Below are positions 1 through 64,000 of a stretch of 64,000 bases of DNA, piece by piece; position 1 is the stretch's first letter; the number at the start of each line of letters is the position of its first letter. The notes below the pieces were generated by a model, which searched no databases, was not told the origin of the DNA, and saw only the letters and a program-made list of their open reading frames with translations. The position numbers and the translations under genes were made by a program. This DNA is from Phlyctochytrium arcticum (Eukaryota > Chytridiomycota > Chytridiomycetes > Chytridiales > Chytridiaceae), in assembly GCA_025602905.1 (NCBI GenBank), contig JAHLKI010000001.1:1736001-1800000 (forward strand), given 5' to 3'.

Positions 1-204
1 AGATGTCGGAGCTGGTTGTGAATACACACTTTATAAATATTTTTGAAAGAACTTGGCAACAAAACAACTTGCAAACTAACTAAACTGACTAACTAACTGA
101 CACGAAAAAAACTAATATAAAAGATAACTGACTAGATGATTGGACAACGAGAAGCATTCGGTACCGAAAATGGATGGAAAAGAAGGAAACGAACAAGAGC
201 TGAT

Positions 205-785
205 TCAAACTGCTACTTGTTTGAGATATTTTGTGAAGCCATCCAAACTCTTCCCGAGCGCAATGCGTCTGCGATCCAACTCTTGGGCTGCGGCGTGTGG
301 GGGGATTCTTCGCGTTCTCGCCTCTTCCTTAACCCGCCTGTAGAAAAAGAGACGGCGGCTGTAAAATTTGGCATCATCGGCCCTCCATTTGGTGCCGTAC
401 TTTCCTTCCAGCCAGAGAACAGATGGGCTTGCACCTATTCCACACGTGTACTCTCGCCAAAGATCCGGAATAGTTGTCAATGTACGACTCAGCTTGTACT
501 TGGGCATCGTAAGTGGCATGACCGAGGGCTCCGTGTAGGTGATGCCGTTGGAGGACCCTTGGGTGGTTGCGGAAGAAGAGGATGGGGTGGAAGTGGAGCC
601 CGCAGTTAATGAGATCGGTTGAGCTTCAGTTGGAGCGAGTTGATCAGCAGCGGGACTGGTCGGAGTGCGGGCAGGGAGAAGTTGGGCTTGCGGATGAGCT
701 TGGGGGTGGGATTGCGGAATGGTCTGGAAAACCATTGGTACGCGTCCCATGTTAAAGTCTAAAAGACGCTCCTTGTAGCGGTGCA
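205..785 (-). pseudogene. Crypton tyrosine recombinase, C-terminal part (split by viral insertion)
   Basis: This is the 3' part of a Crypton-like gene whose 5' part lies at 20520-22160. The minus-strand frame reads from the 12-bp repeat through RYKERLLDF, a low-complexity Pro/Ser/Thr/Ala linker, and then a domain with YKLSRTLTTIPDLWREYTCG, WLEGKYGTKWR and FYSRRLFFYRRV. That order resembles the GCR1_C-type DNA-binding domain that often follows the recombinase in fungal Crypton and Ndc10-like proteins. The frame continues upstream to 870 into the viral repeat, but those residues are not Crypton sequence. Removing 786-20531 joins LEVRGL to HRYKERLL without a frame change, the best evidence that both pieces were one gene. 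Family assignment is by pattern only. Confidence 0.65.
774..785. repeat. Target-site duplication, left copy (TGTAGCGGTGCA)
   Basis: This 12-bp sequence is repeated in direct orientation at 20520-20531. One copy belongs to the Crypton coding sequence (codons for LHRYK on the minus strand). Because the outer 12 bases of the terminal inverted repeat also match, the exact split between target duplication and element end is ambiguous. Confidence 0.7.
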
Positions 786-835
786 TATCAAAGGGAATCC
801 CCTTAAGGGGATTCCCTTTGATATGCACCGCTACA
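774..835. repeat. 62-bp perfect palindrome at the left element junction
   Basis: The two halves are exact reverse complements, centred between 804 and 805 (CCTTAAGG). The outer 12 bases on each side are TGTAGCGGTGCA (774-785) and its complement (824-835). The first is the left target-site copy and the second is the outer end of the left terminal inverted repeat. The 38-bp centre (786-823) has no counterpart at the right end, so the left end carries an extra inverted segment, as a foldback or hairpin-repair event might leave. Confidence 0.9.
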
Positions 836-1421
836 CTGACTGGGTTCCTATATGGATTTGACCTGGTCAAGCGCTAAAACATGCCTAAATTCGAGATCTA
901 TCGTTAAGATGCCGCCCGAGCTAATAGTATAGATACATAGTTATATGGTTACATAATACAGATCTATCCTATTAATAGAACTTTGACCAGATCCTGACCA
1001 GATCCAAGATCGAGTCAGATCCGAGGGCAACCGCCCATCTTGCCTTGAATCTCACATTAATCTATCTGTATCACTTCTGACTCGATGACGTCATCCGCCG
1101 TGGTGTCACTCGTCTCTATTATATCTATATTCCGAACCCACACTTCATTCGTCGTCAGATACAACTCTCTGACTTCCTCTGGCATAGTCGTCACGTCCAC
1201 GCGGCGGGATGTCAAAATCTTGAACTTTAGCTTTTTCAAAATTGTCCCTCGCTTGATTTGATGGCTTGTTATATTCTGCAGCTTCATTGTCTTCTTGATT
1301 GTCGCTAACAAGTCTGTATGTTCCTTTATCAGCTTCTGCGCTTTCTTGAATTCCTGTGATTGATCCAAGTCTATCAGACGTTCCATCTTCTTCTCAAGGT
1401 AATCCATTGATGCTGTCTTGA
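824..1421 (+). repeat. Left terminal inverted repeat (598 bp)
   Basis: It matches 19934-20531 in reverse complement over its whole length with no net insertion or deletion (824+20531 equals 1421+19934). I noticed two substitutions by eye, one near 880 and one that changes residue 5 of the enclosed protein. The inner edge falls inside the 3' end of the fibre-like gene. Near identity suggests either recent integration or copy correction between the arms. Confidence 0.9.
1057..1407 (-). CDS. TIR-encoded 116-aa hypothetical protein, left copy
   Basis: A small, charged, probably helical protein of 116 aa lies wholly inside the terminal repeat and is duplicated at the other end (19948-20298) with one noted difference (E5 here, K5 there). 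The first 60 residues are rich in Lys, Asp and Gln with heptad-like leucines, suggesting a coiled coil. The C-terminal half has alternating hydrophobic and charged residues and an acidic end (DDVIESEVIQID). It overlaps the 3' end of the fibre-like gene by 34 nt in another frame. I do not recognise the family. Its location could suit a role in replicating or protecting element ends, but nothing in the sequence proves that. Confidence 0.6.
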   Translation of the reverse strand: MDYLEKKMERLIDLDQSQEFKKAQKLIKEHTDLLATIKKTMKLQNITSHQIKRGTILKKLKFKILTSRRVDVTTMPEEVRELYLTTNEVWVRNIDIIETSDTTADDVIESEVIQID

Positions 1422-4010
1422 AGGAGCACTTGTGAAATTATCAGTTAGAAGTGAAGTTGAAGTCGAGTCCACTCCAGACAATGACAGAATACTGGTGATT
1501 GTATTCTGCTTCGTCGAAATAGATGTATCAATTGCCGTCTGCCGAATATCATAGACACTTTGAGCTACCTTGGTTCCAATCGATGCGTTAATCGTATTCA
1601 GATCAGTCGTTCGATTTAGATAAATTGACAAGTCTGGATTTAAATTAACAAGACTATACGGAATCTTGTTTGTACCACTTATTTTCGTCTGGTAATTATT
1701 GTTTAGATCTCCTTCAATTGACTCTAGCAATGCCTGTTGTGTATCTATAAGATCAGTTATTGGATTCACTAGTTGAGAGACGAGACTCACAGTATTCGGT
1801 TTAATCACTTCTGAATCGTATTCACGGAGCATCTGAAGATTGATCGCAGTTTGTGGATACTCGTTCTGAATACCGAGATAACTGCATGTAGGGATATCAA
1901 AAAGCAATCTCGTTTCTCCACATGTGTCAGTAGGAAGAGTTGCTATAACGACTTGTCCACCAGGCTGCAACTTGACCGTGCCATCTGGATTTAAAACAAT
2001 AGTACCGTTCTCATCACGTTCCTCTTCACGTTTCTTACCAAAAACCGTCGCAAAACCACCTGCCAAACCGATACCACCTCCAAGAATACCACCTCCCAAG
2101 GAGCCTATGGCACTTGATCCAATAGCCACACCACCTGCTCCTATACCAGCCCCTGTAAATAAACCACTGAGTCCAGTCAAAATTCCAGCAAGTCCCCCGG
2201 TAGCCTGGACGACATCACCGCCTCCGTTCTTCAAGATTTTCCCTTCGCTTCCCTCAGTAGTTTCCTCAGTTGGAGAATCTTCTGCTTTTTTTTGCGTCAA
2301 CGTATTAATACTTGAAATCGTGTAGGGTCCACCAGGACCACCCGTCACAATGATTCCTGTACCTGGTAAGATAGAGAGGGTATTACTAATCGTTTTTCCT
2401 ACCACTGATATACCGTTACCGCCTACATAAGGCTGGTCGGCTTCGGGTTGATATGTGCAAGAAATAGTCGAACCGCTAATGGAAATATTCGTCCCAGCAG
2501 AATACCCGCCTCTAAAGTCGTTACCCACTCGAGTCACTCCAGAACTGGCCGTCAAAATTTCTTCTATATTCGTTTTGGTACTATTCATTTGAAGCCCACC
2601 CGAAACACTAAGATCAAGCTCCACTTGGTGTGAGGAGTTTTCGTGCAATCCGTTGCTAAATGTTCGGGTATCTGTCAGAACTGAACTATCATATTCTAAG
2701 TTGCCACTAGTTTGAATATCGAGAAAAACATCGTTGCCGTTGATACCAAGGCCGTTTGCTTGTTGAAATAGCAGACCACTTGCTATCTTACCGCTACTAT
2801 CGATCCGTATAGTACTGTTATCAACTAGTGGTGATGGATTTACTGAAAGATTCATATTCGTGTCAACTGCTAATGTTGCATCTGTATTCAATTCGACGAC
2901 TTGATTTGTAATCACAAGTGGACCAGTCCCTTGATAAACACCCTTCACGTATTCGGCAGTTGTTGCCTCATAGTCACTTGGATTGCTATTCGGTGATAGA
3001 TTAATATGGCCCACATTGAGTTCATTTAATGTCTCTGTATACGTAAAGTCACTTGTTCTGTTCAAACCCGCAATCCCGTTATCATAGGGTATCTCTCCCA
3101 TACCCGTCGAACGAATTGAGAGTTTATTGCCCGTCTGCTGGAAATTGTTATGATCGACCTCGAGCTTTACAAGTGCTGAATCAAGCGACTCTAATGGATC
3201 TTTGTATACAGAAATTGCTCCCGCACCCTTTAGTAGAGTCGTCGCGTCTTGTTTCTTGGCTTTCAACTTTCCGTCATCAATTTGAAGAGAATCTTCATCT
3301 ATATTCAGGCGGACTACATTATCAACTTCATCGAGTGGTTCAATGAAGGACATGCGCTCTGGAATACGAGCTGTCAATTTTCCATCATCGATGTACAGGG
3401 TATCATCATCTATATTCAGAGTGAGGCGATGGCTGTTTAGTGAATTAAATGAAAATGGTTCTGCTATTTTCAAAGAGAGACCCTTTTTGAATATACTTCC
3501 ATCAAGATCGAGGAGTCCCTCGTCATCATTAAAGTGCGAGGCGTAACGCAACTCTATTTGGTCATCGTCATTGTAGAACAGTGGGCTATCCACTTCTGGT
3601 GGATCCTGTTTTTTTGCCGCTAATCTATTATCTTGATTTAGGAATAATGTCTCTTCATCAATCAAAAGAGCTATGGACCGTTCATTGTTTGAGTCATTTT
3701 CTGAATATGAAAGTGGAACCTCATAAGAGGGATCAATTGTGGTTAGAAGATTATCTTGATTTATATTCAATCGATCAGGATCTATATTCAAGGAAATGGT
3801 TGCCTCTCCCTTGGAAAGACTGGTTAAAAGCGGTGACTCAGTTGACACTGAGTTTACCTTCATTTCGCCATTAGTATTCGATAGTTTTGCGACATCTATA
3901 CTAGAGTATTCGTCACCCTTTAATATACCGCTTATGAAGCTATTTGAAATGATGGTATTATCAAGGGTTTTCATACCCGAGGCATTTCTGCTGTTAATGC
4001 CTGACATCAC
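1374..4010 (-). CDS. Fibre-like virion protein with shaft-type repeats
   Basis: 878 aa. The N-terminal 350 residues contain several copies of a repeat of the form L-x-L-(N/D)-I-D-x-(D/E)-x-L-x-(I/L)-x-(D/Q)-(D/G)-(K/N)-L, for example LTLNIDDDTLYIDDGKL and VRLNIDEDSLQIDDGKL. The periodic hydrophobics and turn residues resemble the triple beta-spiral of adenovirus-type fibre shafts. The middle is Ser/Thr/Asn/Gly-rich beta-type sequence. Around residues 610-660 there is a long Gly/Ala/Ile-rich hydrophobic stretch ending in a basic KKREEE segment, a possible membrane-active or assembly region. The last 16 or so residues are encoded inside the left terminal repeat. An attachment or fibre role is inferred from repeat architecture and from the capsid-like genes in the other arm. 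The upstream region is AT-rich (TATTATAAGT). Confidence 0.6.
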   Translation of the reverse strand: MMSGINSRNASGMKTLDNTIISNSFISGILKGDEYSSIDVAKLSNTNGEMKVNSVSTESPLLTSLSKGEATISLNIDPDRLNINQDNLLTTIDPSYEVPLSYSENDSNNERSIALLIDEETLFLNQDNRLAAKKQDPPEVDSPLFYNDDDQIELRYASHFNDDEGLLDLDGSIFKKGLSLKIAEPFSFNSLNSHRLTLNIDDDTLYIDDGKLTARIPERMSFIEPLDEVDNVVRLNIDEDSLQIDDGKLKAKKQDATTLLKGAGAISVYKDPLESLDSALVKLEVDHNNFQQTGNKLSIRSTGMGEIPYDNGIAGLNRTSDFTYTETLNELNVGHINLSPNSNPSDYEATTAEYVKGVYQGTGPLVITNQVVELNTDATLAVDTNMNLSVNPSPLVDNSTIRIDSSGKIASGLLFQQANGLGINGNDVFLDIQTSGNLEYDSSVLTDTRTFSNGLHENSSHQVELDLSVSGGLQMNSTKTNIEEILTASSGVTRVGNDFRGGYSAGTNISISGSTISCTYQPEADQPYVGGNGISVVGKTISNTLSILPGTGIIVTGGPGGPYTISSINTLTQKKAEDSPTEETTEGSEGKILKNGGGDVVQATGGLAGILTGLSGLFTGAGIGAGGVAIGSSAIGSLGGGILGGGIGLAGGFATVFGKKREEERDENGTIVLNPDGTVKLQPGGQVVIATLPTDTCGETRLLFDIPTCSYLGIQNEYPQTAINLQMLREYDSEVIKPNTVSLVSQLVNPITDLIDTQQALLESIEGDLNNNYQTKISGTNKIPYSLVNLNPDLSIYLNRTTDLNTINASIGTKVAQSVYDIRQTAIDTSISTKQNTITSILSLSGVDSTSTSLLTDNFTSAPSRQHQWITLRRRWNV

Positions 4011-4043
4011 TATTTACTTATAATACACAAATTCTAATCAACC

Positions 4044-4133
4044 TTAATCAAACGTCACTATTTTAGTTTTTGGTTTCTGTGGCTTTTCTGGTTTCTGTGG
4101 TTTCGTTTCTGGTTGGGTCTTTACAGGTTCCAT
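4044..4133 (-). CDS. Small Pro/Lys-rich ORF (29 aa)
   Basis: A 29-codon ORF, M-E-P-V-K-T-Q-P-E-T then repeated K-P-Q-K-P units, ends in KIVTFD. It fills the gap between the fibre-like gene and the 168-aa gene. Its start is preceded by a 47-bp sequence (4138-4184) that is closely repeated upstream of the next minus-strand gene (4700-4747), which argues that both are expressed from the same kind of signal. Function unknown. Given its size it could also be a leader peptide or chance. Confidence 0.4.
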   Translation of the reverse strand: MEPVKTQPETKPQKPEKPQKPKTKIVTFD

Positions 4134-4137
4134 TGTT

Positions 4138-4184
4138 ACATTTTAGAAACAAGTTTATTTACCTACATGATACAAATGCGTCTC
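4138..4184 (-). promoter_or_regulatory. Repeated upstream element, copy 1
   Basis: Read on the minus strand this begins GAGACGCATTTGTATC, continues with an AT-rich block containing AAATAAACTT, and ends TTTCTAAAATGT a few bases before the ATG at 4133. It matches 4700-4747 in order and spacing. It lies exactly between two genes, so it is a good candidate for a viral promoter, possibly including the end signal of the preceding gene. Confidence 0.5.
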
Positions 4185-4186
4185 AA

Positions 4187-4693
4187 TTATTCAGAATCAG
4201 AATCGGGAGAAAGAGGTAAAACAATGGGGTTAATGGTTAAACTACGTACTACATTTATGATAATCTCAAGAAATCTCAACAGCTGGTAATGATTTGTCTG
4301 AATCAGCCGGTGGTATCTGGATCCACGTACATCTTCTGGGTCCATAATGGTTTGAATTATTTTAAATTCACTTCTGACAAGCTTCTCCAACTGTTCTGCT
4401 GTGAAACATGCCTCGTTGAACATCTCCATCATTCTATCCATGTTATCTGTATATTGAAACCTCGAAATACTCTGGAATGTGTCCACCAATCCTTGCAATA
4501 TTAAACTATATTGAAATATATCATCCTCATCATCATACTCCTCTAGTCGGTTGATATTACCATAGGTAAAATGGATAGTGGTATTGCACCACGAACTAAT
4601 ACTCTTCAATCGAATAAATTTTGCGCGTGTAATGACTTTGTTGTCGTTTTCGTTGTCACGGATAGCTTCAATGTTGTTATTCTCTTCCGCCAT
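4187..4693 (-). CDS. Hypothetical viral protein, 168 aa
   Basis: Start chosen at the second methionine (MAEENNNIEA), because it directly follows the repeated upstream element 4700-4747; an in-frame ATG at 4714 would lie within that element. The N-terminus is acidic and polar, followed by amphipathic, probably helical segments (FQYSLILQGLVDTFQSI, MEMFNEACFTAEQLEKLV) and a hydrophobic helix near residues 140-155 (LLRFLEIIINVVRSL). The tail is acidic (PDSDSE). No known domain is recognised. It lies between the small Pro/Lys-rich ORF and the divergent 78-aa gene in the left viral arm. Confidence 0.6.
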   Translation of the reverse strand: MAEENNNIEAIRDNENDNKVITRAKFIRLKSISSWCNTTIHFTYGNINRLEEYDDEDDIFQYSLILQGLVDTFQSISRFQYTDNMDRMMEMFNEACFTAEQLEKLVRSEFKIIQTIMDPEDVRGSRYHRLIQTNHYQLLRFLEIIINVVRSLTINPIVLPLSPDSDSE

Positions 4694-4699
4694 GGTTTT

Positions 4700-4747
4700 A
4701 CATTTTAGAAACAAAGTTTATTTATATATAGATACAAAATGCGTCTC
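4700..4747 (-). promoter_or_regulatory. Repeated upstream element, copy 2
   Basis: Second copy of the sequence at 4138-4184: GAGACGCATTTTGTATC, a TATATATAAATAAACTTT block, then TTTCTAAAATGT just before ATG 4693. The TATA-like centre differs from copy 1 while both flanks are kept, which suggests that the flanks are functional. Confidence 0.5.
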
Positions 4748-4786
4748 GGTTTTTGAACTCTTTTCTTTTTACATTAATAAGATAAA

Positions 4787-5023
4787 ATGAACAATTCTCA
4801 ACTTTTTCAGTCAGATTCAATTGAGGAGAAAATTGTCTTTCTCTTTGAACAAGTACAAGTATCACCGGGTGGTTCTAAAGTAACAGAGGAGTTTATTGAA
4901 GAATTGAAAAAGTCAGAGATTGAGCAAGTAAATGACAAACTGGTCAACCACTTGAAAAGTATGATGAAGCTAGGTGAACTACGAAAGAAGTATATCAAGC
5001 CCCGCAGCAGGGCGAAAAAGTAA
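4787..5023 (+). CDS. Hypothetical viral protein, 78 aa, basic tail
   Basis: A small helical protein (SIEEKIVFLFEQVQV, EEFIEELKKSEIEQVNDKLV) ends in a strongly basic segment (KKYIKPRSRAKK) that could bind nucleic acid or direct the protein to the nucleus. The start lies in the context AAGATAAAATG, the same pattern (GATAAA directly before ATG) seen at two genes of the right viral arm, 17417 and 17613. It is the only plus-strand gene between the two minus-strand blocks of the left arm. No family recognised. Confidence 0.55.
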   Translation: MNNSQLFQSDSIEEKIVFLFEQVQVSPGGSKVTEEFIEELKKSEIEQVNDKLVNHLKSMMKLGELRKKYIKPRSRAKK

Positions 5024-5094
5024 AAGTTTCAAAACATTTATTAGAATATGAAGACGAAGATAAAATAGAATACAGAAATATGTTACAGTCTAAT

Positions 5095-7560
5095 TTACTC
5101 ACTATCGGAGTTGTCGGCTGATATGTCAACCATTGTTGTTTTAATGCGGTACCCCTTCCATCCTTTTACATTTTGACCATTCTTCTTCATCTGTCGTGTC
5201 TTGTTGGTCGGTGGAGACAGGGTATCCATCCAATCATGTACTTGACCCACTAACTGCTGGGAGTATTGAACACCTGCATTCATGCAGTACTTGCGGAACT
5301 CTTCATTCATCTCTGTGATAGTCAAAACATCTTTTTTGTCGGTTTTTTCTAACATATTCTGTTCAAACGCAAGTGCAATATTCTGTGATAGTTGATAGTT
5401 CTTGGTAGTTTCCTTGATAATGTCAGGCTGAACATCTTCTTTTATCCCTTCTTTTTTGTACTCATTCTGATACACATCAATTAACAATGCAAGGAAAGTA
5501 TCTGCACACGCTAGCAATTCTTTATCGAAACCAGCAATGATGTTTTTTTCGTTCGACTGAGTCGGGTCTACAACCGCCTTGAATCTAGCTTCACAAGGGA
5601 ACACCACCATTTTGCGCCAAAATCCATAGGTCGTATCGAGCACATTGGGAAGTTTGTTTAACATAATGAATGGTTTTACCGCCAATGTGATGGGTTGCAT
5701 TCCACCTTCATACAATTGCCGTGCTGTCGTTTTGTCGCCGCACACAATCATCTTTAAAAATTCAGTATAAAGACTTTTGTGCTCCAACTCGGTAAGAATA
5801 CCACTTCGAATATGCTTCAATGCGACCAAAGCAGGCGACGCACTTTGAGCGTTGATATTAGGTTTGCTAACAAGCGCACTTGAAATTGGCGCGGAGTAAT
5901 CTCCGAATACTATCGAAAGTAACATAGCAAGTAATGATTTTCCATTTGATCCAGTCCCGTGGAAAAAGAAAAACAGCTGATCGGGACTGTACCGATCTAA
6001 TCCACTTGCCAATGCTTTTAACAAGTAACTCTTCATTTTTGATCTTCCCAGAGTAAAGTCATCCAGAAATTTGTTTATGATGTCTTTCTTTTCTTGTGGA
6101 TGATCACTGTATTTTACGTATTTCAAATGTGTCGACATTGTCGAAAAGTCTTCTGGCTTCGCATCTCTCCACTCACCCTTGTCAAGGTCATAAACACCGT
6201 TTGAACAATGTAGATTCCCTGCTTTACTGTTGAACTTCTCAATTATACGTCTGTCGCTATTGAGTTCAAATAGGGCAGAGATGTTATCCTTCTTCTCCCT
6301 AGTCTTCTTCATGTCAGCCTCCGCCAGTTTGGCGACATTCGTACGATACTTCCACAGTTCTGCTGTTTCAGGGTCACTCTCTGCATTCTCTTTACTCAAC
6401 TGGCTACATATGTAATGTAGTTTTGCAAAACTGGTTGCCAATTTGTCAAAGAATGGTCGTAGAATATATGAATAATGTTGTTCTTGCCAAATTCCGATTT
6501 CAGGATTGTAATGTGTCCAGGTATTGTGAATATTATTGGGATATACAACATCTTTTGTCATAGCATATAGGATTTTCGAAATCGCCTGATTGGAACAGTC
6601 TCCTTTTTCGACAAAGCTTTTCGACAGTTTATCTTCGAATGAATCCCACATCGTCATGTAATTCTTGTCTAGGACCACGTTATTACCTGTTCCCGATCGA
6701 CATACAAATCTCAATGTCCCATTATTTCGCACAAGAAAAGGATGATTCGTATTCTTACTGTGATGTCGCCCGCATACTTTACACATATATGGTGCTGTGG
6801 AAGTTATCCTGTATATATTGTCGCGATTGGGTGTCTTGTCGATTTGAACCTGAGTCAAGTAGTATTCACTTTCCATAAACAATTGAACGTCGGCACTTGT
6901 AAGCACGGCATTGTCTACCGGACTGGATGTAAATTCTTGACTCTTCAAATGTTTCTCGTCTTTTTTCATCGTAGATAGAATATTTCGAAGGATCCATCGC
7001 GGCAATGGTGCCATTTCGACCCGGTATTGGTCTACAGCGTCGTCCCAAGTATATGAGGTAACACCTTTGATACTAGGTGGACACATCACGTACCCACCCT
7101 GCTTTCTAACATCAACTGCAATCAACTTGTTGTTCAATGACATGCAACAAGTCCAATTTTTTAACTGAGCTTCTTCTTCGCATCCAGTCATTTTGAAATA
7201 GTAGTGTCTGCCGCCGCTTGGGGTGGTAACAGTCAGTGTTGCTGGTAAATTTTCGTTTTCTGCAATCAATGTATTAAAGTCCTCTACACCGGTTTTTTCG
7301 GAATAGTTCTTGGTCTTTGATGCAGTAGCGGGTGTCTTATTGTCTATATCAAGAACCATGTATTGTGAGGTTATAATCAATCCAAGGTTGCATTCGCTCT
7401 CTAATTTTTCACGTTTCTGAAAATCTTGCGCAAATGAATATTTACCGGGAGACCAATGACCAATCGGACGTTTACGTTTTAGACTAGCTGGAATCGGAAC
7501 GAAGGCCATGTTGGTAGCATGCATCTTTTTGGCGATTTTGAATAACTCTGATTGAACCAT
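5095..7560 (-). CDS. Primase-polymerase / D5-like SF3 helicase
   Basis: About 821 aa (827 from the ATG at 7578; the methionine at 7560 is equally good). The N-terminal 200 residues fit an archaeo-eukaryotic primase-polymerase: VLDIDNK supplies the D-x-D pair and GGRHYYFK a metal/nucleotide-site histidine. Near residue 265 a CKVCGRHHS...FVCRSG pattern looks like the zinc-binding segment of viral primases. Residues around 420-520 fit the D5_N linker. The C-terminal third is an SF3 helicase: Walker A GTGSNGKSLL (about 540), an acidic motif in ILTELEHKS and the sensor-like FIMLNKLPNV. It would unwind and prime the element's DNA. This architecture is usual for nucleocytoplasmic large DNA viruses, virophages and Polinton-like viruses. 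The gene has no intron or break and diverges from the small ORF at 7643. Confidence 0.88.
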   Translation of the reverse strand: MVQSELFKIAKKMHATNMAFVPIPASLKRKRPIGHWSPGKYSFAQDFQKREKLESECNLGLIITSQYMVLDIDNKTPATASKTKNYSEKTGVEDFNTLIAENENLPATLTVTTPSGGRHYYFKMTGCEEEAQLKNWTCCMSLNNKLIAVDVRKQGGYVMCPPSIKGVTSYTWDDAVDQYRVEMAPLPRWILRNILSTMKKDEKHLKSQEFTSSPVDNAVLTSADVQLFMESEYYLTQVQIDKTPNRDNIYRITSTAPYMCKVCGRHHSKNTNHPFLVRNNGTLRFVCRSGTGNNVVLDKNYMTMWDSFEDKLSKSFVEKGDCSNQAISKILYAMTKDVVYPNNIHNTWTHYNPEIGIWQEQHYSYILRPFFDKLATSFAKLHYICSQLSKENAESDPETAELWKYRTNVAKLAEADMKKTREKKDNISALFELNSDRRIIEKFNSKAGNLHCSNGVYDLDKGEWRDAKPEDFSTMSTHLKYVKYSDHPQEKKDIINKFLDDFTLGRSKMKSYLLKALASGLDRYSPDQLFFFFHGTGSNGKSLLAMLLSIVFGDYSAPISSALVSKPNINAQSASPALVALKHIRSGILTELEHKSLYTEFLKMIVCGDKTTARQLYEGGMQPITLAVKPFIMLNKLPNVLDTTYGFWRKMVVFPCEARFKAVVDPTQSNEKNIIAGFDKELLACADTFLALLIDVYQNEYKKEGIKEDVQPDIIKETTKNYQLSQNIALAFEQNMLEKTDKKDVLTITEMNEEFRKYCMNAGVQYSQQLVGQVHDWMDTLSPPTNKTRQMKKNGQNVKGWKGYRIKTTMVDISADNSDSE

Positions 7561-7642
7561 GGTTGGTGATATATACACAAATGTGGAATTCTTTACCTCT
7601 TATATAGAAAAAATAACTATTGATATTGTTGAAACGCACACA

Positions 7643-7837
7643 ATGAAAATTATATCATATATAGTAATACATAAAGACATGCAATCTAAACTTATATATG
7701 AGGCAACTGTTAAACGTTTTGGCAATGAAACCAAATATGTCGCACCATCCATTCTTGATTTGACAAGACAGCTCAAGTTGGATCGTCGGACCGTTACAAA
7801 ATTGTGTAATGGTGAGCATTCTGTTTGGTCAAAGTAG
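7643..7837 (+). CDS. Small helix-turn-helix-like viral protein, 64 aa
   Basis: The frame opens at 7559, but that start overlaps the 5' end of the divergent helicase gene, so the internal methionine at 7643 (MKIISYIVIHKD) is preferred. The C-terminal half, SILDLTRQLKLDRRTVTKLC, has the spacing of a helix-turn-helix with an R-R-T-V recognition helix, resembling the small DNA-binding modules (NUMOD/IENR type) found with viral and homing-endonuclease proteins. A regulatory role is inferred. It is followed after about 55 nt by the large foldback at 7893. Confidence 0.5.
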   Translation: MKIISYIVIHKDMQSKLIYEATVKRFGNETKYVAPSILDLTRQLKLDRRTVTKLCNGEHSVWSK

Positions 7838-7892
7838 ATTACAATCGATCGGCGTGATAAGGCACAAAGTGTGCAATAGAGTATCTCTCGAG

Positions 7893-8543
7893 TATCTAAT
7901 AAGGTAGCTTTGACTTTTTCGTGTGCGGAACTTTTTGATAATAGTCCCGTTGCGTTTTTTGAAAAGGTAGCTTTTTCAGGGCCTCAAAACCTCCCAATAT
8001 TGGAGAGGAGTTTAATTTTTGAGAATTTTTTTTGATTTTTTTTCATTTTTGTTTTTTATGTCTATTTTTTTTGGCTACTTGGCTACCTTTTGTAAAATAA
8101 TGCAACGGTACTCATGTTGTGACGGTCCCTGTGCGAAAATCACTTGGCTACCTTTTGGATACCTTTTGGATACCTCTTCTCCTTTCACATTTTCTATTTT
8201 TCTACATTTTATGTTGTCTTGTTCTCTCTCTAAAAAAATATATATATGTAAAAAGGGAGAGGTATCCAAAAGGTAGCCAAAAGGTAGCCAAGTGATTTTC
8301 GCACAGGGACCGTCACAACATGAGTACCGTTGCATTATTTTACAAAAGGTAGCCAAGTAGCCAAAAAAAATAGACATAAAAAACAAAAATGAAAAAAAAT
8401 CAAAAAAAATTCTCAAAAATTAAACTCCTCTCCAATATTGGGAGGTTTTGAGGCCCTGAAAAAGCTACCTTTTCAAAAAACGCAACGGGACTACTATCAA
8501 AAAGTTCCCCACACGAAAAATGGAAAGCTACCTTCTTAGATAC
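7893..8543. repeat. Large AT-rich foldback (two arms of about 290 bp)
   Basis: Positions 7893 to about 8186 and 8253 to 8543 are imperfect reverse complements, separated by a loop of about 66 nt (8187-8252). The arms contain GGTAGC motifs, long A/T tracts and, near the outer ends, CGTGTGSGGAACTTTTTGATA. Two identical-looking ORFs on opposite strands are simply produced by the symmetry. A second foldback with the same GGTAGC and CGTGTGGGGAA motifs lies at 19541-19795. Possible roles are a replication origin, a transcription end or a nested foldback element. It marks the inner edge of the left viral arm. Confidence 0.85.
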
Positions 8544-8595
8544 CGCGTAGAAGATTAGAGTTAGCGTCGAATGAGTATGTGGCCGCTCGGATCGT

Positions 8596-8733
8596 GTCAG
8601 AATCCTATTGATAGATAGTTGCCACGATCTTAGATCAGATCAGTATAATTTGTATCTATACTCTAAGCTTGCCCGAATACAGGCTTGATCTGCGCTTTGC
8701 CACGGTTCAAAAACCTATCAATAGGATTCTGAC
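8596..8733. repeat. 19-bp perfect inverted repeat at the virus/host boundary
   Basis: The 19 bases at 8596-8614 (GTCAGAATCCTATTGATAG) recur inverted at 8715-8733 around a 100-bp centre. It lies just after the last recognisable viral sequence and just before host-like sequence. It may be a small foldback element or a rearrangement scar. Confidence 0.7.
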
Positions 8734-9117
8734 CCTATATATAGCTTCCGCTCTCGCGTCCCTATATAGATGCCAACCAGTGCCGGGTGGGTGGTCAGTG
8801 GCAATATGCACCGTGGCACCCTGGCACATGTCCACCAGGCCATACACGGTGGGTTTCAGTGTGAATCCAAGGAGCAGCAATTTGCCAGTGCTCCAGCACA
8901 GTGTATGGTTTGTCGGGAGCGCCTGGCGGGTGTCGCTGAACCTGCAATTTTTGCAGCTCAGCAATGGCCAAGAAAAGCTTAACGCTGGCCGGGATGCAAT
9001 CCCAATCGATGCCTTCAATTTTGAAGGAATAAATTCGCAGGACAGACCGATGGCATCGCCTAGTGCACCGCCGAGCAGTAAAGCGGTGAAGCGATCAATT
9101 TTGTTTGAGGAGGGCAT
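8707..9117 (-). pseudogene. ADP-ribosylglycohydrolase fragment (5' end only)
   Basis: The minus-strand frame starts MPSSNKIDRFTALLLGGALGDAIGLSCEF, which matches the N-terminal signature of the ADP-ribosylglycohydrolase (ARH/DraG) family (G-A-L-L-G-x-A-x-G-D-A-x-G). After about 35 residues the expected family motifs, such as the G-x-x-T-D-D-T metal site, are missing and the sequence no longer resembles the family. The open frame to 8707 therefore probably has no meaning. The break lies near the boundary with the viral left arm, consistent with host DNA being cut at that junction. Confidence 0.5.
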
Positions 9118-9395
9118 GGCATGTAACTTTTGGAACAGACTTTTTCGGATTTCATCGGTACATCTCGCTTGATATAATTTGACCGAATGCCAATTTGAAT
9201 GACACTGTCAAAATCACGCCTGCACTGCCTCGAAGCCAGAGGCCTCGTCAGCCTTACTGCCTGACACGTACACGAACGAGCCACGTAGCGTTCAACCAAC
9301 AGGTCAACCACGTATAATTATGCTAAGCCCACAACAACCCGACTATATGGTATATATACCATGCATCTCCTAAAGAGCAAAAGAACTATTCCAAA

Positions 9396-10922
9396 TTACA
9401 GGCGAATCCCAAATTCATCCCGCAAGACGTTCCGCCGCTCCACATTATTCAGTGTCCGTTTTGTCCGGCCAGTGTGGGATACCTCGCTATATACGTTATC
9501 TAAAATGGTCTTGCGCCCCAACTCAGTCATAATAGAAACCATGAGATGACCGCCCACAACCGAAAGTACCGATGTATCGCAAAAATGATTGGCGAGTTCG
9601 GCATCGCTGGCGGGGAGTGCAGTGCGAGTTGAGAAATGATAGGTGGGATGCCAGGCGTCTGTCGTCGAAGGAGAGACGTAGAGATAAAAATCGCTTGCGT
9701 TTGATTCTGGGGTGAACCGAGCCGGGGACGGTATTCCTTCGCTGGCGGATTCGGAAATGAGAAAGGCGGGAAGACCCCATTTGACCATCTTGGAGCTTGG
9801 GGTAGCTGCTCGGACCGGTTGCGCTACGAGGCGGTAGGCATCACCGGACTTTGGGTCAGATACCTGTGCGCCGTCGTGCATAGGGATGGGAACACGCGGC
9901 GCACCGGCCCCGCCGAATCCAACATCGACCAAGTATTCTGCCTTTGTTTGATTGTGGTGGTTGGGAATGGTGATTATCAGGGCTTTATGCGTGGCGGGGG
10001 GGAGGATACGGTGCAGGGCTGATTGGTGGTCAACATCGGTTGTTTCGATCGCAGTTGAACTAATGGGCGAAATCGGCTCTGTACTGAGCGGCAGCTTGGA
10101 GGAAATAATGCGGGGGGGTGGTCCACCCTTTTGAATATCTCCATAGATCCCACCACATTTATTCATATCCTGCCCAGCATGACCTTGGCCATTCCCGATC
10201 ACTCCTTCGGCCGCCGTGGCAGTCATTCCCGTAGCTGCTTCCGGTATGTCGTCGCCTGCTTTCTTTTCTGTGGTGGCGGTAGCAGCCGTACTAGGCATAG
10301 GCGAAATAACTCTTGCACCATCCGCCAAAACGTCAAAGCCGATTTCGCGCAGCACTCGTTCAAACAACGTGTTTTGTTCATAACACCATCCGCCTCGGCG
10401 TTGAATAACGAGCTTATGCCAGATAGCACGAGGTGCCAGCCGCAATGGAGGTTCGCGGATGTCTATATTCTCGTCATCCGAGTTCGAATCTAGCCCTTCA
10501 TTGTCCGATTCCACATCTTCCTGATTTTGACCCGGCAATGCATCCACACCCGCCAGTCCCTTCTTTATGAGTCTTCGCCGCCTCTCCCTCTTGTACATCC
10601 TTTGGCGTCGCAAGTTAGCCTTATAAGCGGCGATATTCTCAAATGGAATAGCAGCCATGTGCAATCTCTGCAACTCGGCCAACGTCTCTAGTGACGGTTC
10701 CAGATATGATGATCCGCTATACCGAATTCGGGCTAGATACATTCTGAGATCAAACGGATCCTGGCCGGTATAATCGTTCGCGACGACAGAAGCAATTCGC
10801 CCGGTGTAAGGAGCGACATCCGGTTGGATCATTGTTTCGATGAGAGTGTGAGAATGACTTTTTGTTGGGTAATGAATTTGGGCTCTTTGTTCGGATGTCG
10901 AATTGCCAATCGGTTGTCTCAA
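9396..10922 (-). CDS. Arylamine N-acetyltransferase
   Basis: 508 aa, intronless. It transfers an acetyl group from acetyl-CoA to arylamines, arylhydroxylamines or hydrazines in the cytosol. The core signature is intact: LQRLHMAAIPFENIAAY near residue 100, RRGGWCYEQNTLFERVL with the catalytic cysteine, THKALIITIP for the histidine position and YLVDVGFGG for the aspartate. The C-terminus (GRKTILDNVYSE...LRDEFGIRL) is complete. It is longer than the usual 280-300 aa because of an acidic, Arg-rich insertion (residues about 110-165) and a Ser/Thr/Gly-rich insertion of about 85 residues after the catalytic cysteine. The start at 10922 is the longest; M31 is an alternative. It is the only intact-looking host-type gene inside the viral element, so it is either carried cargo or part of a host segment joined between two viral arms. 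Confidence 0.85.
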   Translation of the reverse strand: MRQPIGNSTSEQRAQIHYPTKSHSHTLIETMIQPDVAPYTGRIASVVANDYTGQDPFDLRMYLARIRYSGSSYLEPSLETLAELQRLHMAAIPFENIAAYKANLRRQRMYKRERRRRLIKKGLAGVDALPGQNQEDVESDNEGLDSNSDDENIDIREPPLRLAPRAIWHKLVIQRRGGWCYEQNTLFERVLREIGFDVLADGARVISPMPSTAATATTEKKAGDDIPEAATGMTATAAEGVIGNGQGHAGQDMNKCGGIYGDIQKGGPPPRIISSKLPLSTEPISPISSTAIETTDVDHQSALHRILPPATHKALIITIPNHHNQTKAEYLVDVGFGGAGAPRVPIPMHDGAQVSDPKSGDAYRLVAQPVRAATPSSKMVKWGLPAFLISESASEGIPSPARFTPESNASDFYLYVSPSTTDAWHPTYHFSTRTALPASDAELANHFCDTSVLSVVGGHLMVSIMTELGRKTILDNVYSEVSHTGRTKRTLNNVERRNVLRDEFGIRL

Positions 10923-11740
10923 ACGTAATTGACTGTCCCTATATAGTTGCGTATATGAGACTGGATAACTGCCAAGATGTAAAATCCAACTGACCTCAAC
11001 TCAACAGTTACCTGCCAAAAGGTTTCAGTTTCCACCGCAAGTTGTGCCAAAGTAAAGCTTCTCGCGAACAAACTCTACCAAAAGGATGAGAGACTCGCGA
11101 CCTCGACCTTCCTGTATCGAATTCCCACGAGTGATGAAATCCTGGTTCTCGGGTTTCACTGTAAAAGTCTAATTTATGATTTGTGGCCAGTTGTAACGTT
11201 GCGGGCTCAGCGGGAACATCACGGAAGTGGGGTAATGGTGGCTGTGCCGCTGACCTCGGATTTGCAAAGCCGCTCTTGGTCCAACACTGCCGAGGACCCG
11301 CGGCTGGAGACCGGGAATTTGTATGCATCATCCCCGCTGCCCTTCACCAGCATTCCCCATTCCAAACTACACCAATGCGAAATTCTCCTTCCGGTTCTCT
11401 TCAGAAAGTTCGAAAGCCGCCTTGTTGATGCCTAGGCAGCGCGGTTCAAAGCTGCTGGCGGTTCTTGATCAAACTCGATTGGACCATTTTTTGGTAGTAC
11501 AGCCAGCTCGCGCAACTACTTTCCCACCTTCAAGGGCCCATTCCGCCGACCCCGCTCTTCGGATCTTGCTCAACTGACAAGTTATATACTCATGGACAAT
11601 TTGAATCTATTACCGGTCATATCAATAGTATGATATACGACTATGTAGAGGCGCTATGAGAACTAGTTAGACGACCGCTATTTTTCTTTCACCTATCTAG
11701 ATCGTGGGTATATGTGCTTACAAGGCCTTGTGCAACAAAT
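10923..11740. other. Non-coding stretch, no feature recognised
   Basis: The sequence between the acetyltransferase start and the broken receptor gene has only short overlapping frames with no family resemblance. It may contain the acetyltransferase promoter. Confidence 0.4.
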
Positions 11741-11744
11741 TCTA

Positions 11745-13540
11745 TACATGCTCACGTTTACTCAAGACAGCTGTCTTACTGGCAACAGGGCCAGGGGCAG
11801 TCCCACTACCATGTTGGGACTGCTTTGGACCCACCAGGTTGCGATTACTTTGGATTGCTCCTGCAAAGCGTTTCAACATGATACTAAAGACGACTTGCAT
11901 GCTCGCTAACTCCCGGATTGCTGATTGTTTGTCTAGGTAGCCGCCCTATTGCGCCCAAAACGGCTCTTAGGTATTTGCTTAAAAGAAACGTATTGATCAC
12001 GGGAACGCACCTGTAATGCACTAAAGTCCATAGCAGTCGCTTGTTTCATTACATTGGTCAGTTGGGCCACCGGACGGGTGACAAGAATGGATGTAGCTGC
12101 TGCGAAAGCCAACATTCCAACGGCAACAGCCACTGAGGTGACCAGAACGTTTCGGCGAGTAGAAATGACAGTTCCAAGTAAATCTAGCTCTGGGATAATA
12201 ATCATGATCGTCAAATTGAAACCAAAGCGGTCCTGCACGAGCAAAGGAAATATTAGGATTTCTGAGCGTGGGAAAATCTTGGCAAGGACAAGCCACTTAC
12301 GCTGTATGCAAATGTCTCAACATAACTTTTTCCACCTGGTCCATCGAACAGATCTGATGTTCTTGATGGCAAAGACGACAAATTTGCCGATTGATACTTG
12401 TTAGCCAAGCTCTTGGCGGAACTGGATATATAGTCTTGCGGTACATTTAACGCCGTGTATCCATATCGCTTGAATGCAGTCAGACTGGCCGGATCAAAAG
12501 TACTGATGTTTTTGTTGGTGGCTACCAAGGTGCCTTGTTTCGTGAGCCAGATGGCGATGGCAGAATTGGGTGTTGTTGTAATTGTTGAGAGCAGTTTGGA
12601 GAATGTGTCGAAGGCTACGGTGACCATTTGCATTCCCAACGCGGGAGTGTTGGTGTCATACTCTCCAATTGGTAGCCCGCGCCATTGGTTCCTACGCATT
12701 CGTGTTAGCCAGAATGAGTAAATGAGCAAGCTCTCTGCAACCCGAAGGTCTCACCAGTAGAAGCTATATGCTCCAAGCCAGGTGTTAGTGGCATCGTTAA
12801 GCGTAAAGTACGCGGCACGATCCCAAACTCCAGTTTTTGCTCCAGGAATCCAGTAAGGCGGATATGCATTACTAGGTGTGTAATAGCCAGCCACAGTACA
12901 GTTGGCAAAAGTATCTGTAATCCAGAAGTATCGACACGTCTGGCTATAGGGGGGATTGGTGGCATTGTAATGACACAGAATGGAGTCGTGGTGCGGCTTT
13001 CCCATCAGGATGAAATCAAAGTCGTTTGCGCGGACAAAACCGGCATAGACTATAAAGTCGTTCCTGGCAACTGATCGACTGTAGGCGTACTGTAACTCTG
13101 ATTCAGCGTTAAAATCAAAGGGGATGGACACTGCCGGCATAGAGTCGAGCGTTTTGCGAATGACACTCTCCTCCGCATTTGACTGCGCCAACTCGTAGGC
13201 CACTTCGGTTTGTGCCGCGATCTTGTCGTATACTTGTCGGACATAGTTGTCACGTAAGACACTTAGAACTACACATCAAACATTAGCAAAATGATATGAC
13301 CTAATAGTCGATAGTTATGGTCTTACTTTCTTGAACAGTTTTCGTTGCACCATTCAACGACAATACTGCGACGGGTACCGTAATACTCGCTGCCACTAGT
13401 ACACTAACAGCAAGCAAGAGAACGGCAAGGGGTATCCGGAATCGACGAAATTGAGCATCAGCATCGGCCACCACCGACTGTCGTTTTTTGAGCAGATCTT
13501 TTTCAATCTTGCCTTTAGTTCCTTCGTCGTAAGAATCCAT
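11745..13540 (-). pseudogene. Membrane receptor (Cache-like sensor, HAMP-like), 3' truncated
   Basis: Several exons are visible on the minus strand. Exon 1 (from 13540) encodes a basic N-terminus and a first membrane helix (IPLAVLLLAVSVLVAASITV). The next two exons give an extracytoplasmic, Cys/Trp/Tyr-rich domain, with plausible introns at about 13324-13269, 12757-12695 and 12300-12220. A second membrane helix (NVLVTSVAVAVGMLAFAAAT) is followed by a HAMP-like LVTRPVAQLTNVMKQATAMDF. A further piece near 11930-11750 encodes ASMQVVFSIMLKRFAGAIQ, typical of the linker before the catalytic part of fungal receptor cyclases or kinases. No catalytic domain follows, and the frame of the last piece could not be joined cleanly. 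The gene therefore appears truncated. Its introns show the segment came from genomic DNA, not from a copied mRNA. Confidence 0.55.
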
Positions 13541-13724
13541 TTGGTTTACTTGTCGTTTGTTGGGGGACCCTTATGAACTTCAACGAGAAAAAGTTCCCGT
13601 CCAGTTCCTGAAGCTGAATTTATGTGGCGAGCGTGGGCACATGGCGGGCATTAGGGCCGATGAACGTCCGAGACATAACGAAGGGTCACATCCTCCTTGT
13701 CTCGCATCCGTGAAGATTCTTTTT

Positions 13725-13852
13725 GTGCCAAACACTTGGTATTCTCAATACTTCAAGGGTATCCGCAAAACAAACTCTGTTCGTATCGGTGCCAAACACT
13801 TGGTATTCTCAATACTTCAAGGGTATCCGCAAAACAAACTCTGTTCGTATCG
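13725..13852 (+). repeat. Two tandem copies of a 64-bp unit
   Basis: The unit starting GTGCCAAACACTTGGTATTC at 13725 is repeated at 13789 with the same sequence. Its second half (AACAAACTCTGTTCGTATCGG) is also the start of the 123-bp unit that follows, so the two arrays are nested. Confidence 0.9.
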
Positions 13853-14200
13853 GTAACTTATGGTAATGCCGGAAGCCCCCCACCTGATTGACTCGTGGCT
13901 GCCATATCCCCGCTAAAACGCCCACACCCCGCTAGTGAATTTGTTACCTCAAAGAAACAAACTCTGTTCGTATCGGTAACTTATGGTAATGCCGGAAGCC
14001 CCCCACCTGGTTGACTCGTGGCTGCCATATCCCCGCTAAAACGCCCACACCCCGCTAGTGAATTTGTTACCTCAAAGAAACAAACTCTGTTCGTATCGGT
14101 AACTTATGGTAATGCCAGAAGCCCCCCACCTGGTTGACTCGTGGCTGCCATATCCCCGCTAAAACGCCCACACCCCGCTAGTGAATGTGTTACCTCAAAG
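13832..14200 (+). repeat. Three tandem copies of a 123-bp unit
   Basis: Copies start at 13832, 13955 and 14078, each beginning AAACAAACTCTGTTCG and containing GCCGGAAGCCCCCCACCTG or a one-base variant. They differ by only a few substitutions, so the array is young. No coding meaning is evident. Confidence 0.9.
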
Positions 14201-15391
14201 AAGAATGCTTTGGGTTTGCGAACCCGAATTAAGATTGGTTCAGCAATCAATTAATTCGAACGGCCGAGGCCCTGGATCAACAAACAATGGATATAATTTT
14301 GGCGTACAATCTGCGCATGTCCAAAACTATACAGTTAAGGGTAACCAAGTGTGGATACTCTGTCGGATTAAGTAGCCGCTCATTGAGTACAGGGAGGCCT
14401 TCGCTTCGTGAAAGATTGAGTCTAATCAAGTCTCAATGATCCGAACCTCCTCGGCTGGATTCCGCGAATCCTGCAACCTTTATCGATAAAACTGTCCCCA
14501 GGTATTTCAATGGTCCAAAAAATTCAAAGTTGATGAGAAGTCCCGGCAAAATTCCGCCTTACGACAGTCGGTCCCGTCAGGACTTCCACTGAATTTGTTA
14601 TGGAACCGGATCGAGGAATAGTAAAGAAGTATGAATGGGAAGAGAGTTGCAATGCGAGGAGCTATGCTATATTACATACTAGGAGCGACGGAGCAGGTAT
14701 CTGGCAGGGACACAGGTCACGTGTGGCTATTGGGTTTTGCCCCAAACACTTTTTAGGTATCCTGACTTGAGTAGCTCCTTCAACGCGTTGCAGTAGTAGT
14801 TGTCTCTCTATAAATGGACCCCGTTCCGCTTTGGGGAGGACCTGCGCCAACTTCAAAAGTTCTGCGTCATAACTGTCCATGGTGCGTTTGTAAGAAGGAG
14901 GAGGCTGTTGTCTTTGAGTGTCTTATTGGAAATTGAAAATTCAATCCGACAGAGTATCCACACTTGGTTACTTTTAACTATAACTTTATGTGCGAGATTG
15001 TAAACCAAAACTATATCCAATGTTTGTTGATCCAGGCTCTCGGCCGCTCGGATTAGCTGTTTGCTAGACTTCCATTTTAATAGGGTCTTAATATGCGCCC
15101 TTGTTTGTCGGAGTGATTTGACTCTATCCTGGAGGCTATTCCATGATCTGAAAGGTAAATTTAGACTAGACATTGCCATCTTGACAATGGACTCCCACCC
15201 GGCGACTCGGTGATGATGGAGGGGCCAGAAAGATCGAGATCATCGTTTTGTCAGCAAGGGAAGTCAACAGAAATAGTTTCAACCATATAAGAGTTCTTTG
15301 CGAATAGATTATTACCCGAAAAGCCGTGTCCAGTACTGTGTCCAGCTCTTACAATAGGAACTAGAAAATGTAGATCTTGAATATTGAGTGG
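14201..15391. other. Non-coding host-like stretch with a diverged inverted pair
   Basis: The segments 14238-14372 (plus strand) and 14944-15060 (minus strand) are diverged copies in opposite orientation. Both read, in different states of decay, as a peptide with a LDQQTxDIxLxYNL pattern followed by the same NQVWILCRI frame. They look like remnants of one repeated gene or element. Nothing else is recognised here. Confidence 0.45.
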
Positions 15392-15394
15392 CAG

Positions 15395-15406
15395 TGTAGC
15401 GGTGCA
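15395..15406 (+). repeat. Third copy of the junction 12-mer TGTAGCGGTGCA
   Basis: This sequence is identical to the two element junction copies (774-785 and 20520-20531). The match extends to 15 bp with the right end (CAGTGTAGCGGTGCA) and to 14 bp with the left (ending CATA). It lies exactly where Helitron-like coding sequence starts. Confidence 0.7.
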
Positions 15407-16620
15407 TAGCTGTAGCCGCCACGCAAGTCACCGAAATGTCTGTTTTCCTCGAGCGCCAGAACGGTTCACTTTATCTGAACACTTTCAATCCATTATTTGC
15501 AACTTTGTTCAAATTCAACCACGATATACGTCCCATGCTTGGTGGGGAGGCGGCGGATGTGAAACTTTATGTCATGAAGTACTCGTTCAAACCACAAGTC
15601 CAATTCGAGAAACTGCACACGATATACGCTTCGGCTTTACGAAAGAGCATTGAACGGGAGACACAGGTGGAGGAAGTTGATGAGAGCTCGCAGTGGACCC
15701 GGGGGTTCAGGAGGATGAAGCGACAGGTGACGGATTTGAGCGGGAAGATGGAAGTTGTTTCCACAATGGCTGCACTGTACTTGCTCCGGAAATCGGCATT
15801 CTACGAGTCACACGAGGTTGTGCAACTGTATATCAAGTCCATCATAAATGCCATTACGCTGGAGGGGGATGTCGACATCATATTTGCCAGTACCACAAGC
15901 CAAGAGGAAAGTCGCAACGCAACCGGCGAAAGGACAATGAAGGCGATCAACAATGGCACCGATTATCTTGCAAGGCCGGAAACTGCGGATTTCGATGACA
16001 TGTGCCTTTTCCAGTTCACCTCCAAGTTCATCAAACGCAAATCGTCCAAGACGGCGACCACACACCAGCTGGCCGAAGGACACCCCCAACGAAACACGCA
16101 CCGTTTGGAAAGCCGAAAAAAACCCGTTTTCGTCAATGTTGTTTCGAAACAAATAGCCGACCTTTCCAAAGACGACGTTTCGAACGACGAACTTGAAAGA
16201 TCTTTCCGGATGATCCTTTTCTTGTTTAAACCGTACCGGTCGCTTGCTTGCCTTCGCACGGCCCCCACGTGGGAGCAATCTTTTTACGACTACGCTGACG
16301 CCGATGATGGAACGGAGAACTACATCGCCATGCGAACGTTTCTGCGCAACACGGAAGATCACTATATGGGGAAAAGGCGGGCGGCAGAGCTTGGGCGACG
16401 GAACGTTGAGGCGGAGCTTCGGGAGAACCACCCCGATGTCCCGGTGGTGCTCACGTCGGGGGATGCGGGAGATGATGGTTGGGAGGATGACAGTGGGTCA
16501 GAAGCATCATCTACAGCAACCGGCGACGAAGACGAGACTATCGTTGTACATAGCGGAGTGGACGCCAGGGGAAAGGGTATTCGTTTGTCCGGTGCTATCG
16601 ATTTACTATTGTATATAGGT
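15407..16620 (+). pseudogene. Helitron helicase fragment
   Basis: The frame contains YLNTFNPLFATLFKFNHDIRP, then VKLYVMKYSFKPQ, and further on DDMCLFQFTSKFIKRK and FRMILFLFKPYRSL. This order (a x-N-P-x-x-x-x-x-x-x-x-N-x-D-I block, a Y-x-x-K-Y block, a C-L-F-x-F block and a L-F-K-P-x-R block) resembles the region between the Rep and Pif1-helicase parts of fungal Helitron proteins. Neither the Rep HUH motif nor the helicase motifs are present, so it is a fragment. The frame stays open and runs in phase into the viral penton-like gene, giving a chance fusion ORF of 651 codons from 15436 to 17391. Confidence 0.5.
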
Positions 16621-16671
16621 TTCACTCGATACATGTTTCTTTTCTATTATATAAGAGAAGAAACAAGTACG

Positions 16672-17391
16672 ATGATCAACGAGTGGACATTCTGTAGCTT
16701 GAAAGGCCGTAGCTTTCCCATAGGTCGTCGCAATGTCAGTTACATCAAGATTCTCAGTGTATCCTTCATCCAAGACTATGATCTTATTAATTCAACCAAC
16801 AACACCATTGTATTCAAAGAAAGCGGCAATGACGATCCAATTGTTGCAACTGTTCCACCAGGGAACTATACTATTGCCAACTTTGGACAATCTATTGCCT
16901 CATCCATGACTATTGCAGGTTCCCAATCGTATTCTGCAACCTACAACCAAATCACACGTCGCATTACATTGACTTCTGTTGATAAGGATTTCAGTATTTT
17001 GCCTGGCAAAGAAGGAACAAAAATGTACAGTGTCAGTGGCATGTCGAATCGCACAGCGACACCTTTAGGCAAATCTGCTACATTTAAAAACACAGTGAAT
17101 CTCTCAGGTAGTTACCCCATACTTCTTACTAGCAACATCAACGTCCCTTCAGTTAGATTCCTTAGCGATTATAACGACATTGGTAGCAGTGTAGTAGCAA
17201 CATTAGTGCCTGACAGTTTCGGAGACGTCATAAATTTCACTAACGATTCAGAATGGCTTACAGTGGATCAAACTATTAGCAAAATCGAGTTCCATCTTGT
17301 AGACAGCATGACCAACGAAGAATTGGCCCTAGAATCGCCTTTAACAGTCAGGTTTCTTTTGGCCGATGACATCCAAGATGTGAGAATATAA
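16672..17391 (+). CDS. Penton-like minor capsid protein (candidate)
   Basis: 239 aa. Start chosen at 16672 (MINEWTFCSLKG), because the upstream in-frame codons belong to the Helitron fragment and the ATG is preceded by an AT-rich block with TATTATATAAG. Sequence features are those of penton/minor capsid proteins of Polinton-like viruses and virophages: an early hydrophobic strand, the VPPGNYTIANFGQSI segment in which a G-N-Y turn is followed by a helix, a following strand-rich domain and a C-terminal ISKIEFHLVDSMTNEELALE block. It probably forms a single jelly-roll at capsid vertices. It is the first gene of a plus-strand block that ends with the capsid-like gene. Identification is by pattern only. 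Confidence 0.55.
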   Translation: MINEWTFCSLKGRSFPIGRRNVSYIKILSVSFIQDYDLINSTNNTIVFKESGNDDPIVATVPPGNYTIANFGQSIASSMTIAGSQSYSATYNQITRRITLTSVDKDFSILPGKEGTKMYSVSGMSNRTATPLGKSATFKNTVNLSGSYPILLTSNINVPSVRFLSDYNDIGSSVVATLVPDSFGDVINFTNDSEWLTVDQTISKIEFHLVDSMTNEELALESPLTVRFLLADDIQDVRI

Positions 17392-17394
17392 GAA

Positions 17395-17416
17395 TTTTTT
17401 TTGTTGTTAGGATAAA
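17395..17416 (+). promoter_or_regulatory. T8 tract plus GATAAA before ATG, copy 1
   Basis: An exact run of eight T (17395-17402) starts three bases after the stop codon of the penton-like gene. It is followed by GTTGTTAG and GATAAA directly before ATG 17417. The same layout is repeated at the next two gene junctions. Confidence 0.5.
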
Positions 17417-17587
17417 ATGGATACTGAAGAAGAATTTCTTGAGACATATAAATTATTAAATGAGATCGAAGAACGAAACAAGAAGGAAAAGCCACAAAAA
17501 AGAATTGAAAAGTCACAAAAAGAAAAATTAGACAAAGTACTGAAACAACTAGAGAAAGCACTCAAGACTTTAAACAAATTACTCTAA
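17417..17587 (+). CDS. Small charged coiled-coil protein, 56 aa
   Basis: The protein is MDTEEEFLETYKLLNEIEER followed by a Lys/Glu-rich helix and a leucine-spaced end (LKQLEKALKTLNKLL). It should form a short coiled coil. The N-terminus resembles that of the next gene (M-x-T-E-E-x), hinting at duplication or a shared interaction motif. It has the shared T8/GATAAA start signal and sits between two virion-type genes, so a small structural or scaffold role is possible. No family recognised. Confidence 0.55.
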   Translation: MDTEEEFLETYKLLNEIEERNKKEKPQKRIEKSQKEKLDKVLKQLEKALKTLNKLL

Positions 17588-17612
17588 TTTTTTTTGTTTT
17601 GTACATGATAAA
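17588..17612 (+). promoter_or_regulatory. T8 tract plus GATAAA before ATG, copy 2
   Basis: Eight T (17588-17595) follow the TAA of the 56-aa gene immediately, then GTTTTGTACAT and GATAAA abut ATG 17613. Confidence 0.5.
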
Positions 17613-18095
17613 ATGAATACTGAAGAAGACGCTTTACTTGAACCACAAGAAACTAGTCCGGTACAGGATGTTGTACAAGAACCTGTACGAGAAGCAGTAC
17701 AACAAGAAGAAGAACGAACCGCTACTGTAATTGAAGAAGCACCCAAGAAAAAGAGGCAGATGTCTGAGAAGCAAAAGGAAGCTCTACGCAAAGCGCAAGA
17801 GTCGAGGAAGATTCAATTGAATACTATGCAGAGACAACGTGATGAAGAAAGAGAACAATTGGAATACCAGAGGAAAATTGAAGAGGCCTACAACTTGGTG
17901 AATCAATTAGAAGAACGTAAACGACAAGAAAAAGAACAGAAACGTCTCGAACGGTTACAAAAGAAACAATTGAGAGAACAGAAGAATACGCAAGTCAAAC
18001 CAAAGGCCCAAAAGAAACAACAAGAAGCAAAAACTAAACAAGTGGAAAAAAAAGTAGTTGAAAAGGAAAATTTTGGCGGAATATTCGGGTACTGA
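17613..18095 (+). CDS. Basic coiled-coil virion-associated protein (candidate), 160 aa
   Basis: Residues 1-45 are acidic. Then come a basic cluster (EAPKKKRQMSEKQKEALRK) and about 80 residues of Lys/Arg/Glu/Gln-rich continuous helix, and the protein ends in the unusual hydrophobic tail NFGGIFGY. Acidic-to-basic helical proteins with a Gly/aromatic tail are seen among DNA-condensing or capsid cement proteins in small dsDNA viruses, but I cannot name a homologue. It lies directly upstream of the capsid-like gene and shares the T8 signals at both ends, so it is probably expressed with it. Confidence 0.6.
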   Translation: MNTEEDALLEPQETSPVQDVVQEPVREAVQQEEERTATVIEEAPKKKRQMSEKQKEALRKAQESRKIQLNTMQRQRDEEREQLEYQRKIEEAYNLVNQLEERKRQEKEQKRLERLQKKQLREQKNTQVKPKAQKKQQEAKTKQVEKKVVEKENFGGIFGY

Positions 18096-18122
18096 TTTTT
18101 TTTATATATTCATTAAGTAACC
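18096..18122 (+). promoter_or_regulatory. T8 tract before the capsid-like gene, copy 3
   Basis: Eight T (18096-18103) follow the TGA of the 160-aa gene immediately, then ATATATTCATTAAGTAACC leads to ATG 18123. The T8 is conserved but GATAAA is absent here, so the two parts may be separate signals (end of one transcript, start of the next). Confidence 0.45.
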
Positions 18123-19373
18123 ATGACTGAAAATATTCCGCGTAATTGGCTTGTCCACAGCAACCGCTTTGCTAAAAGCTATAGCAACCCGAGAGGTGAA
18201 TCTTGGTTGTTTTTTAATCCACTTGGTCAGGACGTATTCACCAGTAAAACTCGAACTACAACACCTATCAAGATTTCCTTAAATGATTCTTCTCGATCCT
18301 TGATATTGCAAAAGTTGCTTCTTTCATTTGACGTAACTGCCATGAAAAACCGTGTTCCTGTTTCAGGGAACAATATTGTGAATACAGAATTGGGTCTTGA
18401 TGGTCTTATTCAAAGTGTTCGTGTTCAAATTGGTAACAAAGTTCTTCAGGAAATTCCCAACTATCCTCATTATCTAACTCACAACTACAAGTATATTCCT
18501 GAAACGTTGAAGAAAACGATTCGAAGTATGAACGGCTATGGTGCGACGAATATATTTGAAGCATCACCTACCGTATCTTACACGAGTCACATGCCGATAG
18601 GATTTTTCCACTGTGATGACGAACGTCCTATGCACATATGGGCAAATCCGTCGCAGAATATTGATATATACTTGACTATAGTCGATCCCAAACAGTTTTA
18701 CTTGAATGATACAGTTGATGAAGTTATATTCAGAAACGTTGAATTCTTGGTCCCATGTGTTACTCCTCCTCCTGAATACGTATTCCAAGTGGAGAAGTCG
18801 ATTAGTGCTGGCAAAGCAATCAATTACGATTACGTCCGAACGACTCAAGTTGAAATTAATTGTAACGGTGCTAGTCGCCAAATCTACTCTACAAACTTTT
18901 CTGGTGTACGCTCTTTACGATCTATTGATTTCTCATGGATTGACGACGACCAAATGCAAGATCTTTCCAAGGACAAGAATGCAATTAGTTCTTCCAAAGG
19001 GTTACGCCAGTGGTGGCTTTCCGTAGGGGGTACTATTATCCCGAATAACACAGGTAGAGGCTTCCAGAATTCACTAACGAATCCCCAGACTCTATTGGTC
19101 ACTCAATTACAACAGAATGACTTTTACTCTATGGGTGAATTGTCACTCCCTAGTTTGGCTGATTATAACAACAAGTACTTTAGTGCGGGCTGGGCTTTCC
19201 AATCTCTAGAAGAAGGTGTTCCGGCTGCATTGAACTTCACTGGTACGGATGCTGTATTCAAGTTGACCACTGAGCACGATCCTAACAACAAACCTAGTAG
19301 CAACTGTCGCTTGTTGTTGACATACCAAGAGAACGTTACCCTCAGTATTTCAGACTTGGTTGATGTGATCTAG
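18123..19373 (+). CDS. Major capsid protein, double jelly-roll type (candidate)
   Basis: 416 aa without intron or break. Strand-rich throughout, with two halves of similar length separated near residues 200-225. The first half starts with short N-terminal residues and PLGQDVFTSKTRTTTPIKIS, has LNTELGLDGLIQSVRVQIG-type strands and a PNYPHYLTH loop. The second half contains VEINCNGASRQIYSTNFSGV, RSIDFSWIDDDQMQDL and an RLLLTYQENVTLSISDL end. The pattern and size suit the double jelly-roll capsid proteins of small dsDNA viruses such as Polinton-like viruses. It follows the penton-like and coiled-coil genes, a typical morphogenesis cluster. It lacks the long insertions that give large-virus capsid proteins more than 450 aa. 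Structure prediction would settle the call. Confidence 0.6.
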   Translation: MTENIPRNWLVHSNRFAKSYSNPRGESWLFFNPLGQDVFTSKTRTTTPIKISLNDSSRSLILQKLLLSFDVTAMKNRVPVSGNNIVNTELGLDGLIQSVRVQIGNKVLQEIPNYPHYLTHNYKYIPETLKKTIRSMNGYGATNIFEASPTVSYTSHMPIGFFHCDDERPMHIWANPSQNIDIYLTIVDPKQFYLNDTVDEVIFRNVEFLVPCVTPPPEYVFQVEKSISAGKAINYDYVRTTQVEINCNGASRQIYSTNFSGVRSLRSIDFSWIDDDQMQDLSKDKNAISSSKGLRQWWLSVGGTIIPNNTGRGFQNSLTNPQTLLVTQLQQNDFYSMGELSLPSLADYNNKYFSAGWAFQSLEEGVPAALNFTGTDAVFKLTTEHDPNNKPSSNCRLLLTYQENVTLSISDLVDVI

Positions 19374-19540
19374 ATGACCAATTAAATATTTTTGAAAAAG
19401 ACTTTGTAATATAAAAGCTTCAAATAATGCAATGCCCGAATAGTAAAGAATAGAGAAAGAATCACGGAACAGAGAGTGTGCGGGGTGGGGATAAAGTCGT
19501 GGTCTGACCCAAGAGTGTGAGTCATAAGAGACATTTTAGA

Positions 19541-19795
19541 GGTAGCAATTTGGGTAGCAATTTTTTAAACGTGTGGGGAAGAACATGAAGGTAGTCCCCA
19601 CTCGAATATTTCATTAGGTAGCAAATTATTCTGAAAAACTTTTGTAAAAAACAAGAAGTAAAAAAAAAAAAATGAAAAATTTTTGTTTGGCCTACAAAAA
19701 AATAGTTTTGGAAGAATATTTTGCTACCTATGAAATATTCGAGTGGGGTTTGAGCTCATATACTTCCCCACACGAAACAGCGAATTGCTACCAGT
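19541..19795. repeat. AT-rich foldback of the right viral arm
   Basis: About 100 bp on the left (19541-19640) and 75-100 bp on the right (19715-19795) are imperfect reverse complements. They include CGTGTGGGGAAG, CCCCACTCGAATATTTCAT and GGTAGCAA blocks around an A/T-rich loop. It shares GGTAGC and CGTGTGGGGAA with the left-arm foldback at 7893-8543. It lies between the capsid-like gene and the gene in the terminal repeat. Confidence 0.8.
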
Positions 19796-19933
19796 AGCAT
19801 CAAGTGAAAAGGAAGGAGCAAGAGAGTCTTTCCTATCCATAGAAAGAAAAGGTATAGATACAATCACGACGATATAAAGCGACGAACCTGCCTCAGATAT
19901 CCTCAGTTAGAATCAAGTTAGCACCAGATAGCA

Positions 19934-20531
19934 TCAAGACAGCATCAATGGATTACCTTAAGAAGAAGATGGAACGTCTGATAGACTTGGATCAATCACA
20001 GGAATTCAAGAAAGCGCAGAAGCTGATAAAGGAACATACAGACTTGTTAGCGACAATCAAGAAGACAATGAAGCTGCAGAATATAACAAGCCATCAAATC
20101 AAGCGAGGGACAATTTTGAAAAAGCTAAAGTTCAAGATTTTGACATCCCGCCGCGTGGACGTGACGACTATGCCAGAGGAAGTCAGAGAGTTGTATCTGA
20201 CGACGAATGAAGTGTGGGTTCGGAATATAGATATAATAGAGACGAGTGACACCACGGCGGATGACGTCATCGAGTCAGAAGTGATACAGATAGATTAATG
20301 TGAGATTCAAGGCAAGATGGGCGGTTGCCCTCGGATCTGACTCGATCTTGGATCTGGTCAGGATCTGGTCAAAGTTCTATTAATAGGATAGATCTGTATT
20401 ATGTAACCATATAACTATGTATCTATACTATTAGCTCGGGCGGCATCTTAACGATAGATCTCGAATTCAGGCATGTTTTAGCGCTTGACCAGGTCAAATC
20501 CATATAGGAACCCAGTCAGTGTAGCGGTGCA
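19934..20531 (-). repeat. Right terminal inverted repeat (598 bp)
   Basis: Reverse complement of 824-1421. It ends GTCAGTGTAGCGGTGCA, after which Crypton coding sequence starts at once (GGCCTCTGACC). Unlike the left end it has no extra palindromic segment. Confidence 0.9.
19948..20298 (+). CDS. TIR-encoded 116-aa hypothetical protein, right copy
   Basis: Same protein as at 1057-1407 with K5 instead of E5. Here the region upstream of the start is unique sequence, not fibre-gene coding sequence: the repeat ends 14 nt before the ATG. The two copies therefore have different promoters, and if only one is expressed it is more likely this one. Function unknown. Confidence 0.6.
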   Translation: MDYLKKKMERLIDLDQSQEFKKAQKLIKEHTDLLATIKKTMKLQNITSHQIKRGTILKKLKFKILTSRRVDVTTMPEEVRELYLTTNEVWVRNIDIIETSDTTADDVIESEVIQID

Positions 20532-22160
20532 GGCCTCTGACCTCCAGCCTGAGGGCCTCCGTGTTCTCACCCACGGCCGCAAAGCCATTCTTCACCAATG
20601 TCGCCAAGTGGGGCATCGCGCGCTCCAGAGCATTGTCAAGGGGGCTCTCTTACGTACTTACCTTTTGTTTCAGAGCGGAAGCATAGCTTGCAAATTCCGG
20701 AGACTGGAAGATCTGGTGGCTCCAAAGGTCGTTGTTGGGATAGAGGTCCTTCAAGAAAACAGCGTCTTGCAGGATAACTTTGCGCGCATGAATGAGGAGC
20801 TTCATGAAAGCTTGCCCCGCGATCTGGCACTGAGGACTATTCGGATCCATGGCTTGTAACACCCGCAGAGCTTCATCTGCATCTGGGAATATCAAGTCTT
20901 GCAGAGATTGGGGGGGGTTCAAGTCCGGCTCTTGGAATGTAAAAGGAGCCACCTTTGGCATCAAATCCGGACAGGGCCCGCATAACTGGGCGCGGAAGTG
21001 CGGTCAGATAGCATCCTTCCATCTTGGAATTGTTCCAATGGCCGGCCTGCCTAATCGCTGCTTCGCCAGCATGGTTGGCCTCCGCCAAACGAGCCCCTGA
21101 TCCTCTCATGGCGTGCGTTACTTTGGTGGCCGCAATGCCACACGCTGCAAACGTTTGCCTGACAGGATTCGCTTGGGTATCGTAGCAAATGGGCTTCATC
21201 CGATCCTTGCCCTTCAGCAGATGTATGTCATACCAAGTCCTCCGCTCGCTGGTGTCCGGGAATGGCTCATCGGTCATATGAAGGCGGTAGAATAAGTAGA
21301 GAAAAAGGATGCCCACGGCGCAGGTGCGAACGTCCTTGGATCGCATAGCTCCCCCGTACTCAATTCTGTTGTGCTGGTTCATTTTTCCTCTATTCATGAC
21401 GACAATCAAGGCAAAGCACTCGGAAGGCCCTTTGTCCTTCAACTCAAGCGTAAACAAATCAGCAAGTTGATGCTCACGACGCGATTCACCCCGAGTGAGG
21501 GTATGATGGCCAAGAAGAATATCGGTGTTGTGCCTGAGTCCCCGGGCCTTGGGCAACGACCAATTATGGTCTACGATATCGACTAATTCCTCCTCGGAGT
21601 ACCCGTCCAACATTGTTCCCTGTCCGCGTTCTTTGTAGTTTACCCGATCGGTAACATGCTGGGAACGGGAGATAGAATCTAGCAGGCTGTTCAAAGCCTT
21701 CCCGCGGGGATGTGGGTGTGAATTCTGTCCCAATGCCGTTTGAGTCTTAAAGACATCGACAACAGCCTTCGCGTAAGTTTGAACTCCCCCAACCGCAAGC
21801 GGAACTGTTTGGACCGTCCCATCAGGTAGAACTTTTCTCAAGTTTTTGTTTCCTCTGGGAATCACTACACTTCTCAAAAATAAGACTAGCTTATCCTCTT
21901 TGACCGTGCAGCCGTCTTGGAATCGCATCGTGTTGGTACACCAATCCTGATCAGTCCAAATATATAATTAACATTCGGATCATGATACAGTTCAATCTCA
22001 ATTATTTATCACTTACAGTCCATTCTGCAGCGACAGGATCGTAGGCGGCCGCAGTACTTTTAGGCCGAGCTCTGGCGGCATCAGCGATAGTCATTTGGAC
22101 GGCGCTAGCCAGTGCCATATTGTTGCGGATATCATGCTCGATATCCTCTGCTGTGGGCAT
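20532..22160 (-). pseudogene. Crypton tyrosine recombinase, N-terminal and catalytic part
   Basis: The minus-strand gene starts MPTAEDIEHDIRNNMALASA at 22160. It has a plausible intron (about 22017-21951, GTAAGT..CAG) and continues DWCTNTMRFQDGC. Recombinase features follow: DILLGHHTLTRGESRREHQL, GGAMRSKDVRTCAVG and a C-terminal HAMRGSGARLAEANHAGEAAIRQAGHW block, which carries the H-x-x-R and the later H/W of tyrosine recombinases. The product CYLTALPRPVMRALSGF is typical of Crypton/Ndc10-like fungal proteins. Near 20909-20916 a run of eight G breaks the frame: the sequence resumes in another frame with LQDLIFPDADEALRVL. A second break lies near 20650 (KQKVST then stop). The remaining codons (HLATLVKNGFAAVGENTEAL) reach the viral junction at 20531. 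So the gene is disrupted by frameshifts as well as by the insertion. Confidence 0.7.
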
Positions 22161-22644
22161 TTTCGAGTGGAAGGTGTAGGGGGCTAAACCCGCTCAACAA
22201 TTCGGTGTATGAAATCAAGTGGGGGGACGATGGTAATGAGAAATATGGATGGTAAAGCGATTTTCAGTCAGTTTGTATGTCAAAGGTAAAAGCCAAAGTC
22301 TCATTATTCATGCGGTCAAAATTTCAAACAGCGCTTGTAATTTATGCGAAAGCGGCTAAAGCACTGAGGCAAAGTCATTCAAAATGACCTGAAAACATGA
22401 CCCAAATCATGTCCTACACCTGAAACACAGCCTGTCAAGTCAGGTCCGGACCTGATTTACAAGCGAGTTTTTCACCTCGTTCTAATTGAGCTCATGTCTC
22501 AAATTTGACGCGTTTCGGACCCGAACACCGTTTTCAGGCTGGTCAAAGCGAACGCGATGGCTGTGCCACACGAACAGGTCATTGGTGTCAATCTTTTTGG
22601 CTTCACGAACTCTGTCACGAACTGAACAAGACGCAGTTGCAAAA
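22161..22644. other. Intergenic, no feature recognised
   Basis: Between the divergent Crypton and CBP3-like genes. No convincing coding or structural signal; it should hold both promoters. Confidence 0.4.
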
Positions 22645-23557
22645 ATGGTGTCATTATCGGCAACAAGATGCGTTCGACCGATAATATCTCGAGTAGCAGG
22701 ACGATGTACAGGACTCCCGCTCGGCTCCTACCCCGTCGGAGTGTGTTCAGCCAGCTTAATCACAAGTCCACACGGTAAACGACGCTTTGGGACAGCAGGA
22801 GTGCAAAAGGAGGACGTAAGACATAGAGCTCACTTTAATGGATTAGATCTTCCACTAACTGGACATTCTCGTCAATGGTAGACGTTTCCGTATCAAGGAC
22901 CATTGGCCAAAGTTCTTAACCCGTTTGGATATATCCGGTGGAAGATGAACCGCATCGATGCAGCACGAGTTGCTTATGAGGCTTGTTCTGTGCAAACCGA
23001 AGAGCGAAAAGCTCTCATCGAATGTTCGTTGTGTGTCATGGGGTACTCCTACTAGCAAATATCTAACGCCAATCTCTAGCTTTGAAACTCCCCGACAATT
23101 TTCAGACGTGGTTCTCCGTAACCCTTCTTCACGTTTGGCTGTACAACGCCCGGTTACGCGCCATGGGTCCCGCGGGCAAGGAAATGAAGCAGGAACTGTT
23201 TGACTACATTTGGCTCGATGTGGAAATGAAAGTTCACGAGGCGGGCGTGAAGCGTAATCTCAACAAGGTGATTGGAGACTTGGTCAGTACCTACTACGGA
23301 ACGGCACTGGCATACGACGAGGGACTCTACTACGGCGACGCTGTTTTTGTCAGTGCACTTTGGAGGTATTTTGAAATCCTGGGCTGGTGCATTACTGGCT
23401 TATACTCATTTGGGACTTTAGGAATATTTATGGACAGGGAGATGTCGACGCAACAGATCTGGAAGCATTGCTTTCATATACCCGACGACAGCTGCAGCGA
23501 ATTGAGGCAGCTGATCGTGCCCAGGTTCTTGACGGCTCGTTCAAGTTCGTACAGTAA
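22645..23557 (+). CDS. CBP3: Ubiquinol-cytochrome c chaperone (CBP3/UQCC1 family)
   Basis: It supports synthesis and assembly of mitochondrial cytochrome b for respiratory complex III. The start at 22645 gives a basic, Ser/Arg-rich presequence (MVSLSATRCVRPIISRVAGR), fitting mitochondrial import. Exons then encode PFGYIRWKMNRIDAARVAYEAC, the hallmark LPDNFQTWFSVTLLHVWLYNARLR, YIWLDVEMKVHEAGV, and YYGTALAYDEGLYYGDAVF-SALWR. A plausible intron at about 23367-23426 joins ALWR to NIYGQGDVDATDLEALL, and the protein ends SFKFVQ with stop at 23555-23557. Earlier introns are inferred near 22815-22886 and 23030-23080. Length and motif order fit the family well. The donor of the intron ending at 23080 is uncertain. 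Confidence 0.85.
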
Positions 23558-23743
23558 CCTTCCGAATTCGCTGTATCCACCATCCCCATTGCACGGAACC
23601 GCTCTTATCTATTTAGTTGGGGAGTACAACCCGTCCCAATTTTTGCAACGCGGAGGAATGTATAAATATTAAATAGGGCCAGCACAGAATCTTAGAATCC
23701 ACCCGCTCCTCTACGTCCTTCATCCCTTGTCTGTATCTCTAGC

Positions 23744-24644
23744 CTAATAGTCATCCCTCCCTCTTCGACTTGCTTTCTTGCTTGATTTCTTCTCCTTGGC
23801 CTTCATCTTTTTTTCCTTCTCCACTACTTTGCTGTTACCCCCCGAATAATATGTTTAGACCTGTCATTCTCGAAAAAGACAACTACACTCCTTACTATTC
23901 TTCGATTCTCTTCAAGGTTTCAACACTCGTCACTTTTGGAATCACATCTTGCGCTGCCTGAACGATAGCAGTGTGTAGTTTTGTCAAGCAGTCATCAACG
24001 TTTTTGAGTTGCACCCGATGCCGGTCCGAGGATAGAACGTACTCATCCTTCTTGTTGACTCTGGATGGAAGCTGCTCAAAGTTTAAATGGATTTGTTTAT
24101 AATCTCGGGCAAAAATGCAAAATGACCTGGTTTCGTAAAGCGCCAATCACTTCTGGGGGAAGCCAATATGCTTGCCCAAGTGAGAAACGCATATCTACTT
24201 TTGTATTCACTACAATTATCTTTGCATTAGATTGAAAACGGAACTAAAAGATCATCAAGTTATCATTTTACCTTTGTTTACATTCTGCCCTCCCGGTCCG
24301 CTCGCCCTCGAAAAGCTCGTCTCAAATGTTTCTATACGAAAAACGATCAGTATGTTTCTTTTATAACTTTTTCAAATGGTATCAAGACCTTTCGGTATGT
24401 GGTCCTTGGAAAACGTGGATAGCCATTTCTCTACGTCCTCCGGTGCTTTCAAGTATCCGGTGGAAGAGAAGAGGCGGTGTTGTCGGAGAACATTGCCGCA
24501 AGAAAACTTGTACCATAAAGACACCGTGCAAATAACGGATCTTATAAAGGGTGGCCGTGGTATTATTGGCAACATTGTCTTGAAGTACAAGAATCGCATG
24601 GCATGGAATTTCGGAATTTCAATTTTCAAACTCAGAGATGACAC
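23744..24644 (-). CDS. Mitochondrial peptidyl-tRNA hydrolase, ICT1/ArfB-like
   Basis: It hydrolyses peptidyl-tRNA on stalled mitochondrial ribosomes; family members are also part of the large subunit (mL62). The N-terminal exon carries a likely import sequence (IPRPPFIRSVICTVSLWYKF). Spliced exons give FSRASGPGGQNVNK, with the catalytic GGQ, then VNTKVDMRFSLGQAYWLPPEV and YVLSSDRHRVQLKNVDDCL, all family hallmarks. The end is a Lys-rich tail (EKEKKMKAKEKKSSKKASRR), as usual for this family. At least four introns are inferred: near 24380, around 24210-24270, around 24075-24125 and around 23835-23890. Exact splice sites are inferred, but the frame is continuous across all of them. Confidence 0.85.
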
Positions 24645-24780
24645 TGTGGCGCGGTCAGGTTAAGTTCCACCTGTCATTTCGAATGCTCATACAAATTCGA
24701 TACAATACAGACTATGTTTCAGCATTTTCTACAATTATCTACAGCTTAGAATATGAAGCAATAAGTTACCGTTCCCTCAT

Positions 24781-26392
24781 TCACTCGCGATTGCCGCCAG
24801 CAAACCACAATTTTCCAATCTCATAGCTTGAGATCATGACTGCGCAGGCCGGAGCAACCTTCGCAACTCGTGGAGAGAGCCCTCGGAAAACGCCCGCCCA
24901 TCCTTCGTTGTAATGTATGTCACGGAGAACTTTCAGAGTTGATGAAGTGTGGACGGATGAGGAGATCTGTTGCCGTGTCTTTGCCACATCAAACGGGGTC
25001 GTCAGAACTGCTGCAATCTTGAAAGGAAGAATGTCAGCTCCAGATGTATTGGCATTGCACAAAAAAGGACAAAACTTACAGTTCCGGAGGATGCCCCGGC
25101 AATGAAGGCATTACGAAACTCAGTTGCAGTAGATGTTACAGCAACAGCATTGGGCGATATTGAAACGGTGGCAGGCGAAGAGGCTTCCAGACGTTTCTTT
25201 ATACCTTCGTATCCAATCCAATAGATGGCTGAAAGTATGTACATAAGCATACACATACCCCTAGTTCTTGTGAAAACCGATACATACCAGAGAATGGAAC
25301 ATCCCTCCAAAGTGTTGGAGCTAATCCGCGCCACAGCACCGTCCAGCCTTGCTCCCGTACCATACCGCGGACATCCCCGATGACATTGCGAACACTTGGA
25401 AGTGCAGGACGTGCGTCTTTTGAAGTATTGTTGAGGACAGATGTCGAATGTGATGTCAAGGATTGCATGCGAGTACGAATGAGTTCAATGGGTGAGATGA
25501 GGGTTGCGGCACCGGCTGCAGGAAGAAGATGAGTATCTGGTACCATCAGATATATGTCTAGTAACTTACTTCGCGCTGTCGCCCCTGCTAACAACGGAGC
25601 CCAGGCAACATTCCAAGGGTCATGTACCCGCCCGTTCCTGTCTATTCTCTCTCCCATACTCCAATCTCTACTACCAATCCAATCACGGATCTGCTCATAG
25701 CCCATGTAATAAACCACGGTAGACGGTACAGACATGAGCAGTGTTGGAGACAAACCACGCCACAGTGCCCATAGACCTTCCGTACGAAATATTTTCACAA
25801 CGCCGTCCCAAGTGCCATGGATTTGTATTGGAGGATGATTTGTGCCATGAGAATGCACAAAAATGGGAATATGTCGATAGGATGAGTGATTTGAATTCTT
25901 TAAAGTTTCAGAGAATGCGGTCGATGACTGTAGTGATGATGAGTGCGGTGTATGTGTTTGAGTGGGTATATTATGTGAGGTATGCCGATGCGTAGTGTGC
26001 TTTTCCACAGTTGATGAGTCGCCCTGTCTCGGATATATGACCCAAGGGTTTCGAGCGTGACCTTGAGATGCCTGCTTTCTATATCGATGACTGTTGGTTT
26101 CGTCCACACTGGACTGCATCCGCGTCTTGACAACATCGAAAGGGGTGACTATTAAGGAGGTCAGAATCGCTCCGGAGCAAGCTGACATTAACTTTTGGGC
26201 GTTCGTTGCTGATGGTGGCGGGCTGAAAACCTGGCCATTTTGTGAAAGTGGTGATCTTGAGTCATTTATTGGTAAAGGTGAGGATGCGACTGACTTTGAC
26301 GCTGATGCAGAAGGTTGGGAAATAGATTGGTCTTGCTGTTGATGGGCCAAAAGCTCTTGAAAGAGTTCAAATTCCCCTTCAGCAAGCGCCAT
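24781..26392 (-). CDS. Mitochondrial carrier, SLC25A39/40 (Mtm1)-like
   Basis: An inner-membrane carrier; this subgroup is linked to mitochondrial glutathione or manganese/iron handling. The three carrier signatures are visible: TPFDVVKTRMQS in repeat 1, SPIELIRTRMQSL in repeat 2 and TTPFDVAKTRQQ in repeat 3. Half-repeat motifs are GLWALWRGLSPTLLMSVPSTVVYY and WAGVFRGLSPRVAKVAPACA. Between helices 1 and 2 there is a long Ser/Thr/His-rich insertion, also seen in Mtm1-type carriers. Introns are inferred at about 25517-25573, 25205-25290 and 25030-25078, each restoring a continuous frame. The start is placed at MALAEGEFELF (26392); an in-frame ATG at 26437 is possible. Confidence 0.88.
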
Positions 26393-26934
26393 GTCAAGTG
26401 AGCTGTGCAGTTCGGACTGATATGGGATATATTTCAATAAATCTTCCAGAAAACTGAATGTCCAGCCTGAAGTTGAAGCATTTGCTCACGTAGCGCACTA
26501 GATATGCGTGACTTTGGTCTCCTCCTCCGGATGATGGCAACCTCAAATCGGAACTTGGGGGTAAGGCAAGTCCGCCAACAAAGACTGGATTTCGACCCCA
26601 AGAATAGTAAGACAGCCGGCTTTTTTCCTGGCGGTCCTGTATTTCCCGCGTCTCCGTCTATGATCCTCAAGTCTTGAAAGTTATCCGTCGTAGTCTTCTC
26701 TTGCTGATACAGGGTACAGTACAATGGGGTTTGTTAATGTCTAATTCCGACTGCAACTTTTTTGTCATCAACTCATCGGAATTGCGGATTAGCGTCAGGT
26801 CACCTGACTATGGAACGACTTATCGCGATTTCACCCGAGCTCTTCGGAACTTGCCGGGAAGCTACAACGCGTCAAATTTGAGGCCGCGCTGGCCGCGAGG
26901 CATCTCCTGAGCACTGAGCATCAAGATCTAATCT

Positions 26935-27882
26935 ATGCTGCGGGCAGCAATCGGACGTCCTATCCAAAGCAAAGTCTCTTATCCGTCAATATTCACTTTC
27001 AGGAAAAGCTCCTTCTTACGCTCCATGTCCTCTTCTGCGAGTGTGCAAGTCGCTGCCCTCACTGTTCCCCTAACCGTCAAATCACCCTCTCCTTCCGCCC
27101 TCTCTGACGTGAAATCTTTTCCACCTTTTCAAGACTGGGTGTCCAGCTTTTCTTATGAACTATCACATTCTCCGGTTGCCAAGAGTCTGAGAGTCAATGG
27201 AATCGAAGTCGCCGATGTAGATTATTTCAAGAATGGCAAGGTGGGATTCGTCAAGTTTACAGTGGATGCAGAGTGGGTACAAGGGGGCGAAAGCGGGAGG
27301 ACCGATAAACCAGTAAAAATACCTGGGATTGTCTTTGCTAGGGGCGGATCAGTAGCGGTACTCGTTTTACTTCACGCGAAAGATCCGCGGAACGAGCAGG
27401 ACAAGGAAGCCCGTGTGGTGTTGACAGTGCAGCCGCGATTACCTATCGCATCTTTGTCATTTACGGAACTACCCGCTGGAATGCTGGATGGGGAGAGTCA
27501 CAAGTTTGCAGGTACTGCGGCTAAAGAGCTGGAGGAAGAATGCGGCATTCAGATCAAAGAGGATGACCTGATCGATTTGACCACGCTGGCACTCGGTGAA
27601 GATGGCCGCAACCCGGACGGCCAGAGTCGTCTCGGTCATACGGGTGTATATACATCTCCTGGTGGATCAGATGAATACATTAAACTGTTTCTTTGTCGGA
27701 AAACATTGCCGCTGGCCGACATTGCACGACTTGAGGGTTTTGAAGGAGGACTGAGAAATGAAGGCGAACGCATTAAGCTTAAAGTCGTTAGATTAGCAGA
27801 CTTATGGAGAAGTACCAGGGATATGAAGGCGCTATCAGCATTAGCTCTCTATGAAAACTGTGAGCGCAAGGGACTGCTCTAG
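26935..27882 (+). CDS. Nudix hydrolase, ADP-sugar diphosphatase-like
   Basis: 315 aa, intronless. It hydrolyses nucleoside diphosphate-linked substrates, most like the NUDT14 / ADP-sugar group. The Nudix box is AGMLDGESHKFAGTAAKELE followed by EECGI; the usual Arg of the R-E-x-x-E-E core is Lys here. Upstream are a PRLPIASLSFTELP strand and an FPPFQDWVSSF segment found in this group. The first 35 residues are basic and Ser-rich (RPIQSKVSYPSIFTFRKSSF) and look like a mitochondrial presequence; a second in-frame ATG (MSSSASVQ) could start a cytosolic form. Confidence 0.85.
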   Translation: MLRAAIGRPIQSKVSYPSIFTFRKSSFLRSMSSSASVQVAALTVPLTVKSPSPSALSDVKSFPPFQDWVSSFSYELSHSPVAKSLRVNGIEVADVDYFKNGKVGFVKFTVDAEWVQGGESGRTDKPVKIPGIVFARGGSVAVLVLLHAKDPRNEQDKEARVVLTVQPRLPIASLSFTELPAGMLDGESHKFAGTAAKELEEECGIQIKEDDLIDLTTLALGEDGRNPDGQSRLGHTGVYTSPGGSDEYIKLFLCRKTLPLADIARLEGFEGGLRNEGERIKLKVVRLADLWRSTRDMKALSALALYENCERKGLL

Positions 27883-28095
27883 AGTCGGCGGCGTACCTTT
27901 ACGAAGGGCAATCACGATGCCTGTTTTGTATATATGTAAATAGGGAGATTCTGGAGTGAACAATCTGAAACGATCAAAGGCCAGCCTGAATTGCGAACCC
28001 CTCTAAATTTACATGAGATGCGCGGCAACTGTCAAAAAAGATGAAAGATATACGATGGCAAATAAACACAGATATCCCTAGCAGACGACAGTAAA

Positions 28096-29275
28096 TTATA
28101 TCCAGAAATTCCAAAGTGTGTATGTGACGAAAAGCCCTGCACTTCCCACGATACTCAAAGAAGCCCAATCAGCCAATGTCGGGGCGGGCCGGATGATTAA
28201 AGGCTCCTTGCTTGAGTTGTGAGCAAATTTGCCGTACTTGTAAAAGTCTGTCATCAGCTCGTCTTTCTTTAAAAAGCGCTGGCGCAGCCAGAGTGTAAAG
28301 GAATCCAATCGCTGCTCATCCTTGGCTGCTTGTACGGTTGTTTGATCAAGCTTTTCGTCCTCTTTGGTATTGACAAGTCCGGCGGTATCAAAGCCTGGCA
28401 GGGACTTTACCGGAAATCGTTCCACGTGCATAAAAACACGCTTGGGGCCACGAGCTTCAAAGAAGACACGACTCAGACTGTACACATCGTACGGAGCCTG
28501 TTTCCCGTCCAACCCTTCGTATCCCATTGTAATGTCAAATAAATGTGTGACATCTGGCTGGAGGTTTTTGAGGCAGTAGAACAGACCCGTGGATTTGGGA
28601 ATCAGCACATGAGCGGGATCATCGGGAATGTCCATTTTCTTGGCGTACGCTCGAGATTTACTTCTCGTGTCATCCGTTATGACCGTGCCTTCTGGAAAGA
28701 TGGCCAGCCAAAGTGGCAGTTTGTCTTGTTGGCAGCGATGGAGGATTTTGGACATGACTGTCCGGTCCAGGGCCCATTTACGAGCCAGAAAGATAAACTC
28801 AAAGAATTGCATGCCCCATCCTGTACGTTTCCAAATGTGTGAGTGTCATGATCAAAGCGTGTCTAATATACTTGGAGCACTCACCAAAGACCGGCAGATG
28901 CTTCAACGATTTCTTGAGTATAATCTTCAAACATCCATGTGCATTCTTCTTCCAGGCCAATATCCATAACCACCACCAATCACTATAGATTTGATGATTT
29001 GCCATTATGACAGTCATACTGTCCCCCTTCAACAACTCATGATCCCCTGTGACCACAATCTCCAGCGGCGTGAATAGCCACGTTAACAGCACCAGTAAGG
29101 TGCCAAACACGGCCTGTGTGAATTGAATGTATCGACGGTAGACTCTCCTTGAGAAGACGCGAAGGGGGAGTGAAGGAAATTGGATAATGTTGATGGCGGT
29201 TGCCGTGCAGTCCATGATGATGACAAAGATCATGGTCCGCAGCATAAAGCGGACCTTTTCTGTCAGTTCAGACAT
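28096..29275 (-). CDS. Lysophospholipid acyltransferase (LCLAT1/AGPAT-like)
   Basis: A membrane acyltransferase that transfers a fatty acyl group from acyl-CoA to a lysophospholipid. Exon 1 (29275-28885) has two N-terminal membrane helices and the catalytic block ANHQIYSDWWWLW, where NHxxxxD is the family's first motif. A 64-nt intron (28821-28884) restores KHLPVFG to WGMQFFEFIFLARKW. Exon 2 contains the second motif LAIFPEGTVI and the PKSTGLFYCLKNL segment. A C-terminal membrane helix (LSIVGSAGLFVTYTLWNFW) ends the protein. Motif order and length fit lysocardiolipin or lysophosphatidic acid acyltransferases; the exact substrate cannot be read from the sequence. Confidence 0.85.
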
Positions 29276-29962
29276 TATGGGGTCGTTGTATTGTGGGGAG
29301 CGAATGGTTGCGATTAGAGAGTGCTATCCATATACAGGAGTAGCGGTATGAAGGTCGTCGGCGATCAACTTGAGTATAGCGTGGAGTGCATACGACTTGT
29401 GTGAAGCTTTCCCAGCAGCAACCAGGTACAGATATCTGTGTCTGAGACGATTTTGTCAAAGTGAATGCTCAATGCTCAAAGCCTTGCCTGGATCGTGGAG
29501 GCGTTCTGTTTATCATTCGTCGAACACTTGCCGCAAACAACATGTGTCACGCCTGCCTGGCTCGAGTTTCTTGCATTTCGCGCCTTTGGCCCTCGACTAT
29601 GTATTATTTTATCAGCTACATGCAACATTTCTCAAGATATATTCGCAAAAAGTAACTCGGTGATGAAAAGGTATGATCTGGCAATTTCTTCGGGTTGATT
29701 GAGTTTATTCGAGTTGCCGCCTACCTAGGGAAAGCTATCGCCTGCCGCTGCGCCGTAGAATCGTAGATCAAACATCGGCACTGCTCAAAGAAATATCTTA
29801 TTTTAATTACTCTCTCTATCTACTTTTGCTTCCCTTCCTATGCAAAATTCTCCTACATATTACGTTATGTCAATTTTTCTACCCGTAAAAAAATCCTACG
29901 CACTGCAGAGACGCTCCGACGACCAGTCAGACAGAAAGGAAAGCGGGGGGATGGAAATCTCC
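29276..29962. other. Intergenic, no feature recognised
   Basis: About 690 bp between the acyltransferase start and the 3' end of the axonemal gene. Only short overlapping frames are seen. Confidence 0.4.
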
Positions 29963-31733
29963 CTACAAAACCGGGACACCTCGTCGCATGCGTTCGTGGG
30001 ATTCCTGGGCTGCGTATGTCTGCTGCTCGTTGCGGTACCGCGTTCGTTCACGGTCAAAATCTTGGATGCAGGCCTTGGAGGAGATGCCGTAAGGACGGTC
30101 GCCGTGGAAAATAAAGGTGGGGACTAGAAAAAATGAGTTATAATAAGCTGCTTGGGAGGATGCAATGGATGTTTTATACGTACTGTGTCCCCTGTATCCA
30201 GGGATAGGCTCGGATTCGGCGAGATCCTTGGGTGCGAAATCGGGTGTTTGACTTTGCGCGTATCTAAGTGCGAATAGAGGTTTTAGAGTCTGTGAGGTAG
30301 TAAAGGATAGAAAAGGGCGACGAGAAATACCTCGGTCCTCCCCGGTTGTTGTTAAATTGCTCATACGCGGCTTCAGCTGTTCGTCCAAAGGTAGAAGAGT
30401 AATGTGTTCGGCTGCCTGGAATAAATCCAGTGAAGCCTGAATTGCACATGTTAGATTTTTTTGAACTATCAAGTCGAGGTTGCATTGCTAAGGTGGGGGA
30501 TAAATCATACCAGGAATGGGCTTGGCCTTGCCGAGATTGACCTTGACAGTATTCTTGGGACTGGAGTAAGAAGTAACGCTCATTCCCGTGCTCTGCTCGC
30601 GAATATAGCGGTAAGGGTCGTGTGGCGGGCGCGGTGCTGTGAACTCGTCCAGTGCTTCACGAACGTTGTCGGAATAAGGCTGGAGGAGACCACCAGTTTA
30701 GTCCCAATAAATGGAAAATCTCGAGAGCGAAACACGCATTACCTCTCCAAAATGGTTTTGCAATCTTGGTACAAAGCCCGTGTACCCCGAAATAAAAGTT
30801 TTGTGAGGGTGGTTTTGGGGCAGCCGGTACGGACTCATATCGTCAATGGGCGAGCTGCTAGTAATCTTGCCTGGCCTTGTGCCTGGTGGGGGTGGCACGG
30901 GAGCTGCTCCTGCAGCACCGCTAGCGTTACCGCCCGCAAAGCCTCCTCCGTGAGGAACATTTCGCTGCGACGGTTGCTTTTTCGAAGCCGACGGGTTGTA
31001 GGGGGAGTTGGACAATCGGTTGATGGAGCTTTGCGGCGCACGATCTTGGATGGCCTGTACGCGTGGTGGCAGGGTTGCTTTGGTGCGCAGCATGTTTTGA
31101 AAATCGCTGAGAGACGCGTGAGTCGTTTCAACATACGGACGACCAAAGTGTTCCTGAGATCGCGGGATATATCCTAATGCGAAAGTATACCACTTAGTAT
31201 TCAGGTCGTCAATGTACTTTAAAATGCGTCAAAACCTTACCAGTATATCCTGGAACAGGCGGAAACGAAAACCGGTCATCACCCGTAGCATACTTTTTAG
31301 CTGTTGTCCAAAGCCACTTTGCTCCGTCTTCTCCTTCCCCCTTCCACTTCTCGGGTACATCGTGACTGCTGGGTCGGGCGCTCACTACAGCACCGTCGGC
31401 GTCCAGGTTTCCGCTTCCATTGGCATAACTATAATTTGCAGAGTGGCCACCTCCCGTACGCTTCACACTCGTGCCATCACCTTTCTTGGGCCCACCGGTG
31501 GTAGCTAGATCTCGCACATTTACATTTGTAGTTCCGCATCTTCGAAACACATCCTTGCGCTTCTCAATTTCTGTTTGGATCACCCCGGACTTGATGGTAG
31601 GATCGGTGCGCAAAATGTGACGAGTGGCATTCCCGTAGGTCAAACCATATTGATGCTTTAAGCTGGGCACGAATCCTGCATAGTTGGGGGTAGCGATGCA
31701 GTTCGGCGAGGAGTCTACGGATGCCGGTTTCAT
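29963..31733 (-). CDS. CIMIP2/FAM166-like ciliary microtubule inner protein
   Basis: The gene has several exons on the minus strand, each bringing a copy of a GYTGFVP-type motif: NYAGFVPSLKHQYGLTYG, PGYTG-YIPRSQEHFGRPY, SGYTGFVPRLQNHFGE, SGFTGFIPGSRTHYSSTFG and PGYRGHSTY. This repeated P-x-Y-x-G-(Y/F)-(V/I)-P with a following aromatic/Gly block is the hallmark of CIMIP2 (FAM166, DUF2475) proteins, which line axonemal doublet microtubules. Introns are inferred near 31240-31175, 30745-30690, 30520-30430 and 30330-30115. Its presence indicates a flagellated organism, so chytrid-like zoospores. Confidence 0.75.
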
Positions 31734-32417
31734 GATTGGCGGTAGAGGGATTTCAAAGTCGTAGTGGTAAGTCTATGAGGGGAACTAAAACACCAAGATG
31801 AGTTTTGGCAGTGCGAGATTTTGTTGACCCGCTCTCCTACCTCAATCTCTTCGGAACTTTTTTCTTTCGTGTCAATAGAAGGGTGGATCTTGAGCGCGCA
31901 ATTATTAACTTTGATTTCGATCTACATAGAGCCCGCATCATACCTACAGTTAAAGATTGTCCGCCGTATTGCGTTGCAAAAAGAAAAAAATCAAAGATTT
32001 CTTTTGGGAAGAGTACGGGATTCGGTTTGAGGGGCCTTTGTTGACGTCTATCGGCACTTTAATTAAAATAGCCAAAAGTAAGTGGGATCTCGGAGATTTT
32101 CTCTGGGTTGGGGGATATGCTGGCTATAGTAAAAAGATTGGGCATCATTGCTGACATCAGGTTCCTCGTCCGTGTGATAAAAATAGCTCTGGACCTTGAA
32201 GCGAGATCCGGGAGTTCATTCCAGAACCCCGCCAAAATAAACGCCAGGTTATATGGAAAAAGAAAAAACAAACCAAAAGGAGAAAACAGCAACGAGGCGG
32301 TAGTCTTTCTTGCCAGATAAAAACTCTCAGCATCATTTAACAAAAAAAAATTATCAGATCACATCAACGACTATTAATCTCACATACCCAACTACCTTCC
32401 TTCTACGCGAATAAATT
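31734..32417. other. Intergenic region between divergent genes
   Basis: No coding signal beyond short frames. It should contain the promoters of the CIMIP2-like gene (leftward) and the fimbrin-like gene (rightward). It is A-rich close to the rightward start. Confidence 0.4.
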
Positions 32418-34257
32418 ATGGGACCAGCTCCAACCTATCAAGATGTGTCGCTGGCGCGAGTAGGCGATTCGCATCAGTATATGGACCGGGAGATTGAAGC
32501 TTACTCTGAGCACATTCGCAACCTCTTTGCAGACGTACCCGCTTTGCAACCAAAGGTTAGTTTACGATGTAAAAATTTGGCGAGACTCGAGCAGATTGCT
32601 AACGTACTGTTTTCTTTTTCTCACGTTTTTTTGCTTACAGTATGTCCCGATTACCAAAGAAAACTTTTTTACTTCCCTACAAGACGGCGTCCTCCTTGCA
32701 CACATTATCAATACCATCAAAGCCAACACGGTCAACCTATCCAAGCTAAATACCCATGTGAATGCAGAACACCTTCAGGCGCCAGCCAAAGCCGATGAAC
32801 CAGTTCCTAAGGAGCATACCAAGGACTTATTTGAAGCGACCAACAATTTGAATATTGTCCTTGAAAATGCCAAGCAAGTGGCTGTAGTGGTGAATGTTGG
32901 GGCCGACGACTTTATTCGTAAAAGGCCTGACTTGGTGTTGGGTGTTGTGTGGCAACTCATTCGGGCGTACCTGCTCTCGGACGTTAACGTCCCTTCGCAC
33001 CCCCAACTGATTCGACTGTTGGCCCCAGGGGAAAGTCTGACGGCACTCATTGGGTTGACCAATGAGCAAGTCCTTCTCCGGTGGTTTAACTATCATTTGA
33101 CCCGTTCGGGATCCGAGAAGCGAATCGCAAATTTCGGCAAAGATTTGGCGGATTCGGAAGCGTACATGTTGTTACTGCAGCAGATTGCCCCTGGACCGCG
33201 CGAAGACGTCAAAGAGATTCTTGAGAAAGGAAGAAAGATTTCTGAGAATGACAAGGAAGCGCGGGCCAAGGTTGTCCTGGAGGCTGCCGAGAAACTGGGT
33301 TGTCGCAAGTTTGTGACCGTCACGGATATCGTCAATGGACATGCCCGATTGAACCTTGCCTTTGTTGCCACCATTTTTTCCAAGCATATTGGTATTCACC
33401 TCCCCACGGAAGAGCAAGGGCGGGCCATGGTTGATGACAATGCCGTGCTGAAAGCTCGAGTTGCGGAGCTGGAAGCCATTGTTGCGCGTCAGTCCCAGCA
33501 ACTTGAAGACAACCACCAGGCCCACACGTCCAAAGTTGCGGAATTAGAGTCTCGTCTGGCCTCTGAAACGACTAGTTTACAAGCGACGCTAGCCGAGTTG
33601 CAGGCAGCCAAGGACGCCGCCACGACTTCCTACGACGACCAAGTTGCGCAGTTAAAAGCGCAGATTGAAGCGCTGCAGGAAGAACAGGCACGGACCGCCC
33701 AGTCGCAAAAGGCGTTCCGCAAGCAGGTTGGCTCGCGCCTTGGCATGGTACGCTCCATGCTGGCCGACCATATGGCTGCCGTCAAGCAAGACAGTTCTCT
33801 GGCAGCCAAGCTTAACCGGCTGCTAGGCGGCGGGGCAGGGGGTACCGACAAGGGTGATTTGCCTCCAACATCGCCCATCGCGACGCACATGGCCATGCCG
33901 ATTATTGAGTCTTCTACAATGGAGGAAGAGCTGGAGTATTTGTCAGATGAGCTGCAAGCGTTTGTCAAGGAGGTGCTGGACGAGAATCGGGAGCAAAAGA
34001 AGATTATGTTTGTCCTTGCCTCCCAGGCCGAACAAAACGAGAAAGTAAGTGGCAATTTTATTGGAAATGTTCAATATCCTACTTAATTTTTTTTATCGTA
34101 GGTAAATTCTCTGATGGGCAACAAGATTCGCGAATATACCGAACATCAAATTGCTTTGAATCCAGTCAAGGAGAAGCGACACAAGGACAAGGAAGCCAAA
34201 GATGAAAAACACAAGGAAAAGGCCGCAGATGCTCCCAAGGCCACCAAAGCCAAGTAG
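32418..34257 (+). CDS. Fimbrin-like protein: two CH domains plus coiled coil
   Basis: About 565 aa. Exons 32418-32555, 32641-34044 and 34102-34257, with clean GT..AG borders. Residues about 25-160 form a first calponin-homology domain (FFTSLQDGVLLAHIINTIK, LVLGVVWQLIRAYLLSDV). Residues about 180-295 form a second (EQVLLRWFNYHLTRSGSEKR, DLADSEAYMLLLQQIAP, NLAFVATIFSKHIGI). Together they resemble one actin-binding module of fimbrin/plastin. The usual N-terminal EF-hands and the second actin-binding module are missing. Instead a coiled coil of about 120 residues follows and the tail is Lys-rich. It could bundle actin by dimerising through the coiled coil; this is inference. Confidence 0.8.
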
Positions 34258-34730
34258 ATATATTTCTTTCAAATAGTTCAGAGTTTTTTTTTCCTGCCAT
34301 AGTTTTAGTTCTATACCTTTTTCGTTCAAACATTTTATACTTAGGATTTTGGCTGCGCATTAATTAACTTTTAAAGTGTGCCGGTCCCCGAGCCGAGCGC
34401 GCGGGTTGGTGCGAGGTCAGAATGTTCTCCAACAGCTAGGGCTCGATTGACCGGAGTTTGCGAAAGTCGCGAAACCCGTCGGGGAAGGCCGGGCAATTGC
34501 TAGAGGGCAATGGCGAGCATATCCTACTTTTGGCGGAGTTTGACAAAGTTGCCGGAGGAGGACAATGGGGAGGTGCTGCGCATTCGGTGAAAGAAGGCTT
34601 TTTGGTTTGCCGCTCAGGGGGGACATATATAAATGTGAACGGTCCCTGAAGTCAAAAAGTTGTGATGACCGTGCGCAGAAGAACATTCACTGTAGAACTT
34701 TGCGCGGCCGACGGTTAGCGCTCCGCCAGG

Positions 34731-34738
34731 TATATAAA
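34731..34738 (+). promoter_or_regulatory. TATA-like box upstream of the glycosyltransferase gene
   Basis: TATATAAA lies about 95 bp before ATG 34833 in a GC-rich context, a plausible core promoter. The rest of 34258-34730 has no recognised feature. Confidence 0.4.
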
Positions 34739-34832
34739 GCTCGCTCCCCGCTCCCAATGTCTCGTCCAGCACAAAAAAGACTTTCGGACACTGGAAAACA
34801 CTAGGATCCTGGTACTCGAGTAGTAGGGGAAT

Positions 34833-36899
34833 ATGGATCAAACAGACGGCCGGTCGAGAATGGATGCGGGGCAAATTACAATTGTTGAAACGACGGAGCT
34901 AGAGGCTCCGACATCAGAATCACATCCTTTTCTTCCTTCGAACAGCAATGCTGACACTTTACATCCGTTGAGTGTTGATCGGTCAAATGCGTCTTTCCCA
35001 ACCCCACCACTCACACCACCCTCCTCATCCCCGCTGCGCATATCCGTACTAGAAGAACAGCATCACAAAAAGGACGATGATGGGGACTCGAGGGGCATTC
35101 CAAAGACACCCATTAGGAAACACCATACCCCCATGCCATTCCAATCTTCACCCTCAAATCCATCGTTCCTCCTCCGGTATAAACAATCATGCACTCGCAA
35201 CTCTTGCCAACATTTGGCCCGTCGGATCGTCTGCAAATCCCCAAGCTCGGGCTACATTCTCATCTCTGCCATTTCCCTCTGCTCGCTGCTATTGTTCATC
35301 TTTCATTCCATGTGGTCAACATCGTCCTTGTTCTACAGTCGAGTAGAGTATTCCGACTTGGAATATGCAGCTGTTTCTGGAGGTGGATGGGAGTCTTGGG
35401 ACAACGAGAAACAAATTTGGTGGGACAAGTGGATCATGCAGCGTATCGAAGAGAATGAAATCTTGACGATACCAATCGCGTGTACGCGCTACACTGCGAG
35501 TCCTTATTGGCCTTATCAGAGTGCGCTCATTAAACCAGATGAATCGGAACATTGCTTACCCCCGAGTATGGAGGCATTGGAACTTGCCCTCGGCGCTGTC
35601 AACTCGTCCAATCCTCCGAGCACTACCGTCACCCCAGCCCTGCCGGCTGCCGAAAAGCCTGCAAAACTATCCCAAATACCCACCACAGAAACTATAATCA
35701 ATCAGGCAGACAAGGTGAAAGACGTGTCGCCACAACCAGTTGACGTGCAAGCTAGAGATGTCGCCAATCCCTCACCCCATCTCACGCCTCATCAGCAAGG
35801 GCAGGATCTATCCACCATTTATATACCCATTCCGAAGCGAATCTTCTTCCTCCATTACAATCCGAAATTGACCGTTCATCGCTACCTTTGCGCCATTGAA
35901 TCCGCGGCTCGGATCAATCCAGACCACGTCATCATGATATACGCTGCCAACGTCTTTGACTTTGAGACAAATCTTGCCGGATGGCGCCGTGAGGTGGGAT
36001 CTCAAGTGGCCGACCGCGTGCATGTCCGACGGCTGCAGTATGCAAGCGTCTTCAAAAACACCCCTCTCGAACCTTGGTTTATTGAAAAACGCTACAGGAA
36101 TTCTTCATGGGTGGAGCAAAATCTGGGCAACGCGTTCCGCCTCGCCAAACTATACCACGATGGAGGTGTCTATTTCGACATGGATATCATCTCTCTCAAT
36201 CCGCTGGACGGTATCGGACGCTCCGCTGCGCGTGAACAGGTCAATCAACTCAACAATGCGGCACTCAGCTTTCCACCTCGCGATCCCCTTTTGTGGCTAA
36301 CCATGGAGAACTTTGTTAAAGGATGGAATGGCAACATTTGGGGAAACAATGGACCCGGCGTGGTCACTCGGACGTTTGTCAAAACATGTCCGCAAAGCGC
36401 AATCCAATTGGGAATCTACACCCCTGAATCGCCTGTGCCCAAAGGACGGCGCGTCGTCTCTCGGCAGGTACACCCTTCTGGCGGGTACGATCTCGTTCCT
36501 CCAACCCAGATTTTTGCCAAACACTTGCCTGAGTCGATCAGTAACCACCAAGCTCCTTCCCGCCGAAGCCCCAGTCCCGCCATTCCATGGGCTCTCCCAC
36601 TCGGCGACTTTGTTGTTGCCGATACAGACTCGCCCGTCTGTCAAAACCTCAACATTCTTCGCCCCCCTCGTTTCTATCCCATCCATTACACGAATCGTAG
36701 TGCCCTCGAGGCCCCGTGGGACGAGAATTGCGACACGCTGGATGCATTGCAACAGGGCAGCGTGGGTCTGCACTGGTGGCACAAGATGGTCGGCGACCGG
36801 GCGAAACTGGATCGAAATAGCTTGTTTGGCAAGATTATGCGGACGCAATGCCCCGGTGTGGTGCGCAACCTTGGACTGGCAAAGCTTGATTTTGATTAG
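34833..36899 (+). CDS. Type II membrane glycosyltransferase with DXD motif
   Basis: 688 aa, intronless. A cytosolic Pro/Ser-rich N-terminus precedes one membrane helix near residues 142-163 (YILISAISLCSLLLFIFHSM), as in Golgi type II enzymes. A Pro/Ser/Thr-rich stem follows. The catalytic part begins near residue 330 (IPKRIFFLHYNPKLTVHRYL) and has NAFRLAKLYHDGGVYFDMDI, whose DMD is the metal/nucleotide-sugar binding DXD of the Gly_transf_sug / alpha-1,4-galactosyltransferase-like family. ENFVKGWNGNIWGNNGPGVV and VGLHWWHKMV complete the pattern. It probably adds a sugar to a glycolipid or glycoprotein; donor and acceptor are not readable. Confidence 0.85.
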   Translation: MDQTDGRSRMDAGQITIVETTELEAPTSESHPFLPSNSNADTLHPLSVDRSNASFPTPPLTPPSSSPLRISVLEEQHHKKDDDGDSRGIPKTPIRKHHTPMPFQSSPSNPSFLLRYKQSCTRNSCQHLARRIVCKSPSSGYILISAISLCSLLLFIFHSMWSTSSLFYSRVEYSDLEYAAVSGGGWESWDNEKQIWWDKWIMQRIEENEILTIPIACTRYTASPYWPYQSALIKPDESEHCLPPSMEALELALGAVNSSNPPSTTVTPALPAAEKPAKLSQIPTTETIINQADKVKDVSPQPVDVQARDVANPSPHLTPHQQGQDLSTIYIPIPKRIFFLHYNPKLTVHRYLCAIESAARINPDHVIMIYAANVFDFETNLAGWRREVGSQVADRVHVRRLQYASVFKNTPLEPWFIEKRYRNSSWVEQNLGNAFRLAKLYHDGGVYFDMDIISLNPLDGIGRSAAREQVNQLNNAALSFPPRDPLLWLTMENFVKGWNGNIWGNNGPGVVTRTFVKTCPQSAIQLGIYTPESPVPKGRRVVSRQVHPSGGYDLVPPTQIFAKHLPESISNHQAPSRRSPSPAIPWALPLGDFVVADTDSPVCQNLNILRPPRFYPIHYTNRSALEAPWDENCDTLDALQQGSVGLHWWHKMVGDRAKLDRNSLFGKIMRTQCPGVVRNLGLAKLDFD

Positions 36900-37456
36900 T
36901 GACTGGATACCCTGTTCCTTTCCCCACCATTTTTGGGGTATATCTCTCCCTTTTTTCCCTTTGTACATTTCTCATGTTTCCTAGTTGTCGTATATATGTA
37001 TTTAGGAGCTGGCCTCCACCTATTTTAATCTCATCTTACTATTCTTACCACCCTTCTCACGTTTGCTCGTATGAGCGACGTTTCTCCGGACGTTTCTCTC
37101 TAAATTCTGATGGTGTTGCTAACCCTAGCTTGGCCAATGTTTGGTCACCACTTTCATGTCAGTTCAAAAGGTTCTCGCCATCACGGTGCTTTCCTGGCAC
37201 GCAACAAACAAAACTCGAAGATCCTGCATAGCGCATACCCGTTAGCATCACAGTTCTCAAAGGTATGCTCCAACCGTATTTTTTGCGTGGGTCTAGAGAA
37301 TCAGCTCTTTAGTTGAACAAAGTCATTTGGCCTTGGCGGTGTTCCCCTTTACAAACGGCCCTCTATAAACGACAAGACAGACCAGGACTTATACTCATTG
37401 TCTCAAACAGACCCTAATTCGCAGCAAAGTTCTATAGGAGATCTCTTCTAGCATCC
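36900..37456. other. Intergenic, no feature recognised
   Basis: Pyrimidine-rich sequence between the glycosyltransferase stop and ARPC3; no coding signal. Confidence 0.4.
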
Positions 37457-38214
37457 ATGCCTGTACGTACAAACGCGAAGAAACCGCAATTTCAGTCTCT
37501 AAACAATCTTAAATCTTGAAAAGGTCTATCATTCGTCGTTCAACGACGCCAATGCGTCAAATCGCATGGTGGGAAACATGGCCGTTCTGCCCTTCAAAAC
37601 CAAGATTCGTGGACCGGCACCTCCACCCGGTACGTACATCTCCACAAAAACTCTTTATATCCTACCCTCCTTTCTAAAAAAACAAAAACCGTTTTGTATC
37701 CAAACAGCGGACCCAACAGCCGACGACATCCTCGACGAATCCCTGCACCTCTTTCGCCCCAACTGTCTTTTCCGCAATTTCGAAATCAAGGGCTCGGCCG
37801 ACCGCGTCCTGATTTACGCGTTACTCTTTATCCAAGAGTGTCTCGGCAAACTGACCAAATTGCCCAATCAGACTGAAGGGACTAAAGTGCTGTTGACGCA
37901 TGCCCTGCAGAATTTTGCGGTTCCCGGGGAGGGAGGGTTCCCTTTGAATGCCATGTACGAAAAACCGGCCAATCGGGCTGATACGGGTAAATGTCATGAC
38001 ACAATTTGGTTCCCCATTCAAAAACTTGAAGCTGACCGATGTGCTTTGATATATAGACGCGATGCGACAATATTTGTCCCAATTGCGCCAAGAATGTGCG
38101 ACCAGGTTGGCGGCTCGATTGTACGAAGGAGGCGCGGACCGACCCAGTAAATGGTGGATGTGCTTCTCCAAACGCAAGTTTATGGGTTTACCAAGCGTTG
38201 GAACATCTGTTTAA
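37457..38214 (+). CDS. ARPC3: Actin-related protein 2/3 complex subunit 3 (ARPC3)
   Basis: A p21-type subunit of the Arp2/3 complex, which nucleates branched actin. The first exon is only six bases (ATGCCT, 37457-37462); splicing to about 37524 gives MP-VYHSSFNDANASNRMVG. Next come NMAVLPFKTKIRGPAPPP, an intron near 37631-37707, then DILDESLHLFRPNCLFRNFE, ALLFIQECLGKL and FAVPGEGGFPLNAMYEKPAN. An intron near 37987-38057 leads to MRQYLSQLRQECATRLAARL and PSKWWMCFSKRKFM. All family hallmarks are present in order, and the protein length is normal. Confidence 0.92.
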
Positions 38215-38473
38215 AAATTTGGACAATAAGAAATGTTTGACAAGAGAAAGCTTTATCACGCGTCCCCCCGCTCATTTCTTGTGTTTGTGCCCTATAGTCA
38301 AAACATCGATTCTTTGGGCTCACCGGGTTTCTTCACAATCTACATAGCGAGAACGACTGGTATATTTTTTCAAGCAAGGGTATGTACAGTACAACATTGG
38401 GTATAACGCATTTGGCATACAAAGAAAAACGAAGCGCAAAAAGTATCAACATCCGAACAAACACACGTGTCCC

Positions 38474-40731
38474 TTACTCTCCTCTTCCAAAAACTTTACA
38501 AAGAGCCTTTAGCGCGGCCGCACCTTTTCTCACATTTTCCTCCGACGAAAAATAGACGTATCCCTCGCCAGAACTGATGTCGCCCTTTTTTCTCAAAGAT
38601 TTCGCGCCCTTCAGTGCTTTCAACACGGGAATGATATCAGTGACGGGGCCATTCTCCACAGCGACTTCGATTCGATAAGTAGACGGGTGCGGCGCATTGG
38701 TCGGTTCAGGGCTGCTGGCAGGATCAGATTCAGTCTTGAGAGGGCTTGCTGACTTGGGTACAGTCTTAAGATGACTGGACCCCTTGAACTGATTTTGCAA
38801 TACTTGATGGGCAATTGTCTGGAAAAGTCTGGTTCTGGTCCTTGGCGACAAGGTGGGCTTAGTGGCCGATCGAAGGTTCTTGAGCAAAATGCCCTGACTG
38901 GTTTCTGCGTTGTTTTCCGCGCTGGTTTTTCGTTCAGTTTGGCCCGACGCAGGTAGACCGGTAATAGATTCAATCTTGTGCACGATAGTTTCCACATCTA
39001 CTTCGGCTGCCAGAAATCCCGATTGGGTGCTCATCCCTTGTTCGCGGCGGTCGGCCAGTACTTGATCTTGAGACTTTGGCTGCACTTGCGTGGGTCGCTT
39101 TATGGCTACGGGTCGCTTAATGGGTCTGTCGGTCGAGGGGCTAACAGAATCTGCGACATAATCACCATCATTTGCTTCTCTGTCGTCCACGGCGTCAGGT
39201 TGCGGAAAGTCGACTAGTGAAGTAGTCTCAGAGGTACTTGGGTCCGCATTCCCCGCTAGGGTGGCCAGACGTTGCGGAAAGTCAGATACCTCAACATTCT
39301 CAGAGGCAATGGGTTCTGCCACGTCCGTGACCGAGTTGGTATGAGTAGCATGCCGTTTGAGCTCATCGGGTTGCTCTCGCACAATGGGAGTGGGCACATT
39401 AATATGGGGTTTGTTGGGCAGATCCCGTCTATGCTCCGATCTGTCTGCGGGCTCCACTGCCGGTGCCAAATCTGCCTGATCGCCAAAGCTTGTATCTTCA
39501 GAACTAGCAGGTCTAGCATCAAGAACTGGACCCAGTTGGGTCACAACTTGGCATATTTCCCCCTTAGTATCCGTGTTGCTATCCACGACTTGTGCATGTA
39601 AATTAGTGGTCAGCGATACATGCTGCAACGCCAAATGTCGCCAGCGGGCATTGAGAAACCTGATGCTGCAGCATCTCTGGATTGTAGTCTCATCTTGATC
39701 TGTACATTTGTGCAATTGAGGGCGGGGCGGGCCCATTTTGGTATCAATCGCAGCATAGTCCATCAGCCAGGATACGAGTGCGACGGCCGTGGCATCCGAG
39801 ATGTGTGGTGGAAATAGTACATGTAGGAACTTGGTTAAATCGTCCTCGGTGTCCGTACTAGCATAGATGGGCATACGCAGCAGAGGCGCAACCTCCTCAA
39901 ACGTTGCGGCGTCTGTATTCTTTAGTAGAGGGATGCTGGACATTACGAACCGTGCACGGTATGAGGCTTGAAGGGTTTCGAAACCGGGGTAAAAAGTCAT
40001 TTTCTCGGAGCCAGGATCGACAAGTTTGGCCTTGATGGCAACACGAACAAAATTTGCGATGGAAGCTAGAAAGTGCAGCATACTGCCGACAAGTGTGCTA
40101 TCGACAGTGACCTTGAGGTAAAAAATACGGGCTTGTACGGGTGGAGTATCTCCGTCCATGTGCTCTTCAAAATTCAAAGTTAGTATATGTTTTACGCATG
40201 AGCTAGGCCGGGTTATTTACCATCGAGATTATATCCAGCACCCAAGTCTGTATGTGTGCCAAAGCGGGTAGCAACTGCCGCCGCAAGAAGGTGGTCGCGA
40301 AACTTGACTTTGAAACCACGTATGGCATTTTCGATTCCGGCGTATCCGCCAGCCCGGCAGACCAGCTGTTCCACCACTTTGATGGGCAAGTCCTGTCGTC
40401 GAGGCACAAAGAGAGTGTCGCTGGTATTCAGGTACGGACGCCAAAGTGGAACTATTTGTTTACTTTCGAGTGCCGCCGCATCCAAAACTTGAGCCGGTTC
40501 GGCAATAGGCCATATATGGCAGATATATCTGGGGAATGCCTTTTTGAGCTCGTTGTAGCCCTCGGCGCAGGCATGTCTGGTACAGAACTCAACGATCGCG
40601 GGTTTTTGCGTGAAAGCGAAGGAAAGAAAGTCTTCCTGGGTATAAAGAAGGCTGTAAATATGGGCGATCGACTCTTCAAACGTCTTCTGCGACTCGAATT
40701 CGATGGAAAGAAATCGCTCGTGTTCCGCCAT
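38474..40731 (-). CDS. Hypothetical protein, two exons, about 740 aa
   Basis: I do not recognise this family. Exon 1 starts MAEHERFLSIEFESQKTFEE (40731; an ATG at 40761 is also in frame) and ends YNLD. A short intron (about 40164-40219, GTAAAT..AAG) joins to EHMDGDTPPVQARIFYLKV. The N-terminal 350 residues look globular, with hydrophobic helices (STLVGSMLHFLASIANFVRV, ISDATAVALVSWLMDYA). Residues about 370-620 are disordered, acidic and rich in Ser, Thr, Pro and Glu. The C-terminal 80 residues again look folded (TYRIEVAVENGPVTDIIPVL, GEGYVYFSSEENVRKGAAAL). It is convergent with ARPC3. Confidence 0.7.
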
Positions 40732-40761
40732 GGCTGCTTTCCTGGGGGTTCCTGGCACCAA

Positions 40762-41692
40762 AAATTGAAATAAAAGTTTAGCGCGAGAAAACGGGGCCGC
40801 CTAAAAAGGACGGAAAGTTCCCACGGCGTGACTGCTGCGCAACATCGCGTAATCAGAATAGTGTTCAAACACCGCTCAACACATTTTTTGGACAATTGGG
40901 CAGTCTTGATTTTTGCATGTATTCCATTGCACCTGATATATGGGCAGTCTCTCATTTGGTTTCCCCAAGTATCTCCTTCTTTTTGAGGTCTTTCTTTATG
41001 TCGACCGAATCTTTTATGTCGACCGAATCTGCTCACAATCTGCGCAGCACCACTCACCTTGGCGCCAAAACATTTTTGGACAAAGTGCCGACAGCAGACC
41101 AGATCCTCGACCAGATCTGGAGGACTTCTTACGTCCATTATAAGATTGCGTGAGTGTCGCCGAGTGTTCAAAGCTCATTGGCTCCTCCCGAAGCAACGGA
41201 TTCATCAATTGCGTGGGATTACAGACTCCGATTACTACAGTAATGTAGAACACAGCCACTTTGCGAGCGGAGTTTCGTTTCAGCCTTCAGGTTTCGTTTT
41301 GACAGTCTGTCAAAATGATCAAGGTTTTTGTGATCTGCCGACTTTTACCAATGCCGCAAATTCTTGGCAAGACTTTGAGACGGCCTGTAGGACCGTGATT
41401 TGCAAACTTAGGTGTAGTTTCATCTCAAAGATGTATCAAAAACACCAGCCAAAGTCATTTTCAGTGAGCGCAAAGGTAGAGTGACATTGGCTCGTGGTTG
41501 TAAGATTCGGAGTATTGTTGCGAAATAGGGTCTTTTCATCATTTGGCTTACAGGTAATGAAAGCCTTTCCCATTTCCCTTATGTATAAACACCGAAATCT
41601 CTCTCCCTTCTGTAATCTTAACTTGCGTACATCAGTATATTGAGCAAACCTTTTAGTTCACAAAACGTTATCAGCACCATAGTCTCTCCACT
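40762..41692. other. Intergenic with an 18-bp direct repeat
   Basis: The 18 bases at 40995-41012 (TTTATGTCGACCGAATCT) are repeated directly at 41013-41030. No gene is recognised. Confidence 0.5.
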
Positions 41693-41983
41693 ATGGCAGA
41701 CCAAAGACAATCGTCGTCCGCGGATACTACTGTTACCCCAGCTGCTCTGAAATTGGCAGCCGAACTCCTCAAAAGCAACAAACCCGAAATAGATGAGATT
41801 GAAGAATTTCTGTCATCATCTCGTTACTTTCCCACACCGACTATTGACACAGAAGATGTATTGACTGTCAACGGAACGAAACAAAGTATTCAAGGACATG
41901 TACCGGCAAAGTTGTATTTGGCAATTACGGGAATTCTGATCGACGTATATGTATTCATTGCAATGCGCGAAATCAGTCGCTAA
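41693..41983 (+). CDS. Small hypothetical protein with one membrane helix, 96 aa
   Basis: The N-terminus is polar. The segment PAALKLAAELLKSNKPEIDE is probably helical, and a hydrophobic stretch near residues 73-90 (LYLAITGILIDVYVFIAM) should span a membrane. The start lies in a host-like context (CACTATGGCAGAC). No family recognised. It is the last plausible gene before the repeat-rich interval and could be lineage-specific. Confidence 0.45.
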   Translation: MADQRQSSSADTTVTPAALKLAAELLKSNKPEIDEIEEFLSSSRYFPTPTIDTEDVLTVNGTKQSIQGHVPAKLYLAITGILIDVYVFIAMREISR

Positions 41984-43607
41984 ACCGTCTCACAGTCGTG
42001 CGACGAGGATGGTTAGTGGATACCAATGCCGTGTACAAATATCAGCACCTGGCTAGCGTCTCGAAGTGGGGTTCTGGATATAGATAGCTGATGCAGTTGC
42101 ACTTTGTAGCATAAACGGGATCATGCTTGCATTTGCATGTCTGGTTGTAAGTAAAATCGGAGACTACATTTTTGTGTATGTCATCATATAATCGGAGAAT
42201 ACATTCACATGTAGATAAAATCGGAGAATACATCGCTGATGCAAAGATGGACGCGATGACCCGTACTCTGCTTGCGAGTCAAATATACTGATTTACTCGC
42301 ACATCGCCTCAGACCCTCATGATTACATACTTTGCTATCCTGCCATTAATATAAAACGGCGCTCGTCCTCCCACTTCCCCTTTCCCCAGATCTTATTTCA
42401 TGCCTCTTTTGTTGTTGGGAGGGTTTGACTGCGCAACCACGACATCTCAGCAAGTAGATCATCGTTTTCGGGTAATGTGACGAACCCCTAGTGCAGAGGA
42501 CAAGGACAGCCATAATCTCTACATTGGAAAATTAGAAATGAACCTCATGGTACTCGATTTTTTTTGTTCAGGCGTGTATTGACCTGATACACGCGGATAA
42601 CCTGTGGAATTTCCCGTCTAGACAACGCTACATCTCAATGGACGTCATCATTTGACTACTTTGGCGGAAGATATACTTGGCACAAGGTGTCGAATGGCAA
42701 GCTATTAGTACTATGGCTTTGGATCAGCCGAATACACCCTTGCTTTGTCATGCAAACGCGTCGCATCGGGTGCTTACTGGAAACTGGATGGATGGAATCA
42801 AAGCTTCAGACTAAATAGACCCGGCATGCGCAAATGCAGAAAAGCGCTGGCGAAGGTTCACATACAATCTGCGCTGCGCAACGAAATGTGGAGAGAATGG
42901 TCATCACATTGTGGAGAGAACTTTTGGCCCAGATTTTGAAAGGGAGACTTGCTATACATTTTATGGGCAAACTACTGCAACCGTGGAGCAGAGTATGACA
43001 AACGTATACCACACGGCCACTCGAAGTCAGCAATTGTCGGAGCTTAGGTGATGTGTCGTGTCAATGTTCTTTTGAGAAGATATATAACGCGTCGTTCGGC
43101 GTCGTTCGAACTTTTTGAATTTGGTAAGCGTTTTTACGCGTCGTGAAATTCCCCTCATAAAGCAGCCTTCTCCCCAAACCCCCCTGCCTCTTTTCCTTAC
43201 AGCTCCCAACCCAGATCATGACAAGGCAGGTTTCTCTTTGTGCGGATATCGCTATGCGATGGATTCGTGCTGATCAAAGTCTCTTTCCGTCAACCAACAG
43301 GCGTCTGCGACCAAAACCCTCGTCTTCACCGCTACTCCAAGGCGCATCGTCGGATCACCAACACGCGTCCCTTCTTCGTCTGGCCCAAACCAAATCAGAG
43401 GACAACACTCACATTTGGCAACAACGACGACAACCCAAGAAAACACACTCCATTACCACATCACACACCTCCAAGATCACATCACACATTCTGCGACAAG
43501 TCCTTCCGCGCTACCAGGCAAGTCTCCTCATCACACCCTGTCACCATATCTTTAGCTTCTAATCACGGACTCCTACAGGCGTAACCCAGTGAGCAACACA
43601 CAAGCTT

Positions 43608-43672
43608 CAACCTGCACGTCAACACACAACCTCAACCTGCACATCAGCACACAACCTCAACCTGCACGTCAA
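43608..43672 (+). repeat. Short tandem array, period about 27 bp
   Basis: Three adjoining copies of CAACCTGCAC(G/A)TCA(A/G)CACACAACCT, with the last incomplete. Confidence 0.8.
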
Positions 43673-44989
43673 GACCTTCATCCGGGCTCCCGCTGCCGCG
43701 CGGCAAAACATGGTCGTCTGGTGAGTATCTGTCTTGGAGGGTCCTATGTCGACTACATCAGCTAACTGTTGCCGTCTCTTCTCTAGTCCTACGGCGCGAT
43801 CCTCATCCTCATCCAAACGACGAGCCATACTCAGCTTCGCCATCCTCCCCAACCCACCTCACCATCGCCTATGTATCTTGTGTCCGGTCACCGAAGCCTG
43901 CCCTGTCTGATAGTCGTCCCCGTGTAGTGAGTGAGGTAGAGGCATGGGGATGCCTCACCCCACGGATTATGACGCTTCCTTCAGTGGTTCGACCTCACGT
44001 TCCTGTCGCTGCCAAGTGCCACCCCGAGTGAGATTCAGTTCTCCCAGCGTATCGAGCAGCTACGCCCTGTTTCAAAGACGAGTCGTCGGAGGTTCAGGGC
44101 TAGATTTCAGTAGAGCTTGAAGGCGGCAGAAGAGCGTGGGGGAATCTGTCAGGTTTTGGGTCGGATCCATGATGCATGGGTGTGTAAGTGTGTGAGTGAG
44201 TAGCGGGAACACTGATATGGTCTCTGTCCTAGGATCTTGCCGCATGCATCCGCCCTCTCAAGACCCCTCTCTCAAGACTCCCCTCCCAAGACCCCCCTCC
44301 CAAGAACATCATCGACATCAAGTCAAGTCAAGTCAAGAGGGGTTCATCATCGTCAGTCGCACTGTATTTAGTAGATCCCTTTTGTAACCTTTCTCAATCT
44401 TGTCAATATCAAATTCATTTTGCATCATACATCTATCATCTCCCCAAATGTATTTTTCATTTCGATTGCTGAATGGAAGTCTCTTTTACTATGCAAAACA
44501 ATATAGTTTCGCCTTCTAGACAAAGCGAGCTAGTATCGAACTGGTGCAGACCTGGTTTGCGCAAGCATGTATAGTGCGCTCGGCTCGGGACAAGGGCAGT
44601 GATCATAGCGCTTAAAATCAACAAATCATACTAAAGACATTCCACTTCCAAGGGATGTTTTTGCTCACCCCTACAAATCAGAATTGGATATTTCACTCCC
44701 TGACCAACAAACAGTTGAAACCGGGATTGGCTTACTCGAGTATCACAGTGAGACCTGACCCTTTCCTCTAGTCCCATCAGTGCTATTTCCCTCTAGTTGG
44801 TATTTCTGATTGTTTAAAATCTAGTAAAAATTGCTGTTTAAATGGCGTCGGCGTTTCACATGCAGTTCACGGTTCCCTATTGGACCGCATTTCTGTGAAG
44901 CATTGCATGACTCGGCCTAGGCCCGTCTTTCATTCCAGAGCAGCACCTCCCCCTTCGGCTGGGGACCCAGCTCTAAATTTCCTGTTCCT

Positions 44990-45215
44990 GAAGCGGCTGG
45001 AGTATATCAGATTTTGACCTTTTCCTCCCATAAATTCATGCATGTAACTTTGCATGACATAATACCATTTTCTCACACTGCGCAATTACAATCTTTTCCA
45101 GATCGAGACTTCGTGATGACCCTTTGTTTTTGGCAATCCTAATGTTTATTTTTCCCACAATCGGCAATTTCTGTCGGACAAAGTGTAGTGTATTTGACTG
45201 AGATTCTTGATTGTA
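44990..45215 (+). repeat. Dispersed repeat, copy 1
   Basis: It matches 48950-49160 in the same orientation with moderate divergence. Shared blocks include AATACCATTTTCTCACACTG, TTTTTGGC and TATTT(T)TCCCACAAT. It may be an old non-autonomous transposon or part of a segmental duplication. Confidence 0.7.
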
Positions 45216-47493
45216 TGAAAAAGTCCAAAGACAAGGGACATTAACGCTTGACGAGAGAGTAATAATTTGTCCTTGCCTTGCCCTTTATCACCGCTCATCA
45301 GGCTTGTCCGGCGCTCAAGATACAAATGGCCTGCTCCCTTGTAAATGTTGACCGCCTCCTACTTTCAGTGAATATCGCCGACGACAGGCCGGGTTACCCG
45401 GAACTACGCACAAGTCGACGAACCCATACTAAGCAGAGACAGTCGATCTCCTCGAGTATGGCAGAGGTAGGAATGTGAGATTGGTGCATGAGCATAACAT
45501 CGTGCTTTTTGGTATGAATTGTGCGGCGCAGATGACCACGATGTTGGTAGAGGAAAAATTCGGCTTTCCCCCATGCTTTCAGGAAGAAAACCCAATCGTG
45601 CATGTTCCGCGCTTAGACGACTCTTTAGTTGCGAAAATGACCACCCAAGATCGCTCATGAAGGCTGAAAATACGTGACTGAAGGAGGATTATTTACGGCA
45701 GGACGGTAGGTTTTGGTCGCGGTATCACGAGGGGTTTCTGCTACGAGATTGAAGCGGCATTCGAAGGCGGGTGGCTCTGAAATAGATCCATGACGAACGT
45801 CCAGTTGTGGCACGGGACAGGAGATCCTGGCATATCGTAGGTTCTCCGGAGAAGATTGGACAGCGATCCGTTCGTCAGCCAAATGTGGAGGGGGAAACGT
45901 TGAATGGGGGTATCCAGAGGGAGAGGTTGGCATCGGATGTAGGCGTGGGAATGGACGGTCCTAGAGATGGTCTAAAAAGCCCGTCAGTTTCTGTACCCTT
46001 TTTCACAAGATGGAGTGCGAGTGTCGATCTTACTGCAATCAAGCGTCAAGTGAGGCACATACAACATATTCCTGGAGAAGAGCAAGTCTGCCTGAAACTA
46101 ACTCTTTTCATTCGCGGGTCCAATCGGGGGCTCCGGTAGAAGTTGGTGCGCTGTTTTGCGGTCGTAAACAAGGATCGGTTTTGGACGTAGGTGGTGTGGG
46201 AAAGGGTTTCGAGAGGCCGGTCTTTGACCCGTAGTAGGAGGCAGGTTGTTGATTGATCCATGGGTTTGTAGTGGTAGGTGGTACTTGGGCCTATTTTCAG
46301 AGGTCAGAGGAGGAAAAAAGGTGCTCCACACAACAACAACCATATCCAAACCCCATATACCCCGACGGCCATCTTTGCCCATAGTCGGCGTGCGCTGCCC
46401 AGTACCAGCACCATATTCCTGGTCTCTGTTTGTGGGTCTCCGGTACTTTTGCGAGTGTTTGGTGTGCAAAGTCGCGAGGAGTTTCGAGAGGAAAATACTC
46501 CACTGGGAAAGAACTTGCAAGTGGCAAACTACATCCAAGTCACGCGTTTTTGGCCGAACAACGAAACTCAACGGAAACTCGATGCAGCAACGAAAGAGAA
46601 GCCAAGACACAAAGTAACGGGAACTCATTATTGTCTCCTTGCTCAACACAGCGTTTATTCAGGACCATGCTGTCGTCGCATTTTGGCCTACCCGCTAGAT
46701 TGTGAGTGCCAAGTGACAACCACTTGAAGTACACGGGCAGCTCATCGTCGCCGACATGCTGCACCAGCAGGATCATTTTGAAGCATCTATAGATTCAGTT
46801 TCCCTTTACGAACAGCCCTGGCCGCCGACACATGAAAGATCGGTACGAAGTCAAGATGCAAATAGGTCCTACGCGTCGATCCCTGCAGACGCGTAAGCAT
46901 CAAATAACTTGCCTCTCGGGCTATTAAAGACGGGTCTTCCCCCACAAGGGCCCGGATGGACCAGTATGTTCTTTTCAACTCTTTACCTTCATTTCTTTGC
47001 ACAGTTGCATGCCATAAAACACCTGTGACATACACTACACTCTGCGAAATATAAAAATGAATACATTGGATCTACTATTCCATATTCCATATTGTGAACT
47101 TGGGTGTGCTAGGAGACGCGGTCGAACTTGACGCGCAGCAACCATACTCACACGATTGTTTTACCACTGTTCACCTGTATGCAAAGAAACTGTCCTGCTT
47201 GTTTTCTGCACTGACTTCCGCAAGTACCAATTGCCTTGTGGTTATACTCAAGTGCGATGGAAGATATCGAACCCTGCCCTCATATTTCATCAGCAACTAT
47301 CCCTTGTTTTTAGGATGGAAAACACCCGATCTCAAAAATCTGGGGTTGCCCTTAAAAAGAATTCTTTTGGTATTCTCCGCTGTAGCTGCCACAAGGAAGG
47401 AACAAAAGTATCTGTGCATCCAGAACTCTCTTTACGATTCAATTTTTTTGATTCTATCACCATCGCCATTATATTGCATATTCCTCATTATCG

Positions 47494-48009
47494 ATGCCAT
47501 CCCATCAGTCTTCATGCCCCGCCGCCATTCGTACTCTAAACGAAGCTTCCCCTCGCGAGGAACCGGCAGCGAGCCCACGAGCGTCAACTATGTCCCGAGC
47601 CCCAATTACCCAACCGGGCCTGAAGAGCTTGGCAAAAAGTCCGTCGAGGCCTTTGACCCGACGAAGCAAGCAACCGAAACTATCACCAAAACTCAGCGGC
47701 GATCAGCAAAAAAGACAAACGATCCGGAAGGCAACTCCCAGAGGCCATCTCAAAAGCAACCCACGCATTTTCCGCCACATCTCTATTGCCCCAGCCGCAG
47801 AAGAAAGGGGGCATCCACCCGATGAGAAGTGGTATCCCCCGGATTTCCTGGTCGAAGTTCATCGGGCACAGGTCAAGATGATACGCCATCTGATGGGGGG
47901 AAAACCAGCGGGACCTATCTCGGAGGAATATACATCGTCGTCAGACAATAACTGGTATCCACCGACATTTTGGTGGAATACGACCAATTCGTGGCCGACG
48001 GTCGATTAA
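47494..48009 (+). CDS. WYPPDF-family protein, copy A
   Basis: 171 aa. The N-terminal 90 residues are Ser/Pro/Arg/Lys-rich and disordered (SRPLTRRSKQPKLSPKLSGD, QKRQTIRKATPRG). The C-terminal part carries AAEERGHPPDEKWYPPDFLV and SSDNNWYPPTFWW. The two WYPP motifs are spaced about 50 residues apart. Parts of the same sequence recur at 49540-50240, 50300-51195, 51250-51830 and, more decayed, 52400-52670. This copy is the least damaged, with a start (MPSHQSSCPAA) that reads through where copies B and C have a stop. Function unknown. Confidence 0.4.
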   Translation: MPSHQSSCPAAIRTLNEASPREEPAASPRASTMSRAPITQPGLKSLAKSPSRPLTRRSKQPKLSPKLSGDQQKRQTIRKATPRGHLKSNPRIFRHISIAPAAEERGHPPDEKWYPPDFLVEVHRAQVKMIRHLMGGKPAGPISEEYTSSSDNNWYPPTFWWNTTNSWPTVD

Positions 48010-48081
48010 TGGACTTTGATCTGTTAGATTGGCAGTGGACTGCGCCGAGCCTGTGGGAAGAATTTGAAGATACTAGATAGT

Positions 48082-49539
48082 CATAGATAATTAGGCTATG
48101 CTAGGTACATTAGCGGCCGGTTGCACGATTGAGAAGTTGGACGTTACAATATATTACTTGCGACCAAAATGCGCAAATAGGACAATGCACAACGGTGCTA
48201 ATAGAAGAGGCTCACTTATTACATTACGATCAACTCACTGCGGCGACGACCAGAGTCACTGGTCCCGAGCGGCATGGGCGCCGCCGCCGCGCTACATTGG
48301 CTCCAGGTCTAGTGCATGGTTTCAACGCTGCAAGTACGGATAATCAGAGTAGACGCACACACCAGCGATTTGCTGCAGATACAGTCCGGCCGTATTGATA
48401 TTGTGATAAGCAGTAGAGAAAGTAACATGTCTCTATAGCGCAGTTCAGCGCAGCAGTATCAGTCATTTTACTTAGTCTAGAGTTTAGTCTAGCTTTGCTT
48501 CCATATAGCTCCAAAGTTCAGACTTCAGATGAGAGATTCAACTTTCTAATACATTGTGTTGTGACAACTCTGAGCAAACGAGTAACGTGCTGGTGCTAAC
48601 ATCCAGAGCACGATCACGTTCATTTAACCAATAACTTCAAGAAAGGCACCAAACCCCTGGTTTGTGAGATTGTTTTAGTACCCAAATTCCCGTGTGGCGA
48701 AAAGGCCCCAGCGGTCCAAGAACGTCAGATTTTGACCGTTTTTAAACACAGTTTCGGAAACGAAGGTAATTTGCATTGACTTGAAAATTATGCAATGCCT
48801 GCGGCCTACGGTACTCCCGTAGTATGCTAAAATGAGCAGTAGTTCGGATGGAGACTACTGTCCTAATTCTTTGTGACGTTCCACTGGGATTTATTATTTA
48901 GTAGCTAGATGCTATCGGTTTGGGAGGTCTGAATCTTCATCTTCTTAACGTGACTAGAATATATCCGATTTTGACCTTTCCTCCCATGAATTTGTGCATG
49001 TAAATTCGCGCAGACACAATACCATTTTCTCACACTGCGCAGTTGCACTCTACGTGTTGACGTGATGACTCTCTATTTTTGGCCATCTTGATCTTTATTT
49101 TCCCACAATTGGGAGTTTGTGTCGGGCAAAATGTAGAGTATTTGACTGGTATTTCACTGCATGGAAAATCTTTGTATCACTCTTCACACTCTGAGTAGTA
49201 GCACCTCTTACTTAAGAGGCAGTCTCGATTTAGATTCAAAAACGTGGACAGATCGCGCAGTGGAAAGATACGCTTTGAGAATTTAGAAGGACCAAGGGGG
49301 GAACGCAATCAAATTGTAGCCAATGACTTTGAAGGGGGGTGTGAGTGTTAAGACCGACAAACCCGTCGGGCGTCTTATATTCTGCATGTACAAAAAGCGT
49401 TTACGCGTCAACGATCCGACTCAAAACACAACAGACCACAAAACTACATAAAACTACCCAGGGTGGTGTGGCGGCGGCGCCCATGCCGCATGGGACCAGT
49501 GACTCTCGTCGTCGCCACAGTGTGTCGATCGTAGTCCAT
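48082..49539. other. Intergenic; decayed family remnants and a dispersed repeat
   Basis: The start of this stretch (48200-48340) still encodes a TRVTGPERHGRRR segment related to the VTGTMRHKGRRHTLA part of copies C and D. The rest holds the dispersed repeat at 48950 and no recognised gene. Confidence 0.4.
48950..49160 (+). repeat. Dispersed repeat, copy 2
   Basis: Second copy of the repeat at 44990-45215. The two lie on either side of WYPPDF copy A. Confidence 0.7.
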
Positions 49540-50240
49540 GAGTAGATCGTGGGCCACGAGTTGTTCTAGTCCACCAGAAAGTCTCATGGGTACCAATCGT
49601 TATCCGACATGAATAAATACTCCTCCGAGAGTGGTTGACCTCCCTCCCCCTTGAGTACGCGTGTCATTTTCGCCCTTGCCTGATCAACTTCGACAAGGAA
49701 GTCGGGGGTATACCAGTTGTCGTCGGAATACCGCTCCCTTTCTTCCGCGGCTAGGGGAATAGATGTGTACAGGGAATGGTCTAGGGTGAAAAAACAGTTA
49801 AATCAAAGTCAGAAAATATTCCTCTACAAGTTCATACCTTGTGCTGCTTGCAAGAAAGCGGCGTTCCGCGCAGAATTCACCAAAATGCGGTTGTTATTGG
49901 GCGGCTCCCATGTTGCCGAGCAGGAAGTTGAACATGATGCCTGGGGCAGCGGGACATCTGAACCATGCGCGGTCCGGTAATCCGGATATGCTGGAGTGGT
50001 GTGGCCGAAAAGCCGTCGGTCCAAACTGAGGAGGCGTTTAGGAGTTGCCTTGCGGATTGTTTGTCTTTTCTGCTTGTCGCCACTAACTTTTGATGAAAGT
50101 TTCGGTTGTTTGCTTCGTCGCGTCAAATGCCTCGACGGACTTTTTGCCTCTGAAGGCAAGTTCTCCCTTGGGGTAGAGATGACTGCGGGGCATGATGATG
50201 CCTCTGGAGGTCCATTAGAGGATCACTGATGGGACGGCAT
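49540..50240 (-). pseudogene. WYPPDF-family copy B
   Basis: On the minus strand, an opening MPSHQ is followed at once by a stop. Then come PSEAKSPSRHLTRRSKQPKL, QKRQTIRKATPKRLLSL and, after a possible intron, SDDNWYTPDFLVEVDQARAK and a final SDNDWYP before a stop. Orientation is opposite to copy A. The early stop may indicate decay or an unrecognised intron. Confidence 0.45.
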
Positions 50241-50299
50241 CGATGAGGATGAGGGTGAGAAGTAGTAATGTCATAGAAATGGTGATAGATTCCAAAAAA

Positions 50300-51195
50300 T
50301 CTGATTCGTACGAAGGGAGTTCTTTTGAAGTAAGGCCAGAAAGTAGAATCCAGTGAAAATCTTGTTTGCGCTCGTTTGCTTGTGCTGGCAGCGAGCCACT
50401 GATATACCGGACGCCAGTGTATGGCGACGGCCCTTATGCCACATGGTACCAGTCACTTTCATAGTCGCGATGAATTCATCGTACTGTAGGCCAGGAGAAA
50501 ATCGGGTGGGTACCAGTAGGTATCCGATCCGACATCGATGTGTATTCCTTCGACACAGGTTGCCCTAAGTGCGAGTGCCATGTTCGCACTTTCTTGATCG
50601 TAGTCGAGAATAAAGTCCGGGGGATACCAACTATCATCTAAGTAGTACTCATTTTCTTCGGCAGCAGGTGCAATGGGTCCAATGGAGGAAAAACTCGTAG
50701 GCCCGGAAGTAGAATCTACAGAAAATCTTCTTTGCGCTCGTGTGCTCTTGTTTCAACAATCCTCCAATGTCGGGTTGGGTGTTGACGTATAGTTCAACTC
50801 TCCGCCGCCTTCCACAACATTTCGAAATTCATCAAGGGCTTTCTTGTGGACTGGGGGTCTGAAAAGAGCAGCAAATTGGAGATGATGTCTGAGGCAGCGG
50901 GAGATCAGAACCATACGCGGTCGAGTGATCCGGTTATGGCGGAGCGGTGGGGCCGAAAAGCCATGAGTTCAAATTGAGATGGTGTTTGGGATTTGCCTTG
51001 CGGATTGTTTGTCTTTTCTGCTTGTCGGCACTAATTTTTGGTGAAAGTTGGGGTTGTTTGCTTCGTCGCGTCAAATGCCTCGACGGAGTTTTTGCCTCTG
51101 AAGGCAAGTTCTTCATTGGAGTAGAGGTGGCTGCGGGGCATGATGATGCCTCTGGAGGAACTTTTCCATTAGAGCAAGACTAATGCGACGGCATC
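50300..51195 (-). pseudogene. WYPPDF-family copy C
   Basis: It has the same block order as copy B: MPSH then stop, SEAKTPSRHLTRRSKQPQLS, then PPVHKKALDEF, a DDSWYPPDFILDYDQESANM block, DTYWYPPDFLLAY and VTGTMWHKGRRHTLA. It is very similar to copy D over several hundred bases, with an offset of about 960 bp, showing a recent tandem duplication. Confidence 0.45.
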
Positions 51196-51249
51196 GATGA
51201 GGAGGAATATGCAATGTGATAGCGATGCTGATAGATTCAAATCGTACGA

Positions 51250-51830
51250 GGAAGTTCTTGTGAAGTAAAGCCAGAAAGTAGAATCCGGTGAAAATCTTCG
51301 TTGCGCTCGTTTACTTGTGCTGGCAGCGAGCCACTGATATACCGGACGTGGTGTAGTCGCCAGTGTATGGCGACGGCCCTTATGCCGCATGGTACCAGTC
51401 ACTTTCATAGTCGCGATGAATTCATCGTACTGTAGGCCAGGATAAAATCGGGTGGGTACCAGTAGGTATCCGACATCGATGTGTATTCCTCCGACACAGG
51501 TTGCTCTAAGTGCGAGGGCCATGTTCGCACTTTCTTGATCATAGTCGAGAATAAAGTCCGGGGGATCATCTGAGTAGTACTCCTTTTTCCCCTGCAGCAG
51601 GTGCAATGGGTCCAATGGAGTAAGAACTCTATAGATGAAGTAAGGCCGGAAAGTGGAATCTACAGAAAATCTTCTTTGCGCTCGTTTGCTCTTGTTTCAA
51701 CAATCCTCCGATGTGCGCAGCATGCGGGGGTGGTGTCCGATTCGGGCGTATAGTTCAACTCTCCGCCGCCCTCCAAAGCGTTTCGAAGTTCATTAAGGGC
51801 TTTCTCGTGGACTGGGGGTCTGAAAATGCC
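51250..51830 (-). pseudogene. WYPPDF-family copy D (partial)
   Basis: It contains PPVHEKALNELRNALEGGGE, the SDDPPDFILDYDQESANMAL block and VTGTMRHKGRRHTLA, nearly identical to copy C. The first WYPP motif has lost W and Y by a small deletion. The Arg/Lys/Ser-rich N-terminal block is absent upstream. Confidence 0.45.
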
Positions 51831-51919
51831 TTCGGTAGCGGATCTTGAAACAGCCCTTTGTGAGTTTTGAACAAAACCGTATCTGAAAACTACTAGTCTC
51901 ACCTCCTGCACGTAGCCAC

Positions 51920-52374
51920 TCACACCAACTGATGCATGTGGCTAGGCAACATGTCTGGTGTTATTGGCAATAAACCGGCGGCCCGAGGGTCCATGAGTTC
52001 CTCAATGGTGGCACCGTAAACCCTGGGTTCTATAAAATCAAATCAGTGGGAAAGCCTTTTGGAACGTAGTCTATGAATTACTTACTTCTCAACTGCTTCA
52101 TCCGCGCTTTCTGGTCGCCGTAAATGTCCGGCGCCTTTGGTCGAAACTTATGCTTCCGCCAGAATTTCTTCCAAACGGAATTGGAGGGATATATTTTGCT
52201 GTGCAACTGTGATACACCCATACAGCCTGTCTCTTCCACAAGCGACAAGAGCTCTCGTTTGATAACATCAGATGAGGTTTTGCCGGCGGTTGTTGTCGTC
52301 GCCGCCGCGAGAGATGCATTCGATGTATACGCAGCCTGGTCGGGCAGCGCAAGCGTTGCGGTAGAGCCCATCAA
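51920..52374 (-). CDS. Hypothetical protein with one intron, about 134 aa
   Basis: Exon 1 (52374 to about 52088) starts MMGSTATLALPDQAAY and contains a folded-looking segment, VIKRELLSLVEETGCMGVSQ followed by WKKFWRKHKFRPKAPDIYGD. An intron (about 52030-52087, GTAAGT..TAG) joins KQLR to KPRVYGATIEELMDPRAAGL, ending HMHQLV. No family recognised. Good splice signals and a continuous frame support a real gene. It is embedded among decayed WYPPDF copies, so it may be a remnant of something larger. Confidence 0.4.
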
Positions 52375-52399
52375 CCTGGTCTGGACCTTTTAGGCTATG

Positions 52400-52670
52400 G
52401 CTGACACCGTTCGCGGGAGCAACACGCCAGGGGCGATGGATGGATTGTAGGCCAGACGAAAATCAGGAGGATACCAACTCGTGGTGCTGGTGCAGGTGCT
52501 ATAATGTCCAAATGGCTGAAAGGTTTGAGGTTTATATAAGTCTTCCCGTCAACCACTATCATAATCCATCCCTAGGCACTGCCATCTCCATGATGGGAGT
52601 TCCATAGCGATGGACTGACTGTAGGCCAGAAGGAAATCAGGAGGATACCGAATATGCCGCAGGTGCTATG
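52400..52670 (-). pseudogene. WYPPDF-family remnants (E)
   Basis: Two short minus-strand traces, SWYPPDFRLAY (about 52445-52480) and RYPPDFLLAY (about 52620-52650), each follow a short Ala/Thr-rich stretch. They are decayed copies of the motif. Confidence 0.35.
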
Positions 52671-52850
52671 AAGTGAAGGTTTCGCGTGAAATATTGACGT
52701 GCCGGTTTCGCGTGAACGCTTTCAGGGAAACTCCGACTCAGATTACTCAAGCAATTGCGCAGCCATCACGTGTTTGGCCATCTCGGCGGAAACAACCAAA
52801 AGGTTGTCAACAAGACTTTTTGGACAAATTGTCGAACCAGATCACCCAAC

Positions 52851-53723
52851 ATGAACCGACATGTTGCAAAGGTAAACATACTCTCCCGTCCCTTCTCCAT
52901 ACCCAAATCTAATCCTCGACAAATATATAGCGTCTGGTCAATTCACGACTTGTGTGTCCTCGTCAAGTCCTTCCAGCACCGAGTTTGATACCGGCAAGGC
53001 GGTGGGCGTCCACTGAAGTTCCTACCACCGAGACAGGAGAAGATGCACCTTCCTCAAAATCGTTCGTCCGGCCCGAGGATAGTTATTATTCATGGCATAG
53101 CCTATCATGTAAGAAAACAGAAAAAGCCCTCCCAAGACCTAACGAGAATCATCCTAATAAAGTAAATATAAACAGTAGGAGAACAGAACCCCACCACCAA
53201 AAAACTTCCCGAATTAAACATCCCCCACCTCCCCACCCCACCCTTAACCCACGGCCACCTAACCGCAACCCTGCACCTTAAATCCTTTATGCCCTCCCAC
53301 ATTGATTTCTTCTCCGACTTTGCGATTCATTCCGCCAAAGCGATGGGAATTCCGGTCAGCGAGGTGATTCATATGCCGGTCGACACGTCAAAATGGTATG
53401 TCATCAAGGGCCCCTTTATCCACGCCAAGACCAAGGAAGTGTTTGAGCAGAAGGAGTATGTGAGGGCGGTTCAGGTGTTTGATACCAGTAAGGAGACGGT
53501 CAAGGCCTGGATTGAGTATGTGGTGGGGAATGCCCCCGCGGGCGTGGATGTGTTGGTTGAGCGCTATGAGCGGTTGACGGTGGCTGAGCTACTGGAGACT
53601 GCGGGGACGAGTACGCCTGCTACTACTGCTGAAACTGGAACACCGAAACAGACGTTTGAACAACAGGTCTGGGAACGGGCGGAATCGATTGTCGAGGGGT
53701 GGGGTAAAGGCCGCAAAAAGTAG
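52851..53723 (+). CDS. RSM10: Mitochondrial ribosomal protein uS10m
   Basis: Small-subunit mitoribosomal protein. Three exons are inferred: 52851-52871, 52931-53108 and 53176-53723, all with GT..AG borders that keep the frame. The N-terminus is an import sequence (MNRHVAKRLVNSRLV, then PARRWAS, a likely processing site). The uS10 core follows: LTHGHLTATLHLKSFMPSHI, DFFSDFAIHSAKAMGIPVSE, then KWYVIKGPFIHAKTKEVFEQ and YVRAVQVFDTSKETVKAWIE, all family hallmarks. A C-terminal extension of about 50 residues is Thr/Ala-rich and ends in a basic helix. An ATG at 53289 alone would give a shortened product without the first strand. Confidence 0.85.
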
Positions 53724-54221
53724 ATTTTCTGTACCCGTGGCCCGCTATTCACCCGCCCATGTTTGAGCTTCGTCAACTATTTATGGGGTCGAAATCTGTG
53801 TACTCTCTCTCTCTTTATTTACTGTTTGTTCTCAATGTACATACCTACATACACTCAAATGCCAAGATTCAGGTCATTGCTTTACCAATCTTCCAATTCC
53901 ACACAACTATCAAAAGAAAACGAATGTAGCATAAAACACACTCCACAGGAGCGTAAGAATCATTTTTAAATATTCAAAAAAAGTAGACGAAAAGAAAGAA
54001 CAACAATCAAGAAGACAATAAAGAAGTAAAAAGTACGTGAGAAGATAACGAAAGCGGAAATAGTGGATTTGTTGTTGTTTGAGCGAGTAAAATCTGTACA
54101 GGGTTGGTTGATGAGGTGTTACTTGAGGTATAAAGGGTGTTGATTGTATGAGGTTTGAAGTAGGTTTTGTGTCAGGTGATGGGTGGGTGGGTTGGTGACA
54201 TATGGAGAAGAGAAGACATGA

Positions 54222-55541
54222 TTATATCTCATGAGACGTGGGAGGAGACATGACCATTTTGTCGGCGACGCGTTCGGGCCAAGTACGGACTCTTCGTAAT
54301 GGGTCATAGTCTCCTGCACCTGACTCTTCGGCCGCGACTGCCAGGGACTGTTCAAGACGAGCGCGTCGAACAAGTGTCGAATGCTCTTGACCCAAGCACT
54401 GGATACTCCGCAACCACTTATCGTATTCCTCTCGGGTAACATGTAATCGCCCAGCAACGCCCGTCAAAAACTCGCGTTCCATCGTATTCATGTCGTTAAG
54501 GGGGAGGCCCGTCATTTTCGACCAAGTTTTGTTGGCGTAGCGGTCGTCGGTGTGGTACTTTTGGGCGAGGATGAGGGCCGAGACAAAGACGCGGAATTCG
54601 GAGCCTTCGCCGGTGTGGGATTTGGGGACGGCTTGGCGGAGGCGGGCGACGTAGAGGAGAGCAATGAGGATATGGGGGAGGGAGCAGTTGGCACGGTGGA
54701 TGAGGTTGTGGACGGCTTCAAAGAAGGCGGGGTACCAGCGGGCGGTCCCTGGTGGTGAGACTACGCCGGTGGGAGTCACTGTTGGTGGTGGTGCACCAGC
54801 TTGTTGTTGTTGAGGGTCCTGCTGCTGTGATGGTGGGAGGGGTGATGAAGAGTCGCGGGGTGGTTGGGGGATCCGATGCCAGATGCGGTGGACGGCAAAG
54901 CAGACAAACTCGCTGGCTTCGGCCGAGAGTTTGCCACTTGTTGATGATGATGCTGCTGCCGTGGATGCAGCGGGAGGAGGCGGGGCATTGGGAGCCACTG
55001 TTGACCCTGAAGCCAGCCGTGAATTTGATCTGGTGGGTGGGGGAGGGGCCTGAACATCTGCCGGCTGGGCAATGGGGAATTCGGAATAGGGTGGTGGGGG
55101 AGGGGCACCTTTTGATGTTGGTAGTTCTCGTGGTTGAGGGGGTACTCCACGGATCTGCAAGCCATCCAGCCGAGTGTTGACCGAGTGCATGGAAAAGGAC
55201 TGTTCCTTGTCTGCCGGAGTCAGGAACGTGCCCGAATCTGGAGGTCGAACTGCCGTGGTCGTCGTCGAGGCATGGGTTATTGATGCAGAAGCAAGGGATT
55301 GACCTGCTGATGGGACGGCATATGTATTAGGGTAGAGGGGGTGGGCGGAGGAGAATGCTGGATATATGGGTTGCTGGTGGTGCTGCTGGAGGGGTAACCG
55401 TGGGGGTATTGACGTGGTGGTGGTTGAGGATGAGTATGTGGAGGAGGCTACAAACGTTCCTGATCCCGTCGTCGTCGTCGTCGATGTCTGCATCTGCGAG
55501 GCATATTCGGCAGGAACATGCCGTCGCGGTGGGAGATTCAT
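54222..55541 (-). CDS. Pcl/Pho80-type cyclin
   Basis: 439 aa. A partner of a Pho85-like cyclin-dependent kinase. Residues 1-215 are a low-complexity Ser/Thr/Pro/Gln tail, common in fungal Pcl cyclins. The cyclin box follows at about residues 220-370: FVCFAVHRIWHRIPQP, then FFEAVHNLIHRANCSLPHIL, FRVFVSALILAQKYHTDDRY, NKTWSKMTGLPLNDMNTMER and EFLTGVAGRLHVTREEYDKW, the order and wording typical of the family. A Pro-rich, Gln-rich loop interrupts the first helices. No intron seen within this frame. Confidence 0.85.
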   Translation of the reverse strand: MNLPPRRHVPAEYASQMQTSTTTTTGSGTFVASSTYSSSTTTTSIPPRLPLQQHHQQPIYPAFSSAHPLYPNTYAVPSAGQSLASASITHASTTTTAVRPPDSGTFLTPADKEQSFSMHSVNTRLDGLQIRGVPPQPRELPTSKGAPPPPPYSEFPIAQPADVQAPPPPTRSNSRLASGSTVAPNAPPPPAASTAAASSSTSGKLSAEASEFVCFAVHRIWHRIPQPPRDSSSPLPPSQQQDPQQQQAGAPPPTVTPTGVVSPPGTARWYPAFFEAVHNLIHRANCSLPHILIALLYVARLRQAVPKSHTGEGSEFRVFVSALILAQKYHTDDRYANKTWSKMTGLPLNDMNTMEREFLTGVAGRLHVTREEYDKWLRSIQCLGQEHSTLVRRARLEQSLAVAAEESGAGDYDPLRRVRTWPERVADKMVMSPPTSHEI

Positions 55542-55593
55542 CTTTGGGTTTGCAAGTAGTGCTCGTTGCCCGTACTAACGTGTGAAAACTCAA

Positions 55594-57226
55594 TGGTGGA
55601 TTGTAAAAGAAAGGGTAGCAGCTAATGCGAGATAAAAAGTAAGTTTCTTATGAGCGGTAAACGGAAAGAACTGCTTTACCTGTAGGATTGGCTGTTGCTC
55701 TGGCTGTGTGTTGGGTGTTGCGAAATGAGGTCAGGACAATAGTGGAGGGGCTGTGTGATTCGGTCGGGACTCGAGCAACTTCTTTCTTGCGACTTTTGCC
55801 TTCTGGAACCGACGAGTCTCGTAGGTTCTTGTTCTAGTTGTGCTGGTTGATGTTCTCTGAAATGGCAAGGAAAATACTAGTGCTCAATGCCCAAAATGCC
55901 GCTGGCAAGAAACGACCGACGGCTCTCTGCCGAAATCCGCGAGACTCAGCTTTCCGCGGGCTGACGTGGATCGAACCGCTTGCATTCGAGTGCCCGCATC
56001 AGCCCGCCCAAAATCCACGGCTCTGGCTCGCGGATTCTCGCCGGGAACCTTGGAATTTGTTGGAAGAGCCGTTGCTGCCGTAACAAACTCGGACATGAAT
56101 CTGAATATGAAAACCCGGAGAAGGCCGAGCTGGCTGTCTGGACTGTGCTTTATTGTCATATCATTGATATCAGAGGATCGCACCTGTCCCGCTGGCCGAA
56201 CTGGATGCTTCATTCATGGTCTGGGGATGCGACAGGATGAAACCCACGCAGACGAGCTGACTCCCTGCTGTGGTGGGAAGGGGCACTCATTCCAGACATT
56301 TTCAGCCAGCCAGCAAAGCAAAGCACCGCCAGCCAAAAGCCTCGGATGTTGATTCATCAGCTCCCCGCACCGCCGAGGTTGGAGACGTTGGGGTGCTAAT
56401 AAACCCCGGATTCTGGGTGGAGATCGGAAGCATGCAGCATTGTAGACATCATACTCATACTCGAGTAGCAGTGAAGCCAGACAGTACGGTATCATATATA
56501 TGTCTTGCGCTGTGCATCTCGCCCGATCCTGCCATCGAAATCCCAGCCTTTCATAATCCCCTCTCGATCCAGGTGGGTCTTGCATGCGCATATACTGTAA
56601 TTCCGCAGATGCACAGGGTAAGGTTATAGGCGTCATCTCGTAGTTCAATCACAGATGGCTGCGTTGGCTGCGTTGGTGCGAATAACAAATCTCGTTAGAT
56701 ATGACATAGATCAGAGAAATACCACCATCGTGCAGCTATTAGTTCACCCAGTGAGGCTGAAGATCGTTAGCATTGTAACAGCAGCCTCGCGTTGAGAACA
56801 TCATCAAACCCAGCCCAGCCAGAAATTTCGTAAATTGGGCGGAAGTTCAGGCAGGCTGGCGGTGTTTGTGAACTTTGTGTGCTGGATGCTATACTGGAAG
56901 TTCAGACGAGCCAGTCCATTGATGCACTGATGCAGCGGTGGGAAAAAGTTTAGACCCAGCTCATTTACGCCTGTTGCGGGCAAATGACTGGTGGCGGGCA
57001 AGTTCATGAAGTGTCACCCCGAATTGCATTAATCCCGTCCACGATTCCACGATTTCCGCTCAAATGTTTTTTTGATTTCGTCGACGGCCAAGGCAAAAGG
57101 CAAGGAAAAGGTCCAATTTGACAAAGCATTCATTCATCAAAGGTGCCGTTGGTGGTGGCTATAGATCTTCTAGGCACTTCCTTGAACCACCTTAGATATA
57201 GAGTCTAGAGAACGGATGCCCGCATT
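55594..57226. other. Intergenic, no feature recognised
   Basis: About 1.6 kb between the divergent cyclin and GNAT-like genes. Overlapping frames up to 144 codons near 55840-56650 occur on both strands and resemble nothing known. Confidence 0.4.
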
Positions 57227-58350
57227 ATGACAGTCATGACACCCCAGATCCATACATTGATCCCACCTCCCTCGGCCGCCACCTTCTCTTTCCTCGCCAA
57301 GCTACTCGACTCGCACCCCTACTCATCATGGGCCCTGCATCTCGAAGGACTCCTGCGACATCCCACCGAAAAATCTCGCCTCGTTCTGGCCGTGTCATCC
57401 CTCCCTGATGACCCCACCTCCAACATTGAATCATTCCTCACCATCGACAATCTCGTCAATCTGGCCATCATTGTCCTGCCCTCACTCCCCACCACCACAC
57501 AGACCAAATGCACCCACCCCGTCTCAATCTACACCCTCTTTCCCGATGTCGGCATCCCAGCTCTCCTCCTCAGACTGCATTCCATGCTCGAAATCCATTT
57601 CCGTACCCCAGAGTATCATACTTACTTGGCCTATTTCATGTTTCATGCATACCACAGTGAATCCGTACCTGGACTGGCCCATCTGAGTTCGGACCAGTAT
57701 GAAATGTTGGTTGTCAAATTGGATAGTGTAGAGTTGGGACCAGGCGAATGGGAGGTCGGGAGTACTGTCGAAGTTAAAAACGGGATCCGGGGCCAAATCG
57801 TGACATTTCCCGAAGACCAACTGGACGTCGTCAAAGCTCATTCCAGTATCCCATTACCAGAAGGCTACCTCCTCTCCCTCCTCCGTCAAACCCGCCACAA
57901 TTTCGGTCTCCTCCTTCCCCCAACCCCCACTTCTCCCCTCACAGACCCGTTAACTCCGGCAACCTGGGCCCTCACCCACCGCGACCACTCCCTGGGCCAA
58001 ATCGCCACCCTTCCCGCCTGGAAAAATCACGGCCTGGCCACCCTCATCACGAAAACGGCCATTGCCTCACATAAACGCGCTGGAGAACGCTACTGCTGGG
58101 TCTATGTTGCATCGTATAATGTTGGATCACTGGCCTTGTCACGAAAATGTGGAATGCGGCCTTGGGAGAAAGTGGTCAGGGGTGGAGCGCCGGGTCAAAC
58201 GGTGCCGACGCTCTTCTCGTGGATTCGGGTTGCCCCGGGCGTTTTTAAAGACTATGTGAGTTCCTCTTATTGTCCTTGCTAGCATTTCACAGGGATTGAT
58301 CATACTTCTTCTGTTTTGAATCGTAGGTGGAAGCACATACTAGTACCTGA
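57227..58350 (+). CDS. GNAT-fold N-acyltransferase (glycine N-acyltransferase-like)
   Basis: Exon 1 57227-58255 and a short exon 2 58327-58350 (intron GTGAGT..TAG), giving about 350 aa ending KDY-VEAHTST. The C-terminal 110 residues have the FR47/GNAT pattern: ATWALTHRDHSLGQIATLPA (central strands), WKNHGLATLITKTAIASHKR (the acetyl-CoA-binding loop, here with NHGLA, and helix) and YNVGSLALSRKCGMRP, typical of the family. The N-terminal half matches the less conserved helical part of glycine N-acyltransferase-like proteins. Substrate unknown. Confidence 0.75.
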
Positions 58351-58767
58351 TAGACGATGTAGATGACCGCGGACTATAGGATACCCCACAAACTACATGT
58401 ACAATTAGAAATACATATACCAGCGCTTTCCGCAAAGTCCGCACGAAACATGCTTTTACCTGAGACTTTATCGGTCTGGACCCAAATGCCTCCATTGTAC
58501 AAAGTAGCGGATAGGAAAAAAATTGGGAGGACACTCCTTTTGGCAGCAATGGAACAATCACGCGTGGGAAATACCATTTTTGAACTATGCGGACCCACGT
58601 TTTGCTCAAAGCCTCGCCAAAGATCCAAATACATTAGAAGATAATAAATACATCCTTTGCCGCTCAATTTCCCATTACAAGTTAAGGGAAAAGCACCCCC
58701 CAAAAAAAGAAAAGTTGAAATGGTTGCCGTTCAGATCTCCCCCTTTTCCCTCGCAGCAAGGTACTCA

Positions 58768-61700
58768 CTATGCAATTTCTCCTGCCCACTCCACTCCTTC
58801 TCCATCTTTTTCCGTCGACTCTTGGTAACCGCCTCCCCATCCTTATCAGTCACAGGCAGTCCACGCTCATCCCACTCTTTAAACTCGTCCGTTTTGAATA
58901 ATTCCGAGGGAGGAGTTTTGCCTTTTAGGAGGCGTTCGACGCGTTTGGCTTCGAGAGCGGCCAGACGGTCGGCTTTTTGTTGTTGGTTGGCGAGTTCTTT
59001 GGCCCGTTTTTCTTCACGTTGGGAGAGGAGAGTTTCGCGGGGGACCAGTTTTACGAGGGCTTTGCCGTCTATTCAAAAGTAATTTAGTTTGAGATGCAAA
59101 AGCAGGTGTGAAAGGTTTATGGGTTGAATACCTTCACGATCATCCAATGCAACCCCCAATTCGACCATATCCTCATCACGGAGTTTATCGCAAAGCTGTA
59201 ACAACTCTTTATGATCTAGTAAAAGAAAAAATGAGTATTGGTGGGGGCAAACGCGCTCCTCCGAAATTTAGACAAAACGTACCGCCTTTTTGTTGCGCAA
59301 GCTCCCGGACTTGATCTCGGAAAGTGGATAGGGCGTAGAGGTACGGCATAACCGTTTCTTCCGTCTATTCAAAAATTCAAAAATCAAAATCACACTCCAA
59401 CCCATGTCAAAAGAAATCACTTACAGTTCCAGCCCCAGCACTCTCTCCAACCTCCGGGTTAGCGTCAACCATCACTCCAAACACGCGCAACATCCTCGAG
59501 ACGTATTTGCCCACTTTGGCGACAACCTCCCCGTTCGGGGACCGTTTGGCGGTGAGGCAGTCTTGGTAGTATGTATTGGTCGTTGAGACCAACTCCCGGA
59601 GTGCGTTGAACGCCGTTGGGGTATCGAAGGAATCGCAGAGGGCGGCGTGGACGGATTGTTCTGTTGCGCGGAGTCTGTGGGAACATAGGGGTTAGGAAGG
59701 GATGGGTGAGAAGATGATATATGAACGTTACTTGGTCACGAGGTCCTTTTCGGCTTCGCGGTAATTATGGGCACCAGTGAATGTATACGAGTTGGCTTGT
59801 TCACGAACCACAGCCTTTACGTTGGCCAAAAAGTTCTATAACAACCCCAAATCAATCAATTTCCAATTCATCTCCCTCCACCCAACAAAAAACACTCATA
59901 CCTGAATAGCACTCTCAACACTTTTGGCTTCCTTGACTCCACCCCGGCCAAAATCCAGAGTCGCATCCCACTTATGCAACAAAAACATGATTCGGATTTG
60001 AGCCGCCGAGTTTTCTTTGAGGGCATCTTGGATAGTCACAAAATTTTTAAGGGATTTCGACATTTTTTGGCCTTCAATGTGTAAATGCCCGGCATGGATA
60101 AAGTAGTTCACCCACTGGGAGCAGTCGTAATGGCCCTATAAGTGGCTGTTAGAGATCATTGTTTTTGAGGTTCGGGAGGTGGGGGAGTGTGATGTAGAAG
60201 GGGGGAATGTCAGGGGATGGAACGAGAACAGAGGAAAACGGTATTCGCTCTGGCCAGAGAAACCCCTGTTCAGAATAATTCTGGACCTTTTACTTGCATA
60301 ACAAGCTCGAGAACCAAAACCATTCTGATTGTATGTTGAAAGAGAGAGTGTGAAGCGAGATCCCATCAAGTAAAACACATGCCATGATAGCAAAAAAGGT
60401 ATTGCTTCTACGTAAAACTCCCGTCTTTCGGAGAATAGTGGTGGGAAAAAAGGAGTGCATGGGCTCATGAATCTTACCTCGGATTGAGCGAGTTCATTGT
60501 CGTGATGAGGGAAAGCCAGGTCAATTCCGCCAGAGTGGATGTCGAGTTGTTGTCCCAAAACTTCGCTAGCCATCGCACTGCACTCTATACAAGAAGAAAA
60601 TGTAAGCACAAGAGCAAATGCGCACAACAAATTGTTGAAATGCCGTACCGATATGCCACCCGGGACGTCCGGCACCCCAGGGTGATGGCCAAGCGGGTTC
60701 ACCCGACCGAGAGCCCTTCCACAAAGCAAAATCTGCAGGATTTTTCTTCCCTTGTGTATCAGCCGTCAATTCGCCCTCTCCTTCCTGCATCAATTTGGTG
60801 TTTCCCGCCGACCATGGCTCCAATTTTGCATAGTCGTGGTTGGGAGCTTTATCAAATTTGACCGTATTAAAGTAGACGGATCCACCGGCTTCGTACGCGT
60901 ATCCGTTCTCGATGATGCGCTCAATGTAAGTCACAATTTCGGGAACGTACTCGCTGACGCGGGTGAGCACGTCTGGACGCTTGATGTTCAAAGCGTCCAT
61001 GTCCCGGAAATATTCTGCTTCCCAAAATGCTGCAAAATCGCGAAAGATTTTGGGGTCGGTGACTGTTTCTTTATACCGAGAGTCAAGATGGCCGGCGACG
61101 ATATCGCGGCTAGCGTCCAAAAGCGTGTCGGCATCTGCTTTGCTGGCATTTCCAGCTTTGAGGGCTGACTGCGCGACTTGCAGCGCATCTGCAGCCCTGA
61201 CGGCTGTCTTGACGTAAAGATCATACTTTGCCTCTTCTGCTGCCTCGGGAATGCCCCCGTTTTGGTACTTGTGCACAAACGCCGCGAGACTCTCGAGAGA
61301 GGTAGGAGCATTGGTCTTGAATTTTGATTTGACGTATTCAGTCCATGCCTCTTGGACTTGATGAATCAATTGTTTGGAAAGCGAGGATGTATCGGTTTTC
61401 AGTTTCTCAAACAGAAACTTGTAGCGTGCTTCCCGAATAATCTAACCGGCCATTGTTACTTCCAATCCCATAAACGAAAAATGTCGATTAAAAATACCTT
61501 GTCGTCAATATCTGTGATGTTCATGACGTAGAAAACGTCATAGTTGAAATAGTCTTCCATAATTCGGCGAAGAATGTCAAAAGTTATGTACGCCCTGCGT
61601 GGTTAGAGAAAATTGTCAATACATTTTGGCATTTCCGTACGTGAGCCCCTCCGGCAGAGATATACCTAGCATGACCCATGTGGGATTTATCGTAAACTGT

Positions 61701-61919
61701 TGGTCCGCAAGAATACCAACCCACGCTCTTGCCGGAAATCGGTATAAACTCTTCCTACAATTGAAAATGTTGCCATGAATACTCTTGAACATAAACAAAC
61801 CAAGATCGTATTTCGAAACTTACTTTGGACTTTGTCATGGAATTGCTAATCTTGAGTTTGGGAACCGCTGATCCGGCAGGCTTGAGCCATTCGGGTTGCT
61901 TTATGGCTGTCGACGACAT
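58768..61919 (-). CDS. CARS1: Cysteinyl-tRNA synthetase
   Basis: It charges tRNA-Cys with cysteine using ATP. About ten exons. The N-terminus is [16 protein letters not shown] (61919). Next come [20 protein letters not shown], with HMGH as the class I HIGH motif, and [16 protein letters not shown] CysRS insertion domain follows ([20 protein letters not shown]). [20 protein letters not shown] provides zinc-site residues, and [15 protein letters not shown] the KMSKS loop. The C-terminal anticodon-binding part ends in a Lys/Arg/Glu-rich extension typical of cytosolic eukaryotic enzymes. An in-frame upstream ATG at 62060 adds 47 basic, Ser/Thr-rich residues that look like a mitochondrial presequence. 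The stop at 58768-58770 sits within a possible GTGAGT donor, so the end is slightly uncertain. Confidence 0.9.
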
Positions 61920-62446
61920 TGGAGAGAATTTCACAGTGGTGGTGGGTGTGGGACTAATCAGGCGGAAATGTGTGGGTCGCCAACGTCCTTGAAGGTGAAG
62001 CTGGCGGTGTAAGAAACTCTGCGAAATGGAGACTGCTCGGCTGCTGCTCCTTATAAGCATGAACGGACGGAAGCAATAGCGGTGTGCGGTGCTTTTTTGG
62101 CGGCCTCTCGTTTCAAACTTTCAACGGAATCATTCGAGTCATGATCCATGAGCTGCGCCACTCGACGCTTTGGCGTTTGGCGTTTTTGGGATTGGGAAAT
62201 TGGCAACCGGAGCACTCCGACAAACGACAATTAACTCCGACGAGACTATAACGAAGGGTACTGAGTTTGCCAGCACAAGTTCTGGCGTCTCTTCACTTCG
62301 TTGCAAGATCACAGTCAAGGCACTGCCGGAAAACACTCGGTCAAGTCTACTGGAGTGCTTCCTGGAGTGCTTCCTATTCCACACAGCCGATCAAAACTCC
62401 TCCTAGAGCTTACAATATTTGCGTTGCGACCTATTGGCCAACAACC

Positions 62447-63879
62447 ATGGCCAAACCTCAAAGACCTGAACCGCACGTGGACCCCGGTGGCAGTAGACTG
62501 GACTTTCTAGTCCCTCCTCACGGAACCCACCACGTTAACCCTGAAGAGTTCCAGCAACCCCCTCTGGAACGGCTTTGGATCCCAAATGGGACAAAGTTGA
62601 CTGGGACGTTCGAGGATCGGTTATCTGAAGAGATTGATCTCTTTGTGAAATACATGGGTCCTACCCAAGAGGAGATTGATCTTCGTAAAGTTGTGGTGTC
62701 GAGATATGAACAGGCTTTGCGTCCAATCTTTCCCAAGTGTCAGTTGAGACTTTTTGGGTCACTGGGAACAGAGTTACTTTTGCCAACGAGTGACATCGAT
62801 GTCATCTTGCATAATCCGGACGAGGCTATCGACACGTTGACACAAAAGATTATGGCCAAACGATTGCGAAAGGCAAGGCCAGCTATCTCGAGGATGATGG
62901 AGAGGATCTTCGTTTTACCGCACGCTAAAATTCCCATCCTTCAAGGCTTTGATAGGCACACGGTAAGTTAAGCTTCTTTAAGTTGATGGAGTGAGTAAGC
63001 CGAACGGCAATTTTTTTCGCTAGAAAATTAAACTGGACATATCATACAACAATCTCAAACCCCTGGACCAAATTCAGACCGTCCGGGGGTTTCTAAGAGA
63101 CCTTCCGCATCTCCGAGAACTTGTTCTCGTCATGAAACAGTTCCTGCATTGCCGACAAATGGATGACGCGAGTATCGGTACTATTGGTGGGTATACGCTT
63201 GTCCTTTGGATGGCTGCCTTCCTCAAAATGCATCGCGATATATTTCCACATCGCTATGTCACTGCACCGACCGATGGTGGCAACGTGAGCTATGCGGATG
63301 TCGTGCGTAATCCTGCATTGCGTTCTCCATCCGCTGGCCATCTGCTACTAGACTTTTTTCTTCTTTTTGGTCGTGTATTTGACTATAGGGAACACGGGCT
63401 GTCACCAGGCGATCCTGATAAAGAATGGGTTTTCCTGAAAAATGGGGGCCGACCTTACGTTACGAGTGCGGCTGTGAATGCCTGGTCGCTTGTTATCCTT
63501 GATCCCAACAATCTCACTGGAAATGTGGCAGCGCCAGCACACAAGATTGATCGAGTTACATCTCATCTTGCGATGGCATACGAGGTTTTGATGTCTGCGA
63601 AGGATAACCTCGTAGATAAGACTGGGCCTGAGGGTTCCATTCTTGGCCAGATTCTCCGTGTTGAGCGGGAGACGCTTGAGGGTCGGCCGCGGTTTGTAGC
63701 GCCAACACAGGTGCCCAAATCGAATGGACCAGCAAACCCCCCGGGCTCGCCCGCCCAGAGCAGAAAGAGAAAGCGCGAGCAGCAACAGCAGCAGCAACTA
63801 CAACAACAACAGCAGCAAAAGCAGCAACAGCAACAGCAGCAAAAGCAACAACAGCAGCAGCAACAAAATAAAAAGCAAA

Positions 63880-63910
<31 letters not shown>

Positions 63911-64000
63911 AAATCAGCAAAATAATGGTAATTCTGGTTGGAGACCGGACCCATTGAATGAATCGCGTGCCTCTTCCTCCTCTTCCGGGGGGAACGCATA
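62447..64000 (+). CDS. Non-canonical poly(A) polymerase, Trf4/5 (PAPD5/7)-like, 3' end cut by window
   Basis: The catalytic subunit of TRAMP-type complexes, which adds short oligo(A) tails to nuclear RNAs for exosome decay. Exon 1 62447-62962 and exon 2 from 63024 (GTAAGT..TAG). Polymerase-beta nucleotidyltransferase motif LRLFGSLGTELLLPTSDIDV (GS with the catalytic D-x-D), a second IKLDISYNNLKPLDQIQT block and VKQFLHCRQMDDASIGTIGG / LLLDFFLLFGRVFDY in the central domain are all present. A PAP-associated region follows. The C-terminal part begins with a basic patch (SRKRKREQ) and a long glutamine tract (63778-63915), then becomes Ser/Gly-rich. The gene continues past 64000. Confidence 0.88.
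63778..63918 (+). repeat. CAG/CAA glutamine-codon tract
   Basis: About 47 codons, mostly CAG and CAA with scattered AAG/AAA lysine codons and a few CTA and AAT, inside the Trf4-like gene. The opposite strand therefore shows a meaningless Ala/Val-rich frame. Mixed codons suggest it is length-variable but interrupted. Confidence 0.85.

Follow-up and report, generated by a model that had tools for sequence, protein, structure and literature searches.

The genome of the chytrid Phlyctochytrium arcticum holds a family of Polinton-like viruses (PLVs) whose integrated copies end in long palindromes placed directly inside 5-bp target duplications, and it seems fairly probable that this family is a PLV variant with hairpin-capped DNA, which its own integrase would open and insert. 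The window, as we call the whole stretch of 64,000 nucleotides analysed (C1:1736001-1800000), belongs to an assembly of 31.5 Mb in 91 contigs, which was searched. It contains a provirus at positions 774-20531, lying inside a Crypton gene and carrying PLV genes and 598-nt inverted repeats. A first-pass annotation had read this element as a clear case of a virus integrated in a chytrid Crypton; the PLV insertion was correctly recognized, but the copy is a broken mosaic and not a clear, complete virus. We regard it, with some confidence, as a defective, recombinant member of a PLV family resident in the chytrid.

The terminal inverted repeats, at 824-1421 (forward strand) and 19934-20531 (reverse strand), match in 596 of 598 nucleotides, with the two differences at 887 and 1395, in agreement with the repeats first reported. 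The left repeat holds most of a 116-aa open reading frame (1057-1407, reverse strand), and the last 12 bases of the right repeat correspond to the remnant of a right palindrome, of which TGCA is common to the target. Inward from the left end, and all on the reverse strand, are genes for an 877-aa fibre-like protein (1374-4007; Pfam Av_adeno_fibre, E 1.1e-7; no match in a PDB sequence search), a 168-aa protein taken from the list of open reading frames (4187-4693), and an 821-aa primase/D5-type helicase (5095-7560; Pfam Prim-Pol, 5e-20, and D5_N, 7e-9), whose PDB match was the putative primase C962R (E 1e-11). Both the fibre-like and the primase-polymerase/helicase genes had been proposed beforehand, and the profile matches confirm them. 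On the forward strand, toward the right end, a 160-aa protein from the same list (17613-18095) precedes the capsid-like gene. The penton-like protein that had also been proposed received no profile support: the open reading frame at 15436-17391 gave no match in Pfam and profile searches and joins viral sequence to a Helitron-like fragment, the viral part (16561-17391, forward strand) being the remnant of a viral gene, 91-96% identical to relatives.

The 416-aa capsid-like protein (18123-19373, forward strand) keeps its earlier designation, now as a double-jelly-roll major capsid protein. Its Capsid_N match was weak and below the cut-off (E 0.005), and the assignment draws on structural comparison with a low-confidence model (pLDDT 42), in which the first 29 of the 50 entries listed belonged to double-jelly-roll viruses, as capsid or scaffold proteins. 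A Foldseek comparison of the capsid model with viral models also listed many capsid proteins, with TM-scores mostly near 0.2. The closest database relatives were Spizellomyces proteins (44% and 39%), and the capsid alignment gave no match when searched against PDB. No relatives were found in scans of viral_contigs with the capsid protein, the capsid alignment, the primase, and the alignment of a recombinase-like protein discussed below. Together, these comparisons support a double-jelly-roll fold, and the protein is probably a capsid protein of the PLV kind.

No ATPase, integrase, or recombinase-like gene of the kinds carried by its relatives was found in the window copy. The packaging ATPase is kept in a relative on C26, where a 9.7-kb stretch (L071, about 40% of the element) encodes a Pox_A32-type ATPase (E 8e-10) as well as a chromodomain-bearing rve integrase; the family has a packaging ATPase, and the window copy has lost its own. 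As for a protein-primed DNA polymerase B, none of the 14 PF03175 matches of the assembly lay within the window or the eight bounded relatives.

About 8 kb in the middle of the window copy combine the end of a second PLV with host-like DNA and a fragment resembling a Helitron, and the base composition changes with them: the viral arms have GC fractions of 0.399 and 0.392, positions 8820-15391 one of 0.483, positions 15392-16538 one of 0.516, and the flanks one of 0.49. A pair of inverted-repeat arms of 313 nt with a 26-nt spacer (7892-8543), about 74% alike to a stretch of an element on C8, is followed by the tip of a different PLV type (8548-8819, forward strand), with about half of its palindrome missing and about 87% identity to the ends of an element on C15. 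The host-like stretch (8820-15391; 6.6 kb), which the assembly search detected nowhere else, has host-like GC and includes an N-acetyltransferase gene (9396-10832, reverse strand). The region of this gene has a 59% paralogue on C27, and a database search returned distant relatives only, the best, among the best 120 of 421, being 35% identical over 32% of the query. At the next joint lies an orphan 17-base viral terminal box (15392-15408, forward strand), which is the reverse complement of 822-838. Then comes a fragment of a dispersed PIF1-helicase repeat (15407-16538, forward strand), which we take to be Helitron-like; its copies on C25 and C4 are 99% and 97% identical, and the fuller C25 copy encodes the PIF1 domain. 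Viral sequence starts again at 16561. The centre of the window copy would have been replaced by these three kinds of DNA, and the patchwork, with its short templated piece, looks like the outcome of error-prone break repair.

The flanks of the element are the two halves of the Crypton gene, which is read on the reverse strand. In the 3' half (205-786), which has a GCR1_C domain, the first codons run into the viral end, and the 5' half (20532-21928), recognized by its profile match and by the empty-site alignment, carries an NDC10_II domain at 20873-21928. Searching the assembly with the right Crypton flank gave 12 matches, namely itself, one short match, and 10 others. Four of these others (on C32, C3, C17, and C6) reach the junction, and the two that were read, on C32 and C3, are uninterrupted copies of the sort that the first-pass annotation had recommended looking for; they align with the joined flanks at 98% (C32) and 97% (C3), and on C32 the reading frame stays open over 655 aa. 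The empty site in both is CGCTCCTGCAGGCC, with the insertion point at CTCCT|GCAGG.

The flanks had been said to rejoin in frame across TGTAGCGGTGCA, and the frame is indeed preserved, but the join is 9 bases longer than the empty sites. Because the empty Cryptons lack these 9 bases, the inserted DNA extends from 774 to the shared TGCA (20528-20531), and the 12-mer TGTAGCGGTGCA is viral. It was therefore rejected as a target site duplication, and the target is CTCCT|GCAGG, the 12-mer being a viral terminus. Its presence at both ends (774 and 20520) is correct as first described, but it occurs also in inverted form at 824 and again at 15395, making four matches against a shuffle mean of 0.21. 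The 12-mer is the outer box of the viral terminal palindrome, the right-hand copy of which is mostly lost. Taking it for the target site would have pointed to an incorrect mechanism of integration. Immediately left of the element, CTCCT (769-773, forward strand) is presumed to be the left copy of a 5-bp target duplication, in view of the empty sites and of the duplications found in eight of eight two-ended relatives; the right palindrome and its duplication would have been removed by a small deletion, for which microhomology between the TGCA of the viral box and that of the target could account. There was no sign that this Crypton site is a preferred target, as the flanks and duplications of the eight two-ended relatives differ from it.

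At the left end of the window copy, positions 774-835 form a perfect palindrome of 62 bp with TG...CA edges, a telomere-like end; no other palindrome in the window has arms of 12 or more around a loop of 6 or fewer. Among 26 end loci of relatives, picked from the inverted-repeat search and related searches, a palindrome was present at 24 (25 palindromes, with two at L050); the exceptions were L003 on C46, which ends just past the box, and L051, whose end is lost. Both palindromes are present in eight elements, and in every one of them an exact 5-bp duplication lies directly outside: TGCCG on C1 (the first of two), CCGTT on C4, GACAT on C15, GTCAG on C18, GTTAC on C23, GTAAC on C26, CCCTG on C40, and GACAT on C41. 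Since the duplications set the edge of the element at TG...CA, the palindromes are part of the element. Recombination of a circular viral DNA at the 12-mer, which would fit the window taken alone, was rejected as not fitting the relatives, which have palindromes at both ends inside 5-bp duplications. The assembly has 44 occurrences of the pattern CRGTGCATA-N20-50-TATGCACYG and none of its reversed control; in viral_contigs the pattern gave three stretches and no palindromes. More palindrome pairs were noticed at C2, C3, C6, and C25, and the duplication GACAT is common to two relatives (C15 and C41).

To compare the arms, 40 of the 44 palindromes were used (32 from the pattern search and 8 from the examined loci, with 4 left out), of which 26 are distinct, and 3 mismatches were present in 800 cells. 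The outer nine positions of each arm are fixed by the pattern, and the fair count is that of the inner 11, where 437 of 440 cells were matched, with identical and related copies counted separately, so that there are fewer events than cells; the 3 mismatches lie here. Among 19 distinct arms, identity at the inner positions averaged 33%, with three to four kinds of matched pair at each position. The inner arms are thus matched though divergent between elements, which argues that the two arms change together. A single element illustrates this: on C18, the inverted repeats are about 6.5% different and the two palindromes differ from each other, each being internally matched.

The asymmetric centres of the palindromes occur in both orientations. 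Read from outside to inside at 13 ends, the 1-nt centre was T four times and A four times, and the 5-nt centre was TGGAG three times and CTCCA twice, a total of 7:6 that covers the kinds seen more than once with known orientation (a single 3-nt centre was left out). Three elements, those on C18, C26, and C41, have a 1-nt centre at either end, and in each of them the two centres are oppositely oriented with respect to the repeats, perhaps by chance. Replication through hairpin ends, as in poxviruses and parvoviruses, would produce both the matched arms and the flip-flop. The covariation and the centres in both orientations, as seen in integrated copies alone, fit hairpin telomeres.

In the C26 relative, the rve integrase gene adjoins, tail to tail, a gene for a 483-aa recombinase-like protein. 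The 16 matches of this protein correspond to 15 loci, two matches on C2 being pieces of one, and at 13 of the 15 an integrase gene lies convergent with it within 200 bp; no nearby integrase was found at C3:474638 and on C72 in the integrase search, in which 100 of 187 candidates were scored. The family combines an rve integrase with 5-bp duplications, and the window copy has no rve match. Six of the eight bounded elements carry both enzyme genes. By the same searches, those on C4 and C40 had neither an integrase nor a recombinase-like match, though both have palindromes and duplications; their enzymes may have been lost, or may be supplied by other elements. For cryptophyte PLVs, the accessible portion of PMC12220804 describes both enzymes together solely in elements with an integrase-reverse transcriptase fusion.

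The 483-aa protein is likely a tyrosine recombinase, an assignment made from its sequence. All six sequences checked contain PPRR, the lysine in YKT, the arginine in LTSTD[L/M]R, and GH[S/A]x7Y, which places R, K, R, H, and Y in the catalytic order of tyrosine recombinases with H-x8-Y; in assigning this motif we relied on what we take to be the catalytic residues of lambda Int, Cre, and TelN. In all nine phage integrases compared, a tyrosine follows GH or GW with this same spacing of nine residues, and TelN has H416 and Y425. A degraded distant copy (L084) is missing the second arginine. When the catalytic part was aligned with phage integrases, in the register of this motif, the score was 19.1, against a mean of 12.3 (sd 1.7) for column shuffles, none of 60 reaching it. 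Against phage telomerases (TelN-like), the score was 12.4, with a shuffle mean of 13.5 and 37 of 60 shuffles reaching it, which amounts to no similarity; between the two reference sets themselves the match is clear (score 39.7). The HHalign probability against phage integrases was 1.7% for the catalytic part and 0.8%, in the wrong register, for the full length. Searches of Pfam, PHROGs, PDB, and phage records with the protein or its alignment gave no recombinase match, and its structure model (pLDDT 37.8) was unusable. Setting the motif spacing and the score of 19.1 against the low HHalign values and the lack of a telomerase signal, we consider the enzyme class likely, and a role as telomere resolvase, suggested by the gene context, a guess that makes the protein a candidate.

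We propose that the free genome would be linear, with each end sealed covalently by a hairpin that the terminal palindrome forms. The rve integrase would cut just behind CA at the hairpin base, leaving a 3' end with the entire palindrome attached in single-stranded form, and this end would be joined to a 5-bp staggered cut in the host DNA. Gap repair would copy the opened hairpin, yielding the 5-bp duplication, the full palindrome, and the inverted repeat. Known rve chemistry and gap repair would suffice for this route, with no further step needed. The tyrosine-recombinase-like protein would be the candidate enzyme for remaking the hairpins from the replicated palindromes. In its complete form, the proposal describes linear, hairpin-capped double-stranded DNA viruses with two unrelated DNA-joining enzymes, one, a resolvase of the tyrosine-recombinase type, for making the hairpins, and the other, an integrase of the retrovirus type, for opening them at CA and inserting the DNA, and each provirus would preserve its own telomeres in the form of complete palindromes within 5-bp target duplications; in that form it is tentative, and we would call it possible and not yet probable.

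The palindromic tips could also be a paired integrase binding site made of two inverted boxes, with arms kept alike by function and conversion and with open free ends. Both arms keep the box CRGTGCATA, as would be expected of a binding site (the pattern defining the 44 palindromes requires it), and the ends seen here are those of integrated copies. A binding site would need the box only, however, and the unconserved inner arm positions match equally (437 of 440); the presence of the central asymmetric bases in both orientations, directly explained by replication through a hairpin, speaks against it as well, and we consider this reading unlikely. A more serious contender, quite conceivable if short of an even chance, grants the hairpins and gives the recombinase-like protein another task, such as circularising the DNA, resolving multimers, or excising it, some other enzyme, possibly the host's, making the hairpins. 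Its appeal lies in the lack of profile similarity between the protein and phage telomerases, in the C4 and C40 elements with their palindromes and duplications and no detected recombinase-like gene, and in other PLVs, which the available parts of PMC4642659 and PMC12220804 predict to integrate circular DNA via tyrosine recombinases. Against it, integration is already accounted for by the rve integrase and the 5-bp duplications, and no other resolvase candidate is known to us from the L071 stretch, which covers about 40% of the C26 relative.

The remaining alternative concerns the window copy, whose mosaic centre and truncated right end might be assembly errors. We judge this improbable, given that the assembly has retained 44 palindromes, the left one of the window included, that the C46 element (L003) is likewise truncated just past the box, and that the right joint enters Crypton sequence exactly at the shared TGCA. 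Palindromes and repeats are nonetheless difficult to assemble, and the 6.6-kb host-like stretch is the one without a second copy in the assembly.

Several known systems share parts of the arrangement proposed here, that of a PLV with hairpin-capped ends opened by its own integrase. The Spizellomyces punctatus PLV group (PMC7805220) has, as here, a chytrid host and a PLV integrated in a large contig, and differs in that the accessible portion of that account mentions no palindromic or hairpin end; the same portion gives target duplications of 5-7 bp for three integrated elements, fungal and oomycete pooled. According to the available sections of PMC12220804 and PMC12747079, Polintons and mavirus-type virophages resemble the family in their rve integrase, long inverted repeats, and short duplications, whereas Polintons have a protein-primed polymerase and typically 6-bp duplications where the family has a primase-helicase, 5 bp, and palindromic tips. 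A double-jelly-roll capsid, predicted here, is common to all three. Phage N15, according to its database record, and a phaeovirus telRL-like site, as described in the part of PMC13236599 available, have a palindrome of about 60 bp at the future telomere (56 bp in N15) and a recombinase-type enzyme in the same genome, as here. The N15 site lies internally and has no link to rve integration, whereas here the palindromes flank the provirus, and phage telomerases show no sequence similarity to the recombinase-like protein. Hairpin-capped linear DNA with flip-flop ends is also found in poxviruses and African swine fever virus, which share a D5-type or C962R-type primase-helicase with the family; their genomes are much larger and are not known to carry an rve integrase.

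In the main texts of PMC11071308, PMC7805220, PMC10120064, PMC12220804, and PMC4642659, the string "palindrom" is absent and "hairpin" occurs once, in a reference, and terminal hairpins of giant viruses are mentioned in the accessible part of PMC12747079. As far as these searches of open main texts in PMC go, palindromic PLV ends have not been described. To our knowledge, there is no account of how PLVs without a protein-primed polymerase keep the ends of their linear genomes. The covarying palindromes offer a concrete, testable answer for one PLV lineage, and show how an integrase could make use of closed ends. In addition, the combination of box, palindrome, and 5-bp duplication provides an exact criterion by which proviruses of this kind can be located and delimited in fungal genomes.

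The central part of the defective, mosaic Polinton-like virus (PLV) that interrupts the Crypton gene (774–20531) includes host-like DNA (8820–15391), within which lies an open frame of 478 aa for an arylamine N-acetyltransferase, on the minus strand at 9396–10832. A search of the assembly found no second copy of this N-acetyltransferase stretch, and only a 59% paralogue is present on contig C27. The stretch is possibly host DNA that was moved with, or into, the virus. At 13725–14200 and 14242–15065, the host-like DNA also contains tandem repeats, with two copies of a 64-bp unit and three of a 123-bp unit, and a separate inverted repeat with arms of 71 and 40 nt.

Another inverted repeat of the element (7892–8543), whose 313-nt arms are separated by a 26-nt spacer, resembles a single stretch of the related element on C8 at ~74%. 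It has the appearance of a viral sub-terminal stretch that was duplicated in inverted orientation. Three viral ends stop right after the box, GTGCA(TA), the conserved outer motif of the terminal palindromes: those at 15392–15408 and 20520–20531 of the window, and L003, the end locus of a relative on C46; this may be a favoured site of breakage. Next to the element, the 5′ half of the Crypton copy (20650–21928) is divided over two frames near a G run, the length of which is unlike that in the uninterrupted copies.

Among the relatives, the element on C26 (370323–395460) is flanked within ~366.7–401 kb by capsid-gene pieces of another PLV type on one side (366725–367926), and by matches to an integrase (396299) and a protein-primed polymerase (400414) on the other; perhaps one virus was inserted into another. 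The assembly pattern search also detected two terminal palindromes spaced by only ~1.7 kb (C25: 139562–141298), perhaps a miniature deletion derivative, and end palindromes of unlike kinds in what is apparently one element on C2 (456728 and 480828). The palindromes likewise differ in kind at the two ends of an apparent single element on C18 (177965 and 203134). The unlike pairs on C2 and C18 suggest recombination between co-resident viruses.
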